Below, in pieces: positions 1 to 64,000 of a stretch of DNA of 64,000 nt. This stretch comes from Bacteroidota bacterium. Lineage in GTDB: Bacteria > Bacteroidota > Bacteroidia > Bacteroidales > Prolixibacteraceae. Position numbers and translations under genes: made by a program. Numbering within the stretch: the stretch's first letter is position 1; every line of letters begins with the position of its first letter. The DNA lies in contig JAHEYT010000029.1 in the NCBI GenBank assembly GCA_023251455.1, positions 62,001 through 126,000 of the forward strand, written 5' to 3'. The notes beneath the pieces are model-generated. The model was given only the letters and a program-made list of their open reading frames with translations. It made no database searches and was not told where the DNA came from.

Positions 1-296
1 AGGAAATAAAAGCAAAAACGGTACAAGTTGTAGTTAAGGAAATTCGATTCGGTCCAAATACCGATGACCATGATTTTCAATTTAAAATGCGTCATGCTGA
101 GAAGTTTCTTCAGGAAGGCGCTAAGGTTAAGGCCTACGTATTCTTCAAAGGCCGATCAATTTTATTTAAAGAGCAAGGCGAAATTTTATTGTTGAAGTTT
201 GCTCAGGAATTGGAGGAAGTTGGCAAAGTAGAACAATTGCCACAACTCGAAGGGAAAAGAATGACCATGTTTATTTCACCTAAAAAGAAGAAATAA
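1..296 (+). CDS. infC: Translation initiation factor IF-3, C-terminal part (5' truncated by window edge)
   Basis: Only the last ~98 codons are present; the reading frame is already open at base 3 and the true start lies upstream of the window. The visible part is the C-terminal IF-3 domain, which binds the 30S subunit and controls initiator-tRNA and start-codon selection. The conserved [15 protein letters not shown] stretch lies at about 36-80, followed by the [11 protein letters not shown] helix and a lysine-rich tail. The order infC-rpmI-rplT is the near-universal bacterial arrangement, and rpmI starts 28 bp downstream. Identification is certain from motif and context; the gene looks intact apart from the edge. 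Confidence 0.97.
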
Positions 297-324
297 ATTT
301 CTTACATACATTAATTTTAGGAAG

Positions 325-519
325 ATGCCAAAAATGAAGACGATCTCCGGAGCTAAAAAAAGGTTTAAATTAACCGGCACCGGAAAAATTAAAAGAAAAC
401 ATGCCTTCAAAAGTCACATTTTGACCAAAAAAAGCACCAAGCGTAAACGTAACCTGACTTATTGGGGAACCGTTAATAAAGCCGATGTGCCTAATGTTAA
501 AGCCATGTTGACTATCTAG
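325..519 (+). CDS. rpmI: 50S ribosomal protein L35
   Basis: 64 residues, the normal length for L35. It begins [20 protein letters not shown], has the strongly basic central KRKHAFKSH segment and contains the usual [10 protein letters not shown] stretch. L35 is a small basic protein of the large ribosomal subunit that contacts 23S rRNA. It lies between infC and rplT, with a 95-bp gap to rplT that is longer than the infC-rpmI gap. Expression is probably coupled to the infC operon; in other bacteria L20 represses this operon, but no L20-binding structure was identified here. Confidence 0.97.
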
Positions 520-614
520 TCTGTTTTCTTTTTCAACGTAATTTAAGTAATTAATCGAATGAATTAGCTTGAAGATTCCGCATAAGGAACGCTAACCATT
601 CTAAAATCAGTTTT

Positions 615-959
615 ATGCCAAGATCAGTAAATGCAGTAGCATCACGGGCTCACAGAAAAAAAATCCTGAAGCTTACCAGAGGTAACTTCGGTGCCCGTAA
701 AAATGTATGGACAGTTGCAAAAAATACCTGGGAAAAAGGTTTGCAATATGCCTACAGAGATAGAAAAGCAAAAAAGAGAAACTTCCGTGCTTTATGGATT
801 CAGCGTATTAATGCTGCAGTTCGTAACGAAGGTTTATCTTATTCACAGTTCATCGGCTTGCTTAAAAAAGCAAATGTCGAAATCAATCGTAAAGTTTTGG
901 CTGATTTAGCAATGAATCATCCTGTTGCTTTCAAAGCAATTGTTGATAAGGTGAAATAG
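615..959 (+). CDS. rplT: 50S ribosomal protein L20
   Basis: 114 residues with the typical L20 start [20 protein letters not shown] and the basic N-terminal arm that threads into 23S rRNA, followed by the globular domain ([13 protein letters not shown], then [22 protein letters not shown]). L20 is essential for early 50S assembly and in several bacteria also represses its own operon. It is the last gene of the infC-rpmI-rplT operon; a strong intrinsic terminator follows 31 bp after the stop codon. An overlapping open frame at 691-909 is a shadow. Confidence 0.97.
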
Positions 960-990
960 GTCATCACCAAATGGGTGAATAAACATACGA

Positions 991-1017
991 AACCTCGCTG
1001 AAAAGCGGGGTTTTTTG
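991..1017 (+). terminator. Intrinsic terminator of the infC-rpmI-rplT operon
   Basis: The stem CCTCGCT / AGCGGGG closes a short GAAA-type loop and is followed at once by six T residues. It sits 31 bp after rplT and ends the ribosomal-protein operon; the next gene needs its own promoter. Confidence 0.85.
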
Positions 1018-1081
1018 TTTGGTCAGAGTTTATCATTGTTGTTTTTTGTTTACCTTTCTAAGATCAAAATAATATCCATTC

Positions 1082-2020
1082 ATGGAAGCTGAATTGTATG
1101 ATATCCCGATCCAAGCACGGCTTTGTTACGAGAAAAACAAAGGCTTGATTCTGCCTGATAAAGTACCATACATTGGAATGGGATCTTCATATTTTGCTGC
1201 TGTTACACTTCGTTATTTGGGGGTTAAAGTATTTCCTGAACTGGCTGGTGAGTATTTCCATTTCATCAGAACTATCAAACAATTTGACAATGCGGTTTTG
1301 ATATCACAATCGGGCAGAACTACTGATGTGTTGAATTGTGCTTCCTGCTTCAGAGAATACACTGCTATCGTTAATGATTCGCAATCGCCATTGGCAAATC
1401 AATCGAACCTGAAATTGGTTGTGCCAATTTATGCTGGTAATGAACGGTTTTCTTCAACCAAAACTTTTATAAATACACTTATTACACTGTATCTAGGCCA
1501 TGGTTTTGATGTGAAAGATGTTCTGGATTCAGTCGAACGCAGGTTTTCTGAGTTCGAATTAGTCGGAAATTCGATCGGATCAGCACTCTACAAAAGTATC
1601 AGGAATAAAAAAGCAAAATGTGTGATACTGGGTAGCGGACCAAATGTGGGTATTGCATGCCAGGCTGCACTTATACTGAGTGAATCAACAAAATATCCAT
1701 TTGTTGGTATGTCACTTACCCAATATGAACATGGATATAAGGAAACTGCGGAAAATGCTGTGATAATTGTAATCAATCCTTCCAAAGGACTTCTGTTTGA
1801 ACGTACTAATAAGCTAACCGATGTTCTCCGAAACGTAAATGCTGAGGTTTTTGAAATAAATGAGCCTGAGTTGGATGAGATTTATAGTCCTTTTACTTCT
1901 ATCTTGCCTTTCTACTTTATGGCTGGCTTTTTATCTGCAAAACTTGGAATTGCCGGACCATTTCTGATTGGGAATAAAATTACCGAGAGGACGGATGAGA
2001 TGAATGCTCCAAATTTCTAA
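1082..2020 (+). CDS. SIS-domain protein, GlmS isomerase-like
   Basis: 312 residues made of two SIS (sugar isomerase) folds without the glutaminase domain of full GlmS. The first has GMGSSYFAA (about 32-40), the phosphosugar-binding SQSGRT (75-80) and SSTKTF (124-129), all matching the isomerase half of GlmS. The second has ILGSGPN near 183 and a YEHGYKE motif near 217 that resembles the GlmS ExKHGP loop. Such proteins isomerise or deaminate hexose or hexosamine phosphates (AgaS, GlmS-like or NagB-II types), or act as phosphosugar sensors. It stands alone between the ribosomal operon and a glycosidase. Fold assignment is firm; the exact substrate cannot be read from the sequence. Confidence 0.85.
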   Translation: MEAELYDIPIQARLCYEKNKGLILPDKVPYIGMGSSYFAAVTLRYLGVKVFPELAGEYFHFIRTIKQFDNAVLISQSGRTTDVLNCASCFREYTAIVNDSQSPLANQSNLKLVVPIYAGNERFSSTKTFINTLITLYLGHGFDVKDVLDSVERRFSEFELVGNSIGSALYKSIRNKKAKCVILGSGPNVGIACQAALILSESTKYPFVGMSLTQYEHGYKETAENAVIIVINPSKGLLFERTNKLTDVLRNVNAEVFEINEPELDEIYSPFTSILPFYFMAGFLSAKLGIAGPFLIGNKITERTDEMNAPNF

Positions 2021-2234
2021 TGAATAATTTAACTTTCTGTAAGAAGTTTGATTAAACGACAAAGCTTTCCTTATAAATATAATATTCACGATTGATTTTG
2101 ATAAGCATGTTTTTTTATCTTTACGAAACAAAAGGTAATTCGTGGGGTGAAATGAACTTATAGTTGTTGCATAAAATAATGAAAATTAGTTGTGTGTGAG
2201 TTTTGTATGACAGTGAAAAACAAATTATAGACAC

Positions 2235-4097
2235 ATGAAATTAAGTATTGGCGACGGGAAGATGTTTGTTTTAGTGTTAGCTTTATTTCTGAATCTTTTT
2301 AATACAATTGAGGTTGCCGGAGCAGAACCTGATGGTTTATATGTGTTTAATCGAAGTAAGATACATATTGAAGGAGTGATGTCGCCATTTGAAGTTACTG
2401 TTGATATAAAGGAAGAAGGTCTGCAGAAATATGTTGTGAATATTTATCTTCATTCAGCTTATGCTGTGGCACCACCATCGTTCAATGTTTCTGTGAAGTT
2501 TCCAAAAGATAAAATCAATCAAATATGGAATTCTGAGACCTGGTCCAACAAATCTTACTTTACAATTCCTTCCTATGATCGCGCTGCTGCTGGTTTTTCC
2601 ATAATTTCAGGACTAACAATTAATGACCATAACCAGATTACATTTACCTGTAAAGATGCTTATAAAGCAAAATTTGTAAGCTCAAATATCAGGGAAGAGA
2701 GCGATTCGATTGTGTTTAGTCTTGGATTTTTCGAAGATAATCCTCCTCTATCTAATTTGCAGGATTATCAGGCCGAAGTTTTGGTCGATTTTAGAAGTAT
2801 TCATTTTTCAAAAGCTATTTACGATGCTTCTTCGTGGTTTCTGGAAGATGAATTTAAGAAAGGAGTTGCCAGTGTTGATACAACTAATGTACCTGTGTTT
2901 TCGACCTGGTATCCAATGCACCGGAATATTCCGCTTGAAAATATAACCCGGGAACTGGATTCATTGAAAACATTCAATTTTAAGTCTGTTTTAGTTGACG
3001 ATGGCTGGCAGAGCTTGGTTCAAATGAAAATTGACACAGCATATTCTTACGAAGAGAATAGCTTCAAAACAATGAATCTGTTTAAGCAGAAATGTTCGGA
3101 TATGGGACTTCCTCTATATCTTTGGTATTCCATTCCTTTTGTGGGTGGTAATCCGGTAGTTTTAAAGAAATTTGAAGGGAAATACATTCGCTATCGGGCA
3201 CCGCGTCAGATGTACGTGCTTGATCCACGGTATTCAGATGTAAGAAAGCACCTGGTAAGTACTTATGCGAATTTTTTAAGTGCCTGGCAATTCGACGGAT
3301 ATTGGTTCGACTTTCTCAAAGGGTTTTATCCGAAAGAAGGAGCAATTATTGAGCAGGATAAAGGCCGTGATTTTGTTTCCATTGATTTGGCCGTTGATAC
3401 TTTATTTGCTGATATGGAGGCACGGCTAAAAAAAATAAATCCTAATATTTTCATGGGACAAAAATTTTCGGTTGTAGGACCAAATCTGGTGAGTTACCAG
3501 AATTTTCTAACCGGTTTTGTGGGTGTTGAAAATACTCAGGTCGTGCGCGAAAAGATGGTAAACAATCGCTTGCTTTATGGAAAGTATACTCCATTTATGG
3601 AAGTTGTGGCTATAAATCCGAGGGAATCGGTGGAAGACATTGCCCGGAAGTTACAATCGGTTTTATTTGGAAATCCGTACCTTTCTTTTTATCTGACTAC
3701 TCTTTCGGAGGCTTCCAAACAAACCATCCGGTTCTGGCTCGATTACTGGAGAAAGAACCATGATGTTATTTTTGAAGGTAGCTTTGAGCCCATGCAAGTT
3801 TCGAGATTCTATCCGGTTATAAAAGTTGAGAATGAGCAAAAAATGATCTACATGTTATATGAAGATTATACCATTAATTTACCTGTAGCATTAAGTAAGT
3901 CAATTGATGTTATTAATTCGAAGACTAACGGAAATATTCAGTTTTTGATTAATAAACCAGATTCCCAGTATAATTACGAAATATTCAATTGCAAAGGTGT
4001 GAGCACAGAAAAGGGAATTGTAAAAAGCAAAAACAAAAATGCAGTCGATTTTACGGTTCCTACTGCTGGATTCATCAGGATAACACCAATTAACTAA
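2235..4097 (+). CDS. Secreted GH36-like alpha-galactosidase
   Basis: 620 residues with a Sec signal peptide (hydrophobic 10-29). The N-terminal 200 residues look like a beta-sandwich. From about 220 a TIM barrel carries the clan GH-D signatures: TWYPMHR, DDGWQ (255-259), LDPRY (329-333) and DGYWFDFLKG (354-363). Asp359 aligns with the nucleophile of GH36 enzymes (compare FKIDF of bacterial alpha-galactosidases). A short beta domain ends the protein. Expected role is release of terminal alpha-galactose in the periplasm. The general acid was not identified, and the divergence leaves open a related GH-D activity. The ATG leader (AAAAACAAATTATA) is nearly identical to that of the GH2 gene at 31591. 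Confidence 0.8.
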   Translation: MKLSIGDGKMFVLVLALFLNLFNTIEVAGAEPDGLYVFNRSKIHIEGVMSPFEVTVDIKEEGLQKYVVNIYLHSAYAVAPPSFNVSVKFPKDKINQIWNSETWSNKSYFTIPSYDRAAAGFSIISGLTINDHNQITFTCKDAYKAKFVSSNIREESDSIVFSLGFFEDNPPLSNLQDYQAEVLVDFRSIHFSKAIYDASSWFLEDEFKKGVASVDTTNVPVFSTWYPMHRNIPLENITRELDSLKTFNFKSVLVDDGWQSLVQMKIDTAYSYEENSFKTMNLFKQKCSDMGLPLYLWYSIPFVGGNPVVLKKFEGKYIRYRAPRQMYVLDPRYSDVRKHLVSTYANFLSAWQFDGYWFDFLKGFYPKEGAIIEQDKGRDFVSIDLAVDTLFADMEARLKKINPNIFMGQKFSVVGPNLVSYQNFLTGFVGVENTQVVREKMVNNRLLYGKYTPFMEVVAINPRESVEDIARKLQSVLFGNPYLSFYLTTLSEASKQTIRFWLDYWRKNHDVIFEGSFEPMQVSRFYPVIKVENEQKMIYMLYEDYTINLPVALSKSIDVINSKTNGNIQFLINKPDSQYNYEIFNCKGVSTEKGIVKSKNKNAVDFTVPTAGFIRITPIN

Positions 4098-4117
4098 AGA
4101 GGTCTTGAAATTGTTTG

Positions 4118-4912
4118 CTAATAAACAGGTTTATAGTGTCTTTTTAGCCATTTAGCAAGCCCGTCTAATCCGGGGAAGAGAACTCTTTCAGTAATATTTG
4201 CCTGATCGAGTTTATCCCGAACTTCAAGCTTTAGATCCTTTGGAATAATAATTCTTCGGTATAAATCCGGATGCTGTATTAACCATTCGTCGAGTATTGC
4301 GGTTGGATTGTTCATTACCGAAAACAGTGCAAACTGGTTCACAATTCGTTCGTCGAGCGATGGCGGTTCAAAAAACAGTACCTGCTTATTCCCAAATAGC
4401 CTGTCGAAATCACCTAAAGAGACAATTTTCTCAAGCATTTCAACAGTGAACGCATTACATTTTTCTTCAGCCAATCCGTTGCTGAGCGGTGTGGGCACCA
4501 GTTGATTCACTTTTACAAAATCGACCTTCCAGATCACACCATCGGTATCATATCTTTCAGTATTGGCGGTAGCAAAATGCATGGCAATGAATGGTGAGTA
4601 GGTCCAGTCGATCAGTCGTGTGGGCAAGCCGTGATGTTGTGCCAGTACGAGTGCCCTCCAGAAAGTTCGGGTAAGCCGGGGATCGCTGTTGATCGAGTAT
4701 TTTCTGAAATTCCGGAGCAAATGGTACTCCAATTCGGGTTTCTCTCCACAATTCCGCAGAAAACTGTTTTTTAACTCATAATTCAAATCAGATAATCCTC
4801 TGAAAGCATAATCAGAACGGTACCTTCCCATCTCCGGTTTCCACGAATCATGATAAACTTCTTCGCACAATTGTTCCCACGATTGAATGATTATATCGTT
4901 CTGTTCGATCAT
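4118..4912 (-). CDS. FRG-domain protein
   Basis: 264 residues. The FRG domain is seen as YAFRGLSDLNYELKNSF (FRG at 37-39) and the second conserved block HHGLPTRLIDWT (93-104), followed by PFIAMHFAT. FRG proteins are widespread in bacteria and phages; their biochemical role is not settled, and several occur beside defence or toxin genes. No defence partner is visible here. It is cytosolic (no signal peptide), converges on the GH36 gene with only 20 bp between stops, and its ATG is 64 bp from the end of a small minus-strand ORF. Family assignment is good; function is open. Confidence 0.85.
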   Translation of the reverse strand: MIEQNDIIIQSWEQLCEEVYHDSWKPEMGRYRSDYAFRGLSDLNYELKNSFLRNCGEKPELEYHLLRNFRKYSINSDPRLTRTFWRALVLAQHHGLPTRLIDWTYSPFIAMHFATANTERYDTDGVIWKVDFVKVNQLVPTPLSNGLAEEKCNAFTVEMLEKIVSLGDFDRLFGNKQVLFFEPPSLDERIVNQFALFSVMNNPTAILDEWLIQHPDLYRRIIIPKDLKLEVRDKLDQANITERVLFPGLDGLAKWLKRHYKPVY

Positions 4913-4976
4913 TTTTTTTCACTTTTAATGACAGGTAAATGTAAACATTCAACCTGTAGATCGTTCCTGTTTTTTG

Positions 4977-5231
4977 CTACGATTGAGGAAAAATTTTGTT
5001 CTTCGGAGTTTTTGTTAGCCGACTACTTTTTGTTTCGGACGAAATTGCGGTGTCTTTTTTTAGCAAATCAGGTTTAAATTCCAACGGCTGAACATTTTGT
5101 TTTGTTTTAGGAAATGTCTTCGATTCAATAGTTGTGGATTTATGGATTAAAGGCGATTTTATCTCAACGTGTGATGTGAGTTTTAATCCCAATAAATAAA
5201 AAACAGATGCGCTGAAAAGAAATAACTTCAT
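4977..5231 (-). CDS. Possible small exported protein of unknown function
   Basis: 84-codon open frame on the same strand as its neighbours. The N-terminus (MKLFLFSASVFYLLG) is short and hydrophobic like a signal or anchor sequence; the remainder is polar, rich in Lys, Ser and Thr, with no recognisable domain. It fills the gap between the FRG gene and the oxidoreductase gene, and no competing gene lies on the other strand. An AAATCACAAATC leader precedes the ATG. The domainless, low-complexity tail means a chance ORF cannot be excluded. Confidence 0.45.
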   Translation of the reverse strand: MKLFLFSASVFYLLGLKLTSHVEIKSPLIHKSTTIESKTFPKTKQNVQPLEFKPDLLKKDTAISSETKSSRLTKTPKNKIFPQS

Positions 5232-5358
5232 GATTTGTGATTTAGGTTGAGCTAAATTACTTCAATTCAATTAAATTATGTCTTCTTTTTTAGTGATTTT
5301 AAGTGAAAGTAATGTTAATAGGTACGAATGGGCATATTTTCAATATGAAACGACCAAT

Positions 5359-6348
5359 TTAATCGTGCTTCGGAAATACAATTCCTGCATCTTTTCTTAC
5401 CCAATCCATAATTTCCATCAAATCTGACGAAAAACTCAAAGGCATCCAATCGCTTTCTGTTTTTCCGGCATCCAGACAGTCCATAACATGTGCGGCTTCC
5501 AGTTCATAACCGAATCCGGCTCCCTTCTCAAAGGTGATTATTTTTTCTTCCTCCCAGTTTTTCCAGTAAGTGAGCGATGTTGGAGTATAAAATCTTCGGT
5601 TTAACCGGATAAATCCGTTTTCGAACGAAAATTCGGTTTGTGTGGATGAATACGATGCAAAACTGGAAACCAGAGATGCAATTTCACCTCCCGGATAAGC
5701 GAATGACATCATGATAGATTCTTCGGCGCCAGTTGGACAAAACCTTGCCATGGTTTTTATTTCAGATGGTTTCCCAAGAGCCATCAACGACATAAAAATT
5801 GGGTAGATTCCGATATCAAGCAGCGAACCACCGCCCAAATCAACATTGTACAAACGTTTGTCCGGATTGTATTCGGCATTAAATGCAAAATCGGAACGAA
5901 CCATTTTCAGGGCGCCTAATTCTCCGGAATGAATAATTTCCAATACTTTCAGAAAACTTGGCTGAAACCGCGTCCAGAAAGCTTCCATCAGGAAAGTCTT
6001 GTTCCGTCGGGCAGCTTCGATCATTAAACCAACCTCTTTGGAATTGATGGCAAATGCTTTTTCGCACAATACCGCTTTTTGGTGGTTCAGGCACAAAAGT
6101 GCATGTTCAAAATGGTGCGAATGTGGCGATGCAATATAAACAACGTCAACTTCCGGGTCGTTCACCATTTCTTCGTAACTGCCATATGCTTTCTCGAATC
6201 CCAGTTCTGAGGCAAATGACTGTGCATTTTCCAGAGAGCGCGATGCTGCGGCATAAAGCCGGGCGTTGGTGCAAAGTTTTAAGTCGGTGGCGAATTTACG
6301 GGCAATTTTGCCGCATCCTAAAATGGCCCAATTGTATGTTTTGCTCAT
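5359..6348 (-). CDS. Gfo/Idh/MocA family NAD(P)-dependent oxidoreductase (cytosolic)
   Basis: 329 residues. The Rossmann dinucleotide motif ILGCGKIARKFA is at 9-20, the SPHSHHF loop near 74-80, and the catalytic-lysine motif appears as CEKAFA (Lys97; the family consensus is EKP). The C-terminal domain contains GGGSLLDIGIYP. The spacing and the EKA variant resemble dihydrodiol dehydrogenase / D-xylose dehydrogenase-like members. It oxidises or reduces a sugar or cyclic diol with NAD(P). No signal peptide, unlike the paralogue at 35664. It is divergent from lipA across a 216-bp gap. Confidence 0.85.
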   Translation of the reverse strand: MSKTYNWAILGCGKIARKFATDLKLCTNARLYAAASRSLENAQSFASELGFEKAYGSYEEMVNDPEVDVVYIASPHSHHFEHALLCLNHQKAVLCEKAFAINSKEVGLMIEAARRNKTFLMEAFWTRFQPSFLKVLEIIHSGELGALKMVRSDFAFNAEYNPDKRLYNVDLGGGSLLDIGIYPIFMSLMALGKPSEIKTMARFCPTGAEESIMMSFAYPGGEIASLVSSFASYSSTQTEFSFENGFIRLNRRFYTPTSLTYWKNWEEEKIITFEKGAGFGYELEAAHVMDCLDAGKTESDWMPLSFSSDLMEIMDWVRKDAGIVFPKHD

Positions 6349-6564
6349 GGTGGTATGTTTTGTTGGTCGTGCAAAATAACTAAATTTCCTGATTTCGTTT
6401 CTGATAAGCTAATTTTTATTCGTTGGTTAAGGTTCAATGTTGTCATCTTTTACAATTCTTTGGGTACATTTAATTAATGTGATCGTCAATCGATTTTATT
6501 TGATAGAATAGGGTGAACTTCATTCCCCAAATTCTGTTTGTATGGCAGAACTCAAATTGGAAAG

Positions 6565-7428
6565 ATGACTGAATTGAAAACGGAACGGGAACGATTGCCG
6601 CGATGGATGAAATCTCCTTTACCTAAAGGGGAGAGTTACATGAAAGTAAAGCGTTTAATAGCCGACCACCATTTAAATACCATATGTACCAGCGGAAACT
6701 GCCCCAATAAAGGCGAATGCTGGAGTGCCGGAACCGCCAGTTTTATGATTCTGGGCGATAAATGTACCCGCAACTGCAGGTTTTGCTATGTTCAGAACGA
6801 TGTTCCGGAACCTATCGATTGGTTCGAACCACTTCGTTTGGCCAAAACCATACAAACTCTCGGATTAAAACATTGCGTGATTACTTCGGTTACCCGAGAC
6901 GATTTGGCCGATGGTGGCGCCGAATTCTGGGCTGCGACCATCCGAAAAATAAAGGAACTAAATCCTGAAACGACCATCGAAACGCTTATTCCGGATTTCA
7001 ATGCACAGCCAGAATACTTGCAGAAGGTGATTGATGCTGCTCCCGATGTAATTTCGCACAACATGGAAACTGTTCGCCGGTTGACTCCAAAAGTACGGAG
7101 CACCGCCCGTTACGATCGAAGTTTACAAGTTCTTTCGATTATTTCAGCCGCCGGAATTGTTTCCAAATCGGGCATTATGGTTGGTCTGGGCGAAACGGAA
7201 GCAGAGGTTTTGCAAACGATGGACGATTTGCGATTGGCAGGCTGCAAAGTCCTTACCATTGGGCAATACCTTCAGCCCGATTCCAATTTATTGCCTGTAC
7301 AAGAATATATAACTCCCGAAATTTTTGAGAAGTATCGGACAGAAGGGATGAAACGTGGTTTTTCATACGTCGAAAGCAGTCCGTTGGTGCGGTCGTCGTA
7401 TCATGCAGAAAGACATGTTCACGGATAA
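6565..7428 (+). CDS. lipA: Lipoyl synthase (radical SAM)
   Basis: 287 residues from the ATG at 6565; an upstream TTG at 6538 keeps frame but adds nine non-conserved residues, so the ATG is preferred. The auxiliary-cluster cysteines Cys41, Cys46 and Cys52 (CTSGNCPNKGEC) and the radical-SAM cysteines Cys67, Cys71 and Cys74 (CTRNCRFC) are intact, as is the C-terminal VRSSYHAE stretch that supplies the serine ligand. LipA inserts two sulfurs into protein-bound octanoate to make the lipoyl cofactor of 2-oxo-acid dehydrogenases and the glycine-cleavage H protein. No lipB or lplA partner lies beside it. Confidence 0.96.
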   Translation: MTELKTERERLPRWMKSPLPKGESYMKVKRLIADHHLNTICTSGNCPNKGECWSAGTASFMILGDKCTRNCRFCYVQNDVPEPIDWFEPLRLAKTIQTLGLKHCVITSVTRDDLADGGAEFWAATIRKIKELNPETTIETLIPDFNAQPEYLQKVIDAAPDVISHNMETVRRLTPKVRSTARYDRSLQVLSIISAAGIVSKSGIMVGLGETEAEVLQTMDDLRLAGCKVLTIGQYLQPDSNLLPVQEYITPEIFEKYRTEGMKRGFSYVESSPLVRSSYHAERHVHG

Positions 7429-7538
7429 ATCGAATTCATCTATATGATTTTTTGAATAATCAACAACCAATATTGAATAACCAAATTCCAGGTTTCCACC
7501 AGACTTGAAACTTGAAATTTGGAACTTGAAATTTATTT

Positions 7539-8189
7539 ATGAAACGACAAAAGCATATCGTTCAGGAAATTATCAACTTGACGCCTGAAACCTTTATCAT
7601 TCGGCTCGACCGGAAAGATTTTCACTTTGAACCCGGTCAATATGTGGTTATTCGTATTCCGGATCAGAATAAAGGCAGGGAGTATTCCATTTATAGCGGT
7701 ATCAACGATGATTACCTTGATTTTTTAGTTCGCGAGATTCCTGAAGGCGGATTTTCACGGTACCTGCGACATTTGTTGCCTGGTTCTGAGTTAGACGTTG
7801 AAGGTCCCAAAGGTTATTTTATTCTCGATGATAAAACCAAAAGTGGTCATAAGGCGATGTTGATCGCAACAGGAACAGGTATTTCGCCTTTCCATTCGTA
7901 TGTGAGATCGTATCCTGATTTGAATTTTAGTGTTTTACATGGTGTGCATTTTGCCGATGAAGCTTATGGTCGTGAATCTTTCAGTCCCGAAAATTATTTG
8001 CTGTGCACTTCACGGAGCGATGGCGGTGACTATTTTGGTCGCGTAACCTATTATTTAAAAGAGCACAAAGTTGATGCTGATACCATTTGTTACCTCTGTG
8101 GTAACTCCGACATGATTGATGAAGTTTCGACCATCCTCGAAAAATACGGCCTCCCTCCTGAAAATATTCGAACTGAGGTTTTCTTTTAA
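7539..8189 (+). CDS. Ferredoxin-NADP reductase-like flavoprotein
   Basis: 216 residues forming one ferredoxin-reductase unit. The FAD-binding beta barrel contains FEPGQYVVI and REYSIYS (47-53), matching the RxYS flavin motif. The pyridine-nucleotide domain has GTGISPF (112-118), a CGNSDMI loop near 182 and ends in an aromatic residue (VFF). No [2Fe-2S] domain is fused, so electrons must pass to a separate ferredoxin or flavodoxin. It follows lipA by 110 bp and is closed by a terminator; radical-SAM enzymes need low-potential reductant, so a link is plausible but inferred. Cytosolic. Confidence 0.88.
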   Translation: MKRQKHIVQEIINLTPETFIIRLDRKDFHFEPGQYVVIRIPDQNKGREYSIYSGINDDYLDFLVREIPEGGFSRYLRHLLPGSELDVEGPKGYFILDDKTKSGHKAMLIATGTGISPFHSYVRSYPDLNFSVLHGVHFADEAYGRESFSPENYLLCTSRSDGGDYFGRVTYYLKEHKVDADTICYLCGNSDMIDEVSTILEKYGLPPENIRTEVFF

Positions 8190-8196
8190 ACTGCTA

Positions 8197-8229
8197 ATCC
8201 TGAATTTAATCGAATTCAGGATTTTTTTT
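8197..8229 (+). terminator. Intrinsic terminator after the flavoprotein gene
   Basis: The stem TCCTGAATT / AATTCAGGA encloses a short TAATCG loop and runs into eight T residues. It lies 8 bp after the stop codon of the ferredoxin-reductase-like gene. Confidence 0.85.
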
Positions 8230-8309
8230 GCTTTAACTGTTTGTTCCTGTGCTAATTTCTTATTTTTGTGACTACACCAGTTTTGTTTCATTAAATTCAG
8301 CCTCTTCGA

Positions 8310-8972
8310 ATGAGAAACATAAGTATCAGTAACGAACTTAAAAGCCGATGTTTGGGGTTACGGTTGGGTTGTATTGAAGCCGATGTCAATGTCGACGAGT
8401 CTTCCATCGAATTGTTGGCTGAAATGACTACCCGGATTCAGCAAATCAGCGAATCGTTATCGATAGAATCAATCAGTAAAATACCCACAATTACCGCTTC
8501 GCGAAAAGCCTACAAAGTTTGTGGAAAAGATCCGGCACGTTATCGTTTATCAGCAGAAGCATTACTGCGTCGGGTTGTTTCCGGGAAAGGATTGTATCAC
8601 ATTAATAATGTCGTCGATCAGTTGAACCTTGTTTCAATAACCAGTGGCTTTTCCATTGGCGGATATGATGCTGATCAAATTGAGGGCGACATTGTTTTTG
8701 GGATTGGTGATCAGGCCGAACCTTATTCAGGAATAGGCAGAGGTGAACTGAATATTGAAAACCTTCCGGTTTTTCGGGACGAAATGGGAGCTTTTGGTAC
8801 CCCAACCAGCGATTCGCCGCGAACAGAGGTGAAAGAACAAACCCGAAGATTTTTAATGATCTTAATTGACTTTGAAGGCGATAAAATGCTAAATGAAGCG
8901 GTGCAAATGGCTGAATATCTTTTGAAAAGCTATTGTGGGGCTGAGAAACTTGAAATTTTGACGATTGAATAA
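8310..8972 (+). CDS. B3/B4 tRNA-binding domain protein (PheRS-beta-like editing fold)
   Basis: 220 residues carrying the B3/B4 fold found in the beta chain of phenylalanyl-tRNA synthetase, here free-standing. Typical features are KIPTITASRKAYKVCGKDP with RYRLSAEALLRRV, then the NNVVDQLNLVSI segment and a SDSPRTEV loop. Free-standing B3/B4 proteins are common; some are thought to clear mischarged tRNA, but this is not established for this subgroup. No signal peptide. It is flanked by terminators and unrelated genes, so it is probably monocistronic. Confidence 0.85.
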   Translation: MRNISISNELKSRCLGLRLGCIEADVNVDESSIELLAEMTTRIQQISESLSIESISKIPTITASRKAYKVCGKDPARYRLSAEALLRRVVSGKGLYHINNVVDQLNLVSITSGFSIGGYDADQIEGDIVFGIGDQAEPYSGIGRGELNIENLPVFRDEMGAFGTPTSDSPRTEVKEQTRRFLMILIDFEGDKMLNEAVQMAEYLLKSYCGAEKLEILTIE

Positions 8973-9077
8973 ATAGGTGAAGTGCTTGCTGTAAAATTAT
9001 GCTGAAGTGTCATTCTTAGCTTTGAATGGCTATATAACGAACAACTAATATTCAACAATACTAAATTTTCAACTCAC

Positions 9078-9860
9078 ATGGTACAGGAAACTTTAAGAAT
9101 CGCGGTATTTCAATTCGATTTGGTTTGGGAAAATCCGGAAGCTAACCGGACTAAAATTAATGAATGGCTTCAGAAAGCGAATCGAAAAATGGATGTTGTT
9201 TTCCTTCCCGAAATGTTTTCAACCGGTTTTTCGATGAATGTGTCAGAGCTTGCCGAACCGATGGATGGCGAAACAATAAAATGGATGAAAGACCGATGTG
9301 CCGAACATCAGCTCGCCTTGTGTGGAAGCCTTATCATTAAGGAGAACGATCAGTTTTTCAATCGTCTGGTATTTGTAGATCCTTCAGGAGAAATACAGCA
9401 TTACGACAAACGACACCTTTTTACCATGGCAGATGAAGAAAGTCATTTTCAGCAAGGAAAAGAACGCTTGATCGTAACCTATAACGGTTGGCGGATTTGC
9501 CCGTTGATTTGCTACGATCTGCGGTTCCCGGTCTGGGCCCGAAACCGGAATGAATACGATGTATTGGTTTATTCAGCAAACTGGCCCGAGTCGAGAACCG
9601 AGGTCTGGAATACCTTATTGAAAGCGCGGGCCATCGAAAATCAATCGTACGTGGTTGGCGCAAACAGGGTAGGAGTGGATGGAAGTCACATCCTTTATTC
9701 AGGAAATTCGCAATTAATCGATCCGAAAGGAACCCAACTTTCGGCGATTGCCGATCATCATAAGGGGATTGTCTATGCCGGATTTTCACATAGTGAATTG
9801 ATGGAATTCCGGAAGAGATTTCCGGTATTGGATGATGCTGATCAGTTTGTAATAAAATAA
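9078..9860 (+). CDS. Carbon-nitrogen hydrolase, omega-amidase (YafV/Nit2-like)
   Basis: 260 residues, the size of single-domain nitrilase-superfamily amidases. The catalytic triad is visible: Glu45 in FLPEMFSTGF, Lys111 in YDKRHLF and Cys145 in CYDLRFPVW. The FSTGF and RHLFTMADE signatures match the YafV/Nit2 branch, which hydrolyses 2-oxoglutaramate or 2-oxosuccinamate produced by glutamine transaminases and in some bacteria by the methionine-salvage transaminase. Cytosolic. No transaminase gene lies beside it. A 105-bp A/T-rich gap separates it from the B3/B4 gene. Confidence 0.9.
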   Translation: MVQETLRIAVFQFDLVWENPEANRTKINEWLQKANRKMDVVFLPEMFSTGFSMNVSELAEPMDGETIKWMKDRCAEHQLALCGSLIIKENDQFFNRLVFVDPSGEIQHYDKRHLFTMADEESHFQQGKERLIVTYNGWRICPLICYDLRFPVWARNRNEYDVLVYSANWPESRTEVWNTLLKARAIENQSYVVGANRVGVDGSHILYSGNSQLIDPKGTQLSAIADHHKGIVYAGFSHSELMEFRKRFPVLDDADQFVIK

Positions 9861-9983
9861 TCTGTCTGTAAGTATTTGATAGTGTTTTGTTTGAATATTT
9901 GTCCATGGATAAGGATTAATAATCCATAGCTGTTTGTTAATGATTTTTCAAATTGCGTCAACTAAATTAAACGACAGAATTAA

Positions 9984-11927
9984 ATGAAACTGTTTTTATC
10001 TCTTGCGCTCGTCGCACTTTCCCTCACTGTATTTTCAAAAGATTACAAAGTTACTTCGCCTGATGGCCAGATTGCGGTAACCGTTTCAGTCGATACACAG
10101 ATCAAGTGGTCGGCTACAGTCAATAACCAGGCTATTTTTACCAACAATACGTTGAGCCTCGATTTAGGAACCTCGGTTTTGGGAACAAACCCTAAACTGG
10201 TTTCTGCGAAAAATACTTCGGTAAAATCTGTTGTGCAAACAGTTGTTGCCGTTAAATCGAAAACCATTGACAATACCTATAACCAACTAAACCTGGTATT
10301 CAAACCAAATTATGCTGTCAGTTTCCGCGTGTTCGATAATGGTGTTGCTTACCGTTTCGAAACCAGTTTGAAGGAAAACATTACTGTAAAGAATGAAGAA
10401 ATTGGCCTCAATTTCGCCGGTGATTACGGAGTCTTATTTCCTGAAGAAGAAACGCTTTATTCGCATTATGAGAGGTTGTACCTCGATCAAAAGATTAGCT
10501 CGCTTCAGGCCGGAAGGTTTTCCTCCCTTCCTACATTGGTGAAAGCCGACAACAACATTAAAATCGGGATCACTGAAGCCGACTTGTTCGACTATCCTTG
10601 TTTGTTTTTGGAAGCTACCGGTAAAGCGGCATTTAAAAGCAAATATCCAAAAGTTATCCTGAAGGCCGATCCGAAAGGTGACCGCGAAATTCAGAACATT
10701 CAGGAAGCTGACTACATTGCAAAAACTTCAGGAACACGTACATTTCCCTGGCGCGTTTTCATGATCAGCACCGAAGATGCAAGGTTAGTTGAAAATCAGA
10801 TGGTTTTTCTTCTTTCCAGAGAATGTAAACTGGCCGAAACCAGCTGGATTAAACCCGGTTTGGTGGCATGGGACTGGTGGAACGAAAACAATGTTTACGG
10901 TGTTGATTTCAAAGCCGGACTGGACACAAAGACCTACAAATATTACATCGATTTTGCTTCGAAAAACAATATTCCTTATATCATCCTTGATGAAGGTTGG
11001 ACCAAATCGACCACCAACATTAAAGAAGCTAATCCCGATCTGAATATTCAGGAATTAATTGCCTACGGAAAGTCGAAAAATGTTGACATTATTCTTTGGT
11101 GTCTATGGAACCCGCTTGATGCTGATATGGATGCTATTTTGGACATTTACGCCAAGTGGGGAGCCAAAGGAATTAAGACTGATTTCATGGCCCGTTCGGA
11201 GCAATACATGGTCAATTTTTACGAACGTACGGCTAAAGCTTGTGCCGACCGTAAATTATTGGTCGATTTTCACGGAGCTTTCAAGCCTTCAGGAATGGCC
11301 AGAGCGTACCCCAATATCATCAATCACGAAGGTGTAAAAGGGATGGAAAACACCAAATGGAGCAAAGATATCACTCCTGAACATGATGTGACATTGTGTT
11401 TTACGCGTATGCTCGCCGGTCCAATGGATTTTACTCCCGGAGCCATGCATAATAAGAATGAAAAAGATTATTCGATCAGCTTCTCGAACCCAATGAGTTT
11501 GGGAACACGATGCCATCAGGTCGCGATGTATGTTTGTTATGATGCACCGGTGCAGATGCTTTGCGATAGTCCGTCGAATTATTATAAGGAAACTGAAACC
11601 ACATCGTTCATCAGTAAAATGCCAACGGTTTGGGACGAAACGAAAGTTCTGGATGCCAAAGTTGGAGATTACATCCTGATGGCGCGCCACAAAGACAACA
11701 ACTGGTATTTGGGCGCCATGACCGACTGGACAGCTCGTTCGCTAAACATTGATTTCTCTTTTCTGGGTGATGGAACCTACGAAATTGAAATTATGCAGGA
11801 TGGAATTAATGCCGAAAAAAGTGGAAACGATTATAAACGAATTGTGAAACAAGTCACTAAAGCCGATAAGATCAAAATTGATCTGGCAAAGGGTGGTGGC
11901 TGGGCTGCAATTTGCAAGAAAATATAA
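9984..11927 (+). CDS. Secreted GH97 glycosidase (alpha-galactosidase or alpha-glucosidase)
   Basis: 647 residues with a signal peptide (first ~19). The N-terminal beta-sandwich starts at the KVTSPDGQIAVTV motif typical of GH97; the TIM barrel includes WDWWNENN, ILDEGW and GIKTDFM; a beta domain ends the chain. Asp400 in KTDFM occupies the position of the nucleophile in retaining GH97 enzymes (BtGH97b, an alpha-galactosidase), while inverting SusB-type enzymes lack this Asp. Glu449 in NHEGV is the likely acid/base. A retaining alpha-galactosidase is therefore favoured by inference. It stands outside both Sus loci and ends with a terminator at 12064. Confidence 0.88.
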   Translation: MKLFLSLALVALSLTVFSKDYKVTSPDGQIAVTVSVDTQIKWSATVNNQAIFTNNTLSLDLGTSVLGTNPKLVSAKNTSVKSVVQTVVAVKSKTIDNTYNQLNLVFKPNYAVSFRVFDNGVAYRFETSLKENITVKNEEIGLNFAGDYGVLFPEEETLYSHYERLYLDQKISSLQAGRFSSLPTLVKADNNIKIGITEADLFDYPCLFLEATGKAAFKSKYPKVILKADPKGDREIQNIQEADYIAKTSGTRTFPWRVFMISTEDARLVENQMVFLLSRECKLAETSWIKPGLVAWDWWNENNVYGVDFKAGLDTKTYKYYIDFASKNNIPYIILDEGWTKSTTNIKEANPDLNIQELIAYGKSKNVDIILWCLWNPLDADMDAILDIYAKWGAKGIKTDFMARSEQYMVNFYERTAKACADRKLLVDFHGAFKPSGMARAYPNIINHEGVKGMENTKWSKDITPEHDVTLCFTRMLAGPMDFTPGAMHNKNEKDYSISFSNPMSLGTRCHQVAMYVCYDAPVQMLCDSPSNYYKETETTSFISKMPTVWDETKVLDAKVGDYILMARHKDNNWYLGAMTDWTARSLNIDFSFLGDGTYEIEIMQDGINAEKSGNDYKRIVKQVTKADKIKIDLAKGGGWAAICKKI

Positions 11928-12063
11928 TTGAAAAGTCATTTGTAGTAAGGGTTTTCCGAATTGCAATTGTCATTAAACCGTTCAACATTGAACCTTGATC
12001 TATACCAAATAAATTTAGTAATACCAGGAATTGCCTAAACCACCTGAAACACTAAATCGAAAG

Positions 12064-12097
12064 AAGGTCGCCAGAGTAAAATCGGGCGGCCTTTTTA
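12064..12097 (+). terminator. Intrinsic terminator after the GH97 gene
   Basis: The stem AAGGTCGCC / GGCGGCCTT (one G-T pair) is followed by a T-rich run (TTTTTAAATTT). It lies 137 bp past the GH97 stop codon. Confidence 0.75.
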
Positions 12098-12149
12098 AAT
12101 TTCTGTAGGATTTGATATTTTTCCTTTTAATTTTCGTTTTTTAAAGACA

Positions 12150-12222
12150 CTGAAACAAGTTCAGGGTGACTCTCCATTTATTGGTATTTCGTGATCGAAG
12201 CGTCATGCTGAACTTGTTTCAG
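12150..12222. repeat. Interspersed palindromic (REP-like) element
   Basis: Two 21-nt arms, CTGAAACAAGTTCAGGGTGAC and its near-complement, match at 19 of 21 positions and surround a 31-nt centre. The GTCATGCTGAACTTGTTTCAG arm is, as far as I recall, a sequence type scattered in many Bacteroidota genomes. It lies between the GH97 terminator and the blaI-like control region and encodes nothing. Confidence 0.7.
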
Positions 12223-12265
12223 CATCTCAATCAAATAATGGAATATTCGAAATATTTTATATCAA

Positions 12266-12297
12266 CTAATTATTTAGTTTGAAAACTAAAATATTAG
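12266..12297. promoter_or_regulatory. BlaI-type operator pair 1
   Basis: Two dyads of the form CTAA-N4-TTAG (CTAATTATTTAG at 12266 and CTAAAATATTAG at 12286) are spaced exactly 20 bp start to start, about two helical turns. The -33 TTTG of a candidate promoter lies between them. The blaI-like gene lies downstream, so autorepression is likely. Confidence 0.65.
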
Positions 12298-12308
12298 TTA
12301 TATATTTG
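12278..12308 (+). promoter_or_regulatory. Candidate promoter of the blaI-M56 operon
   Basis: TTTG at 12278-12281 and TATATTTG at 12301-12308 match the Bacteroidota -33 TTTG and -7 TAnnTTTG boxes with a 19-bp spacer. The elements overlap operator pair 1, so a bound repressor would block sigma-factor access. Transcription would begin near 12315, giving a leader of about 175 nt. Confidence 0.6.
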
Positions 12309-12409
12309 TTTTGGATATCCAATCAACTGATAAGTGGTGAGTTGGAACTGATCATTCCGATTCCCAGATTAAGTTGAAAGTAGTTGATCTTTTTTTTTGT
12401 CTTTTATAA

Positions 12410-12441
12410 CTAATTTATTAGTTGACGAACTAATTTGTTAG
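12410..12441. promoter_or_regulatory. BlaI-type operator pair 2
   Basis: Two further CTAA-N4-TTAG dyads (CTAATTTATTAG at 12410 and CTAATTTGTTAG at 12430), again 20 bp apart and 144 bp downstream of the first pair. Identical geometry in both pairs argues against chance A/T-richness. They end 48 bp before the repressor start codon. Confidence 0.65.
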
Positions 12442-12489
12442 TTTTTGGCAAGATGTTTGTGGGAAAAATCTGAATTTAAACCGATTGTC

Positions 12490-12876
12490 ATGAAGGAATT
12501 AACCAAGGCTGAAGAACAAATTATGCAGGAATTGTGGACGCTCGAAAAAGCTTTTGTAAAAGAAATTGTCGACAAGCTTCCCGAGCCAAAACCTGCATAC
12601 AACACGGTTTCTACCATTATCCGTATTCTGGAAAAGAAAGGGTTTGTCGACCATTACGCGTATGGAAAAACTCACCAGTATTTTCCGCTGATCAGCAAAA
12701 CGGATTACACGAAATCGTACTTTAAAAATTTCCTCAGCGGTTATTTCAGTAATTCATTTCAGGAAATGGTTTCGTTTTTTGCCAAAGAAGACAAAATGAC
12801 CCTCTCAGAACTTGAAGAAATTATCAAGGAAGCAGGAAAAGATTTGGAACAGCAAAATCCTTCACCAAATGACTAG
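12490..12876 (+). CDS. BlaI/MecI/CopY-family transcriptional repressor
   Basis: 128 residues from the ATG at 12490; an upstream TTG at 12445 would add an unconserved 15-residue extension and lies directly against operator pair 2, so it is rejected. The winged-helix start KELTKAEEQIMQELW and the recognition segment YNTVSTIIRILEKKGFV are typical BlaI. Such repressors bind dyads as dimers and are released when the membrane M56 partner triggers their cleavage. The stop codon overlaps the start of the M56 gene by 8 bp (ATGACTAG), so the pair is translationally coupled. The signal sensed need not be a beta-lactam. Confidence 0.92.
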   Translation: MKELTKAEEQIMQELWTLEKAFVKEIVDKLPEPKPAYNTVSTIIRILEKKGFVDHYAYGKTHQYFPLISKTDYTKSYFKNFLSGYFSNSFQEMVSFFAKEDKMTLSELEEIIKEAGKDLEQQNPSPND

Positions 12877-14317
12877 CTTTGTCAATTACCTGATCGAATC
12901 GGGAATAAGCCTGAGCCTTTTCGCACTTGTTTATTTCCTGTTTTTAAGGCGTGAAACTTTTTTCAGCATTAACCGCTGGTTTCTGCTGGTTTCGATTGGT
13001 TTCTCCGCAGTTTTACCTCTGTTGCACATTCCGTTTTATACACCACAACCAACTGTTCTAGCCGAAGTTACCGTAACTCCATATGTCAATTTATTAAGTA
13101 CAATTACCATTTATGGAGCCGGTTTTACGCAAAGCGCCGAAACATTTGTTTTGACATACAGTTTGGTTGGGTATGCATATTTGATCGGTGTTATCCTTTT
13201 TTCAATCAAATTATTCATTCAGTTGTTCCAGGTTGGGCGGCTGATTAGGCAAAACAAGGTAACCGCTGAAGGTAAAATCAAATTGGTTATTTTGGATCGG
13301 GATTTAAGTCCGTTTTCTTTTCTGAATTACATTTTCGTGAGCAACAACCTGCAAAATACCACTGGATGGGAAAAAATGCTCGAACACGAACGGCAGCACA
13401 TCCGGCAGGGGCACACTTTTGACGTACTTCTGCTCGAAATTATTGCCATCGTTCAATGGTTTAATCCTTTCTTTTGGATGTTCAGGCGGGCTTTGCGCGA
13501 AAATCACGAATTTCTGGCCGATCAGGCCGTCATCTCTCATGGAACTGCACCTTCGTGGTATAAGCAGATCCTCATCAATCAGTACGTTGGCGACCAAATC
13601 GTAATAGCCAATAACTTCAACTATTCGTTAATTAAAATCCGAATCAAAATGATGTCAAAAATAAAATCCAGAAAAATTACCTATGCAAAAATATTGCTGG
13701 GTGTAATATTGGCCGGAAGCTTAACTGCTTCATTTGCCTTTGAACAAAAGAAATCAACAAGTATTCCACCGAATTCCGAAAAACAGACGAAAACAATTCT
13801 CGTTGACGGTCATAAAGTGCAAGTTTCAGGCGATGCCGCTGGAGTCGAGAAGCTAATGAATGCAATTTCCGAATCTGATGACTATAAATTAAAAACTGAT
13901 GCTGCATCGGGTCTGGTGACACTTGTGTCTAAAACTAACAAGGTTGAGGAGTTAACTGTGACAAGCTTAGCTACTCATGAAAAATCTGATATAGCTCAGG
14001 ATGAGGTATTTGTCGTGGTTGATGAAATGCCTGAATATCCTGGTGGACTTATGGCTTTAAGAACCTTTTTGGCTCAGTCCACTAAATACCCCATAGATGC
14101 TGTTAAAAAAGGCATTCAGGGCAAAGTCTATGTGAACTTTGTGGTTGAGAAGGATGGAACTGTTGGACTGGTTAAAATTGCAAGAGGTGTTTATCCTTCA
14201 TTGGATGCAGAAGCTATGCGTGTAGTGAAACTATTGACTAACTGGAAGCCTGGCAAGCAAAAAGGCAAAGATGTGCGGGTTTCGTTTACGGTTCCGATCA
14301 ATTTTGCACTTCAATAG
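12869..14317 (+). CDS. M56 (BlaR1-like) membrane peptidase with C-terminal TonB-like domain
   Basis: 482 residues from ATG 12869, which overlaps the end of the repressor gene; the frame is open further upstream but that part lies inside blaI. Transmembrane helices occur near 8-26, 37-54 and 97-118, and another near 277-293. The zinc motif HERQH (173-177) with downstream ENHEFLAD is the M56 signature. After a periplasmic linker, residues ~385-482 form a TonB C-terminal-like domain (PEYPGGLMALRTFL, then GKVYVNFVVEKDG). No penicillin-binding sensor domain is present, so the inducer is probably an envelope or nutrient signal. Likely mechanism: the peptidase inactivates the BlaI-like repressor (family knowledge). 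Confidence 0.88.
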   Translation: MTSFVNYLIESGISLSLFALVYFLFLRRETFFSINRWFLLVSIGFSAVLPLLHIPFYTPQPTVLAEVTVTPYVNLLSTITIYGAGFTQSAETFVLTYSLVGYAYLIGVILFSIKLFIQLFQVGRLIRQNKVTAEGKIKLVILDRDLSPFSFLNYIFVSNNLQNTTGWEKMLEHERQHIRQGHTFDVLLLEIIAIVQWFNPFFWMFRRALRENHEFLADQAVISHGTAPSWYKQILINQYVGDQIVIANNFNYSLIKIRIKMMSKIKSRKITYAKILLGVILAGSLTASFAFEQKKSTSIPPNSEKQTKTILVDGHKVQVSGDAAGVEKLMNAISESDDYKLKTDAASGLVTLVSKTNKVEELTVTSLATHEKSDIAQDEVFVVVDEMPEYPGGLMALRTFLAQSTKYPIDAVKKGIQGKVYVNFVVEKDGTVGLVKIARGVYPSLDAEAMRVVKLLTNWKPGKQKGKDVRVSFTVPINFALQ

Positions 14318-14329
14318 ATGAGATTATAT

Positions 14330-14356
14330 GCCCGGAAATCCACTTATTTTCCGGGC
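14330..14356 (+). terminator. Hairpin after the M56 gene
   Basis: GCCCGGAAA / TTTTCCGGGC form a 9-bp stem with an 8-nt loop, 13 bp past the M56 stop codon. There is no T run behind it, so termination is probably partial or the hairpin serves as an RNA-stabilising end. Confidence 0.5.
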
Positions 14357-14386
14357 TTCATCAACTAAACTTTAACCCATTGAGCC

Positions 14387-15625
14387 ATGTTCAGAAAATG
14401 GATTGCATTGCTTCTCTGGGCAGTTCCATTTACTTGTGCTGCTCAAAATATTGATCTGTTAATCCTGAATAAAAATTACAACGAAGCGCTTTCGCAAATC
14501 AGGAAGAATCTTGAAGTTCGTCCCGATGCTGAATTGTACTTTAAGCAGGGATTGATTTACAGGCAATTGTCGAAACCTTTGTATGCAGAACGTTCGTTTG
14601 AAAACTCGATTTCACTGGATTCGACAAACAGCAAATATCTGGCTGAATATGCTGATTTACTGACTGAGTTTGGAAATCCGTACAAGGCAGTTACCTATTA
14701 TCAGCGTGCCGCTGATCATTCAATCGAAGACTTTAACCTGAAATATAAGCTTGGCCGGGCTTTTATGAATATCGAAAATTATCAGAAAGCTTATGATGTT
14801 TTTACGATGATCAGGTTCAAGGATTCGACCAATGTGGTTTACAACAAACAATTGGGACTGGTAGCGCTTCGTACCGGGAAAATTAATCAGGCCATCGATA
14901 TGTTCGAATCGGTACTGGAATATAATCCGAACGATTTTAGCACCTATGTGAATCTGATTTCATCGTATTCGCAAATCAAAGATGCTGTTCATCTTGTTCG
15001 AACGGTGGATAGGGCATTGTATTTCTTTCCTGAAAATCCGGCTATTCTGCTCCGTGGAGCCAACTCGTTGTATGCTTTAGCTGAATATGAAGAAGCAAAA
15101 CCTTTCTACGAACACTACCTTGCCAGAAACGATTCGGTTATGGATGTGATTAAAAATTACGGGATTACGCTCTATTTCTGCAAAGAACCGGAAAAAGCAA
15201 TCAGCCTGCTTGAAACCTATTTTTACCAGGATCCGGATGAGGCTTATGTGAATTTTTATTTAGGCCTTGCTTATCGGGATATTGGAAATCTTTCGCGCAG
15301 TGCCGAATTTCTGGAGATGGCTGTCGCTAGTGCCCAGCCTGTTTATCTGGCTGAAATGTGCCACCATTTGGGCAAAGTTTATGGCTTAAACCGAGAGTTT
15401 GAATTGTCGATAAAAGCCTTGCAAAAAGCATTCTATTTCAACAATAAGAAGGTAGAGTTATTGTGTGAAATTGCCAGGACCTACGAGGAATTCAATTCAG
15501 ATAAAAAATTAGCGCTTAATTATTACAGCCAATATCTGAAGGAAGCTGGCGATAGTGCTGTAAATGCTGAATATGCCCAGGAAAGAATAAGTAAGATAAA
15601 GAAAGGAATGTATCACCTTAAATAA
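14387..15625 (+). CDS. Secreted tetratricopeptide-repeat protein
   Basis: 412 residues with a Sec signal peptide (MFRKWIALLLWAVPFTCAAQ). The rest is a run of about ten TPR-like helix pairs, with recognisable units such as SKYLAEYADLLTEFGNPYKAV, then YKLGRAFMNIENYQKAYDVF, and a later one ending CHHLGKVYGLNREFELSIKAL. TPR solenoids act as protein-protein scaffolds; a periplasmic location is expected. It follows the repressor-peptidase pair by 69 bp with a hairpin between, so it may belong to the same induced unit, though that is an inference. The partner is unknown. Confidence 0.85.
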   Translation: MFRKWIALLLWAVPFTCAAQNIDLLILNKNYNEALSQIRKNLEVRPDAELYFKQGLIYRQLSKPLYAERSFENSISLDSTNSKYLAEYADLLTEFGNPYKAVTYYQRAADHSIEDFNLKYKLGRAFMNIENYQKAYDVFTMIRFKDSTNVVYNKQLGLVALRTGKINQAIDMFESVLEYNPNDFSTYVNLISSYSQIKDAVHLVRTVDRALYFFPENPAILLRGANSLYALAEYEEAKPFYEHYLARNDSVMDVIKNYGITLYFCKEPEKAISLLETYFYQDPDEAYVNFYLGLAYRDIGNLSRSAEFLEMAVASAQPVYLAEMCHHLGKVYGLNREFELSIKALQKAFYFNNKKVELLCEIARTYEEFNSDKKLALNYYSQYLKEAGDSAVNAEYAQERISKIKKGMYHLK

Positions 15626-15626
15626 T

Positions 15627-15688
15627 AACCACATAGACACATAGTTCACATAGAAATTAAAATTTCAAAACTATGTGTCTATGTGGTT
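15627..15688. terminator. Perfect 20-bp inverted repeat, bidirectional terminator
   Basis: AACCACATAGACACATAGTT at 15627-15646 is repeated as its exact complement at 15669-15688, with a 22-nt centre. It lies exactly between the converging TPR and GH92 genes and could fold on either transcript. The centre is A/T-rich. Confidence 0.75.
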
Positions 15689-15692
15689 GATA

Positions 15693-17936
15693 CTAATTCG
15701 AGAACTTTAGTTTTCCGCCTTTCCGGATGTCTTCATGTTTCAGTACAAACGGAATTTCTGTTCCATCCAATTCTACCTTTTTGAATGTTTTATATGTGTC
15801 AGGATCGCTCTGGCTGATTGTGAACTTTCCGCCCGGATAATATTTCGGGTTCAGGTTCAGTTTCACTTCGTTGAAAACAGGCGATGAAACCTGGTATTCG
15901 CCCGATCCGGGAGATACCGGATAAAATCCCATGGCCGAAAATGCATACCAGGCCGACATTTGTCCGGAGTCGTCGTTGCCCGGAATTCCGCCATCGAAGT
16001 TATTGTATTCAGATGCCATAATGTTTTTCACCGTTTTCTGAGTTGTAGCGAAATCGCCTAAGAAATTATACAGATACGGAATGTGGTGGCAAGGTTCGTT
16101 GGCATGCCAATACTCTCCGGTGCTGAAAAGTTCATCTAATTTTTCGCGAACCAGGTTTTCATCGCCAATCAGTTCGAACAATCCGGGTACATCCTGCGGA
16201 ACAAACCACATGTGTTGCAATGGTGTTCCTTCGGTGAGGTACGAGGCGCGCGCTGTTGGATTGTAATTTGGGCTCCAGGTGCCGTCAATAAAGCGACCAC
16301 GCATGCTTTTTGTTTCATTGTCGAAAACCAGTTGATAGTTTTTGGCGTGTTTGGCTAAAATCTGTGCATCTTCCGTTTTTCCATATTTTTCGGCCACTTT
16401 TGAAAGTACAAAATCGGTCATCGAATATTCGAGCGTGCGCGAAGTCTGTTCGTTTTTATGAAAAGCTTCCTTGATGCTATCTTCCAGCGGAATATAGCCA
16501 TACTGAAGATACGATTTCATTCCACGTCGACCTTTTCCGTTCTTGAAATCTTCGCCTTCCGAAACTTCGAATGCATTTTTTCGCATATACGGATAAGCTT
16601 TGTCAATATTAATGTCGAAACCTTTCAGGTAAGCATCGCCAAGTACGGTATTGGCTTGGTCGCCAACCATAGCCGAAGTGTAACTGTTCCACATTGGGAA
16701 AATAGGCATCCAGCCGCCTTGCTCTGCCTTCAATACCAGCGATTTCATCATGTCTTCGAACTTATCAGGAGCAAGCAGGCTTACAAGCGGAAGCTGAGCC
16801 CTGAAAGTATCCCACAGCGAAAAATCGTCGTAATAAACATGTCCTTTTTCCATTTTCTGAATCGATTTATTGCCATCGAAGGAAGGGTAGGAGCCATCAA
16901 CATCGCTGAAGGTGCGTGGATAAAGCATCGAATGGTAAAGTGCCGTGTAAAAATTGGTATAGTCTTCTTTCTTTCCGCCTTTTAACTCAACAGCCGATAA
17001 TGCTTCATTCCAGATTTGTTCGGTTTCAGTCCGGGTCTTTTTAAAATCCCAATGAGGTATTTCCGCATCAAGGTTTGCACGTGCTGCCTCAATACTTGTA
17101 AACGAAGTTCCAACTTTAGCCTGAATCACATCGTCTTTTTTGATCTTAAATGCAGCATATGCTCCAATATCTGGTTTTCCTGAAATTTCAGTTTCCTGTT
17201 TGTGATCTTCCATCTGCATATAGCAACCGTAGCTATCCAACGGTTTTTCAAATCTGACGACAAAATAACCGCTGAATCCTGCCGGTTGTCCCCAACCCTG
17301 ATAAATTCGGTGTACCGGATTGTATCCGTAAATTTCACGTTTTTCAGGATCAACTTTAATGTAGCCCTGACCTTCGTCGCTGTTTGGAGTAATTACGATC
17401 TTAGCATCAGTATCTTCAATGTATGAGAACCTGAAGAAGCCGGAGCGGGCAGTACCTGTGATTTCAACGAAAACCAGATTTTGCTGCATGAGCAGGCATG
17501 AATAATATGCTGGAGTTGATACTTCACTTTCTTTGTTGTAATCGCACATCCGGTCGGTGGCAAATGTTTTTAAATAGCCGGTTTCAGGCATAATCGTAAA
17601 GCTTCCGTAATCCTGAGTACACGAGCCTCCAAGCCAATGCGAGCCTCTGAAACCCTGAATTCCTTTTCCGCCGAAATAATACGGCGAAACACACTTGTTT
17701 TCAGTATCGCGTGTTTGAGGTGTCCATTGGGTCATCCCAAAAGGTGTTGAAACGGCCGGAATGTCCTGAACCCAGGCTTCGGAGCCCTGACTGTGTTTTA
17801 CTGCATTTGGTCCGGATGATAGGCCAGTTCCAATAAGTGGGTTAACAAATTGAATAAGGTTTTCGGCTTTCTTCTGGCAGCCGGTAAATGTGATTAGGGT
17901 TGTCAGCGCTACTGACAAAAGAAACTTGTTTGTCAT
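15693..17936 (-). CDS. GH92 alpha-mannosidase lipoprotein
   Basis: 747 residues. A lipoprotein signal ends at Cys20 (TFTGC). The GH92 N-terminal domain begins at VNPLIGTG and includes GFRGSHWLGG; the catalytic (alpha/alpha)6 domain has NEPCHHIPYLYNF, with Glu614 as likely general acid, and GNDDSGQMSAWY, with Asp655/Asp656 as likely base. GH92 enzymes are calcium-dependent inverting exo-alpha-mannosidases acting on N-glycans or yeast mannan; the linkage cannot be told. The protein is probably attached to the outer or periplasmic face of a membrane. It stands alone, divergent from the small secreted-protein gene at 18304. Confidence 0.92.
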   Translation of the reverse strand: MTNKFLLSVALTTLITFTGCQKKAENLIQFVNPLIGTGLSSGPNAVKHSQGSEAWVQDIPAVSTPFGMTQWTPQTRDTENKCVSPYYFGGKGIQGFRGSHWLGGSCTQDYGSFTIMPETGYLKTFATDRMCDYNKESEVSTPAYYSCLLMQQNLVFVEITGTARSGFFRFSYIEDTDAKIVITPNSDEGQGYIKVDPEKREIYGYNPVHRIYQGWGQPAGFSGYFVVRFEKPLDSYGCYMQMEDHKQETEISGKPDIGAYAAFKIKKDDVIQAKVGTSFTSIEAARANLDAEIPHWDFKKTRTETEQIWNEALSAVELKGGKKEDYTNFYTALYHSMLYPRTFSDVDGSYPSFDGNKSIQKMEKGHVYYDDFSLWDTFRAQLPLVSLLAPDKFEDMMKSLVLKAEQGGWMPIFPMWNSYTSAMVGDQANTVLGDAYLKGFDINIDKAYPYMRKNAFEVSEGEDFKNGKGRRGMKSYLQYGYIPLEDSIKEAFHKNEQTSRTLEYSMTDFVLSKVAEKYGKTEDAQILAKHAKNYQLVFDNETKSMRGRFIDGTWSPNYNPTARASYLTEGTPLQHMWFVPQDVPGLFELIGDENLVREKLDELFSTGEYWHANEPCHHIPYLYNFLGDFATTQKTVKNIMASEYNNFDGGIPGNDDSGQMSAWYAFSAMGFYPVSPGSGEYQVSSPVFNEVKLNLNPKYYPGGKFTISQSDPDTYKTFKKVELDGTEIPFVLKHEDIRKGGKLKFSN

Positions 17937-18303
17937 CGATGTTCATTTTTAAGTTTCGGCATTCCTGATAGCATAATAATCCAGGGTTTGCCCTTGTTTG
18001 CGTGGCTTTAAAAATAGTGCATTTCTTTAATCTAATACAAACCTCGGCGTTTTTTTAGTACTGTTTTCAGGAAAGATTTTTTATGCTTTCAATCTACTGG
18101 TCAATTCAATGGCTGTTTGATTCATCTAATTGTGCTGAAATTGAAAGGATTGTTCTGTTTCCCGCTAAATGAATGGCGTTGATATTCCATACAATCACTT
18201 TCCTAATCCGGAATCTTCCGTTTGTTGATTTATTTTATTTGACTTCAGTATTTGAAATAAATTTACTTCAGCTATTAAAAACAATGACATAAAAACAAAA
18301 GAC
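17937..18303. other. Divergent intergenic region between GH92 and a small secreted-protein gene
   Basis: 367 bp, A/T-rich, no ORF. For the minus strand, TTTG (18041-18038) and TATTTTTA (18016-18009) form a Bacteroidota-like -33/-7 pair with a 21-bp spacer, one base off the -7 consensus. No convincing pair was found for the plus-strand gene. No inverted repeat of note. Confidence 0.4.
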
Positions 18304-18795
18304 ATGAAAACAAAACTTGCATTCTTGACATTAGGTTTGTTCTTAGTTAGTTTCATAACAACAGCTAAAGAAAAAGGCTCATCGCTAATTAGTGGCCAAT
18401 CATTGACCGAGCTTGGACAATATTCGATTAATAATTCGAATGAAGCCCTTCAGATTAATGGAGAAGCCTTAAAAACCTACGAACTGAGTTATTCGAACAG
18501 TGATTCTCCTGTATTGATTGGTGTAAAGAAGACTAAAAAGTGCATGAACTTTATCGTACGGACTGAAAATTTTGAAGTGGAATACGTTTGTAACAATCAT
18601 GTTTTTGGGGTAAAACGTATTAACAAGGAATATCAGACAGTGAGCTCCGAAGTAATTAATGAAATGATGGATAATGCTCAATTTTACACCCAGCGTATTA
18701 TTTCGCAGTACCCAAAAACTGAAGAAGAATTACTGGGTTTGATCGCCTGCTACTTTCCATCATTAATTAAAAGTGAAAAGCTTGCCAGGTTATGA
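18304..18795 (+). CDS. Small secreted protein of unknown function
   Basis: 163 residues with a clear signal peptide (MKTKLAFLTLGLFLVSFITTA). The mature part (~140 residues) shows alternating polar and hydrophobic stretches consistent with a small beta-rich domain, and three cysteines in KKCMNF, EYVCNN and IACYF. No known family was recognised. It is bounded downstream by a strong terminator at 18875 and upstream by the divergent GH92 gene, so it is probably monocistronic. Its reality is supported by the signal peptide, the dedicated terminator and the lack of any alternative frame. Confidence 0.75.
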   Translation: MKTKLAFLTLGLFLVSFITTAKEKGSSLISGQSLTELGQYSINNSNEALQINGEALKTYELSYSNSDSPVLIGVKKTKKCMNFIVRTENFEVEYVCNNHVFGVKRINKEYQTVSSEVINEMMDNAQFYTQRIISQYPKTEEELLGLIACYFPSLIKSEKLARL

Positions 18796-18874
18796 CAGAT
18801 TCCGGTAAAGTCTGCTGAACCATCTGATTTCGCTATTTTTATCCTGAAGTTATCTTACGGGTTTAACGATTAAA

Positions 18875-18916
18875 AAGAAGTTTCCTTACCGCTGATAGTA
18901 AGGAAACTTCTTTTTT
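18875..18916 (+). terminator. Intrinsic terminator
   Basis: AAGAAGTTTCCTTAC and its exact complement form a 15-bp stem with an 8-nt loop, followed by a TTTTTT run. It ends the small secreted-protein gene, 79 bp past its stop. Confidence 0.9.
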
Positions 18917-18970
18917 CTTGAGATTTGATTGCCGAAGCAGGGCAAAGGCATCTAAAAATTCACACAAAAG

Positions 18971-19085
18971 ACTACCGTACTTTCGCCGCTACGCGGCTAA
19001 ATTTGCATGACCACATACAAATTCTACCAAACTCGAACCGCTAACGCGGCTTATTTTAGGCGCATGGCGCTGATATTATGGTAGT
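18971..19085. repeat. MITE/REP-like element with imperfect terminal inverted repeats
   Basis: The element starts ACTACCGTACTTTC and ends with the near-complement GATATTATGGTAGT. Inside are three mini-palindromes: GCCGC-N3-GCGGC (18985), CCGC-N4-GCGG (19038) and GCGC-N3-GCGC (19060). A fourth, GCGC-N3-GCGC followed by the same GCTGA, lies just outside at 19110. No transposase is encoded. It sits directly upstream of the ECF sigma gene of locus 1. Confidence 0.6.
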
Positions 19086-19191
19086 AAATCAAAAAAAAAT
19101 ATGCCAGAGGCGCGTAGCGCTGACAATTTATTTAAAATGCGTTTGCCCTTATTGTCGAAGGCAGCATATGACCAACCGAATCATTTTTTTC

Positions 19192-19199
19192 TACTTTTG
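19192..19199 (+). promoter_or_regulatory. -7 box of the ECF sigma gene of locus 1
   Basis: TACTTTTG matches the Bacteroidota -7 consensus TAnnTTTG and ends 24 bp before the ATG at 19224. No clear -33 TTTG was found at the expected distance. Its position inside the longer open frame argues for the shorter protein. Confidence 0.5.
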
Positions 19200-19223
19200 T
19201 TTTTCGTAATACTAAAATCCTTC

Positions 19224-19808
19224 ATGCAGGTAATAAGTGATAAAGAATATGTGGAATGTTTAAAAAAGGACGATTTTGCTGCCTTTGACGCATTGTTTCG
19301 TAAATATTCTGCAAGTCTTTATGCTTTTGCGCTTAGTATTACCCGCGATTCGTTTGCTGCCGAAGAAATTACCCAATTGGTTTTTCTAAAAGTTTGGGAA
19401 AAGCGCGGGCAAATTAACGAACATCTTTCTTTTAAATCATTTCTTTTTTCTGTGGCTTATCACGAAACCATCTCATGGCTCCGGAAAGAGAAGTCGGAAA
19501 AGATAAGGATTGGCGAGTTTGTTCGGAGTTCAGGATTGCAGACAAATGAAACAGAACAATCGGTTGAATTTCGGAATATTGAAGGACTTGCTAAGCAGTT
19601 GATTCAAGAGATGCCCGAAAAGCGAAAGGAAATTTTCAGGCTTAGCCGCGAACAAGGTTATTCGAACAAGGAAATTGCCGATAAATTAGGGATCTCAATT
19701 AAAACCGTCGAGAATCAAATGACTTCGGCCTTGAAATACCTTCGCGAAAAATTGGGCAAACACGATATTCTTGGACTGTTGTTTTATTTTCTGTTGTATC
19801 ACCAGTAG
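19224..19808 (+). CDS. ECF RNA polymerase sigma factor (locus 1)
   Basis: 194 residues from the ATG at 19224. The frame is open from 19101, but that stretch includes part of a repeat and the promoter, and lacks homology to sigma factors. Region 2 includes FDALFRKYSASLYAFALSI and the AAEEITQLVFLKVWEKR helix; region 4 includes MPEKRKEIFRLSREQGYSNKEIA and a helix-turn-helix ending VENQMTSALKYLREKL. It is of the SusC/FecR-linked type: released when FecR receives the signal from the outer-membrane transporter, it activates susCD. FecR follows 417 bp downstream, unusually far, because a repeat element lies between. Confidence 0.9.
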   Translation: MQVISDKEYVECLKKDDFAAFDALFRKYSASLYAFALSITRDSFAAEEITQLVFLKVWEKRGQINEHLSFKSFLFSVAYHETISWLRKEKSEKIRIGEFVRSSGLQTNETEQSVEFRNIEGLAKQLIQEMPEKRKEIFRLSREQGYSNKEIADKLGISIKTVENQMTSALKYLREKLGKHDILGLLFYFLLYHQ

Positions 19809-19963
19809 AGTTCCAGATTTCATACGCCATCTGGCGGACAAATTCCAAAGATTCCGGATCTCTCCGGATTAGACTTTCTTGTTGCTTATTTTTCACTAAT
19901 TAATCAGCGCTCGAAATAAAAGTATTAAAGATCATTGTAATGAATTGATCTATTCATATAGAC

Positions 19964-20097
19964 TGCCCCCTAATCCCCCAAACGGGGGACTTTGCTTTCT
20001 GCAAGTTTTGGAGGTCAGCTTTTTAAAGCACACATTTTCACAATTTTCGTTTACCAAACTCCCTTCCCTCTGATGGGGAAGGGTTGGGGATGGGGCA
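19964..20097. repeat. C/G-run palindromic repeat element
   Basis: It opens TGCCCCCTAATCCCCC and closes GGGGATGGGGCA, giving imperfect terminal inverted repeats. Two internal hairpins are made of C-runs and G-runs (CCCCCAAACGGGGG; CCTTCCCTCTGATGGGGAAGG). No ORF. It separates the sigma gene from its anti-sigma gene. C/G-run elements of this look are common in Bacteroidota intergenic DNA (from memory). Confidence 0.65.
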
Positions 20098-20225
20098 ATT
20101 AAGAGATTTATTCATAAAATAAGTCAACCTCACTTAAATCAAACTTACCTCAAAAAATATTTTTCCTCTGGATAGGGGTTTATAAGCTTTGATTTCGTAG
20201 TATAGTAAAAGCAATCAAATTCGCT

Positions 20226-21251
20226 ATGAACTATCACGATATTAAAAAGTACCTCGAAGGAAAAACAACACCGGCTGAATCGGAGCAAATCCGAAATTGG
20301 CTGATCAATCCGGAGAACGATGTTGAGTTGCGCCAGATTTTAGGTGAGATCTGGACCAATTCAGAAATACACCTGAAAGGACAAGCTCCTGACTTTAACC
20401 GGATGCTCGATCAGGTACACCATCAGATCAATAGTCCGCAAACTCTTCGGCACAATCCAATGGCTTTGTCAACTAAGCTTTATCAGACATTTTCGAAGAT
20501 TGCAGCCATTCTTATTATTCCATTGTTGTTACTTTCGGTTTATTTCTATTTCAATCCAGCCCAAACTTCAACTGAATTAGCCTCCAATACCTTACGCGAA
20601 ATATACACCAAACCAGGTACCCGCACTCAAATAGACTTACCTGATGGTACCCGCGTATGGCTCAACGACGGCACCACTTTCCGTTATCCGGAGCGTTTTA
20701 CGGGAACTCAGCGTGAAGTTTTTGTTGACGGGGAAGCCTATTTTGAAGTCAAGTCGAATCCTGAAAATCCGTTTGTGGTGAATAACCCGATGATGAACAC
20801 GATCGTGACCGGTACTCATTTTAACCTGAATGCCTACTCTGCCGATAACTATTTTGAAGCAACCTTATTGGAAGGAAAGATTCATCTTGAAAATGAGAAC
20901 AAAAATCTGGTGATGAAACCCGGAGAACAGGTTCAATTCGATTCGAAGCTTGAAAAAGTAGTACAGAAAACGGTTGATCCACAAAATGCAGCCGCGTGGG
21001 TCGATGGGAAACTGATTTTCAGAGACGAAAAGCTGGGTACTGCCATTAAAAAATTGGCAAGGTGGTACAATGTCGAAATCATTTTAACCGATCCGGAAAT
21101 CAATAACTATTTAATGACTGCCACCATTCAGGATGAGAAATTGGATCAATCACTTAAATTAATTGCCCTGGCATTGCCCGTGAAATTTGAGTTCAAAAAA
21201 GTAAATAATCAAACCGAAATACAACGAACTATCTATATGACTAAAAGATAA
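20226..21251 (+). CDS. FecR-family anti-sigma factor (locus 1)
   Basis: 341 residues. A cytosolic N-terminal part (MNYHDIKKYLEGKTTPAESEQ) would bind the ECF sigma. One transmembrane helix lies at about 91-109 (IAAILIIPLLLLSVYFYF). The periplasmic FecR domain follows (TRTQIDLPDGTRVWLNDGT, GEAYFEV, VTGTHFNLNAY), and a C-terminal DUF4974-type domain (LARWYNVEI, then DQSLKLIALAL). It relays substrate binding from the STN domain of the adjacent SusC to the sigma factor. It lies 73 bp before susC, with a hairpin directly at its stop codon. Confidence 0.92.
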   Translation: MNYHDIKKYLEGKTTPAESEQIRNWLINPENDVELRQILGEIWTNSEIHLKGQAPDFNRMLDQVHHQINSPQTLRHNPMALSTKLYQTFSKIAAILIIPLLLLSVYFYFNPAQTSTELASNTLREIYTKPGTRTQIDLPDGTRVWLNDGTTFRYPERFTGTQREVFVDGEAYFEVKSNPENPFVVNNPMMNTIVTGTHFNLNAYSADNYFEATLLEGKIHLENENKNLVMKPGEQVQFDSKLEKVVQKTVDPQNAAAWVDGKLIFRDEKLGTAIKKLARWYNVEIILTDPEINNYLMTATIQDEKLDQSLKLIALALPVKFEFKKVNNQTEIQRTIYMTKR

Positions 21252-21289
21252 AAAAAGCCGGCAGGAACTTCGCAGGTTCACCGTCGGCT
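21249..21289 (-). terminator. Hairpin with minus-strand U tract between fecR and susC (locus 1)
   Basis: AGCCGGC...GTCGGCT with an inner GGAAC/GTTC pairing forms a ~33-nt hairpin. On the plus strand no T run follows, but on the minus strand it is followed directly by seven T residues. It therefore looks like a terminator for RNA coming antisense out of the susC 5' end. The fecR stop codon overlaps the A run. Confidence 0.5.
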
Positions 21290-21324
21290 CTAACTAATGT
21301 TAATTACTTAATCGCTTTAAATTT

Positions 21325-24300
21325 ATGGAAAAAAAGTTAAAACTGATCATTCCGTGGAGCAAATCTCCCGGAGTGAGAAAAATGTTCTTGTGTATGAAAC
21401 TAACACTAGTGATTTCGTTGGTAGCTGTCCTTCAAACCTGGGCGGCAGTATCCTACTCTCAAACGACTACTTTATCGATCAACCTAAAAAATGCAACGGT
21501 GCAAGCCGTGTTGCAACAGGTCGAAGACCAGTCTGAATTTTATTTCTTGTACAGTCGTTCATTAATAGATGTTGACCGGACTGTTGATGTGCAATTAAAA
21601 AATGCCAAAATCACGGAAGTACTGAATACCTTGTTTAGTGGTACCGATGTGGATTACAAGGTAGATGGAAGACAGATTGTATTGTCCAGAAAATCGGAAA
21701 GTTCTGCATTCGACATGCAGCAGCAAAAAACGGTTTCTGGCAGAGTTACCGACTCTTCAGGTAGTTCATTGCCAGGAGTTTCGGTAGTGGTGAAAGGAAC
21801 TACTAATGGAACAATTACCGATACTGATGGAAATTATTCACTTTCAAATATTCCTGAAAATTCAACCTTGCAATTTTCGTTCGTGGGAATGAAATTGCAG
21901 GAGATTTTAGTAAAGGGCAAAACCACGATTAGTATTACTTTGGAAGAAGAAACTATCGGAATTGAAGAGGTGGTCGCTATTGGCTATGGGGTGCAGAAAA
22001 AAGTAAGTTCCACAAGCCCGATTTCACAAATGAAAGGTGAAGAGATGGCCAGAAGACCTATCGCAAATACACAGCAATCACTTCAAGGTTTAGCCCCTGG
22101 TGTTACAATTGTAGATGGCGGAGGTGTACCTGGAAGGTCGGCTGCTACATTAAGAGTGAGAGGGATTACAACTTTAAGCGGAAACAATGACCCACTTATT
22201 TTAGTTGATGGAATAGAACAGAGGTTAGACGACATTAACCCAAGTGATATTGATAATGTTTCGATTCTGAAGGATGCTGCTTCTACTGCAATTTATGGAT
22301 CACGAGCTGCAAATGGAGTAGTATTGGTTACCACAAAAAGGGGAGCAAAAGATCAGATTACAATTAATTATTCTGGTTATGTCGCCATGCAAGAAGCAAA
22401 CAATACTCCAGAACACATGGGAATTGAAGATTATATGCGCTATCAGAACCTGGCTTACACGAATGTTGGAATGCAACCACTATTTACAGAGGAGCAAATT
22501 CAAACCAGAGTAAATGCTACTGACAGAATACAATATCCACTTCCAAATGTTTGGTTCGATGAATTATACAAAAAAGCTCCACTATTCGATCAAAACTTAT
22601 CAATTAGTGGAGGAAGTGATAAAGTTCAGGGACGGGCAAGCGTAAGATGGCAGGAACAAAATGGGATTGTATCTTCAGTGTTTAATAAGGTTAACGAAGC
22701 AAGGGCTAACTTAGACTTTAACCCATACTCAAAACTTAAATTAAGTGTTGATTTAAATTACCGTCAAAATTATTCAAGGAATGGTGCTGCAGTAAATGGC
22801 TCTAGTTTATGGCATTATATGTACCATGGTTCTCAATGGGCTGTGCCAAGATATCCTGACGGCACTTATGGAATCAGTAAACAAGGTAATAGTCCACTAT
22901 TGTATAATGACCTTTCTGGTTATGACAAATTAAATAAGGGAATGCTTGTTGCAAACCTTAAATTAGATTTTGAAATTTTGCCTCATTTGAAATTTAACGG
23001 GCAATATTCATTACGTGATAATAATAATGTCCAGAAGGTATTTAATAATACAATTCAGGTATATGATTATACGGACAAAACAAAATTGTTAAAAAACGTA
23101 GATAAGAACTCGTTGACTGAAAACCGCGAAGACATTATTGAAACAACCCTTACGACATTGTTGAATTATGAACGAAATATTGCAAAGAACCAGATTAAAT
23201 TTTTAGCTGGATACTCAGAAATCTACAATAAACTAAATTATATAAGCGGATACCGGGAATACTTCTATAACAATGATATTCAATCTATTTCAATGGGATC
23301 TGATAATAATAAAAATATTACCGGATATGACAATGAATGGGGATTAAAGAGCTTCTTTGGAAGGATGAATTATATTTATGGAGACAAATATATTTTTGAA
23401 GCCAATGCACGTTGGGACGGATCTTCGCGCTTCACAGGATCTAACGTCTTTGCTTTCTTTCCCTCAGTTTCCGGAGCATGGCGTATTTCTCAAGAAGATT
23501 TCTGGAATAAAGATAGCAGAGTGTTAAGTGAATTAAAATTACGTGCATCATGGGGAAAATCAGGTAATCAGGCTATCCCGTTGTATGAGTTTTATCCTGC
23601 CCTACTTAGCTCTTCCTATACATTTAGTGATAAACTTGCCCAAGGATACGGACAAGAAAATATGTCAAATGCTGACCTGACCTGGGAAACCACTACTCAA
23701 ACCAATATTGGCATCGATTCGCAATTCTTTAATCAAAAAGTTACGCTCAGTTTTGACTGGTACAAAAAAACCACAGATGGTATTTTGTTGACACTGCCAA
23801 TCCCCGGTGTAATTGGACTAAATGCCCCGAAACAAAATGCTGGCGTGATTGAAAATAAAGGAATTGAACTCATGATCGGATTTAAGGGAAAGAAGAAAGA
23901 ATTGAGTTGGGATCTTTCAGGAAATATTGCATACAATAAAAACGAAGTAATTAGCTTGGCCGGAACCGGACCCTACATTACTACCAGTGCGGTCGACCCA
24001 ATGACGATCAGAGCTGAAGGTTTACCAATTGATGCCCATTGGGGTTATTTAGTAGATGGTTTTTTTCAAACAGCTGAGGAGGTTGCAGGTTATCCGACTT
24101 TATTTGCCAATACCAAACCAGGTGATACGAAATATGTAGATCGGAACAAAGACGGGAAAATAACCCCGGACGATATGACCTATCTGGGGAATTCTTTTCC
24201 TAACTATACATTTGGACTAACTTCGACCCTGAGATATAAGAATTTTGAATTATTCTGGCAATGGCAGGGAGCGGCTGATGTTGATATCCGATTATCTGGA

Positions 24301-24675
24301 GCACTTTCAGAAATGGGCAATCAAGAAGGATTCACTCATTTATTATACACTAACAATGTTTGGACTGTTGATAACCAAAATGCAAGGTTTCCACGCCCAA
24401 CTAAATTCTCACTCAATAATGTCCAAACTTCTGAAATGTTGATTTATGATGGATCCTATTTGAGGTTAAAGACTTTACAATTTGGCTATAATGTTCCAAA
24501 AAATGTTTTGGCAAAAACATTTATAAAAACGGCAAGATTTACACTAAGCGCTACTAATTTATTGACTTTCTCAAAACTTAATGAATGGAATCTTGATCCG
24601 GAATTTCCGTCAGGGCGTGCTGCTTATTATCCACAGACTTCCGTTTATTCTTTGGGATTTAATTTTCAATTTTAA
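21325..24675 (+). CDS. SusC-type TonB-dependent transporter with STN domain (locus 1)
   Basis: 1116 residues. Signal peptide to about residue 46; STN signalling domain 49-120 (TLSINLKNATVQAVLQQV); carboxypeptidase-regulatory-like beta domain 137-208 (VSGRVTDSSGSSLPGVSVVV); TonB box near 214-222 (EEVVAIGYG); plug domain containing LVDGIEQRLDDINPSDI and IYGSRAANGVVLVTT; then the 22-strand barrel ending in YSLGFNFQF. It imports a glycan fragment across the outer membrane using TonB energy. The STN domain links it to the FecR/ECF pair upstream. susD follows 10 bp later. The imported glycan is probably sulfated, judging from the sulfatases. Confidence 0.95.
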   Translation: MEKKLKLIIPWSKSPGVRKMFLCMKLTLVISLVAVLQTWAAVSYSQTTTLSINLKNATVQAVLQQVEDQSEFYFLYSRSLIDVDRTVDVQLKNAKITEVLNTLFSGTDVDYKVDGRQIVLSRKSESSAFDMQQQKTVSGRVTDSSGSSLPGVSVVVKGTTNGTITDTDGNYSLSNIPENSTLQFSFVGMKLQEILVKGKTTISITLEEETIGIEEVVAIGYGVQKKVSSTSPISQMKGEEMARRPIANTQQSLQGLAPGVTIVDGGGVPGRSAATLRVRGITTLSGNNDPLILVDGIEQRLDDINPSDIDNVSILKDAASTAIYGSRAANGVVLVTTKRGAKDQITINYSGYVAMQEANNTPEHMGIEDYMRYQNLAYTNVGMQPLFTEEQIQTRVNATDRIQYPLPNVWFDELYKKAPLFDQNLSISGGSDKVQGRASVRWQEQNGIVSSVFNKVNEARANLDFNPYSKLKLSVDLNYRQNYSRNGAAVNGSSLWHYMYHGSQWAVPRYPDGTYGISKQGNSPLLYNDLSGYDKLNKGMLVANLKLDFEILPHLKFNGQYSLRDNNNVQKVFNNTIQVYDYTDKTKLLKNVDKNSLTENREDIIETTLTTLLNYERNIAKNQIKFLAGYSEIYNKLNYISGYREYFYNNDIQSISMGSDNNKNITGYDNEWGLKSFFGRMNYIYGDKYIFEANARWDGSSRFTGSNVFAFFPSVSGAWRISQEDFWNKDSRVLSELKLRASWGKSGNQAIPLYEFYPALLSSSYTFSDKLAQGYGQENMSNADLTWETTTQTNIGIDSQFFNQKVTLSFDWYKKTTDGILLTLPIPGVIGLNAPKQNAGVIENKGIELMIGFKGKKKELSWDLSGNIAYNKNEVISLAGTGPYITTSAVDPMTIRAEGLPIDAHWGYLVDGFFQTAEEVAGYPTLFANTKPGDTKYVDRNKDGKITPDDMTYLGNSFPNYTFGLTSTLRYKNFELFWQWQGAADVDIRLSGALSEMGNQEGFTHLLYTNNVWTVDNQNARFPRPTKFSLNNVQTSEMLIYDGSYLRLKTLQFGYNVPKNVLAKTFIKTARFTLSATNLLTFSKLNEWNLDPEFPSGRAAYYPQTSVYSLGFNFQF

Positions 24676-24685
24676 CTGACCGAAC

Positions 24686-26269
24686 ATGAAAAAGATATTA
24701 TATTTAACGACACTGGCATTTTTAGTTTCAATTTTCTCAGGATGTAAAGAGAATTTATTGGAAACTGTACCAACTGACCGAATCTCGACTGATATTTATT
24801 GGAAAACAGAGAAGGATGCCACCTATGCAGCAAATTCTGTATATCGCTATCTTAACGGTGTGACTATAGTTGATTATGACGGATTAACTGATATCTTACA
24901 TTCAAATATTCCGTTTTATGATAACGGAACAATAGAGCGAGGTGATTTTAATTCGAATACGCCAAAAATTTACGACCAATGGGTTCTTTTATACAAAGGT
25001 ATCCGCGCAGCTAATAATTTTCTCGAGAATGCAGATTTGGTTACAAGTACTAATCCTACTCTAATCAATAATTTAAAAAGTGAAGTACGCGTAATCCGTG
25101 CCTATCTATACGTAAACTTGTTGATGTTATGGGGTGATGTTCCACTGGTAACAAAAACCATTAATACAATTTCTGAGGGGCAAAGTGTTACAAGAAATAC
25201 TACTGCTGAGATATGGGCCTTTATCAGCACCGAGCTAGATGCAAGTGCTACAATACTACCTTTGACACAGACTGAAAAGGGGAGAATAACTAAAGGGGCT
25301 GCACTTGCCTTAAAAGCAAGGGCATTACTTTATCAGAGTAAATGGGCTGAAGCGGCTGCAGCTGCTAAAAGTGTAATGGATTTAAATAAATACAGTTTAT
25401 ACCCCAAATATGAAGATCTTTTCAGTACTGTTGCCGAAAATAATGCCGAAGTCATACTTGACAAGCAGTTTATAAAAGACATTTATAGTAATAATGCTTT
25501 TCAATATTTAGGCCCATACAGTCAGAAAAATGCAAATTGCACTTTTGTTCCTACAAAAAAGATGGTTGATAGTTATACTATGGCAAATGGGAAAAGCATT
25601 ACTGACCCAAACAGTGGCTTTGACAAAGAAAACCCATACGAAAATCGCGATCCTCGGCTTAAGTTCTCAGTATTTGTCAAAGGATCAAAGCTGCCTGATG
25701 GTAAAATTTACGATCCAACGCCTGGAAGTAAAACCTTAGATGAGGTTGGAAGCACTTATTTGGCAACAGTTTTAGGATTCAACATGAAAAAGTATGTTAA
25801 TGCTGATGATCTTGCTAACATTTCAAATTGCGGTATAAATATAATTTTAATCAGGTATGCCGAAATATTATTGACTTATGCAGAAGGAAAGATTGAAAGT
25901 GATCAAATTGACCAAAGTGTTTATGATGCAATTAATTCAATAAGGCAAGGACGTAGTGATGTGAAGCTCCCATTGATCGATTCCGGTTTGTCCAAAAGTG
26001 AATTAAGGGCTGTTGTTAGAAGCGAAAGGAAAGTTGAACTTGCTTTTGAAGGATTACGTTTGTTCGATTTGAGAAGGTGGAAAACGGCAGAAACTGAAAT
26101 CCCGGGATTTGTTGAAGGGATGACCTATAAAAATACTTCAGGAACATTAGTTACTATTAAGCTAGATGGATTTTTAAAGGTTTTTGATCCAGCAAAACAT
26201 TACCTATGGCCTATTCCAAAGAAAGAAATTGACTTAAATTCAAATCTGAAGCAAAACAGCGGATGGTAA
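24686..26269 (+). CDS. SusD/RagB-type glycan-binding lipoprotein (locus 1)
   Basis: 527 residues with a lipoprotein signal ending at Cys20 (SIFSGCKENLLE). The N-terminal ETVPTDRISTDIYWKTEKDA and TPR-like helices (IRAYLYVNLLMLWGDVPLV; KGAALALKARALLYQSKW) are SusD hallmarks, as is the C-terminal ERKVELAFEGLRLFDLRRW and the ending LKQNSGW. It forms the lid over the SusC barrel and captures the glycan at the cell surface. It is translationally close to susC (10-bp gap). A hairpin with a T run follows, separating the transporter pair from the sulfatases. Confidence 0.94.
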   Translation: MKKILYLTTLAFLVSIFSGCKENLLETVPTDRISTDIYWKTEKDATYAANSVYRYLNGVTIVDYDGLTDILHSNIPFYDNGTIERGDFNSNTPKIYDQWVLLYKGIRAANNFLENADLVTSTNPTLINNLKSEVRVIRAYLYVNLLMLWGDVPLVTKTINTISEGQSVTRNTTAEIWAFISTELDASATILPLTQTEKGRITKGAALALKARALLYQSKWAEAAAAAKSVMDLNKYSLYPKYEDLFSTVAENNAEVILDKQFIKDIYSNNAFQYLGPYSQKNANCTFVPTKKMVDSYTMANGKSITDPNSGFDKENPYENRDPRLKFSVFVKGSKLPDGKIYDPTPGSKTLDEVGSTYLATVLGFNMKKYVNADDLANISNCGINIILIRYAEILLTYAEGKIESDQIDQSVYDAINSIRQGRSDVKLPLIDSGLSKSELRAVVRSERKVELAFEGLRLFDLRRWKTAETEIPGFVEGMTYKNTSGTLVTIKLDGFLKVFDPAKHYLWPIPKKEIDLNSNLKQNSGW

Positions 26270-26285
26270 TTGGTTAATCTGATAT

Positions 26286-26350
26286 AAGCCATGACATGTA
26301 AAATTCAATAGATTGGAATCTTCATGTCATGGCTTAATTATGTTTTTTTT
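26286..26350 (+). terminator. Hairpin with T run after susD (locus 1)
   Basis: AAGCCATGACATG and its perfect complement form a 13-bp stem around a 24-nt loop (26286-26335), followed by a TTTTTTTT run. It lies 17 bp after susD and 32 bp before the first sulfatase, so it may lower downstream expression relative to susCD. Confidence 0.65.
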
Positions 26351-26381
26351 AAATCAAAACAAGTCATAAAATGAAGATGTT

Positions 26382-27794
26382 ATGAAGCTTAATAAAGTTC
26401 TTCCAGTAATAGGAATGTCCTTAACCGGTCTGATAACTAATCCGGCTGTTGCTCAAAATAAACCAAATTTTGTTGTTATTTTTTTGGATGATATGGGTTA
26501 TGGCGATTTATCTTGTAACGGGAGCAGAGGATATAAAACGCCAAACATTGATCACATGGCAAATAATGGGATTCGGTTTACGAATTTCTATGCTGCTCAG
26601 GCTGTTTGTGGCGCATCAAGGGCAGGATTGCTGACTGGTTGTTATCCGAATAGGATTGGAATTTCTGGCGCTCCAATGCCCAATTCACCTGTTGGAATTA
26701 GTTCAAAAGAAGAAACAATAGCAGAAGTACTTAAAAAAGTTGGTTATACTTCAGCCATATTTGGTAAGTGGCATTTAGGCGACAATAAAAAATTCCTTCC
26801 TACTCATCATGGGTTCGATGAATATTTTGGGATTCCCTATTCTAATGATATGTGGCCCAACCATCCGCAAATCAAAAGTTTTCCTGACTTGCCTCTAATT
26901 GAGGGGGATTCTGTAGTCGAACTAAATCCTGACCAAAGCCAGTTTACCAAAAGGTTCACTGAAAGAGCGGTCAACTTTATTAACAAAAGCAAGAAGAAGC
27001 CATTTTTTCTTTATTTGGCGCACCCAATGCCACATGTCCCAATTTTTGCTTCCGAAAGGTTTAAGGGGAAAAGTGAGCAAGGACTTTACGGTGATGTTAT
27101 GATGGAACTGGACTGGAGTGTTGGCGAAATCCTTGCAACACTTAAGAAGAATGGGATTGAAAAAAATACATTGGTAATTTTCACTTCAGACAATGGTCCC
27201 TGGATAAATTATGGAAATCATGCCGGGAGCACCGGAGGATTAAGGGAAGGAAAAGGCACTTCGTGGGAGGGTGGACAAAGAGTCCCCTGCATTATGCAAT
27301 GGAAAGGAGTAATTGCTCCAGGACAGATATGTAACAAACTTGCATCAACGATTGATTTTTTACCAACTTTTGCACAGTTGAGCAATGCTGAACTTCCTGC
27401 CAATAAAATTGATGGAGTTGGGATTCTTCCTTTGTTAAAAAGTGAGGACAATGCAAATCCACGAAGCCATTTCTTTTATTATTATCAGAAAAATAGTCTT
27501 GAAGCTGTAACAGATGGTAAGTGGAAGCTTGTTTTTCCACATAAATTCCGGACGTACGAGAATAATCAACCGGGGCAGGATGGCATGCCGGGGGCAGTTT
27601 CTGAGGGAACTACTGAATTAATGTTATTTGACTTGCGTCGCGATCAAGGAGAGCGCTACGATGTAAAAGTTATGCATCCTGAAGTTGTTGCAAAACTACA
27701 AAAGATCGCTGATGAGGCTCGCGAAGATTTGGGGGATGATTTAACTAATAATCCGGGGAAAAACCGAAGGGAGCCAGGAAAGTTGTCTCAATAG
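26382..27794 (+). CDS. Secreted formylglycine-dependent sulfatase 1
   Basis: 470 residues with a signal peptide (to about residue 25). The metal site starts at FVVIFLDDMGYGD. The sulfatase signature is VCGASRAGLLTG, with Cys76 as the residue converted to formylglycine (C-x-A-S-R variant of C-x-P-S-R). IFGKWHLGD and TSDNGP follow as expected for arylsulfatase-A-like enzymes. It removes sulfate esters from the glycan taken up by the neighbouring SusC/D. A maturase (anSME-type) is required but none lies in the window. The second sulfatase follows 14 bp downstream. Confidence 0.93.
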   Translation: MKLNKVLPVIGMSLTGLITNPAVAQNKPNFVVIFLDDMGYGDLSCNGSRGYKTPNIDHMANNGIRFTNFYAAQAVCGASRAGLLTGCYPNRIGISGAPMPNSPVGISSKEETIAEVLKKVGYTSAIFGKWHLGDNKKFLPTHHGFDEYFGIPYSNDMWPNHPQIKSFPDLPLIEGDSVVELNPDQSQFTKRFTERAVNFINKSKKKPFFLYLAHPMPHVPIFASERFKGKSEQGLYGDVMMELDWSVGEILATLKKNGIEKNTLVIFTSDNGPWINYGNHAGSTGGLREGKGTSWEGGQRVPCIMQWKGVIAPGQICNKLASTIDFLPTFAQLSNAELPANKIDGVGILPLLKSEDNANPRSHFFYYYQKNSLEAVTDGKWKLVFPHKFRTYENNQPGQDGMPGAVSEGTTELMLFDLRRDQGERYDVKVMHPEVVAKLQKIADEAREDLGDDLTNNPGKNRREPGKLSQ

Positions 27795-27808
27795 AAAATA
27801 AGGATAAA

Positions 27809-29926
27809 ATGGAATTAAACTATATTAAGCTTGTCGTTGCAACTTTTGTAACCGGAGCAATTTTCGGACAGGAAATCCAATCTCAAACTAGAAAACAACC
27901 TAATATTATTTTCATTTTAACCGATGATCTGGGTTGGGGAGATTTGGGATATCAATTTCAAAATCAACGTGCTAAATTAAATGTGCGGAGCGAACCTTGG
28001 ACAAAAACACCAAATCTGGATTTGCTGGCAAAACAAGGAGTTCAATTGCCTAATCATTATTGTCCGGCTCCCGTATGTGCACCATCAAGGGCATCGCTAA
28101 TGTTAGGTCAGCATCAGGGACATGCCAATGTACGCGATAATCAATTTGATAAGGCGCTCGACAATAACCATACTATAGCCACAGTGTTAAGAGCAGCTGG
28201 TTACTCAACTGCTGCTATTGGGAAATGGGGCTTACAAGGTTTGGGCGAAAGGAAATCAGATCAGGAAGTTGGGAATGATGAATCTGATTGGATAGCTCAT
28301 CCATTAAACCGTGGATTTGAATATTTCATGGGTTATATGCGTCATATTGATGGTCATGAACATTATCCAAAGGAAGGCATTTACCGTGGCAAAAAAGAGG
28401 TGTATGAAAACCGAAAAAATATCGCTGAAGATTTAGATAAATGTTATACCGCAGACCTGTGGACCGCTGCCGCAAAGCGATGGATCACGGAGCAAACTCA
28501 GCAAAAGAAAGCTGAAAAACCTTTTTTTTGTTTTCTTGCCTATGATACACCGCATGCAACAATAGAACTGCCAACTCAAGCTTATCCCGAAGGTGGCGGC
28601 CTGAATGGAGGTTTGCAATGGCTTGGCCAACCCGGACACATGATTAATACAGCTTCAGGTATTGTTGATTCTTGGATTCATCCTGATTATAACAATAAAA
28701 CCTATGATGATGATAGAAATCTGGCAACTCCTGAAGTCGCCTGGCCTAATGTCTATAAACGATATGCAACCAGCACCCGCCGGATTGATAGTGCTGTTGG
28801 TGATCTAATCCAATTACTAAAAGATCTGAAGATTGATGATAATACCATGATTGTATTTACAACAGATAACGGGCCTTCAAGAGAATCGTATCTGGCTGAA
28901 AATTTTGAGCCTAACTTCTTTAATAATTTTGGGCCTTTTGATGGCATTAAGCGAGATGTACTCGAAGGTGGTGTACGTGTTTCTGCACTTGCGTACTGGC
29001 CTGGTCATTTTCCTGCCGGACGTGTAGTTAAAACATCAAGTTCATCATATGACTGGTTACCCACTTTTGCACAAATGGCCGGAGTTCCGGCTCCTGCTAT
29101 AACTGATGGGGTTTCCTTGCTCCCTTCGCTTACCGGCATTGGAAAACAAAGAGAGAGTTTTACTTATGTAGAGTATAATGGTGGAGACAAAACTCCTGAT
29201 TACGACGAATTTTTACCAAAGCATCAGGGGAAAGAGCGCAAACAAATGCAAATGATTCGTCTGAATGACTTTGTTGGATTACGATATAACATCGGTTCTC
29301 ATAATGATAAATTCGAAATTTTCGACATATCGAAAGACCCACAACAAGCGAATGATTTAAGCGAAAATCCAGGCATGGAAGTCATTCAGCAAGAAATGAA
29401 AGATAGGGTACTTCAATCTCGTCGTCCAAACAATTCAGCTAAACGCCCATATGATGAAGAACTTGTTCCTGCAATTTCGGTATTAAAAACCACTACAGGA
29501 GTTGAATGGAAAGCCTTTCAAGGTAATTTCCCTTGGGTGCCAGATGTGGAAACACTTATGCCTTCCGAAACAGGAACAACTGACTGTCCTAATATATCTA
29601 TAAATAATAAGCCTGATATTCAAACACTTTTCTTTGCCGGATATATCCAGATACCGGCTGACGGAGAGTACACTTTCTTCCTGAATACTGAATGTGGTGC
29701 TTTCCTTCGCATTCATGATGCTGCTGTTATTGATGCAGATTTTGGTTATACGGGCGGAACAGGGCGTAAGGGAAATATCAGGCTAAAAGCTGGATTACAT
29801 CCATTCAAGTTGTATTATACAACTAAATCAGTAGCAAAACCTTTCCTGGATTTTCAATGGAGCGGACCTGAAATAAGCAAACAACCGTTGCCATCCTCTG
29901 TTTTTCTGAGGAATGTTAAAATTTAA
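27809..29926 (+). CDS. Secreted sulfatase 2 with C-terminal PA14-like domain
   Basis: 705 residues, about 200 longer than a plain sulfatase. The core has IIFILTDDLGWGD, the canonical signature VCAPSRASLMLG with Cys90 as formylglycine precursor, IGKWGLQG and TTDNGPS. Residues from about 560 onward form a PA14-like beta domain (FAGYIQIPADGEYTFFLNTECGAFLRI, IRLKAGLHPFKLYY), which probably binds carbohydrate. A hydrophobic N-terminus suggests export. The two sulfatases differ widely and so probably act at different sulfate positions. It is the last gene of locus 1; no glycosidase is included. Confidence 0.9.
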   Translation: MELNYIKLVVATFVTGAIFGQEIQSQTRKQPNIIFILTDDLGWGDLGYQFQNQRAKLNVRSEPWTKTPNLDLLAKQGVQLPNHYCPAPVCAPSRASLMLGQHQGHANVRDNQFDKALDNNHTIATVLRAAGYSTAAIGKWGLQGLGERKSDQEVGNDESDWIAHPLNRGFEYFMGYMRHIDGHEHYPKEGIYRGKKEVYENRKNIAEDLDKCYTADLWTAAAKRWITEQTQQKKAEKPFFCFLAYDTPHATIELPTQAYPEGGGLNGGLQWLGQPGHMINTASGIVDSWIHPDYNNKTYDDDRNLATPEVAWPNVYKRYATSTRRIDSAVGDLIQLLKDLKIDDNTMIVFTTDNGPSRESYLAENFEPNFFNNFGPFDGIKRDVLEGGVRVSALAYWPGHFPAGRVVKTSSSSYDWLPTFAQMAGVPAPAITDGVSLLPSLTGIGKQRESFTYVEYNGGDKTPDYDEFLPKHQGKERKQMQMIRLNDFVGLRYNIGSHNDKFEIFDISKDPQQANDLSENPGMEVIQQEMKDRVLQSRRPNNSAKRPYDEELVPAISVLKTTTGVEWKAFQGNFPWVPDVETLMPSETGTTDCPNISINNKPDIQTLFFAGYIQIPADGEYTFFLNTECGAFLRIHDAAVIDADFGYTGGTGRKGNIRLKAGLHPFKLYYTTKSVAKPFLDFQWSGPEISKQPLPSSVFLRNVKI

Positions 29927-29996
29927 ATTACTATGAGTTAATAATAGTTACAGAATTTAGTTCGTGTATAAAGTTAAAGTCTGAATCGTATTTATT

Positions 29997-30127
29997 CTCT
30001 GGCTCTCCCGGATATGTAATTCGGGGGTAACAGACTTGGAATTGCAATTTCGTGCCCTGCTCTTCTGGATATGCCCAAAATTTGCATCCACTGGTGACGA
30101 TTGGCAATCGGCACCTTTTATCCAGAG
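29997..30127. repeat. Array of four mini-palindromes bounded by CTCTGG / CCAGAG
   Basis: Within 131 bp are four short hairpins: CCCGGA-N7-TTCGGG (30007), GGAATTGCAATTTC (30038), TGGAT...ATCCA (30066-30090) and CGATTGGCAATCG (30098). The ends CTCTGG and CCAGAG are complementary. It looks like a decayed non-autonomous repeat; it explains most of the 455-bp gap after sulfatase 2. No credible ORF. Confidence 0.55.
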
Positions 30128-30175
30128 ATTTATAATCCTATACAAAATTAAAAGTTAGATCGGAATTTAACTTTA

Positions 30176-30206
30176 CCCCTTTGTCCGCAATGACAAGGGG
30201 TTTTTT
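30176..30206 (+). terminator. Intrinsic terminator, copy 1 of a duplicated sequence
   Basis: CCCCTTTGTC-CGCAAT-GACAAGGGG followed by six T. A near copy (CCCTTTGTCCGCAACGGCAAGGGG) occurs at 31374. This one probably ends the locus 1 transcript, about 250 bp past sulfatase 2. Confidence 0.8.
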
Positions 30207-30241
30207 CTTTTCAAATTACCCCATCATACATCTACACCCCA

Positions 30242-30290
30242 ATTATTTATCAACAAAATTTACTTGTTTATAATTTTGTTAATAAATAAT
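30242..30290. promoter_or_regulatory. Long AT-rich inverted repeat upstream of the duplicated-repeat protein
   Basis: Two arms of 19 nt (ATTATTTATCAACAAAATT and its complement) pair with one mismatch around an 11-nt centre. TAATTTTG at 30271-30278, inside the right arm, matches a -7 box. It could be an operator or a leader hairpin for the gene at 30382. Confidence 0.5.
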
Positions 30291-30381
30291 CACTGTTAAA
30301 TATCAATTTATCAGTCGGATTGTCAGAACTTGTATATGTAAAATTTAACTAACATTTTTTTTCACTCTAAATCACAAAATT

Positions 30382-31128
30382 ATGGCAAGTAATTCTGAAA
30401 CCGGCCATGCTAAAAATGTGGCCAACTTTGAACAACTCATTGTTAAATGTACCTCGTACAACGGATCTTTTAATCCTTCCAATCCGGCAATCCAACCATC
30501 TGCTTTGCAAAACACCTTAGCTCTGGCTAAAGAGTGTATTGCAGGGGTTAATGGGGCTGAAGGGATTCTATCCAATGCGATTGCATCTCGTAGCCTTGCA
30601 TTTAAACCTTTTAGCAAGCTAATTACCCGAATCAGCAATGCCGTGAAAGCTTCGGGGGCTCCTCAGCAATCTGTCGATCAGGTATTGAATCTGGTTCGCA
30701 AACTACAAGGTCGCAGGGCCACACCTAAAAAAACTGAGGAAGAAAAGCAGGCAGCCCTGGAGGCCGGTAAAGAAATTGTTGAGGTATCTTCTTCCCAAAT
30801 GAGTTTCGACAGTCATTTAAATAATTTCGACAAACTGATTAAATTGTTGGTAACGGTTCCGGAGTATGCCCCCAACGAAAATGAATTAACTATTTCGGCG
30901 CTAACTGCTTATTATGAAGATTTAACTTCAAAGAATCTAGTTGTAATTAATGCCAGTACTGCGCTAAAGAATTTACTTATCACCAGAAATGAGCTTCTGT
31001 ATAAAGACACTATCGGCATGGTGAATGTAGCCAACTCAGTGAAAATTTATCTCAAGTCGGTGTTTGGCGCAACAAGCCCCCAGTTTAAGCAAGTAAGCTC
31101 CTTAAAGTTTACAAATTACAAGCAATAA
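30382..31128 (+). CDS. Unrecognised all-helical protein with an internal duplication
   Basis: 248 residues, no signal peptide, no known domain recognised. The sequence is two related copies of about 97 residues: 12-108 begins VANFEQLIVKC and 145-241 begins LNNFDKLIKLL. They align through NF-x2-LI, a Pro-Asn pair, an Ala-Leu helix, a hydrophobic helix before a conserved Arg (ASRS / ITRN) and a final helix containing SNAVKA / ANSVKI. A charged Lys/Glu-rich linker (109-144) joins them. Similar hypothetical proteins exist in Bacteroidota as far as I recall, but no function is assigned. The gene is isolated: an AT-rich inverted repeat precedes it and a 21-bp tandem array starts 3 bp after its stop. 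A nucleic-acid-binding or structural role is speculation. Confidence 0.8.
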   Translation: MASNSETGHAKNVANFEQLIVKCTSYNGSFNPSNPAIQPSALQNTLALAKECIAGVNGAEGILSNAIASRSLAFKPFSKLITRISNAVKASGAPQQSVDQVLNLVRKLQGRRATPKKTEEEKQAALEAGKEIVEVSSSQMSFDSHLNNFDKLIKLLVTVPEYAPNENELTISALTAYYEDLTSKNLVVINASTALKNLLITRNELLYKDTIGMVNVANSVKIYLKSVFGATSPQFKQVSSLKFTNYKQ

Positions 31129-31130
31129 GT

Positions 31131-31319
31131 TGCAGTAGCCATCAGCTTTTCAGAAATGAGCCTTGGTAAATGTGTAATAGGCGTTGATTAATTTGTAATA
31201 AGCATCAACAATGTTGTAATAGCCATCAGGAATGTTGTAATAGTCATTGGTAACTTTGTAATTTGTCTTGGTAAAGTTGTAATAGCCATTCACTTTTCTG
31301 TAATACCGTTTATGCTTTT
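31131..31319. repeat. Degenerate tandem array, nine units of exactly 21 bp
   Basis: Nine consecutive 21-bp units, consensus close to TGTAATAGCCATTGGTAATGT, with unit starts at 31131, 31152, 31173, 31194, 31215, 31236, 31257, 31278 and 31299. Length never varies although bases do; the TGTAAT head is kept in seven of nine. All plus-strand frames are closed by stop codons, and the minus strand has stops in units 3 and 8, so it is not coding. It begins 3 bp after the stop codon of the 248-residue protein and would be in its 3' UTR. 21 bp equals two helical turns. Confidence 0.85.
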
Positions 31320-31373
31320 TATTTCAGTGCTGGTATTCGTTAGATCAGGCTCCAAATAAATCATTTTAGTTTA

Positions 31374-31407
31374 CTCCCTTTGTCCGCAACGGCAAGGGGG
31401 TTTTTGT
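31374..31407 (+). terminator. Intrinsic terminator, copy 2 of the duplicated sequence
   Basis: CTCCCTTTGTCCGCAACGGCAAGGGGG followed by TTTTTGTTTTT. It matches copy 1 at 30176 at nearly every position and closes the transcript containing the 248-residue protein gene and the 21-bp array. Its stem is a little weaker than that of copy 1. Confidence 0.75.
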
Positions 31408-31417
31408 TTTTCATTTT

Positions 31418-31436
31418 AACCAAATCATATTTGGTT
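31418..31436. promoter_or_regulatory. Short palindrome upstream of the GH2 gene
   Basis: AACCAAAT-CAT-ATTTGGTT, a perfect 8-bp dyad, 155 bp before the GH2 start. Possible operator. The remaining 150 bp up to the GH2 start hold no clear promoter pair; the last bases (AAAAAACAAATTATAAACAG) form the A-rich leader before the ATG. Confidence 0.4.
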
Positions 31437-31590
31437 ATCTTTAGATCAATTTTTTTTTAGGATGACCCTTTTAAATTTCTAAAACAACTAATATAACCTT
31501 ATGAAACGAGCCATGAGTAAAACTTTCTCACACACGAGGATGACTGGTGGGCGAGTTCCATATGGCAATTAAAAAACAAATTATAAACAG

Positions 31591-34500
31591 ATGAAAAAAC
31601 TATTCATTTCAAGCTGCATTCTTTTTGCGATGTCTTTTTCTGTTTTGGCGCAGAAAACAGGCTTCCTGAACAACCTCCCCAATTACATTGAAAACACTTC
31701 TGTTTTTGAATTGAATCAAGAAGAGGGACGGGCTTATTTCATTCCGGGAAAGCACATTTCTCTGAACGGAAAATGGAAATTTTTCTATTCGGATACTCCC
31801 GACGGAATTCCTCAGGATTTCTATTCTGAAAAATTTAATGATGCCAAATGGCCTTTGCTTGATGTTCCATCGAACTGGGAAATGAAAGGCTACGGCGATA
31901 AGATGTTCCGCAATGTTCATGCGCCGTTCAACGTATTGCCGCCTAAAAATATGCCAATCCGGAGTTATGGTGGTCGTGCCCCGAAAGATTTTAATCCGTT
32001 TGGTGTAACTGTTCCTTCGGTTCCTGAAGAATATAACCCAACCGGGGCATATCGCTTATCATTTACTTTACCGGCAAATTTCAAGGGCGAAGAAACTTTC
32101 ATTCGATTCGAGAAAGTAGCTTCTGCATCTTTTATCTGGGTCAATGGTCAGGAAGTGGGTTACAATGAAGGAGCCCAGGAGCCTTCGGAATACAACATCT
32201 CCAAATATCTTCGTCCGGGCAAAAATACGTTATCAGTTTTGGTGTTGAAATTTTCTGATGGCTATTACCTGGAAGGTCAGGATTACTGGCGACTGGCCGG
32301 AATCTTTGATGATGTTTGGTTGTATTCAGCTCCAAACGAGCGGCTATTCGACTGGCAGGTTAAAACCGATTTGGATGCCACTTATACTGATGCCAAGCTT
32401 GACATAAAAGTGGATGTCAAAAAATACAAGGAATCGCCCACTATTGTTTGTTCGGTTAAAGCTCAACTGTTTGATGGTAACAACCAATTGGTCACAGAAC
32501 TTTCGAGCGAAAAAGTCGCACTGGATAAGGCCGGTAAAACGCAATTCGGGTTGCAGAAAAATATTTCAAATCCGAAGAAATGGACCTCGGAAACACCCAA
32601 TCTTTACACTTTGAAAATGCAGTTGCTGGCCGCTGACGGCACGGTGAAAGATCGGAGCGAAACCCGGATTGGCTTCAAGGAAACCGAAATCCGTGGCGAA
32701 ACATTTTACCTGAATGGTGTTGCGGTAAAAGTTAATTCGCAGAATACGCACATGCAGCATCCTGTATTGGGGCATGTGATGAACGAAGAAACGATTCGCA
32801 AAGACTTTGAGATATTGAAGCAATTTAATTTTAATGCGGTACGAATTTCGCATTATCCTCCCGTTAACAAATATCTTGAACTGGCCGATGAATATGGTTT
32901 ATTCATTATTGATGAAGCGGGCGTTGAATCACATGCTTCCGAATATGTGTCAACGATGCCCGAATTCACCGAAATGTATAAGGAGCGTGTTCGTCAGATG
33001 GTTTTAAGAGACCGCAACCATCCGTGTATTCTGTTTTGGAGCGCCGGTAATGAAAGTGGTGAAGGCTCAAATATTGGTGAAGTTATAAAAGAAGGGAAAA
33101 AATATGATCCGACGCGGTATTGGATGTACGGCGGGAATGCTTATGCCCATCCGGCAGAAGATATTATAGGGCCACGTTATCCTTCGCCGATTGAACTCGA
33201 GATGCAGGTAGGCGTTTGCCCCGACAGTACAGATATCCGTCCATCGTTTATGGATGAATATCTTTCGGTAGCAGGAAATGGCGGCGGCGGACTCGACGAC
33301 TATTGGCGTGTAATTTATTCACATCCGCGTACAATGGGTGGCGCAATCTGGGATTTTGTAAGTCCCGGGCTGAAAGAAAGGGCGCGGCTTTTATCAGATT
33401 CATCACCAAACAATACTCCTGCACATTTGATGGGGAATGCAAAACTCCTGAAAGGTACGACCGGAAATGTGCTCGATTTGAACGGACATGATCAATGGGT
33501 TGAAGTTTACCGCCAGAATAATGTAGAACTGAATGGAAATAAACTCACCTTGACTTGTGATGTTTATCCACGGAAACTGGTCAGCAGTTCCGGATCGTTT
33601 ATCACCAAAGGAAACTACCAGTTCGGATTGCAGCAACGCGGAAAAGATTCGCTTGATTTTTACATCTACACCGATAAACAATACATTCTCAGGACTGGAC
33701 TGCCATCAAACTGGGAAAATAACTGGCACCAGTTAACTGGTGTTTACGATAGCAAAACGTTGACCATTTATATCGATGGCAAAGCAAACGGGTCAATACC
33801 TGCTTCAGGAAATATCAGTAATTTCCCATTTCCTGTGAATATTGGCCGCAATGCTGAGGAACACGGACAGGAAACCCATGTTTACATTTGCGATGCACAG
33901 ATGGACAATGTTGGCATCTTTAACGAAGCTATTCTCCCCGGAATATTTGATCCGAAAAAGGCTGCCTTGTGGCTCGATTTTGAAAAGGAATCGGATCAGG
34001 GAACTTATTTCAGCTATGGAATTGGAGCGCGTACTTACGGAAGCATTTGGCCTGATAGAAAACCTCAGCCCGAAATGTGGCAAATGAAAAAATCGGTTCA
34101 GCCACTTTCCCTTAAACTGGTCGATGCTGAAGCTGGCTGGGTTGAAGTCTGGAACCGAAATAACTTTCTGGACGCCTCGCATTATAAAACCCGTTGGTTT
34201 CTCGAAGCCGATGGTGAAGTCATACAGCAAGGTGAATTGAATTTGCAGGTGCCGGCACAAACTAAAAAACTCATTCAGATTTCTTATCAAAAACCTTCAA
34301 TAAAACAGGGAAAAGAATACCGGATTACGGTAAGTTCTACTTTAGTGAAAGACGAATTATGGGCCAAAGCAGGTCATGAGGTTTCGTGGGATCAACTGGA
34401 ATTGTCCTGGTTTCAAAAATTGGAAGTTGATCCGGTGAAACCAAGTTCTGATCTTAAACTGGATCAAACCGGTGCCGAAATTTCAGTTTCAGGATTAGAT

Positions 34501-35406
34501 TTCAAGTATATTTTTGACAAGAAAAGTGGTGTGCTAAAATCGATTCAGTTTAAAGGCAAAGAGATGCTTAAATCGCCGCTAAAACTAAACGTTTGGCGGG
34601 CACCACTGGCCAACGAACAGGATCAATGGAATTCAAGGTCGGCCAAATCGAATAGCTGGAAGACTGGTTTCGGTGAACAAATCGCGACTGAGTATTATTC
34701 GAATGGATTGGATACGCTTACTTTTTATCCAATGTCGGTTGAATGCAAGGAAGTGAATGGAAAGATATATGTAGATGTTCGCGAGGTTTGTTTGACTGGA
34801 AGTAGCAAGAATAAAGAGAAAAAGGATTTGTATATCTGGGGAGTTCAGATTAATGGGTTCGAAAACCTTTACTCGTACGTCATTTCAGCCGATGGAGTAA
34901 TCAAGCTGAACCACAAAGTTATTCCTCAGGGAAATATGCCGCTGTGGTTGCCCCGAATCGGGCTGACCATGACCCTTGGTAAGTCTTTCGATCAGGTGGA
35001 ATGGTATGGCCGTGGTCCGCAGGAAAATTATCCTGATCGTAAAACCGGCTATAAAATTGGAGTATACAAATCGTCGGTAAAAGAAATGTACGAACCTTAC
35101 CTTATCCCTCAGGACTATGGCTTGCGTACCGATAACCGATGGATGAAAATAACCGATTCCGAAGGCTTGGGCTTGAACGTGAAAATGAATGAGCTTTTCA
35201 ATTTTAATGCTTCAAATTATTCGACCACGAATTTAACCAAAGCCATGTACACCTATCAGTTAAAGGAGCAGGACGGAACCACTTTAAATCTCGATTATGC
35301 CACATCAGGTGTGGGGTGTACGGCTCGTGCTATTTTCAACGCTTATCGGGCTTTGCCGCAATCGTATGAAAGGGAAATTACGATCATTCCGGTTTCGGGG
35401 AAATAA
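31591..35406 (+). CDS. Secreted GH2 beta-galactosidase-like enzyme with LamG-like insert
   Basis: 1271 residues, about 200 longer than E. coli LacZ. Signal peptide to about residue 20. The sugar-binding domain (LNGKWKFFYSD, DVPSNWEMKGYG, TGAYRLSFTLP) and immunoglobulin-like domains precede the TIM barrel, where Glu488 in GNESGEG is the acid/base and Glu556 in MDEYLSVAGNGGG the nucleophile. Residues ~610-786 form a concanavalin/LamG-like insert (GNVLDLNGHDQWVEV ... NVGIFNEAILPG). The small-chain domain follows with WYGRGPQENYPDRKTG. The loop after the nucleophile has Ser where LacZ has His540, so the glycone may differ from galactose. It acts in the periplasm, with no operon partner close by. 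Confidence 0.9.
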   Translation: MKKLFISSCILFAMSFSVLAQKTGFLNNLPNYIENTSVFELNQEEGRAYFIPGKHISLNGKWKFFYSDTPDGIPQDFYSEKFNDAKWPLLDVPSNWEMKGYGDKMFRNVHAPFNVLPPKNMPIRSYGGRAPKDFNPFGVTVPSVPEEYNPTGAYRLSFTLPANFKGEETFIRFEKVASASFIWVNGQEVGYNEGAQEPSEYNISKYLRPGKNTLSVLVLKFSDGYYLEGQDYWRLAGIFDDVWLYSAPNERLFDWQVKTDLDATYTDAKLDIKVDVKKYKESPTIVCSVKAQLFDGNNQLVTELSSEKVALDKAGKTQFGLQKNISNPKKWTSETPNLYTLKMQLLAADGTVKDRSETRIGFKETEIRGETFYLNGVAVKVNSQNTHMQHPVLGHVMNEETIRKDFEILKQFNFNAVRISHYPPVNKYLELADEYGLFIIDEAGVESHASEYVSTMPEFTEMYKERVRQMVLRDRNHPCILFWSAGNESGEGSNIGEVIKEGKKYDPTRYWMYGGNAYAHPAEDIIGPRYPSPIELEMQVGVCPDSTDIRPSFMDEYLSVAGNGGGGLDDYWRVIYSHPRTMGGAIWDFVSPGLKERARLLSDSSPNNTPAHLMGNAKLLKGTTGNVLDLNGHDQWVEVYRQNNVELNGNKLTLTCDVYPRKLVSSSGSFITKGNYQFGLQQRGKDSLDFYIYTDKQYILRTGLPSNWENNWHQLTGVYDSKTLTIYIDGKANGSIPASGNISNFPFPVNIGRNAEEHGQETHVYICDAQMDNVGIFNEAILPGIFDPKKAALWLDFEKESDQGTYFSYGIGARTYGSIWPDRKPQPEMWQMKKSVQPLSLKLVDAEAGWVEVWNRNNFLDASHYKTRWFLEADGEVIQQGELNLQVPAQTKKLIQISYQKPSIKQGKEYRITVSSTLVKDELWAKAGHEVSWDQLELSWFQKLEVDPVKPSSDLKLDQTGAEISVSGLDFKYIFDKKSGVLKSIQFKGKEMLKSPLKLNVWRAPLANEQDQWNSRSAKSNSWKTGFGEQIATEYYSNGLDTLTFYPMSVECKEVNGKIYVDVREVCLTGSSKNKEKKDLYIWGVQINGFENLYSYVISADGVIKLNHKVIPQGNMPLWLPRIGLTMTLGKSFDQVEWYGRGPQENYPDRKTGYKIGVYKSSVKEMYEPYLIPQDYGLRTDNRWMKITDSEGLGLNVKMNELFNFNASNYSTTNLTKAMYTYQLKEQDGTTLNLDYATSGVGCTARAIFNAYRALPQSYEREITIIPVSGK

Positions 35407-35419
35407 AAAATATTTTTAG

Positions 35420-35451
35420 TCCCGTTGGGAGAGTTAATTCTTCCAACGGGA
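35420..35451. terminator. Hairpin after the GH2 gene
   Basis: TCCCGTTGG / CCAACGGGA, a 9-bp stem with a ~12-nt loop, 13 bp after the stop codon. No T run on the plus strand; A/T-rich sequence lies on its left. Likely transcript end or RNA stabiliser. Confidence 0.5.
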
Positions 35452-35529
35452 ACTAATTACTAATTAAGTTGCCATTTTACATGTTTTACAACAAAAGTAA
35501 ATTCTTTTCTCTTTTGGAATAAAAAAACT

Positions 35530-35551
35530 ATCATTGCGTCAGTATGACACA
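35530..35551. promoter_or_regulatory. Candidate operator, copy 1 (ATCATTGCGTC-N5-GACACA)
   Basis: ATCATTGCGTC-AGTAT-GACACA, an imperfect dyad 113 bp upstream of the exported oxidoreductase gene. The left arm and its flank AACTATCATTG are shared with the copy at 60764, and the whole pattern recurs at 49506. Confidence 0.5.
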
Positions 35552-35663
35552 TTTTGAGGTGGAGCCTAACATACTATTTTCTTTTACGAAATTCCTAAGT
35601 AAATTTGATCCAGTATTATTGATACAAACAATTTAAATAAACCACAAACACAAATTTCAACCA

Positions 35664-37079
35664 ATGAAAGAAAACTCAACCAGTGGAATGAACAGACGTA
35701 ATTTTCTGGGACTTTCAGCATTAGGTTTAACTGGCCTTACCATTCTTCCAAGTTACACGATGAGCAATGGAGCCCGTATAGCCCCAAGCGACCGTATTGT
35801 AATGGGCTTTATTGGTCTTGGACAGCAGGCAATCAATGATTTTGGTGGCTTTGCAAGTGTACCAGGTATCCAGATTGCAGCTTGCTGCGATGTTGACAAT
35901 ATGAAAACACAGCGCTTCAAAAAACGTGTTGAAACATGGCAGGCCAGCAAATCGATGAGCAGCCGCTGCGACATGTACGAACAGTATGAAGAACTTTTGG
36001 AACGTAGAGATATTGATGCCGTTGAGGTTGCCACTCCCGACCATTGGCATGCGCTTCAAACTATTCATGCCTGTCAGGCCGGGAAAGACGTGTATGTACA
36101 GAAACCGTTGGCATTCACAATTACCGAAAGCCTTCAGATGGTAAGAGTATCGCGTGATAACAAACGAGTAGTACAGGTAGGTAGCCAGCAACGTTCGAGC
36201 AAAGAATTCCAGAAAGCAATTGAATTGATTCAGGCTGGAAAAATCGGACACATCGAAAAAATATATGCCAAAGTTGGTGATCCACCAAAACCATTGGATT
36301 TGCCTGAAATGCCGATTCCTGCAAACCTGAATTTCAATTTATGGTTGGGTCCTTTGAACGATTCAAAAATTCATTATCATCCTGATCTTTGTCCACCTAT
36401 TTCTCTCGATCCTGAACAAAGAGAAAAACTTTGGGGTGCATGGCGTTGGTACCGCGAAACCGGTAATGGTTTTACCGCCGACTGGGGTGCCCACATGTTC
36501 GACATTGCACAGGCTGCCATTGGTATGGACGGTTCTGGTCCTGCCTTGATTACACCAAAAGGCTATAACGGACAACAATACCTGTCATTCAAATACCAGA
36601 ATGGAATTGAAATGACAGAACAGCCTTATTTGGAAGATATGCCAAATGCACAGGGAATTAAATTCATCGGCACAAAAGGCTGGATTGAAGTAGCCCGTGG
36701 TTACCTGGCTTGTTCGGATGCTTCGCTTGTTCCTGCAGAACTGGCTGGCCGTCGTCCGAAAAACATGACTCCGGAAGAACGCAAGAAAATGTTCGAGGAA
36801 ATGCAGAAGAGTGCAGCCAAAGGTGGCGGAAGCTTTGAAATCAGCTCTCCACACATGCAAAACTTTGCCGATTCAGTTCGTTCACGGATGGACCCAATCG
36901 CACCGGTTGAAGTAGGTTGCAGCACAAATATAGCTTGTGTACTAGGAAACATGGCCACTGAATTGGGCCGTCCGGTAAAATGGAATCCTGCCACGCTAAG
37001 TTTTGGCGACGACAAGGAAGCTGCTGCTCACCGTTTATACCACTACGATTACAGAAATCCGTATTGTTTGTATAAATAA
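35664..37079 (+). CDS. Exported (Tat) Gfo/Idh/MocA oxidoreductase
   Basis: 471 residues. A twin-arginine signal (RRNFLGLSALGLTG, 11-24) predicts export of the folded, cofactor-loaded enzyme. The Rossmann motif is GFIGLGQQA (48-56), the ATPDHWH loop lies at 123-129, and the catalytic-lysine motif reads QKP (Lys147) rather than EKP. The C-terminal domain has GNGFTADWGAHMFDIA. Exported members with tightly bound NAD(P) oxidise sugars or glycosides, in described Bacteroidota cases at C3. Two exported TIM-barrel proteins follow downstream (116 bp to the first), suggesting oxidation followed by isomerisation or elimination. GH109-type hydrolysis is an alternative. Confidence 0.88.
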   Translation: MKENSTSGMNRRNFLGLSALGLTGLTILPSYTMSNGARIAPSDRIVMGFIGLGQQAINDFGGFASVPGIQIAACCDVDNMKTQRFKKRVETWQASKSMSSRCDMYEQYEELLERRDIDAVEVATPDHWHALQTIHACQAGKDVYVQKPLAFTITESLQMVRVSRDNKRVVQVGSQQRSSKEFQKAIELIQAGKIGHIEKIYAKVGDPPKPLDLPEMPIPANLNFNLWLGPLNDSKIHYHPDLCPPISLDPEQREKLWGAWRWYRETGNGFTADWGAHMFDIAQAAIGMDGSGPALITPKGYNGQQYLSFKYQNGIEMTEQPYLEDMPNAQGIKFIGTKGWIEVARGYLACSDASLVPAELAGRRPKNMTPEERKKMFEEMQKSAAKGGGSFEISSPHMQNFADSVRSRMDPIAPVEVGCSTNIACVLGNMATELGRPVKWNPATLSFGDDKEAAAHRLYHYDYRNPYCLYK

Positions 37080-37195
37080 ATAAATCTGCCCTGAAAATTC
37101 AGTCTTCAGAATTTGCTTAACCAGACTCTTAGGACTGGCTTTTCGGGGCAATTCCAATAGTTAACCATACACCAATAAACACTAATATCAAAAAA

Positions 37196-38146
37196 ATGAT
37201 GGAGTCAAAACGTGATTTTCTAAAGAAATTATCATTGATGACTGTTGGCGGTTTGATGGCAGGAAGCATTGCTCCTGTTCTGGCTGCAACCAAAAGTGTA
37301 CCAACAGTTGCCGGAAAGAAAGTGATAGGGTTGCAGATCTATTCATTGGGAAAAGAACTGACCGAGAACGTTCCGGCAGGAATGAAAAAGATTAAAGAAA
37401 TTGGCTATAGCACTATCGAATTGGCTGGTTACGGTAACCGAAAAATGGGTCAATACGAAGTAAGTGAATATCGCAAAATTGTTGAAGACGCCGGTTTGAA
37501 AATAACCAGTGCGCATGTGAATCCTCCTGAAAGGAAATACACGAGCGAAAATACGACTAAGATATCTGATTGGTGGAAACAAACTGTTGAGGATCATGTA
37601 AAATTAGGTGTTGGCAGATTGATCCAGCCAGGTATGCCTACTATTGAAAATCATGAAGATGTTAAGTTGGTATGCGAAGTATTCAACAATGCAGGCGAGA
37701 TCACAAAGGCTGCTGGTATGAAATGGGGATACCACAACCATAATATGGAGTTCAAACGAATTGCAAAACCAGGTGAAACCCTTCCAACAGGCCCCGGCGC
37801 AATCCTTCGTCCTACCGGTGACATTGTTTACGACCTGATGGTTGATGGTACAAATCCTGATCTGGTATTCTTTGAAATGGATGTTTACTGGACGGTTATG
37901 GGACAGATGGACCCATTGGATTATTTGGAAAAATACCCAAAACGTATCCAGGTTTTACACATCAAAGACCGTTCTGTTTTAGGTCAGTCAGGAATGATGA
38001 ATTTCGAAAATATCTTCAAAAAAGCATATACAAACGGAATCAGCGAATTCTATGTTGAGCTTGAAAAAGTAAAAGCGAATATGACTCAATTTGAAGGAGT
38101 CAAGGGTTGTTTTGATTACCTGAACACTGCTGCTTTTGTGAAATAA
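37196..38146 (+). CDS. Exported sugar phosphate isomerase/epimerase-like TIM barrel 1
   Basis: 316 residues. The N-terminus (ESKRDFLKKLSLMTVGG) resembles a Tat-type signal with a hydrophobic core to about residue 31. The xylose-isomerase-like (AP endonuclease 2) barrel starts at IGLQIYSL. Metal-ligand regions are visible: SAHVNPP, WGYHNHNMEF, FEMDVYWTVMGQMDP, VLHIKD and FYVELEKV. Cytosolic relatives are sugar isomerases or 3-keto epimerases; exported ones occur beside exported Gfo/Idh/MocA enzymes. It probably acts on a keto-glycoside in the periplasm (inference). The adjacent ATG at 37199 is an alternative start. A stem (TGCCCTGAAAA / TTTTCGGGGCA) spans the preceding gap. Confidence 0.87.
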   Translation: MMESKRDFLKKLSLMTVGGLMAGSIAPVLAATKSVPTVAGKKVIGLQIYSLGKELTENVPAGMKKIKEIGYSTIELAGYGNRKMGQYEVSEYRKIVEDAGLKITSAHVNPPERKYTSENTTKISDWWKQTVEDHVKLGVGRLIQPGMPTIENHEDVKLVCEVFNNAGEITKAAGMKWGYHNHNMEFKRIAKPGETLPTGPGAILRPTGDIVYDLMVDGTNPDLVFFEMDVYWTVMGQMDPLDYLEKYPKRIQVLHIKDRSVLGQSGMMNFENIFKKAYTNGISEFYVELEKVKANMTQFEGVKGCFDYLNTAAFVK

Positions 38147-38262
38147 ATTATATGAATAAGGTGTAAATGGCTGATTATATTTCGTATTAATAATTTGTTC
38201 AATTAATGTTGGATTGCATACTTAAACTATTGATTTTAATCAGCTTTACCTGACAAGTAAAA

Positions 38263-38291
38263 TGAGGCCAAAACAGAACGCTTTGGCCTCA
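38263..38291 (+). terminator. Hairpin after TIM barrel 1
   Basis: TGAGGCCAAA / TTTGGCCTCA, a 10-bp stem with a 9-nt loop, then ATAATATTGAT without a true T run. It lies 116 bp after the stop codon. Termination may be partial. Confidence 0.55.
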
Positions 38292-38330
38292 TAATATTGA
38301 TAACCCTCCCAAACTTTCTGCAATTTTTCT

Positions 38331-38389
38331 AACTGTTAACTTCAATCGGCGGTAAAGTCTGCCAGCCGAACGAGGCATAGAGAACAGTT
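38331..38389. other. Possible structured leader upstream of TIM barrel 2
   Basis: AACTGTT (38331) pairs with AACAGTT (38383), enclosing an inner hairpin CGGC-GG ... CC-A-GCCG (38347-38368). This nested fold lies 68 bp before the start codon. Chance pairing is possible; it is reported because the rest of the 310-bp gap is unstructured apart from the hairpin at 38263. Confidence 0.3.
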
Positions 38390-38456
38390 CAGTTTTAAAT
38401 GTTTGGGTAACAAAACGAAAATAAATTACTTCATTAAATTCTAATATTTTATCTAA

Positions 38457-39506
38457 ATGAAAAAATCGATATGCTTATATGCAGTAGCGGTTCTGGCGCT
38501 GTTTTTTACGTCTTCGACATCTTTCGGAGCACCCGGTAAAAAACAGCTCGGAATAGCTACCTATTCGGTAAAAGGCCTCGAATCTAACATCGAAGGCGCT
38601 TTCAAATCGTTGGCTGACGATGGATACGTTGTGATGGAGATTTCCAATTACGATGCAAATTCCGGATTGGTTGCAGGTTACAAACCGGCCGATTATTCAG
38701 CATTGGCCAAGAAATATGGTATGGAAATTATTTCAAGCCATGCACGTGGTAAATTTGATGCTAAAGATGAGGCTGGAAGTTTGGCCGCCTGGGGAAAAAT
38801 ATTCGACGACCACAAAATCTTAGGCTGTAAATATGTGATTTTCCCAATGAATATTTGGGCAGGCACAGTTGAAGGACTTAAAGCTGAGTGCGACTTGATG
38901 AATAAAATCGGTGATGAGGCTAACAAAAGGGGAATAAAATTTGGTTATCACAACCATCACATGGAATTTGTTAAGGTAGCTAATACAGACCAGTTATATG
39001 AAGATTTCCTGATTGCCAACACTGACGCAGACAAAGTATTCTTCCAGATGGATGTTTACTGGATTACCGTAGGTGGCCAGGATCCTGTTGCTTATCTGAA
39101 GAAGTATCCAAATCGTATCAAAGTGCTTCATATCAAAGACGATTATGTGGTTGGTGAAAGCGGAAAAATCAATTATGAAGCTATTTTTAATCAATTCTAC
39201 AAAAACGGCAATAAAGATTGGTTTGTTGAAATGGAAGCCAAGATGACCAATGAACAAAGAGAACAGTCTATGGCTATGATGAATCAGATGAAAAATATTC
39301 AGGCTCAGGGTGGCAACATGGCTGACTTTATGGCGCAGATGTCAAAGAATCGACCTCAACCTGCTCCGGGAGCCAAACCAGCACAAGGTGCTCCTGCCGG
39401 ATTCGGACCTCAGGATCCAAAAGTACAGGCAGAAATGCTAAAGACTGCCCTCGAAGGAATTCGGCAAAGTGCACAATTCCTGGGAAAATCAGATTTTGTG
39501 AAATAA
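38457..39506 (+). CDS. Exported sugar isomerase/epimerase-like TIM barrel 2
   Basis: 349 residues, a paralogue of the preceding barrel with a Sec-type signal peptide (to about residue 25, TSFGA). Matching motifs are LGIATYSV, SSHARGKF, GYHNHHMEF, FQMDVYWITVGGQDP, VLHIKDD and WFVEMEA, so the metal ligands are retained. Between the last strand and the final helix it carries a ~60-residue insert rich in Met, Gln, Pro and Ala (MAMMNQMKNIQAQGGNMADF ... APGAKPAQGAPAG), absent from the first copy. Probably periplasmic, same pathway as its neighbours. Two strong hairpins follow. Confidence 0.87.
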   Translation: MKKSICLYAVAVLALFFTSSTSFGAPGKKQLGIATYSVKGLESNIEGAFKSLADDGYVVMEISNYDANSGLVAGYKPADYSALAKKYGMEIISSHARGKFDAKDEAGSLAAWGKIFDDHKILGCKYVIFPMNIWAGTVEGLKAECDLMNKIGDEANKRGIKFGYHNHHMEFVKVANTDQLYEDFLIANTDADKVFFQMDVYWITVGGQDPVAYLKKYPNRIKVLHIKDDYVVGESGKINYEAIFNQFYKNGNKDWFVEMEAKMTNEQREQSMAMMNQMKNIQAQGGNMADFMAQMSKNRPQPAPGAKPAQGAPAGFGPQDPKVQAEMLKTALEGIRQSAQFLGKSDFVK

Positions 39507-39520
39507 TTGAATAAGAACTT

Positions 39521-39570
39521 CTGGTTTAACACCTGATGATTGGTATTCCAATCATCAGGTGTTAAACCAG
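39521..39570. terminator. Perfect 23-bp hairpin after TIM barrel 2
   Basis: CTGGTTTAACACCTGATGATTGG and its exact complement are separated by only TATT. Such a long perfect stem is rare. No T run follows on the plus strand; a second hairpin with a T-rich tail comes 24 bp later. Confidence 0.7.
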
Positions 39571-39594
39571 GCACTAATATTTTGATTTATACTA

Positions 39595-39640
39595 AAAAAG
39601 AGGAATGGATTGGATAAACACGATCCATCCTCTTTTAATT
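39595..39640 (+). terminator. Second, U-tailed terminator after TIM barrel 2
   Basis: AAAAGAGGAATGGAT pairs with ATCCATCCTCTTTT (one bulge), followed by TTTTAATTTT. With the preceding 23-bp hairpin it forms a tandem terminator closing region 5. The 130 bp from here to the promoter at 39774 hold nothing recognised. Confidence 0.75.
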
Positions 39641-39773
39641 TTCACCCGAACTCATCTTGAATTTGAGAGTAGTTCAAAAAAATAAATTATCCTAAATTCG
39701 AAATTAGCAAAATGACTCTGTTTAATTCTCGAATTCATTTTACTTGACCTTCAACTGAGGTGTTTAAATCTAA

Positions 39774-39803
39774 TTTGGGTTTGATTTCTTTTTTTTACAT
39801 TTG
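39774..39803 (+). promoter_or_regulatory. Promoter of the ECF sigma gene of locus 2
   Basis: TTTG at 39774-39777 and TACATTTG at 39796-39803 match the Bacteroidota -33/-7 pair with an 18-bp spacer. The sigma gene starts 25 bp further on. Confidence 0.65.
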
Positions 39804-39828
39804 AATATAGAACCATTTAACGGCAAGC

Positions 39829-40398
39829 ATGGACGATCAGGATATTTGGGGCAAAATTGTGAATGGTGATGTTGAGGCATTGCGCATTTTGCACGACAAA
39901 TATTATTATCCAATGTGGTTGTGGGCCAGTAAATACTCAAGGAATAAAACCCTTGCAGAAGAATTGGTTTCCGATTGTTTCATCAGGCTGTGGGAACGCC
40001 GGAAACACATTCTCATCGAAAAGTCGTTGAAATCGTACCTTTACCTCATGCTCCGTAATCAGATTGTGAGCCATGCCCGAAAATCGAAACACGAATTGTT
40101 GATTGGTTCCGATAATCTTCCGGATATGCCCGATGAGGTGGCCATTTCTAATCAGGATTATTATGCCGCACTTTATCGGGCTATTCAAAAAATTCCGGAG
40201 CAACGGCGCAAAATACTCGAACTTGCCGCTTTCGAATCGTTTACCTACAAAGAAATTGCTGCCCAGCTTGATATTTCGGTCAATACGGTGAAAACCCAGA
40301 TGGGGCGTGCTTATCAGTTTTTAAAAGAAGAACTTGATCCAAAAAACTTTTTACTATTCCATCTTTTCAGAAAAAAGGACGTTTTAAAATCGAGATAG
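39829..40398 (+). CDS. ECF RNA polymerase sigma factor (locus 2)
   Basis: 189 residues. Region 2 (LHDKYYYPMWLWASKYSRNKTLAEELVSDCFIRLWERR) and region 4 (IPEQRRKILELAAFESFTYKEIAAQLDISVNTVKTQMGRAYQFLKEEL) are complete. It belongs to the FecR-regulated group that switches on susCD operons. A good promoter lies upstream; fecR follows 220 bp downstream, across a stretch with no ORF and no obvious promoter. Together with the set at 19224 this gives two independent sigma/anti-sigma pairs in the window. Confidence 0.92.
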   Translation: MDDQDIWGKIVNGDVEALRILHDKYYYPMWLWASKYSRNKTLAEELVSDCFIRLWERRKHILIEKSLKSYLYLMLRNQIVSHARKSKHELLIGSDNLPDMPDEVAISNQDYYAALYRAIQKIPEQRRKILELAAFESFTYKEIAAQLDISVNTVKTQMGRAYQFLKEELDPKNFLLFHLFRKKDVLKSR

Positions 40399-40618
40399 AC
40401 ACGTCGACAATGAAAAACAGCTGAACCCACGACTGGAAAACTCATGCTGTCAATACATCGTAAGCCGATTCCACAACCTGCACAATCAATCGGTGGCTTT
40501 CCGAATAATCATCAATCAGAATTTCTTGCTTATCCCCGAAAAATTGTTGAAAAATCTTCAACACCTGTCACCCTCTTCATCCTGAATTTGCGTCATTGGT
40601 AATATACATCCGTTTGAA

Positions 40619-41620
40619 ATGAATAAGAACAACATAGATTTTTGGGATTTAATAGCCGGTAAACTGCATGGAGAGCTCAACTCCGATGAAAATGCTTTAC
40701 TGGAAAAGGGGCTGGAAGACCAACAAAATCAGCATTTGTTTTCAAAAGGTGAAAAGATTCATCAGGGCTTGAATGAAGCAAAACGTCTGCAGGATTCGGA
40801 TAAGTCAGGTTCATGGGAAATCATCGAAAAAAAGGTTCGTACCCGGAGACTTGGAATTTACACCAGTACATTTATGAAATATGCTGCAATCCTGATTGTT
40901 GCATTTGTTTCGGGATTATTCGTACATACCCTGTTAACCGATCGGAATCAGGCCGTTCAGTATGCTGAAGTCGAAGTAATGTATGGTCAACTAGGTCATT
41001 TATTTTTGTTCGATGGTACTGAAGTTTGGTTGAATTCGGGCACAAAGTTTAAATATCCGAATAAGTTCAATCAAAACGAACGAAATGTATTTATGGAAGG
41101 AGAAGCGTACTTTAAAGTTGCTCCGAATAAACATCTTCCTTTTAAAGTAAAAACCGGCAAACTTGAGGTTGAAGTTTTAGGAACCTCTTTCAACCTGTCA
41201 GCATATCCATCCGAGTCATCTCAATCTGTATTTCTGGACGAAGGAAAAGTTCAGATCAATGACTTGGTTGGGGATAAAATAGGAGAGATATCTCCAGGTC
41301 AGATGGCCGTAAAAACTGATGGAACCCCAACGATTCAGGTAAAAAGTGCTGATTCGTATTTCTATACCAGCTGGAAAGATGGCAAAATCACATTCGATTC
41401 AGAAAAGCTGAGCGAAATTGCAAAAAAGATGGAACGTTGGTACAACGTCGAAATCAGGTTTGATCAGGAGGCATTGAAAGACTTTAATTTCTCAGGAACA
41501 ATTCTGCGCAACAAGCCAATCGATCAGACGATTATGGCCATGGAGCTCCTGGCTCCGATAAGGTTTCACTATCAGGTGCGACCCAAAGAAAAAAATCTAA
41601 TTACAATTGTGGGGAAATAA
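40619..41620 (+). CDS. FecR-family anti-sigma factor (locus 2)
   Basis: 333 residues. Cytosolic sigma-binding part (NNIDFWDLIAGKLHGELNSDE), one transmembrane helix at about 86-104 (YAAILIVAFVSGLFVHTLL), periplasmic FecR domain (LFLFDGTEVWLNSGTKFKYP, GEAYFKVAP, LGTSFNLSAYP) and a C-terminal DUF4974-type domain (MERWYNVEIRF). It holds the ECF sigma inactive until SusC reports substrate. Distinct in sequence from the locus 1 FecR, so the pairs should not cross-talk freely. 105 bp separate it from susC. Confidence 0.92.
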   Translation: MNKNNIDFWDLIAGKLHGELNSDENALLEKGLEDQQNQHLFSKGEKIHQGLNEAKRLQDSDKSGSWEIIEKKVRTRRLGIYTSTFMKYAAILIVAFVSGLFVHTLLTDRNQAVQYAEVEVMYGQLGHLFLFDGTEVWLNSGTKFKYPNKFNQNERNVFMEGEAYFKVAPNKHLPFKVKTGKLEVEVLGTSFNLSAYPSESSQSVFLDEGKVQINDLVGDKIGEISPGQMAVKTDGTPTIQVKSADSYFYTSWKDGKITFDSEKLSEIAKKMERWYNVEIRFDQEALKDFNFSGTILRNKPIDQTIMAMELLAPIRFHYQVRPKEKNLITIVGK

Positions 41621-41640
41621 TATGAAGAACTAAACAGGAG

Positions 41641-41682
41641 ATTAAAAGAAGGCGATGAAATGATTGGACCCATTTCACCGCC
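41641..41682 (-). terminator. Hairpin with minus-strand U tract between fecR and susC (locus 2)
   Basis: GGCGATGAAATG pairs with CATTTCACCGCC (11 of 12 pairs, 8-nt loop; 41651-41682). On the minus strand the stem is followed by TTCTTTTAAT, a U-rich tail; on the plus strand by CGACAATAA, which is not. Same position and polarity as the hairpin in locus 1 but unrelated sequence. Confidence 0.45.
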
Positions 41683-41725
41683 CGACAATAAAACAATAAT
41701 TGTTTCATTTTAACTACACAAACTT

Positions 41726-44700
41726 ATGAAAAAACATCGAGAATGTAATAGCCATGTCTGGCTGTTAAAAAAACTATTACGGATTATGAAACTTACAAGC
41801 TTTTTAATTCTTGCCTTTGTTATCAGCGTAAATGCTTCAGTCTATTCGCAATCGACTAAGCTGAGTATCAATGTGAAGAATGGGACATTTGTCGAAGTGC
41901 TGAAACAAATTGAAAGTCAATCAGAGTTTTATTTCTATTACAACAATGATGAGATAAGGGAACTCGAAGGTGTAAGCATTAGTCTCGAAAAGAAGGAGAT
42001 TAAGGAAGTTCTGGAAAAATTACTTAGCGGTACAAATCTGGAATACAAAATTATTGATCGTTATATCGCATTAAAGAAAAAGTCGGAATCAGGAGCCGAA
42101 TCGGTTATTCAGCAGCAAAAATCGATTTCTGGTAAAGTTATCGATTCAGGTGGAAATCCGTTGCCGGGAGTTACCGTTGTGGTTAAAGGAACCACAAATG
42201 GTACAATCACCGATATTGATGGAAATTATACCATATCTAAAATTGCTGATAATTCGACCTTGCAATTTTCATTTGTAGGGATGAAATCGCAGGATGTAGT
42301 AATCGGTAACCAAAAATCGATTAATGTTACTTTGGCTGATGAAACGATTGGAATTGAAGAAGTTGTAGCTATTGGTTACGGAACTGTAAAGAAAAGTGAT
42401 TTGGCCGGTGCTATTTCTCAGGTGAAATCTTCCGACATGGAAAACCGTACAATTGTTCGTGCTGAACAGGCTTTACAGGGTAAAACCGCAGGAGTTCAGG
42501 TTATACAGACTTCGGGTGCACCAGGCGCAAATCCAACGATCCGCGTCCGCGGTTTCAGCTCCAATTCGTCATCCGATCCTCTTTATGTTGTCGATGGATT
42601 GAGAACGAGCAATATCAGTTCTATCGATCCAAACAATATTGAATCGATGGAAGTACTGAAAGATGCTGCTTCAGCTGCGATTTACGGTGCCCAGGCGGGT
42701 AATGGTGTTGTTTTGATTACCACCAAAAAAGGTAAAAAAGGCGAAGGTAAAGTCAACTACGATTTCCAATATGTAACCAATAAACTGGTTCGAATTCCGG
42801 AAGTAATGAATGCTCAGGAGTATGTAAATTACATGACTGAGGCCAACTTCATTACTCCTGCCGAAATTTCAGCCTTATGGGACGGAAAAACCGATACCAA
42901 TTGGGCGGATGTGGCTTTCGAAAATTCGATCATGCAAAAACACAACCTTAGCTTTATGGGTGGAAACGATCGCGGATCTTACAATCTTTCGTTATCGTAC
43001 CTCGACCAGAATGGTATTGTCAGGGGAGATGCTGATGTGTACAGCCGGGTTACTGCAATGGCCAATGCGGATTACAACATCAATAGCTGGCTGAAAGTTG
43101 GTACAAACAACATTGTTGAACGCTGGAAAAGTAAATCGGTTTCCGAAAACTCAGAATATGGTTCGCTTCTGGCTTCAGTATTGACCATGGATCCGCTCAC
43201 TCAACCCTATTTTAGTGCCGACAACCTGCCTCAATACATGAAAGATCTGGCTAACTCAGGAAAAACATTGATGAAAGACGAAACCGGTAGATATTACGGG
43301 TTATCGCAGATCTATAAATCCGAAAACGTACATCCATTGTTGATGAGAGATCGCACCAATACCAAAAACGAAGGGGCGAGTGTTATGGGAACCATTTATG
43401 CCGAAATGAAACCGGTTAAAAACCTGACCATAACTTCAAAATTGGGTTATCGCGGCGCTTTCACGGGAGCCTATAACTTCAACTACGTCTATTATGCCAA
43501 CGACGTGACCAAGAACGATCAGATCAACGTAGGCCGCACGAATGCCAACAGCATTTATTACCAATGGGAAAATTTCGCAAACTATTTGTACACCCACGGA
43601 AGTCACAGTTTGACAACCATGTTGGGTATTTCATATTCCGAACCTTATTCAACCACGGTTACTGCCAGCGGTAACGCAATTACCAAAGACGATCCGCTTT
43701 ACCGTGATTTGAACTATCTGACTGCCACAGCAACAAAAACAGTTTCAGGCGGATATTCAAATGTTGGCCGTCAATTCTCATATTTCGGTCGTTTTATCTA
43801 CAATTATGGCAACAAATACGTGTTGCAAGGTTCGTTACGCCGCGACGCCAGCGACTTATCCATTCTTCCTGAAGGAAGCCGTTGGGGAACATTCCCGGCA
43901 CTTTCGGCTGGTTATACCATTTCTAACGAAGATTTTTTTCCGAAAAACACTCCAATCAACAAGATGAAATTACGTGCCAGCTGGGGACAAAACGGTAGTA
44001 CCGGACCTCTTGGTGGTTTTGCGTATAGGGCTTCTATAGGTACCATTGGTTCTTATCCATACAACGAGGCGATTGCTTACCAGATTGCTTCGGCCCCTTC
44101 TACATTGAGTAATCCTCAATTAAAATGGGAAACTTCTGAACAGTTAGATTTTGGTGTTGATGTTCAGGCATTTAATAATCGTTTGTCATTAGGACTTGAC
44201 TATTTCGAGAAGAAAACCAAAGATTTACTTGTAACCGTTACTCCTCCTTACGAAACCGGAGTAGCTTCAACCGCTGTTAATGCCGGAAATGTTTCGAATA
44301 AAGGTTTTGAATTTGAATTGAACTGGAGTGAAAAAATCAGGGATTTTAGCTACAGCATTCATGGGAATATTGCTACACTCAATAATGAAGTGACCTACCT
44401 TGATCCAAGTATTTCAAGGATTAACGGTGCTTCATACCATACACAGGCCGGGATCACCGCTTTCGAAAAAGGATTTCCTGTTTGGTACATGCGTGGTTAC
44501 AAACTTGCAGATATCGACGATGCTACCGGAGACCCGGTGTTTGTTGATACCAACAAAGACGGTTCGATTACCGACGACGATAAAGTCATGTTAGGTAGTG
44601 GTATCCCTGATTTTACTTATGGTCTGACTCTGAATGCTTCGTACAAAAACTTCGATTTCACAGTTTTCGGAACAGGTTCGCAAGGAAATGAGGTGTTTAA

Positions 44701-45091
44701 CTGCCTGACCCGTATTGATAGACCAAGAGGAAATAAACTTGCGCTGTTTTACAACGACCGTTGGACACCGACGAATAAAACGGCTTCAAAACCACGCCCA
44801 AATGCCAATGGCGAAGATAAATACTGGATCAGCAGCGATGATGTGATGAACGGCTCTTTCTTCAAGATCAAACAAATACAGTTGGGGTATTCACTCCCGA
44901 AGAATTTGTGCAAAAAAGCATACATGAGCAGCATGAGGATTTACTCTTCATTGGAAGATGCCTTTATCTTCACTTCTTATCCGGGGTTCGACCCCGAAGC
45001 TTCTGCCGGATCAACAACCCTTCTTGGTGTGGATAAAGGAGCTTATCCAAACTCAATGAAAGTGCTTTTTGGTATCAATGTAACATTTTAA
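41726..45091 (+). CDS. SusC-type TonB-dependent transporter with STN domain (locus 2)
   Basis: 1121 residues. Signal peptide to about residue 42, preceded by a charged stretch; the ATG at 41786 (MKLTSFLILAF) is a plausible alternative start. STN domain ~45-115 (KLSINVKNGTFVEVLKQIE), carboxypeptidase-regulatory domain ~130-205 (ISGKVIDSGGNPLPGVTVVV), TonB box EEVVAIGYG, plug domain (VVDGLRTSNISSIDPNNIESM, IYGAQAGNGVVLITT) and a C-terminal barrel ending LFGINVTF. It takes up the ligand of locus 2. The barrel differs widely from the locus 1 paralogue, while the N-terminal 220 residues are similar. susD follows by 13 bp. Confidence 0.95.
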   Translation: MKKHRECNSHVWLLKKLLRIMKLTSFLILAFVISVNASVYSQSTKLSINVKNGTFVEVLKQIESQSEFYFYYNNDEIRELEGVSISLEKKEIKEVLEKLLSGTNLEYKIIDRYIALKKKSESGAESVIQQQKSISGKVIDSGGNPLPGVTVVVKGTTNGTITDIDGNYTISKIADNSTLQFSFVGMKSQDVVIGNQKSINVTLADETIGIEEVVAIGYGTVKKSDLAGAISQVKSSDMENRTIVRAEQALQGKTAGVQVIQTSGAPGANPTIRVRGFSSNSSSDPLYVVDGLRTSNISSIDPNNIESMEVLKDAASAAIYGAQAGNGVVLITTKKGKKGEGKVNYDFQYVTNKLVRIPEVMNAQEYVNYMTEANFITPAEISALWDGKTDTNWADVAFENSIMQKHNLSFMGGNDRGSYNLSLSYLDQNGIVRGDADVYSRVTAMANADYNINSWLKVGTNNIVERWKSKSVSENSEYGSLLASVLTMDPLTQPYFSADNLPQYMKDLANSGKTLMKDETGRYYGLSQIYKSENVHPLLMRDRTNTKNEGASVMGTIYAEMKPVKNLTITSKLGYRGAFTGAYNFNYVYYANDVTKNDQINVGRTNANSIYYQWENFANYLYTHGSHSLTTMLGISYSEPYSTTVTASGNAITKDDPLYRDLNYLTATATKTVSGGYSNVGRQFSYFGRFIYNYGNKYVLQGSLRRDASDLSILPEGSRWGTFPALSAGYTISNEDFFPKNTPINKMKLRASWGQNGSTGPLGGFAYRASIGTIGSYPYNEAIAYQIASAPSTLSNPQLKWETSEQLDFGVDVQAFNNRLSLGLDYFEKKTKDLLVTVTPPYETGVASTAVNAGNVSNKGFEFELNWSEKIRDFSYSIHGNIATLNNEVTYLDPSISRINGASYHTQAGITAFEKGFPVWYMRGYKLADIDDATGDPVFVDTNKDGSITDDDKVMLGSGIPDFTYGLTLNASYKNFDFTVFGTGSQGNEVFNCLTRIDRPRGNKLALFYNDRWTPTNKTASKPRPNANGEDKYWISSDDVMNGSFFKIKQIQLGYSLPKNLCKKAYMSSMRIYSSLEDAFIFTSYPGFDPEASAGSTTLLGVDKGAYPNSMKVLFGINVTF

Positions 45092-45104
45092 TTGCTGAAA
45101 AATT

Positions 45105-46685
45105 ATGAGAACAAAATTCATATATATCATTAGTCTTGCAATAGGACTAACCTTTTTTACCTCGTGTGAAGATCAACTGATTGTCGATCAGCAGGGAGCT
45201 ACTTCGGTAGAAAGTTTTTACAAAACAGATGAAGATGCCAATCAGGCTATTGCTGCCGTGTATTTTCAATGGCGGTCTCAGGCATACAACGATTTTTTTC
45301 TGAAAAACTGTCTTTCGGACGACATTAACAGCGGTGGTGGTTCCAGAGGGGACAATGCTATTCTGGAACAGATAAACGAATACAAGTTTAGTCCGTCAAA
45401 CAGTACGGCCAGCGGGTATTTCAGCGGAATGTACACGCTGATTTACAGGGCGAACCTGGTAATCAATAACTTTACTGAGGAGTCGGCGGCCAAGAAAAAA
45501 GCTATTGCCGAAGCTAAAATTGCACGTGCATGGGCTTATTTCAACCTGGTAACGTTGTGGGGACCGGTTCCATTGGTAACTAAACCATTGTCTCCAAGCG
45601 AATATCAGCAGCCAAACGGTGTAATCACAGAGCTATGGGCATTGGTCGAAAAAGACCTGAATGAAGCGATTTCAGCCGGTGTTCTTCCTGAAAAATCAAG
45701 CGTTTCTGATAAATCAATCGGTGCAAAACTGACAAAGCAATTCGCAATGGCTCTGTTGGGTAAATCGCAGCTTTTTGAAGGCAAAAATGCTGAAGCTGCA
45801 ACGACTTTAAAAGCTGTGATCACTTCAGGTAAATATGCACTGATTTCAGATTACGGTAATGTGTTGAGGAAAGTGGAGGATTTTGGCACAGAAAACCTTT
45901 TCGAAGTAAACTCGATTAACGACGGAGATAACGCATTCAATCAGGGAACTACTATTCTGGGTACTATGTACGGATGGAGAAGCGATAAGATGTCGTTGTT
46001 TGGCTATTACATGAAAGCACACGACATGTACCCAGCTGGATGGGGATTCGCCAATCCTACAAAAAACCTTTACGATGCTTTTGTTGAAATGGAGGGAACT
46101 GATGGCTACCGGTTGAACAATACGCTCAAAACATACGATCAGATCAAAACGATTGGTGCGCCAATAGCGCCTGTGTCAATTAATGTTGGAACTAGTCTAT
46201 ACGGTCACGAGGGGTATTTTAGTTGGAAATTCAGATTCATTGGATCAGAAGTGATTACCAATTCATGGGGTTATGCTACGGATAACAATTACCGGATTAT
46301 GCGCTATGCTGAAGTTTTATTGCTTGCTGCTGAAGCTTGCCTTCAATCGGGCGATCAGGCTAGTGCATTGAACTACATTAATCAAATCAGAACACGAGCA
46401 AAATTACCAGTTCTTTCATCTATTACTCTGAATGACATTAAGAAGGAAAAACGCCTCGAACTTTGTATGGAAATGGTACGATTCCAGGATTTGGTCCGTT
46501 GGGGTGATGCGGCAACCGCATTGGCTAACCGCGGAAAACAAGTTCCAATTTTTAATGGATCAACAATTTCATATCCATATTCGAACGAAACCTATGGATT
46601 TAAGACTGGTAAGAATGAATTACTTCCATTCCCCGAACATGAAATGGGTGTAAACCAAAATCTGGTACAAAATCCAGGATGGTAA
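45105..46685 (+). CDS. SusD/RagB-type glycan-binding lipoprotein (locus 2)
   Basis: 526 residues with lipobox cysteine at 21 (LTFFTSCED). Helical TPR-like scaffold (IARAWAYFNLVTLWGPVPLVTKPL; LTKQFAMALLGKSQLFEG), RYAEVLLLAAEACLQSG and KKEKRLELCMEMVRFQDLVRWGD are SusD-family features; it ends NLVQNPGW. It captures substrate at the surface and closes over the SusC barrel. A hairpin lies in the 103-bp gap before the amidohydrolase gene. The ligand is probably an esterified glycoside, given the enzymes that follow (inference). Confidence 0.94.
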   Translation: MRTKFIYIISLAIGLTFFTSCEDQLIVDQQGATSVESFYKTDEDANQAIAAVYFQWRSQAYNDFFLKNCLSDDINSGGGSRGDNAILEQINEYKFSPSNSTASGYFSGMYTLIYRANLVINNFTEESAAKKKAIAEAKIARAWAYFNLVTLWGPVPLVTKPLSPSEYQQPNGVITELWALVEKDLNEAISAGVLPEKSSVSDKSIGAKLTKQFAMALLGKSQLFEGKNAEAATTLKAVITSGKYALISDYGNVLRKVEDFGTENLFEVNSINDGDNAFNQGTTILGTMYGWRSDKMSLFGYYMKAHDMYPAGWGFANPTKNLYDAFVEMEGTDGYRLNNTLKTYDQIKTIGAPIAPVSINVGTSLYGHEGYFSWKFRFIGSEVITNSWGYATDNNYRIMRYAEVLLLAAEACLQSGDQASALNYINQIRTRAKLPVLSSITLNDIKKEKRLELCMEMVRFQDLVRWGDAATALANRGKQVPIFNGSTISYPYSNETYGFKTGKNELLPFPEHEMGVNQNLVQNPGW

Positions 46686-46714
46686 TCTATTTTGACAAAT
46701 AAATATATTTCAGG

Positions 46715-46766
46715 AGGTCGTTCTTTTTGATTCTCTTTGGTTAAGGAGAAGCTTGAAGAACGACCT
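46715..46766 (+). terminator. Hairpin after susD (locus 2)
   Basis: AGGTCGTTCTT and its exact complement AAGAACGACCT form an 11-bp stem with a long loop, followed by TTATAAA. A weak terminator or processing hairpin, 29 bp after susD, in the same place as the hairpin at 26286 in locus 1. Confidence 0.5.
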
Positions 46767-46788
46767 TTATAAACCTAAATACCAAACA

Positions 46789-47784
46789 ATGAATCTGTTT
46801 AAAAATATTCTGACAGTACTTTTTCTTTCCTCAGGCCTATGTGCGCTCGCGCAATCTGCAAAGAAAAGCAAACACCTGCCAATCATAGATGTGCACGTGC
46901 ATACCATGAAAATCAATCCCAATTTTTCTGCGGAAATGTGTCCCTGGTTTTTAACGAATATGCCAGGTGGTGACCCAAATGAAAAGATGCAGTTCGGTGC
47001 TTCGGGCGATTGCGCCAATCCGCTGAAACCGGCCAAAAGCGATGCAGAGATGCAGGCTGCTGTTTTGGAAACAATGGAACGACTTAACATGACAATGGTG
47101 GCATTTAGCGATGCCGAAATATTGCACAAATGGTACAGTGCTGCTCCCAAAGGACGGATTATTCCCGGAATTGGGGTTAGCAGTCCAAAGGAAATGACGG
47201 TGCAAGCTTTTCGTGATTCCTTATCAAATGGTTTTTATAAAGTGATGAGCGAAGTTGCCCCGCAGTATCAGGGCATGTCGCCAAGCGATATGTCGTTGGA
47301 TGCTTACTTTGCTGTTGCTGAAGAATTAAATATTCCGGTTGGAATACACATGGGTACTGGAGGCAATGGAATGGCAAATATTACCCAGCCTAAATACCGT
47401 GCATCAATGGGAAATCCGCTTTTATTGGAAGACTTACTGGCCCGTCATCCAAAAATGAAAATATGGGTTCAACATGCCGGTTACCCGATGATTGACGAAC
47501 TGATTGCATTGATGGGGGCGAACGCCTATGTGTATTGCGACATTTCAGGATTTATCTGGAGTTATCCGCTGGATGAAATTCATGCCTATATCAAGAGGCT
47601 GGTTCAGGCAGGTTTCGGAAAACGTATCATGTACGGAACCGATTTTATGATGTGGCCAAAACTATTTGAAACATCAATTGGTGTGATCGAAAATGCGCAA
47701 TATCTATCGTTCGATCAAAAGCGCGACATCCTGTTTAATAATGCGGTCCGCTTTTTCCGTTTAGATCCAAAACAATTTGAATAA
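46789..47784 (+). CDS. Secreted amidohydrolase (amidohydrolase-2, ACMSD-like)
   Basis: 331 residues from ATG 46789; the frame opens at a TTG (46753) inside the hairpin, which is not used as start here. Signal peptide to about residue 22. The metal motif DVHVH (34-38) opens the TIM barrel; GIHMGTG, WVQHAGYP and YGTDFMMWP supply later ligands, the last Asp being the usual catalytic residue. Relatives decarboxylate or hydrolyse small, often aromatic or lactone compounds. A secreted form in a Sus locus is unusual and points to processing of a non-sugar part of the substrate outside the cytoplasm. It starts the enzyme block of locus 2. Confidence 0.88.
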   Translation: MNLFKNILTVLFLSSGLCALAQSAKKSKHLPIIDVHVHTMKINPNFSAEMCPWFLTNMPGGDPNEKMQFGASGDCANPLKPAKSDAEMQAAVLETMERLNMTMVAFSDAEILHKWYSAAPKGRIIPGIGVSSPKEMTVQAFRDSLSNGFYKVMSEVAPQYQGMSPSDMSLDAYFAVAEELNIPVGIHMGTGGNGMANITQPKYRASMGNPLLLEDLLARHPKMKIWVQHAGYPMIDELIALMGANAYVYCDISGFIWSYPLDEIHAYIKRLVQAGFGKRIMYGTDFMMWPKLFETSIGVIENAQYLSFDQKRDILFNNAVRFFRLDPKQFE

Positions 47785-47860
47785 CTTTATCAAGTGACTT
47801 AACATCAAATTCGTAACTTTCAGAATTGCGATCTTTACCAATCATCAATCATCAATAATA

Positions 47861-49498
47861 ATGACTGCTATGAAACGAATATTCTTTTTCTTGTTAACTA
47901 TTGTCCCATGGACTTTATTTGCTCAGTTGGACCCCAATTTGCCAACCGTGAAAATTGCCAATGGAACGTTGGAAGGTGTATCGAGTTCGGGTATCAATAT
48001 TTTTAAGGGAATTCCCTATGCTCAACCGCCAGTAGGTGAGTTGCGCTGGAAAGCCCCTCAAGTGGTTAAAAACTGGGATGGAATTCGCAAAGCCGACCAG
48101 TTTGGTCCGCGTGCCATGCAAAAAGCGCTATTCGGCGATATGTCTTTCCGGTCAAACGGAGTGAGCGAGGATTGCCTTTACCTCAATGTTTGGACTCCAG
48201 CCAAGTCATCTACCGAAAAATTACCAGTCCTGGTTTATTATTATGGCGGTGGTTTTATGGCTGGCGATGGTTCTGAACTTCGTTACGATGGCGAAAGTAT
48301 GTCGCGTAAAGGGATTGTTTCAGTCACTGTCAATTATCGTCTGGGCATATTTGGTTTTTTTGCTCATCCTGAATTAAGTAAAGAATCTCCCTATCACGGT
48401 TCGGGGAATTACGCACTTTTAGACCAAAACGCCGCCCTCAAATGGGTACAACAGAACATTGCAGCTTTTGGTGGCGACCCCAAACGGGTAACCATTGCCG
48501 GCGAGTCAGCTGGTTCTATTTCTGTAAGCGCGCAAATGGCCTCACCATTATCAAAGAACCTGATTGCCGGAGCCATTGGCGAAAGCGGTGCGATGATCAA
48601 TCCAACTTTGGCTCCAGTTACATTGGCTGAAGGTGAACAAGCCGGGGTTAAATTTGCTGCCAAAATTAACGCCGCATCACTGGCCGATCTTCGTGCTATT
48701 CCAGCCGAAAAGTTGCTCGACGATGCCTCACAAAGAGATGTTCCCCGGTTTGCCTCTACTGTTGACGGTTATTTCTACCCAAAACTACCTGTTGAACTTT
48801 ACGCTGCTGGTGAGCAGGCACATGTTCCATTATTGGTTGGCTGGAATTCAGAAGAAATGAATTTCCGTATGGTGATGGGTGCCAATGAGCCAACTCCGGA
48901 AAACTACCTGAAGGCTTTACAAACACTTTATGGAGATAAGGCCAACGAAGTGCTGAAATATTATCCGGGTTCTACCAACGACGAAGTAAAACTATCGGCA
49001 ACAGCTTTGGCTGGCGACAGGTTTATCGCATACAGTACCTGGAAATGGTATGATTTGTGTTTTCAGACCGGGAAAAGCCCGGTATATCGGTATTTCTATG
49101 AGCGTCCTCGTCCGGCAATGCGACCAGAGATGGGCAATGCTGTCGCCGGTCTTGCGGGTGGAGTAATTAAAGATTCAGGAGCAAATGCGCCAAAAGCTCC
49201 AGCTGCAACCGGAGCTGTTCACTCAGCCGAAATTGAATACGCTTTGGGTAATCTCCCGACCAACCGGGTTTACGATTGGCAGCCTGATGATTATAAAGTA
49301 TCGGCCATCATGCAGGAATTCTTTGCCAATTTCATTAAAACAGGCAATCCAAACGGAATAGGTTTACCGGTATGGCCGGCAGCCAATAGCGGAAACTCAG
49401 TAAAGGTTATGCACATCAATGTGAATAGCAGCGCTGAAGTTGAAAAAAACAGAGATCGTTATTTATGGCTTGATCAACAGTATATTATAAAAAAATGA
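47861..49498 (+). CDS. Secreted type-B carboxylesterase 1
   Basis: 545 residues with a Sec signal peptide (to about 21); a second ATG at 47870 is equally possible. Family signatures are IFKGIPYAQPPVGELRWKAP, EDCLYLNVWTP and the nucleophile elbow AGESAGS with Ser216; His454 in AVHSAEIEYAL is the catalytic histidine. The acid residue should follow the VDGYF region. Type-B esterases cleave carboxylic esters of bulky alcohols. It is one of three such enzymes in this locus (others at 53772 and 58865), each with a different export signal. A Gly/Ala-rich loop (~425-450) is specific to this copy. Confidence 0.92.
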   Translation: MTAMKRIFFFLLTIVPWTLFAQLDPNLPTVKIANGTLEGVSSSGINIFKGIPYAQPPVGELRWKAPQVVKNWDGIRKADQFGPRAMQKALFGDMSFRSNGVSEDCLYLNVWTPAKSSTEKLPVLVYYYGGGFMAGDGSELRYDGESMSRKGIVSVTVNYRLGIFGFFAHPELSKESPYHGSGNYALLDQNAALKWVQQNIAAFGGDPKRVTIAGESAGSISVSAQMASPLSKNLIAGAIGESGAMINPTLAPVTLAEGEQAGVKFAAKINAASLADLRAIPAEKLLDDASQRDVPRFASTVDGYFYPKLPVELYAAGEQAHVPLLVGWNSEEMNFRMVMGANEPTPENYLKALQTLYGDKANEVLKYYPGSTNDEVKLSATALAGDRFIAYSTWKWYDLCFQTGKSPVYRYFYERPRPAMRPEMGNAVAGLAGGVIKDSGANAPKAPAATGAVHSAEIEYALGNLPTNRVYDWQPDDYKVSAIMQEFFANFIKTGNPNGIGLPVWPAANSGNSVKVMHINVNSSAEVEKNRDRYLWLDQQYIIKK

Positions 49499-49505
49499 AA
49501 ATAAA

Positions 49506-49526
49506 TCAGTGTGTCGGTTAAACACA
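49506..49526. promoter_or_regulatory. Candidate operator, copy 2 (ATCAGTGTGTC-N5-AACACA)
   Basis: ATCAGTGTGTC-GGTTA-AACACA lies 84 bp upstream of the CBM48-esterase gene at 49610. TAATTTTG at 49530-49537 directly after it matches a -7 box. The arms match the dyads at 35530 and 60764 with the same 5-bp spacer. Confidence 0.5.
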
Positions 49527-49609
49527 TTGTAATTTTGGATGTCAATACATGCACTAATAACTAAAATTAATACACAACTAAACGCTCAATAATTTAAAAA
49601 ACATTTACA

Positions 49610-50803
49610 ATGAAGCTAAAACTTACAATTATTACAACGATTCTATTTCTCAGTATGGCAACTTTTGCACAACAGGCGCTTTTTGGTGGAGCACCTATTG
49701 TTTCTCCGGAAGTAAAGGCGGATCATACGGTAACATTCCGAATTCAGGCTCCGGCTGCTGATTCAGTGCAAATTACAGGCGATTTTTTACCGACTGTAAA
49801 AATGAAAACCCAATGGGGGCTTTTTGATGTTCCGGGAACTGCCAATCTGACCAAAGATGATAAAGGAGTATGGTCATTTACCACACCGCCGCTTGCTTCC
49901 GATTTATATTCATACACGGTAATTGTTGATGGATTCAAAACCACCGATCCAAGTAACGTTTATATTATTCGCGATGTGGCTTCGGTGTTCAACGTGTTTA
50001 TTGTTGGCGGTGGCAAAGGCGATCTTTACCAGATAAGTAAAGTTCCTCATGGCTCGGTTACCCGCCGCTGGTACGATTCTCCAGGAAACGACATGGCTCG
50101 TCGCGTGACCATTTATACACCTGCCGGCTACGAAAAAAGTCAGGAGAAATACCCTGTACTATATTTATTGCACGGAATGGGTGGCGACGAAGAAGCCTGG
50201 ATTGCACTTGGTCGCACTTCTCAAATCTTGGATAACCTGATTGCTCAGGGAAAAGCAAAACCGATGATCGTAGTAATGACCAATGGAAACGTGGCTCAGG
50301 AAGCTGCTCCCGGCGAATCGAGCCTGGGTTATGCAAAACCAAGCATGCAAATGGAACACACCATGGATGGAAAATTCGAAGAAACTTTTCCTGATGTGAT
50401 CAAATTCGTTGAAAGTAATTATCGTGTAAAGGCAGAAAAATCGGGTCGCGCAATTGCCGGTTTATCAATGGGTGGTTACCATTCATTGCATATTTCCCGT
50501 TTTTATCCGAATACATTCGACTATGTCGGACTTTTCTCAGCTGCTATTATGGCCAATGATAAAGTCACTTCAAAAGTGTACGAAAACTTTGATACTACTT
50601 TGGAAACTCAAATGAAAAACGGGTACAAATTGTACTGGATTGGCATGGGGAAAACAGACTTTCTATACAAATCGGGAGAAGAATATCGTACTAAACTCGA
50701 CAAAATGGGAATGAAATACACTTATGTTGAAACTGAAGGTGGCCACACCTGGACCAACTGGCGTGTGTATTTGTCGCAAATTGCACCTCTGCTTTTTAAA
50801 TAA
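49610..50803 (+). CDS. Secreted CBM48 + esterase-D/CE1-like hydrolase 1
   Basis: 397 residues. Signal peptide to ~21; an N-terminal CBM48/E-set-like beta domain (~30-130, with VTFRIQAPAADSVQITGDF and SDLYSYTVIVDG); then an alpha/beta-hydrolase of the feruloyl/acetyl-esterase (CE1, esterase D) type. Catalytic residues: Ser286 in GLSMGG, probable Asp350 in KTDFLY and His379 in [22 protein letters not shown] forms the oxyanion side. Expected to remove acyl or hydroxycinnamoyl groups from sugars. It closely resembles the copy at 55370. A strong terminator follows immediately. Confidence 0.91.
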   Translation: MKLKLTIITTILFLSMATFAQQALFGGAPIVSPEVKADHTVTFRIQAPAADSVQITGDFLPTVKMKTQWGLFDVPGTANLTKDDKGVWSFTTPPLASDLYSYTVIVDGFKTTDPSNVYIIRDVASVFNVFIVGGGKGDLYQISKVPHGSVTRRWYDSPGNDMARRVTIYTPAGYEKSQEKYPVLYLLHGMGGDEEAWIALGRTSQILDNLIAQGKAKPMIVVMTNGNVAQEAAPGESSLGYAKPSMQMEHTMDGKFEETFPDVIKFVESNYRVKAEKSGRAIAGLSMGGYHSLHISRFYPNTFDYVGLFSAAIMANDKVTSKVYENFDTTLETQMKNGYKLYWIGMGKTDFLYKSGEEYRTKLDKMGMKYTYVETEGGHTWTNWRVYLSQIAPLLFK

Positions 50804-50815
50804 ATAAGGTCATTT

Positions 50816-50859
50816 GTCAATGGGAAAATATGAAACATTGTTTTCCCATTGACTTTTTT
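50816..50859 (+). terminator. Strong intrinsic terminator inside the esterase cluster
   Basis: GTCAATGGGAAAA and its exact complement form a 13-bp stem with a 12-nt loop followed by six T. It begins 13 bp after the esterase stop and overlaps an upstream extension of the next open frame, so that gene most likely starts at 50881. Confidence 0.88.
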
Positions 50860-50880
50860 CTACTGACTAATAACCAAACG

Positions 50881-52564
<1,684 letters not shown>

Positions 52565-52573
52565 ATTAACTAA

Positions 52574-53731
<1,158 letters not shown>

Positions 53732-53771
53732 AAAAATGCCTTGTTTTAAAAACACACCTAATTGAAAACCT

Positions 53772-55307
53772 ATGAATCGATTGATTGCTTTTTTTCTGAT
53801 TTCTTTCCTTTTTGCCTGTAATTCAGTTAAAAAAGAAACTGCTATTGACATTAACTCAGTGCAAACCCAAGCTGGTTTGGTCTCCGGAAAAACTACCGAT
53901 GATCAGGTCGTGAAAATATTTATGGGAGTTCCATTTGCAGCTCCGCCAGTAGGCAATTTGCGTTGGAAAACCCCTCCGCCAGTTGCTCCGTGGGAAGGTG
54001 TTCGCGCCTGTGTGACTCCACCTGCTTCAGCCATGCAAGCACCGCCAAAACCATTCATGTGCTGGTCGAAAGAATTTATGGCTCCGGAATCACCACTGAG
54101 TGAAGATTGTCTTTACCTGAATGTGTGGACAACAGCTAAAACTGCTCAGGAAAGACTGCCTGTAATGGTCTGGATTCATGGTGGCGCGTTTACCGGAGGT
54201 TCAGGAACCGTTCCGCTTTACAATGGTGAAGATATGGCCCGTAAAGGGGTGGTATTTGTAACCATCAACTACCGTTTGGGTATTTTCGGATTTATGGCTC
54301 ATCCAGAACTTTCAGCCGAATCAGATTTAAAAACATCTGGTAATTATGGCATTCTCGATCAGATTGCTGCTCTTCACTGGGTAAAACAAAACATTGCCGC
54401 ATTTGGTGGAAATCCCGAAAATGTGACCATCGCCGGGCAATCGGCCGGATCCTTCAGCGTAAATATGCTGGTTGTTTCGCCATTGGCTAAAGGCTTGTTT
54501 CAAAAAGCTATTGCACAAAGTGGCGGTATGTTTGGAAAACAACTTTCGCTGGGTAGTACTCTGCAAGCGGCTGAAGAAAATGGAAAACAACTTACCGAAA
54601 AGCTGAAAATAGCCAATTTGGCAACCTTCCGCGCTTTACCTGCTGATTCTGTTCTGAAAATTCAGGGACGATTTGGAATTGTTGTTGATAACGTAGTAAT
54701 ACCTCCCGTTTACGATACTTTTGCGGCCGGAAAACACAACGATGTGGCTGTCATTTCGGGTTGGAATGCCGACGACGGTGTTTCGTTTGGTCCCGCACCT
54801 AAAGCCGACCAGTTCAAGGAAAATGCAAAGAAACAATACGGCGACAAAGCCGAATCATTCCTGAAACTTTTTCCGGCTAATACCGACGAGGAAGCCGCGA
54901 AATCGCAAAAGATAGTATCACAGCTTTACTTTGGCTGGAACAATTATGCCTGGGCTCGTTTGCAGGCATCGATGGGAACCGGCAAAGCTTATCTGTATAA
55001 TTTCAATCGCGTTCCCCCCGGCGAACCAAACTACGGCGCTTTCCACTCGGCTGAATTCGGTTACGCTTTACATACCCTCAAATTGTGGGATCGTCCGTTC
55101 ACCGATGTCGATTTCAAGCTCGAAGATATCATGAGCAGTTATTGGGTAAACTTCGCAAAAACCGGAAACCCTAATGGCGAAGGATTGCCGGTGTGGCCAA
55201 ACTTCACCGAAAATAATCCGCAAATTATTGAATTGGGTGACGAAGTAAAAGCGGCTTCGCTTCCATTCAAAGACCAACTTAAATTTATGGACGAAATCAA
55301 TAACTAA
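53772..55307 (+). CDS. Type-B carboxylesterase 2, lipoprotein
   Basis: 511 residues. The N-terminus MNRLIAFFLISFLFAC is a lipoprotein signal (Cys16), so this copy is membrane-anchored, perhaps on the cell surface. Signatures: FMGVPFAAPPVGNLRWKTP, EDCLYLNVWTT, nucleophile Ser224 in AGQSAGS and His425 in GAFHSAEFGYAL. Type-B esterase fold as in the copies at 47861 and 58865. It sits 40 bp after a CE1-like esterase and 62 bp before another. Anchoring suggests early action, before or during uptake (inference). Confidence 0.92.
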   Translation: MNRLIAFFLISFLFACNSVKKETAIDINSVQTQAGLVSGKTTDDQVVKIFMGVPFAAPPVGNLRWKTPPPVAPWEGVRACVTPPASAMQAPPKPFMCWSKEFMAPESPLSEDCLYLNVWTTAKTAQERLPVMVWIHGGAFTGGSGTVPLYNGEDMARKGVVFVTINYRLGIFGFMAHPELSAESDLKTSGNYGILDQIAALHWVKQNIAAFGGNPENVTIAGQSAGSFSVNMLVVSPLAKGLFQKAIAQSGGMFGKQLSLGSTLQAAEENGKQLTEKLKIANLATFRALPADSVLKIQGRFGIVVDNVVIPPVYDTFAAGKHNDVAVISGWNADDGVSFGPAPKADQFKENAKKQYGDKAESFLKLFPANTDEEAAKSQKIVSQLYFGWNNYAWARLQASMGTGKAYLYNFNRVPPGEPNYGAFHSAEFGYALHTLKLWDRPFTDVDFKLEDIMSSYWVNFAKTGNPNGEGLPVWPNFTENNPQIIELGDEVKAASLPFKDQLKFMDEINN

Positions 55308-55369
55308 ACGAAAAGGATTTCGACTGACCTGAAAACACAAAGTAATGCTAAACAATTAATACAAAACCG

Positions 55370-56536
55370 ATGAAAAAAATTCTGTTATTCATTTTCTCTC
55401 TTGCATTCTTTGCAGGGACACAAGCACAGGAACTTTCCAATTTTATGAACCAGAAACCTATCGTTTCACCAGAAATTGGAGTAAAAGAAGTAACCTTTAG
55501 GTTAATGGCTCCAAATGCCGACACCGTTAAAATTAATGGTGGATTTACGCCAACCGTTAAGATGAAAACCTCATTCGGAAACATGGATGTTCCGAGTAGT
55601 GTAAATCTCAAGAAAGACGACAAAGGTCTTTGGTCAATCACCCTGCCGCTTCCGGAACCCGAACTTTATACCTACAGTTTCATTGTTGACGGTGTTGCCC
55701 TTAATGATCCGACCAACATTTTTATGCAACGCGACGGTACCCGTTACTTGAGCGTTCTGCTTGTTCCGGGTAAAAAAACCGAGAATTATTCCGAGGCCAA
55801 ACAACGGGGCAATCTGCAACAGGTTTGGTACGACTCACAAACTATTGGACTTAACCGCCGAATGTTTGTTTACACGCCGTACGGTTACGAAACCAGCGGA
55901 AAAAGCTATCCGGTGCTTTACCTTTTGCATGGAGCCGGTGGCGACGAAGATGCATGGAGCACGATGGGGCGTGCCCGTCAAATTTTGGATAACCTGATTG
56001 AAAAAGGTCAGGCTGTTCCGATGATTTGTGTGATGCCAAATGGAAATCCAAATCAAATGGCAGCAAAGACTACTATGCTTCCTGAAAGTGAATTCGATTT
56101 TAGGGATCCGTCGAAACAGAACCTTTACATAAATAGCATTGCAAAAGACATTGTCCCTTACATCGAAAAGAATTACCGGGTAATTGCCGACCCCAATCAC
56201 CGTGCCATTTCAGGTCTTTCAATGGGTGGAGGACACACCATTGCTTTGGCTAATGAATATCCTGGCATGTTCCAATATATCTGTCCTTTAAGCATGGGTT
56301 TATGGAATGAGCAACCGGATATCGACGCAAAACTGCAGGGACTTAAAAAGGCCGGTTACAAGATGTACTGGCTGGCTTGCGGCAATACCGATTTTGTTTA
56401 TGAAAGTGCCAAAAAGCTGGATGCAAAATTAACTGAAAACGGGTTGAAGCATACCTTCTTTGTAACCGAAGGCGGTCATACCTGGGCCAACTGGCGGGTA
56501 TATCTGAACACTATGGCACCACAATTATTTAAATAG
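55370..56536 (+). CDS. Secreted CBM48 + esterase-D/CE1-like hydrolase 4
   Basis: 388 residues. Signal peptide to ~20; CBM48-like domain ~28-125 (VTFRLMAPNADTVKINGGF, ELYTYSFIVDG); hydrolase domain with [15 protein letters not shown], Ser284 in GLSMGG, probable Asp in NTDFVY and His370 in GGHTWANW. It is the closest relative of the copy at 49610 (shared IVSPE, TPTVKMKT and GHTWxNWRVYL), pointing to duplication within the locus. The GH3 gene follows by 21 bp, so de-esterification and deglycosylation are co-expressed. Confidence 0.91.
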   Translation: MKKILLFIFSLAFFAGTQAQELSNFMNQKPIVSPEIGVKEVTFRLMAPNADTVKINGGFTPTVKMKTSFGNMDVPSSVNLKKDDKGLWSITLPLPEPELYTYSFIVDGVALNDPTNIFMQRDGTRYLSVLLVPGKKTENYSEAKQRGNLQQVWYDSQTIGLNRRMFVYTPYGYETSGKSYPVLYLLHGAGGDEDAWSTMGRARQILDNLIEKGQAVPMICVMPNGNPNQMAAKTTMLPESEFDFRDPSKQNLYINSIAKDIVPYIEKNYRVIADPNHRAISGLSMGGGHTIALANEYPGMFQYICPLSMGLWNEQPDIDAKLQGLKKAGYKMYWLACGNTDFVYESAKKLDAKLTENGLKHTFFVTEGGHTWANWRVYLNTMAPQLFK

Positions 56537-56557
56537 CAAAACTCAACAACTAAAACA

Positions 56558-58834
56558 ATGAAAATAGCAGGATTGACAATCGTTATAGCGATGTTACTGA
56601 TTTTAACAAACCAGGTGAATGCCCAAAAGCATATATCATCGTTACTTCAATACGACAAACAGATTGATGGCATTATCAGCCAAATGACTCTGGAAGAAAA
56701 AGTAAACATGCTTCATGCCAAGTACATGTTTGTTTCAGCGGGTGTTGAACGACTGGGGATTGCCGACATGAGATATGCTGACGGACCATTTGGTGTCCGT
56801 GAGGAAATGCAGCCCAACGGATGGATGCCATTGAACTGGGAAAAAGATAAAGCAACATTTTTTCCAACAGGTTCGGCGTTGGCAGCAACCTGGAGCCCCG
56901 AACTGGCTTATAGTTACGGTACCGGAATGGCTCGCGAAACTCGGTTACGCGGGAAAGATATGATACTTGGACCAGCCATCAATATCCAACGGATTCCAAC
57001 CGGAGGAAGAACGTATGAATATTTAAGTGAAGATCCGTTTCTAAGTGCGCAATTAGCTGTTGGTTACACTAAAGGTGCGCAAGACAACGGAGTGGCGGTT
57101 TGTGTGAAACATTTTGCGCTGAACAATCAGGAAAACAACCGCGGAACAGTAAATGTAATTGTAGGTGAACGAGCTATGCGCGAGATTTATCTTCCTCCTT
57201 TTCGGGCAACCGTTGAGGAAGGTGACGCTTATGGATTTATGTCGGCCTACAACAAAGTAAACGGTTGGTGGTGTGCCGAAAATGACATCCTGCTCAACAA
57301 AATTCTTCGCAACGAATGGGGCTTTGCCGGAATGGTAATTTCCGACTGGGGTGGAACACATAGCACTGTAGGATCAGTAAAAAGCGGGCTGAATGTAGAA
57401 ATGCCAGATAAAAAATTTCTCGGACAGGCATTGATTGATTCGGTAAAAGCCGGAAAGGTTTCCGAAGAAATCATAAATCTGCGTGTTCGCGAGATTTTGC
57501 GTGTCAGGTTGGCCATCAAGCCAATTCCTGAAAAAGAAGCAAATACAGAAATGACCTCGCAACCGGCTCAGCAGAAAATAGCTTATGAAGTGGCCAGCAA
57601 ATCCATTGTTTTGCTGAAAAACGATGGTGTACTTCCATTACAGTTGAAAAACAAGCCTGTAATTGCAGTAATTGGTGCCAATGCAACTCAAATAATGGGG
57701 TCAGGCGGAATGGGCGCTGGTGTGAAAACATTGTATGAGGTTACTCCGCTTGAAGGATTTAAAAACCGGATTGGCGATAAGGCAGAAATCATTTTTGCAC
57801 AAGGATACGATCCTGTAGTTTTCAGTTTTGCCGATATGTTCAAGAAAAAAACACCTGAAGAAATTGAACAGAAAGCTCGTGAAAAGGCAGTGATAGCTTT
57901 GAAACTTACGAAAGAAGCGCTTGAAGTGGTGTCAAAAGCTGATATTGTTCTCTTTGTTGGCGGTAATAACCGCGCCGTTGAAACAGAAGGAAGTGACCGG
58001 AAAGATATTTTACTTCCTTCAGGGCAGGATGAACTGATTAAAAAAATTGCAGCAGTGAACCCGAACATTGTTACAGTACTGACAAGTGGCGCTCCAAACG
58101 ATTTGAAGGTGGTGAAACAAGTATCAAAAGCACTGCTTATTTCGTGGTTTAATGGTACCGAAGGTGGAAATGCTTTAGCCGATGTGCTTGTTGGAAATAT
58201 TTCGCCAAGCGGACGTTTACCGTTCACTTTGCCTGTTAATCTGGAGGATTCACCAGCTTATGCACTGGGGAATTACCCTCAGGGAGGAAAAAATGCTGAC
58301 GTGTTTGCCAACCTTGTTTCAGAAACCGAAGCAGTGGAAAAACCAAAAGCGGAAGCGATTAAAAGTAACGATCCGAATACCGCTCTTTATTCCGAAGAAT
58401 CGCTGGTAGGTTATCGTTGGTTCGACACAAAAAAAATCAATGTAATGTATCCGTTTGGTTATGGTCTCACTTACACCACTTTTGAATATGCCAACCTAAA
58501 AACTGATAAGAAAAAATATGGCAAAGACGATGTGATCGCGATTTCAGTTGAATTGAAAAATTCCGGTAAAGTGGCTGCTGATGAGGTTGCTCAGGTGTAT
58601 GTACACCGCATCAATCCTTCGGTTGAATGGCCACAAAAAGAACTCAAGGCATTCTCAAGGGTATCGCTTAATCCAGGCGAAAGCAAGACTGTAACACTCG
58701 AAATCCCGGTAAAAAATCTGAAATACTGGAATGAAACAAAACAAGCATGGGATGATGATCTTTGTAATATGGAGATACAGGTTGGCGCCTCTGCCGGTGA
58801 GATAAAACTGAAAAAAGAAATCAATCTTAAATAA
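56558..58834 (+). CDS. Secreted GH3 glycosidase 1
   Basis: 758 residues with a signal peptide (to ~22). The GH3 TIM barrel has YADGPFGVR, TYEYLSEDP, VKHFALNNQE and the nucleophile Asp263 in VISDWGG; the second domain has VASKSIVLLKNDG and the probable acid/base Glu477 in ETEGSDRKD; a C-terminal fibronectin-like domain follows (YVHRINPSVEWPQKELKAF). GH3 enzymes of this build are beta-glucosidases or beta-xylosidases acting from the non-reducing end. Sitting directly after four esterases, it probably trims de-acylated glycoside in the periplasm. The exact sugar cannot be told. Confidence 0.93.
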   Translation: MKIAGLTIVIAMLLILTNQVNAQKHISSLLQYDKQIDGIISQMTLEEKVNMLHAKYMFVSAGVERLGIADMRYADGPFGVREEMQPNGWMPLNWEKDKATFFPTGSALAATWSPELAYSYGTGMARETRLRGKDMILGPAINIQRIPTGGRTYEYLSEDPFLSAQLAVGYTKGAQDNGVAVCVKHFALNNQENNRGTVNVIVGERAMREIYLPPFRATVEEGDAYGFMSAYNKVNGWWCAENDILLNKILRNEWGFAGMVISDWGGTHSTVGSVKSGLNVEMPDKKFLGQALIDSVKAGKVSEEIINLRVREILRVRLAIKPIPEKEANTEMTSQPAQQKIAYEVASKSIVLLKNDGVLPLQLKNKPVIAVIGANATQIMGSGGMGAGVKTLYEVTPLEGFKNRIGDKAEIIFAQGYDPVVFSFADMFKKKTPEEIEQKAREKAVIALKLTKEALEVVSKADIVLFVGGNNRAVETEGSDRKDILLPSGQDELIKKIAAVNPNIVTVLTSGAPNDLKVVKQVSKALLISWFNGTEGGNALADVLVGNISPSGRLPFTLPVNLEDSPAYALGNYPQGGKNADVFANLVSETEAVEKPKAEAIKSNDPNTALYSEESLVGYRWFDTKKINVMYPFGYGLTYTTFEYANLKTDKKKYGKDDVIAISVELKNSGKVAADEVAQVYVHRINPSVEWPQKELKAFSRVSLNPGESKTVTLEIPVKNLKYWNETKQAWDDDLCNMEIQVGASAGEIKLKKEINLK

Positions 58835-58864
58835 ACCTGACTTTTACAAACTAAAACCTGTAAC

Positions 58865-60532
58865 ATGAAAACCAACAGACGTAACTTTTTCCAGACATTG
58901 GGTGCAGGAGCTGCCGGACTCGGATTAACATCCATGCCATTTATTTCCAATGCAGCAAATTCGCCAAAGTCGGACAACGATGACCAGCAATTATTGGTTG
59001 GGGATAATATTGCCATTGCCGAAACCAAGTACGGAAAGGTAAAAGGTTTTATCCTGAGGGGGATTTATAACTACCGTGGAATTCCTTACGGAGCTGATAC
59101 TTCAGGCAAAAATCGTTTCATGCCGCCGCAACCGCCCAAACCCTGGACAACTACTTTGCCAACCGTTTGGTGGGGTAATACTGCTCCGCAAATTATGGAC
59201 AACCGGTATGCCAACGCCTATTCGTCGTTTGTCGACCATTGGAACTATGACGATGTAAGCGAAGATTGCCTGAAGCTGAATATCTGGACACCGGCAGTTG
59301 ATACAAAAAAACGTCCGGTTTTGGTTTGGCTGCATGGTGGGGGTTACACCAACGGAAACGGCATTGAGCAGGACGGTTACGATGGTGAAAACCTCTGCCG
59401 CAAAGGAAATATTGTGTTTGTTTCAATTAATCATCGTTTGGGACCGATTGGGTTCAGTAATCTTTCTGGTGTTGGCGGTTCAAAATATGCTGATTCAGGA
59501 AATGTTGGAGCATTGGATATGGTTGCTGCACTGGAATGGGTTCGCGATAACATTGCAAATTTCGGTGGAGATCCGGGCAATGTTACCATCATGGGGCAAT
59601 CGGGTGGTGGTGCCAAAGTTTGTGTGGTGGCCGCCATGCCAAAAGCAAAAGGATTGTTCCACAAAGCTGTTCCATTGAGTGGATCGACCATTAAAGCAAT
59701 GGATCAAACGGCTTCTCAAAAGCTGGGCGAATATATCCTGAAAGAAGCTGGCCTGAGCGCATCAGAAGTCGACAAACTTCAGGAAATGCCATGGAAAGAT
59801 TACCTCGTTCTGGCCAATAAAGCTGCCCAGAAATTTGCTGCCGAAAATGCCGGAACTGGTGTGCGTGGTGGTTTTAGTCCGGTTGCTGACGGAACAAACA
59901 TTCCCAAAGGACAGTTCTTTGCCGATGCATCAGGTCTTTCATCCGATGTTCCGATGATGATCAGCACTACTTTCCACGAATGGGGAATGGCGCGTACCAT
60001 GCCCGAAATGGAAATGATTACCCGGGAAAAGGCAATTAATATGCTGAAAGAACGTGCCGGTATGGGTGGCGGTTTGGGCGACAAAGCTGCTGCTGCTTAC
60101 GATGCCTATGCTAAAGCATTTCCAAAAGCTAAACCAATTGAAGTTATGACCCTGGTGAGCAGCAACCGCAAAGGTGCCATCGATACTGCCAATGCAAAGG
60201 CTGTGCAGAAAGCTCCGGTTTATCTGGCTTGGTTTGGCTGGGAACCACCCATGTTCGACAACCGGATGCGTGCTTTCCATTGTTTGGATATCTGCTTCTG
60301 GTTTGCCAATACCGATTTGATGCTGACCCACACGGGTGGTGGTAAACGTCCGCGTTCATTATCCGAAAAAATGTCGGGAGCATTGCTTCAATTCATGAAA
60401 ACCGGAAATCCAAATAAAGGCGGACTTCCGGAGTGGAAAGCCTATACTTCAGAAAAAGGCGAAACCATGATTCTGAACGATCAACCGGAACTGAAAAGCG
60501 ATCCGGACAGGGAAGCCCGGAAATTGATCTAA
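58865..60532 (+). CDS. Type-B carboxylesterase 3 with Tat-like signal
   Basis: 555 residues. The N-terminus NRRNFFQTLGAGAAGLGLTS is a twin-arginine-type signal, unusual for a cofactor-free esterase. Signatures: YRGIPYGADTSGKNRFMPPQ, EDCLKLNIWTP, nucleophile Ser246 in MGQSGGG (not GxSAG as in the other two) and a probable catalytic His472 in RAFHCLDICFWF, replacing the usual HSAE. It is a divergent branch of the family and may prefer an aromatic or bulky acid. It lies 30 bp after GH3 enzyme 1 and is followed by a 283-bp gap, so it probably ends that transcript. Confidence 0.9.
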   Translation: MKTNRRNFFQTLGAGAAGLGLTSMPFISNAANSPKSDNDDQQLLVGDNIAIAETKYGKVKGFILRGIYNYRGIPYGADTSGKNRFMPPQPPKPWTTTLPTVWWGNTAPQIMDNRYANAYSSFVDHWNYDDVSEDCLKLNIWTPAVDTKKRPVLVWLHGGGYTNGNGIEQDGYDGENLCRKGNIVFVSINHRLGPIGFSNLSGVGGSKYADSGNVGALDMVAALEWVRDNIANFGGDPGNVTIMGQSGGGAKVCVVAAMPKAKGLFHKAVPLSGSTIKAMDQTASQKLGEYILKEAGLSASEVDKLQEMPWKDYLVLANKAAQKFAAENAGTGVRGGFSPVADGTNIPKGQFFADASGLSSDVPMMISTTFHEWGMARTMPEMEMITREKAINMLKERAGMGGGLGDKAAAAYDAYAKAFPKAKPIEVMTLVSSNRKGAIDTANAKAVQKAPVYLAWFGWEPPMFDNRMRAFHCLDICFWFANTDLMLTHTGGGKRPRSLSEKMSGALLQFMKTGNPNKGGLPEWKAYTSEKGETMILNDQPELKSDPDREARKLI

Positions 60533-60763
60533 AAAAATAAGGAACTCTTCAAGTAATTTTAATTGATTCTTTTTTGCTCCTGAAGCTACAATTTGAAGTT
60601 CATTTTCGAATAGTGGTTTCAGGAACAATGGAATCTATTTGTAAAATTTTCCGATCAGCACTATTCAGGACACCTGTTGTATAATATGTGTTTTTCGGTT
60701 AAAATGCTGATAATTATTCTGCTTTATGATTTGTTCAATTTTGAATTTAATAAATTATGAACT

Positions 60764-60798
60764 ATCATTGTGTCGCTTTGACACAATGATTTTTTAAT
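60764..60798. promoter_or_regulatory. Candidate operator, copy 3, overlapping a terminator-like hairpin
   Basis: ATCATTGTGTC-GCTTT-GACACAATGAT is a perfect 11-bp dyad followed by six T, ending 17 bp before the GH3 start at 60816. It has both the operator pattern seen at 35530 and 49506 and the form of an intrinsic terminator, so it may act on DNA, as a leader attenuator, or as the end of the upstream operon. The preceding 230 bp hold no other structure. Confidence 0.55.
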
Positions 60799-60815
60799 AC
60801 TAAAATGTTTAATAT

Positions 60816-63266
60816 ATGAGACTTAAATGGCTTCGTTCAACAATGGTTTTTACCATTGTGTTTTCCCTGTTAACATTAGCTTTTCAGGTTAAAACCAGTA
60901 GCGCTAAATCTACTGATGGACAAAAAATTCAGCAGATTATCTCTAAAATGACACTTGATCAGAAGGCGCAATTGGTGATTGGAACAGGTATGTTCTTTGA
61001 AATGCCAGATTCGTTGAGAGCTAAAATGCCTCCGGGATTTGGCGGGGAAGGTGATGCAAAAGATCCGGTTTATAGCGAGATGGTGAAACGCATTCGCAAA
61101 TATTTGCCTGGATCGGCAGGTAATTCATCCGAATTTCTTGATTTAGGAATTGCAACACAGGTATTAAGCGATGGACCAGCCGGTTTACGCATTCAGCCAA
61201 CCAGAAAAGGCGATACAAAAACATACTATTGCACAGCATTCCCGATAGGTACTGTTTTAGCTTCGACATGGGATAATGACCTGATTTATAAAGTTGGTCA
61301 GGCCATGGGTAATGAGGTAAAAGAATATGGCTCCGACATTTTACTTGCTCCGGCTTTGAATATTCAGCGCGACCCGCTTTGTGGTCGTAATTTTGAGTAT
61401 TATTCTGAAGATCCGCTTGTCGCAGGAAAAACTGCTGCTGCAATGGTTAAAGGTATTCAGTCGAATGGTGTTGGAACCTCAATCAAACACTTTGCCGCCA
61501 ACAACTCCGAAACGAACCGTATGTCGGTAAATACAATCGTTAGCGAACGTGCTTTGCGCGAAATTTACCTGAAAGGTTTTGAAATTACCGTTAAAGAATC
61601 TCAACCCTGGACGGTAATGTCTTCGTACAACAAAATTAACGGCACATATACTTCAGAAAGTAATGATTTGCTGACGAAGATACTTCGCGATGATTGGAAA
61701 TTTCAGGGTTATGTAATGACCGACTGGGGTGGTGGAAGTGATGTTGTTGCTCAAATGATTGCCGGAAACGACATGATCCAGCCAGGATCTCCCAAACAAA
61801 TTGAGGATATTGTCGCTGCTGTAAAAGCTGGAAAACTTGACGTGAAAATTCTGGATCGTAACGTTGGCCGCATTTTGTCTATCATGCTGAAAGCGCCTCG
61901 CTACAACAAATATCCGTATTCAAGTACTCCTGATTTAAAGGCACATGCCGAAGTTACCCGTCAGGTTGCAACCGATGGGATGGTTCTTTTGAAAAACGAC
62001 AAAAAAGCACTTCCAATCCCTTCAGGAGTTAAAAATATTGCAGCTTTTGGAAATACATCCTACGATTTTATTGCAGGTGGAAGCGGTAGCGGCGACGTGA
62101 ACGAAGCCTATACTATTTCGTTGTTCGAAGGTTTGACGAACAATGGCTATACTCCGGATGACGCGCTGACAACCGCATATAAAGCTTACATGGACCACAT
62201 GAGGGCTCAAATACCAAAATCAGACAATCCGTTAATGGCTTTGATGATGGGAAAACAGCCGATTCAGGAAATGACAGTTACCACTGATTTGGCGAAAAAA
62301 TTTGCTGAAAAATCGGATATTGCATTGATTACCATTGGTCGTAACGCAGGTGAAGGTCGCGACCGTACGGATACCGAAGGCGATTTTAGGTTGACTAAAA
62401 CCGAAAGAGAGATGATTAAGAATGTTTCCGAAGCTTTTCATGCTAAAGGGAAAAAAGCCATCGTAATCCTCAATGTCGCCGGAGTTATTGAAGTAGCCAG
62501 CTGGCGCGATATGGCTGATGCAGTTTTGGTTGCATGGCAGCCCGGACAGGAAGGCGGAAACTCTGTAGTTGATGTGTTGAGTGGAAAAGTGAATCCTTCA
62601 GGAAAATTGACTGCAACATTCCCTGTAAAATATGCTGATACTCCTTCAGCAAAAAATTTCCCTGGAGTTGCCGAAAAATCGGATAAAAAAGACGATGCCC
62701 CGGATCTTTCAGGATTCTCGTTTATGCGTCGTGTGCCATGGGAAATGGTTTACGAAGACGATATTTATGTGGGTTACCGCTATTATAATACGTTCAAAGT
62801 GCCTGTTGCTTACGAATTTGGTTATGGCTTGTCGTACACCACTTTCGATTACTCAAACCTGAAATCAAGTTCTTCTGCCTTTACTGGCAAACTCACCGTT
62901 TCGGTTGATGTAAAGAATACCGGATCTGTTGCAGGTCGCGAAGTTGTTCAGGTATACATTGGTGCACCTTCAGGAAAACTGAAAAAACCAGAAGAAACAC
63001 TGACTGCTTTTGGTAAAACCAGACTGTTACAACCTGGCGAATCGCAAACCATGAGTTTCAACATTGAAACGAAAGATTTCGCTTCATTCGACGAAGCTAC
63101 TTCTTCGTGGATTGCCGAAGCCGGTAATTATACCCTGAAAATTGGAGCTTCATCAACAGCCATCAAACAAACAGCAAGCTTTAAAATTGCCAGGGAATTG
63201 AATGCAGGTAAAGTAACCAGAGCTCTGACTCCTTCTCGCGAAATCAATAAACTGGTTTCGAAATAA
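60816..63266 (+). CDS. Secreted GH3 glycosidase 2
   Basis: 816 residues. Hydrophobic signal segment ~10-30. GH3 barrel motifs: LSDGPAGLRIQP, NIQRDPLCGRNFEYYSEDP, IKHFAANNSETNR and nucleophile Asp303 in VMTDWGG. The alpha/beta sandwich carries GEGRDR with Glu513 as probable acid/base; the C-terminal fibronectin-like domain follows GYGLSYTTFDYSNL. Longer than GH3 enzyme 1, with an extra helical segment around 440-490 rich in Met. Probably a beta-glucosidase-type exo-enzyme. It has its own leader with the dyad at 60764 and precedes a third GH3 gene by 124 bp. Confidence 0.93.
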   Translation: MRLKWLRSTMVFTIVFSLLTLAFQVKTSSAKSTDGQKIQQIISKMTLDQKAQLVIGTGMFFEMPDSLRAKMPPGFGGEGDAKDPVYSEMVKRIRKYLPGSAGNSSEFLDLGIATQVLSDGPAGLRIQPTRKGDTKTYYCTAFPIGTVLASTWDNDLIYKVGQAMGNEVKEYGSDILLAPALNIQRDPLCGRNFEYYSEDPLVAGKTAAAMVKGIQSNGVGTSIKHFAANNSETNRMSVNTIVSERALREIYLKGFEITVKESQPWTVMSSYNKINGTYTSESNDLLTKILRDDWKFQGYVMTDWGGGSDVVAQMIAGNDMIQPGSPKQIEDIVAAVKAGKLDVKILDRNVGRILSIMLKAPRYNKYPYSSTPDLKAHAEVTRQVATDGMVLLKNDKKALPIPSGVKNIAAFGNTSYDFIAGGSGSGDVNEAYTISLFEGLTNNGYTPDDALTTAYKAYMDHMRAQIPKSDNPLMALMMGKQPIQEMTVTTDLAKKFAEKSDIALITIGRNAGEGRDRTDTEGDFRLTKTEREMIKNVSEAFHAKGKKAIVILNVAGVIEVASWRDMADAVLVAWQPGQEGGNSVVDVLSGKVNPSGKLTATFPVKYADTPSAKNFPGVAEKSDKKDDAPDLSGFSFMRRVPWEMVYEDDIYVGYRYYNTFKVPVAYEFGYGLSYTTFDYSNLKSSSSAFTGKLTVSVDVKNTGSVAGREVVQVYIGAPSGKLKKPEETLTAFGKTRLLQPGESQTMSFNIETKDFASFDEATSSWIAEAGNYTLKIGASSTAIKQTASFKIARELNAGKVTRALTPSREINKLVSK

Positions 63267-63390
63267 TGATAAAATATTAGATTTAGTTGGTTTAGGAATG
63301 TAAATCCCTGCTTTTAACCTTTATGATTTTAAGTGGGGATTTTTAATATCCTGAAATTGATAATAAAATAAATTAAACCAATAACCCAAA

Positions 63391-64000
63391 ATGAAAAAAC
63401 TAACCAAATTTTGTGAATTGGGTCTGATTGCATCGTTGCTTTTAGGCTACGGATGTAGTCCAAAATGGACTGAAGCCGATAAAGGAACATTCAAACTTAT
63501 CAGCAACGAAGGTGGCCAAACCTTGGGCTATTCAGCAACTTCAGGAGTTCAAATTCTAACGGTCGACCGGTTGGCATTCAAAGACCTGAATAAAAACGGG
63601 AAACTCGATCCTTACGAAGACTGGCGTTTGCCGGTTGAGGAACGGGCTAAAAATCTGGCTTCATTGATGTCGGTTGAGCAGATTGCCGGATTAATGCTTT
63701 ACAGTGCTCACCAGGCTATTCCATCTGCCGCAGGTGGTCCGTTTGGTGCCAGTACTTACAATTCAAAACCTTTTAAGGAAAGCGGAGCTCAGTCGAGCGA
63801 TTTGACTGACCAGCAAAAGAAATTTTTAACCGACGACAACCTACGTCATGTGTTGGTTACCACACTTGAAAGTCCGGTTGTAGCTGCACAATGGAATAAC
63901 AACGCACAGGTGTTGGTCGAAGGAATCGGTCTTGGGATTCCGGCCAACAACAGTTCCGATCCACGACACGGAACCGATTCAAATGCAGAATATAACCTGG
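63391..64000 (+). CDS. GH3 glycosidase 3, lipoprotein (3' truncated by window edge)
   Basis: The first ~203 codons are present and the frame is still open at the window end. The start MKKLTKFCELGLIASLLLGYGC is a lipoprotein signal with Cys22. It then has a calcium-loop-like stretch (LAFKDLNKNGKLDPYEDWR) found at the head of one GH3 subgroup, the start of the barrel (VEERAKNLASLMSVEQIAGLML) and LGIPANNSSDPRHG, a conserved GH3 region. The catalytic residues lie beyond the edge. Same strand as, and 124 bp after, GH3 enzyme 2, so locus 2 continues to the right. Confidence 0.88.
   Translation, partial: MKKLTKFCELGLIASLLLGYGCSPKWTEADKGTFKLISNEGGQTLGYSATSGVQILTVDRLAFKDLNKNGKLDPYEDWRLPVEERAKNLASLMSVEQIAGLMLYSAHQAIPSAAGGPFGASTYNSKPFKESGAQSSDLTDQQKKFLTDDNLRHVLVTTLESPVVAAQWNNNAQVLVEGIGLGIPANNSSDPRHGTDSNAEYNL

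Follow-up and report, generated by a model that had tools for sequence, protein, structure and literature searches.

SusCD loci are usually taken as polysaccharide systems, and those for arabinoxylan generally combine SusC and SusD with several CE1 esterases. Arabinoxylan polysaccharide utilization loci (PULs) with several CE1 feruloyl or acetyl esterases are reported, for example, from Dysgonomonas mossii (PMC8040265). Oxidation-elimination deglycosylation operons, represented by the A. tumefaciens AtOGE, PUE (puerarin) and levoglucosan systems (PMC10628242), are the other close comparison. The locus analyzed here shares SusCD and several CE1 esterases with the arabinoxylan PULs, including one in its own genome, but it has no GH43 or endo-xylanase and instead carries three type-B esterases, a metallo-beta-lactamase-fold (MBL) hydrolase, an amidohydrolase, three GH3 enzymes and a 3-keto-lyase-like module. 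Like the operons, that module has an oxidoreductase beside two sugar-isomerase-like proteins with the H-x-H, D, H, E order and a matching fold; unlike them, as they are described without SusCD or esterases in the portion of PMC10628242 consulted, it adjoins both. Each enzyme family is already known. The preliminary description of this DNA knew of no locus with this composition, and none was present among the open-access literature matches listed, as judged from titles and the opening lines of abstracts.

Genes were scanned up to position 77.5 kb, counted from the start of the window (the whole stretch of 64,000 nucleotides analyzed), and domains were called from Pfam matches above curated cut-offs. 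All features located below within the window are on the plus strand. An ECF sigma factor (39829..40398; sigma70 domains) and a FecR anti-sigma factor (40619..41620) precede a SusC TonB-dependent transporter (41726..45091; TIGR04056, 805 bits compared to a cut-off of 368) and a SusD surface lipoprotein (45105..46685; PF07980 and PF14322). The amidohydrolase, three type-B carboxylesterases, four CE1-type esterases, the MBL hydrolase and three GH3 enzymes follow, so that the content claimed in the preliminary description (seven esterases, an MBL hydrolase, an amidohydrolase and at least three GH3 enzymes) was confirmed by the domain calls. SusC and SusD are encoded side by side and are linked to a regulator and to catabolic enzymes, which places the locus among the SusCD-type polysaccharide/glycan utilization loci. 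No Rfam match was found in the window at gathering thresholds.

The stretch is rich in esterases. It holds 4 of the 14 PF00756 places in the 5.56-Mb genome and 3 of the 5 PF00135 places scoring above 300 bits, and the serine-nucleophile motifs GLSMG (four times), GESAG, GQSAG and GQSGG are present. All four CE1-type esterases combine a PF00756 match above the cut-off with a GxSxG nucleophile, and they belong to four separate orthologous groups: CE1a (49610..50803), whose group spans genera; CE1b (51713..52564), which has no CBM48 match; CE1c (52586..53731), which has one (PF02922) and is nearest in the PDB to the ferulic acid esterases 6rzn/8bbp; and CE1d (55370..56536). For each, the best match was the feruloyl-esterase half of NF041944, far under the cut-off. 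The CE1 and type-B families are promiscuous with respect to the acyl group, and feruloyl activity of the CE1s is putative.

The gene scan to 77.5 kb turned up no endo-glycanase, polysaccharide lyase, GH43, GH51 or GH67, and extension to the right over the same range revealed no endo-xylanase, pectinase or the like. An ordinary arabinoxylan locus with six GH43 genes, GH8, GH127 and five CE1-type genes lies elsewhere in the genome (contig C39), and its CE1-type genes fall outside all four CE1 groups of the window. On this gene content, and given the separate arabinoxylan locus, an arabinoxylan or pectin locus was rejected, as the preliminary description had expected in calling such substrates unlikely. 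It is conceivable that the locus is instead a helper for oligosaccharides from acylated hemicellulose, with the endo-enzymes encoded elsewhere and esters and terminal sugars removed from imported fragments. The arabinoxylan locus could produce such fragments, and the nearness of CE1c to ferulic acid esterases and the NF041944 matches, weak as these are, would suit the role. However, GH43, GH51 and GH67 are missing here, the CE1s of the arabinoxylan locus are its own and of other subgroups, and a dedicated SusCD pair implies dedicated import; we consider the helper role unlikely.

The type-B carboxylesterases (all PF00135) are encoded at 47861..49498 (esterase 1; 375 bits), 53772..55307 (esterase 2; N-terminus lipoprotein-like by eye) and 58865..60532 (CEB3; N-terminus TAT-like by eye; nearest PDB chain, 5a2g). 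Fumonisin B1 esterase releases an aliphatic tricarboxylate, and its structure 8s6d is the nearest solved chain to esterases 1 and 2, a proximity that does not imply the substrate. Instead of being phenolic, the esters might be aliphatic, with di- or tricarboxylate, hydroxymethylglutaryl or short acyl groups, and the amidohydrolase might make or free a carboxylic acid that feeds central metabolism. In other genomes this enzyme lies near CitMHS transporters in 5 of 59 loci and near AtuA in 3 of 59, as counted by homology clusters (Pfam-checked in L080 and L117 for CitMHS and in L080 for AtuA), and in Alteromonas the neighbors of the amidohydrolase include a class III CoA-transferase and an HMGL-like lyase. 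The window locus, however, is without CitMHS, AtuA, CoA-transferase or HMGL-like partners, and type-B specificity is broad; we consider aliphatic esters unlikely. Tannase subtype B (NF041556) was rejected as an identity: type-B esterase 1 scored 18.6 bits against a cut-off of 300, and no match was listed for the other nine of the ten locus proteins searched. Thus, of the acylated or phenolic glycoside put forward in the preliminary description, the combination of esterases with exo-acting GH3 enzymes is retained, since it recurs in relatives, while the phenolic nature of the acyl groups gained nothing from the 8s6d and tannase comparisons.

In order to compare loci among relatives, the amidohydrolase was used as the marker. 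In each of the 20 other genomes of the family with a strong match, an esterase homologue lies no more than 7.5 kb away, and 17 have at least three; the corresponding numbers for controls were 1 of 20 with one and 0 of 20 with three or more. The esterase set proposed earlier is therefore a co-conserved one, and on these neighbor counts the gene set is real and recurring rather than a product of chance. A strong amidohydrolase match was absent from 119 of 140 family genomes, and beyond the window's clade the amidohydrolase is often without an esterase neighbor, as it is in 8 of 10 Algoriphagus rows. Smaller versions of the locus were found as CE1a-MBL-GH3a (L152), XylIso1-CE1a-MBL-GH3a-CEB3-GH3c (L153), XylIso1-CE1a-MBL-GH3c (L177) and OxR-XylIso1-CE1a-GH3c (L161). 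The order and copy number of CE1 genes differ between genera, as might be seen in a loose pile-up of generic hydrolases without a shared substrate. Such a pile-up is very hard to reconcile with the 17 of 20 genomes compared to none of the controls, with the MBL gene that lies no more than 1 kb from CE1a in 19 of 24 genomes, or with four CE1 orthologous groups that stay distinct.

To the left of the sigma factor gene are a Gfo/Idh/MocA oxidoreductase (OxR; 35664..37079; PF01408) that is glycoside 3-dehydrogenase-like and has a TAT-like N-terminus by eye, and two xylose-isomerase-like TIM barrels (37196..38146 and 38457..39506; both PF01261). A third TIM barrel is encoded beyond the window end (68909-69751). 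Oxidoreductase and 3-keto-lyase-like genes on both flanks were absent from the preliminary description. The best NCBIfam match of OxR is the BT_2158_fam glycoside 3-dehydrogenase (NF058561), at 133.4 bits and thus below the 750 needed. Foldseek placed the 3-keto-beta-glucopyranoside-1,2-lyases AL1 (Alistipes) and BT1 (Bacteroides thetaiotaomicron; PDB 8tcd/8tct/8tcr) at ranks 4 to 7 for the protein encoded at 37196 (32 to 33% identity; TM 0.85 to 0.86 on target length) and AtOGE at ranks 8 and 9; two uncharacterised Parabacteroides structures (3l23 and 3obe) outrank AL1 and BT1. 3-keto-lyases and OGE, as described in PMC10628242, are TIM barrels with H-x-H on beta5, D on beta6, H on beta7 and E on beta8. 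The protein encoded at 37196 agrees with this in motif order and fold, a comparison made without superposition of residues, and its H180, H182, D229, H255 and E288 are invariant across five rows. It is probably a 3-keto-beta-glucoside 1,2-lyase. The second TIM barrel has the same residue order and may serve this module as a lyase or hydratase.

OxR adjoins the locus in G001, G011 and G014 and adjoins CE1a in L161 and L165. OxR, the two TIM barrels (35664-39506) and the third accompany the locus in some genomes of the same genus, and another same-genus locus (G015) is without XylIso1 homologues. Such homologues (E ≤ 1e-100) were neighbors of CE1a, no more than 20 kb away, in just 10 of 55 places, or 10 of 37 in genomes with both, eight of them in the window's genus and two in one other genus. 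In G001 and G014, what lies between GH92 and OxR is another SusCD set (identity of the best SusC matches, 35 and 39%), and in both genomes OxR and the TIM barrels still adjoin the esterase locus; for this reason it was thought unlikely that these genes belong to the left-hand sulfatase/GH2 PUL. On the basis of related loci, the unit is broader than earlier described, extending from about 35664 to 69751, which is new here: the span of 39829-64000 given previously was right in its content and too narrow in its bounds.

The three GH3 enzymes carry the SDW/TDW motifs. GH3a (56558..58834; nearest PDB 8va7 and 7ms2) and GH3b (60816..63266; 8idz and 2x40) are beta-glucosidase-type proteins with Fn3-like domains. 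Only the 5' part of GH3c is in the window (63391..64000); the gene is complete on the contig (63391-65718, equal to L010:4392-6719; 775 amino acids; Pfam call on L010:4392-6716). Its nearest PDB entries are 9ul7 and SN243 (7qe1), matched at E values of 5.8e-91 and 2.5e-64, respectively. We take SN243 to be a beta-glucuronidase. A passage in one review tells of the discovery of such a beta-glucuronidase and does not name SN243.

The analysis shows which genes there are and in what order, that their catalytic motifs are intact and that they are co-conserved. From these we infer, with the balance about even, that the locus is a catabolic one, driven by TonB and SusCD, for beta-glycosides of modest size that carry ester decorations; acylated glycosides of plant (poly)phenols are the most likely substrates. 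In such a locus, the sigma/FecR pair would sense the substrate via SusC and turn the locus on, SusC and SusD would bring the substrate in, and the seven esterases of distinct subgroups would strip different acyl groups. GH3a and GH3b would cleave beta-glucosidic bonds, and GH3c a bond of glucose or glucuronic acid. Alongside this hydrolysis, the Gfo/Idh/MocA enzyme could oxidize the sugar at C3, the lyase encoded at 37196 could release the aglycone by beta-elimination, and the other TIM-barrel proteins could hydrate the 2-hydroxy-3-keto-glucal. The MBL hydrolase may partner CE1a, as the conserved pair suggests, and the amidohydrolase may handle a freed acid or aglycone fragment; the roles given to these two proteins in the preliminary description are guesses. 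More tentatively, SusCD import may here be dedicated to small acylated plant glycosides and not polysaccharides, coupling an esterase battery to two parallel deglycosylation routes outside the cytoplasm, one of hydrolysis by GH3 and one of oxidative beta-elimination; the released parts would be finished by the conserved pair of MBL hydrolase and esterase and by an amidohydrolase clade that has no name. If so, with enzymes that take off only esters and terminal sugars and a likely 3-keto elimination module, Bacteroidota would employ SusCD import for small molecules with decorations, plant phenolic glycosides among them, and there would be substrates to try for the esterase-paired MBL hydrolase and the PF04909 clade.

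The MBL protein (50830..51702; PF00753, Lactamase_B) is glyoxalase-II-like, with an HIHVDH motif and a signal-like N-terminus. The amidohydrolase (46753..47784; PF04909, Amidohydro_2) also has a signal-like N-terminus, and the ATG at 46789 is a more likely start than 46753. It has an ACMSD/LigW-type fold at low TM and no NCBIfam match, and its PF04909 clade was found in 59 named loci. AibH, SfbO and TruffO appeared beside ACMSD and LigW in the Foldseek ranks, which was the source of the idea of a dinuclear oxygenase of the AibH2/SfbO type (ligands D25, H27, H211, E265, D337 and H340 in AibH2 numbering). A motif reading gave the idea no support, as there is no His three residues past the conserved Asp (YGTDFMMW); beta1 reads DVHVH. 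For XylIso3 relatives on plasmid records, 2 of 122 records were viewed: an uninformative case in Parabacteroides and one in Runella, where a Gfo/Idh/MocA gene adjoins.

The esterase-dominated locus is real and unusual, as the preliminary description had seen. Every enzyme named there was confirmed with Pfam, and a motif check of the window proteins found the esterase nucleophile, MBL, and GH3 motifs all present; export signals were judged by eye. The main additions to that account are wider boundaries, a conserved pair formed by the MBL hydrolase and the CE1-type esterase CE1a, and a 3-keto-lyase-like module.

The source genome, a 5.56-Mb draft with a completeness of 100 and a contamination of 5.09, is spread over 104 contigs, and the contig that contains the window continues 17.2 kb to its right. 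Following it rightward, as had been advised, recovered the third GH3 gene (GH3 c) whole at 63391-65718. Between it and a third xylose-isomerase-like TIM barrel (XylIso3, 68909-69751) lie a 210-aa protein at 65943, matched by neither Pfam nor NCBIfam, and, at 66606, a DUF5916 protein (together L010:6944-9841 on the stretch running past the right end of the window). Beyond XylIso3, a histidine kinase at 70482 is followed by a peptidase-like protein and then by a response regulator. The Pfam scan ran rightward to L010:18477 (window position 77476); two short ORFs on the way fell outside it, as did the last two long ORFs of the contig.

Arabinoxylan and pectin had been considered unlikely substrates, and this was right, because no endo-glycanase, polysaccharide lyase, or GH43/51/67 gene was found among the Pfam-scanned genes up to 77476 and the arabinoxylan locus of this genome is separate, on contig C39. 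In that standard locus, six GH43 genes lie with GH8, GH127, and a fucosidase-family protein; it also has SusC- and SusD-like genes, a type-B esterase, and five genes of the CE1 type. Genome-wide, PF00756 occurs at 14 places, four of them in the window locus and six of the remaining 10 on C39. PF00135 also occurs at 14 places, 12 above the cut-off and 5 above 300 bits, and three of these 5 are in the window locus. In a quick 75-row CE1 tree, built without bootstrap and with some long branches flagged, the four window esterases fell into four separate groups with supports of 99 to 100 (CE1a, 11 rows; CE1b, 11; CE1c, 5; CE1d, 20), and the C39 esterases were absent from all four.

Strong matches to the amidohydrolase (E below 1e-120) were found in 21 of 140 genomes of the family, the window's own counted, and matches of any kind at 0.001 in 34. 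At least one homologue of a window esterase (blastp E up to 1e-5) lay within 7.5 kb of the amidohydrolase in all 20 other strong-match genomes, and at least three did so in 17 of the 20; contig ends cut some of these loci. Four of these genomes also supplied 20 control stretches, taken at fixed spacing outside the locus; by the same criterion, 1 of the 20 had at least one homologue, and none had three or more. The search for co-conserved clusters proposed in the preliminary description did find linkage. In genus g5, which includes named Draconibacterium, five loci (L054, L055, L056, L147, and L150) had six or seven esterase homologues within this distance, and the remaining loci had one to five. 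The MBL gene lay within 1 kb of CE1a in 19 of the 24 genomes holding MBL (E below 1e-60), CE1a being present at the threshold used in 21 of them.

A Gfo/Idh/MocA oxidoreductase (OxR, 35664) and a TIM barrel (XylIso1, 37196) are directly upstream in the same-genus genomes G001, G011, and G014, all of which have the amidohydrolase, and a second barrel (XylIso2, 38457) is upstream in G001 and G014. None of the three is upstream in same-genus G015, which also has the amidohydrolase. The far end extends to XylIso3 in G001 and G014, as in the window (in G014 on another contig). A further 20 CE1a loci came from genomes in which the amidohydrolase had no strong match. Among these, GH3 was found at ≥50% identity in 9, a window-type TIM barrel in 7, a type-B esterase in 6, OxR in 2, and MBL in 8, a count biased by the choice of 9 loci for MBL in the genome; the 20 controls gave 1, 0, 0, 0, and 0, respectively. 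Compact examples are L153 (XylIso1-CE1a-MBL-GH3a-CEB3-GH3c, CEB denoting type-B esterases), L161 (OxR-XylIso1-CE1a-GH3c), L169 (CE1a-CEB-GH3a-CEB3-XylIso1-GH3c), and L165, with the set OxR, XylIso1, CE1a, CE1c, CEB2, and XylIso3. Against such linkage, XylIso1 homologues lay no farther than 20 kb from CE1a at just 10 of 55 places, and eight of these 10 belong to the window's genus. XylIso3 was within 20 kb of the amidohydrolase at none of the 20 places tabulated (of 77 found); the window's own lies 21 kb away. These surveys indicate that the OxR/TIM-barrel module belongs to the locus in the window's genus and sometimes elsewhere.

Left of the locus, positions 15693-35406 are occupied by another, distinct SusCD locus, which includes two sulfatases, a GH2 carrying a LamG insert, and a divergently oriented GH92. 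Upstream of the OxR/TIM barrels G001 and G014 carry a different SusCD set, and the interval between GH92 and OxR, with different SusCD/GH2 sets in these genomes, is a swap spot. One compared record, the Parabacteroides distasonis "plasmid" L172 (NZ_OY725790.1), carries valyl-tRNA ligase, ruvC, and gdhA and looks like a chromosome fragment.

The top NCBIfam model for OxR was glycoside 3-dehydrogenase, with a score far under the cut-off. Protein 37196 was modelled from a 5-row alignment (mean pLDDT, 79.7; pTM, 0.78). The model's first two matches were uncharacterised structures from Parabacteroides (identity, 53 and 48%), followed by the 3-keto-beta-glucopyranoside-1,2-lyases AL1 and BT1 (32-33%; TM, 0.85-0.86 on target); AtOGE, an O-glycoside beta-eliminase, came next at 17-18%. 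One report (PMC10628242) gives the AtOGE site as His132, Asp163, His189, and weakly Glu233, with catalytic His134, and Glu as first ligand in C-glycoside enzymes; it describes a route of oxidation, elimination, hydration, and reduction and an A. tumefaciens operon with a Gfo oxidoreductase and two isomerase-like proteins. In protein 37196, H180, H182, D229, H255, and E288 were invariant across the five aligned rows. The residue set of XylIso3 has spacings of 31, 26, and 42 or 44, compared to 31, 26, and 44 in AtOGE, whereas in proteins 37196 and 38457 the last spacing is shorter (33 or 35) and the first is 49 and 34, respectively. By its motifs and fold the module is 3-keto-lyase-like, and glycosides are therefore a better bet than polymers as substrate, a substrate class that we still infer.

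The nearest PDB chains of GH3 a and GH3 b were beta-glucosidase-type, and those of GH3 c were 9ul7 and SN243, the latter a beta-glucuronidase. Of the CE1 esterases, CE1c was compared with the PDB, and its nearest chains were ferulic acid esterases. Fumonisin B1 esterase was the nearest chain to type-B esterases 1 and 2, and 5a2g to type-B esterase 3. A sequence search of the PDB at 0.001 found no relative of the amidohydrolase; among 50 matches listed, its fold was ACMSD/5-carboxyvanillate decarboxylase-like with a low TM (0.47-0.57 on query).

Beyond the family, a scan with one genome per species gave 62 amidohydrolase loci, of which 59 were analysed, the other three having yielded no amidohydrolase ORF with more than 50% identity. 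An esterase homologue lay within 7.5 kb in 32 of the 59 and three or more in 14, weak hits near 25% identity included. In the window's amidohydrolase clade, 17 of 19 tree rows (window counted) had esterase neighbors, the other two being Lewinellaceae. Marinilabiliaceae A049 (L070) had most of the enzymes, including DUF5916, and no SusCD within the 21 kb covered. Outside this clade linkage was patchy, and Algoriphagus had no esterase neighbor in 8 of 10 rows. PF07632 nucleoside-hydrolase-like proteins were near the amidohydrolase in 8 of the 59 loci (L076, L077, L078, L081, L082, L086, L093, and L097), checked with Pfam in L076 and L077 and otherwise assigned by homology cluster; L083 has PF01156 there. 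CitMHS transporters were near it in 5 of the 59 and AtuA in 3, counted by homology cluster with one or two members each Pfam-checked. In Alteromonas confluentis (L117:9956-15841), the amidohydrolase (58%) has as neighbors a class III CoA-transferase, a protein of the beta-lactamase family, a CitMHS transporter, and an HMGL-like lyase, a set that looks like a compact acid-utilization operon. Such CitMHS-, AtuA-, and CoA-transferase-type neighbors in other genomes are the one hint that the amidohydrolase product may feed carboxylic-acid metabolism. The L076 contig, labelled as a Thalassovita (Alphaproteobacteria) MAG, has its amidohydrolase among Bacteroidota tree rows, possibly through misbinning.
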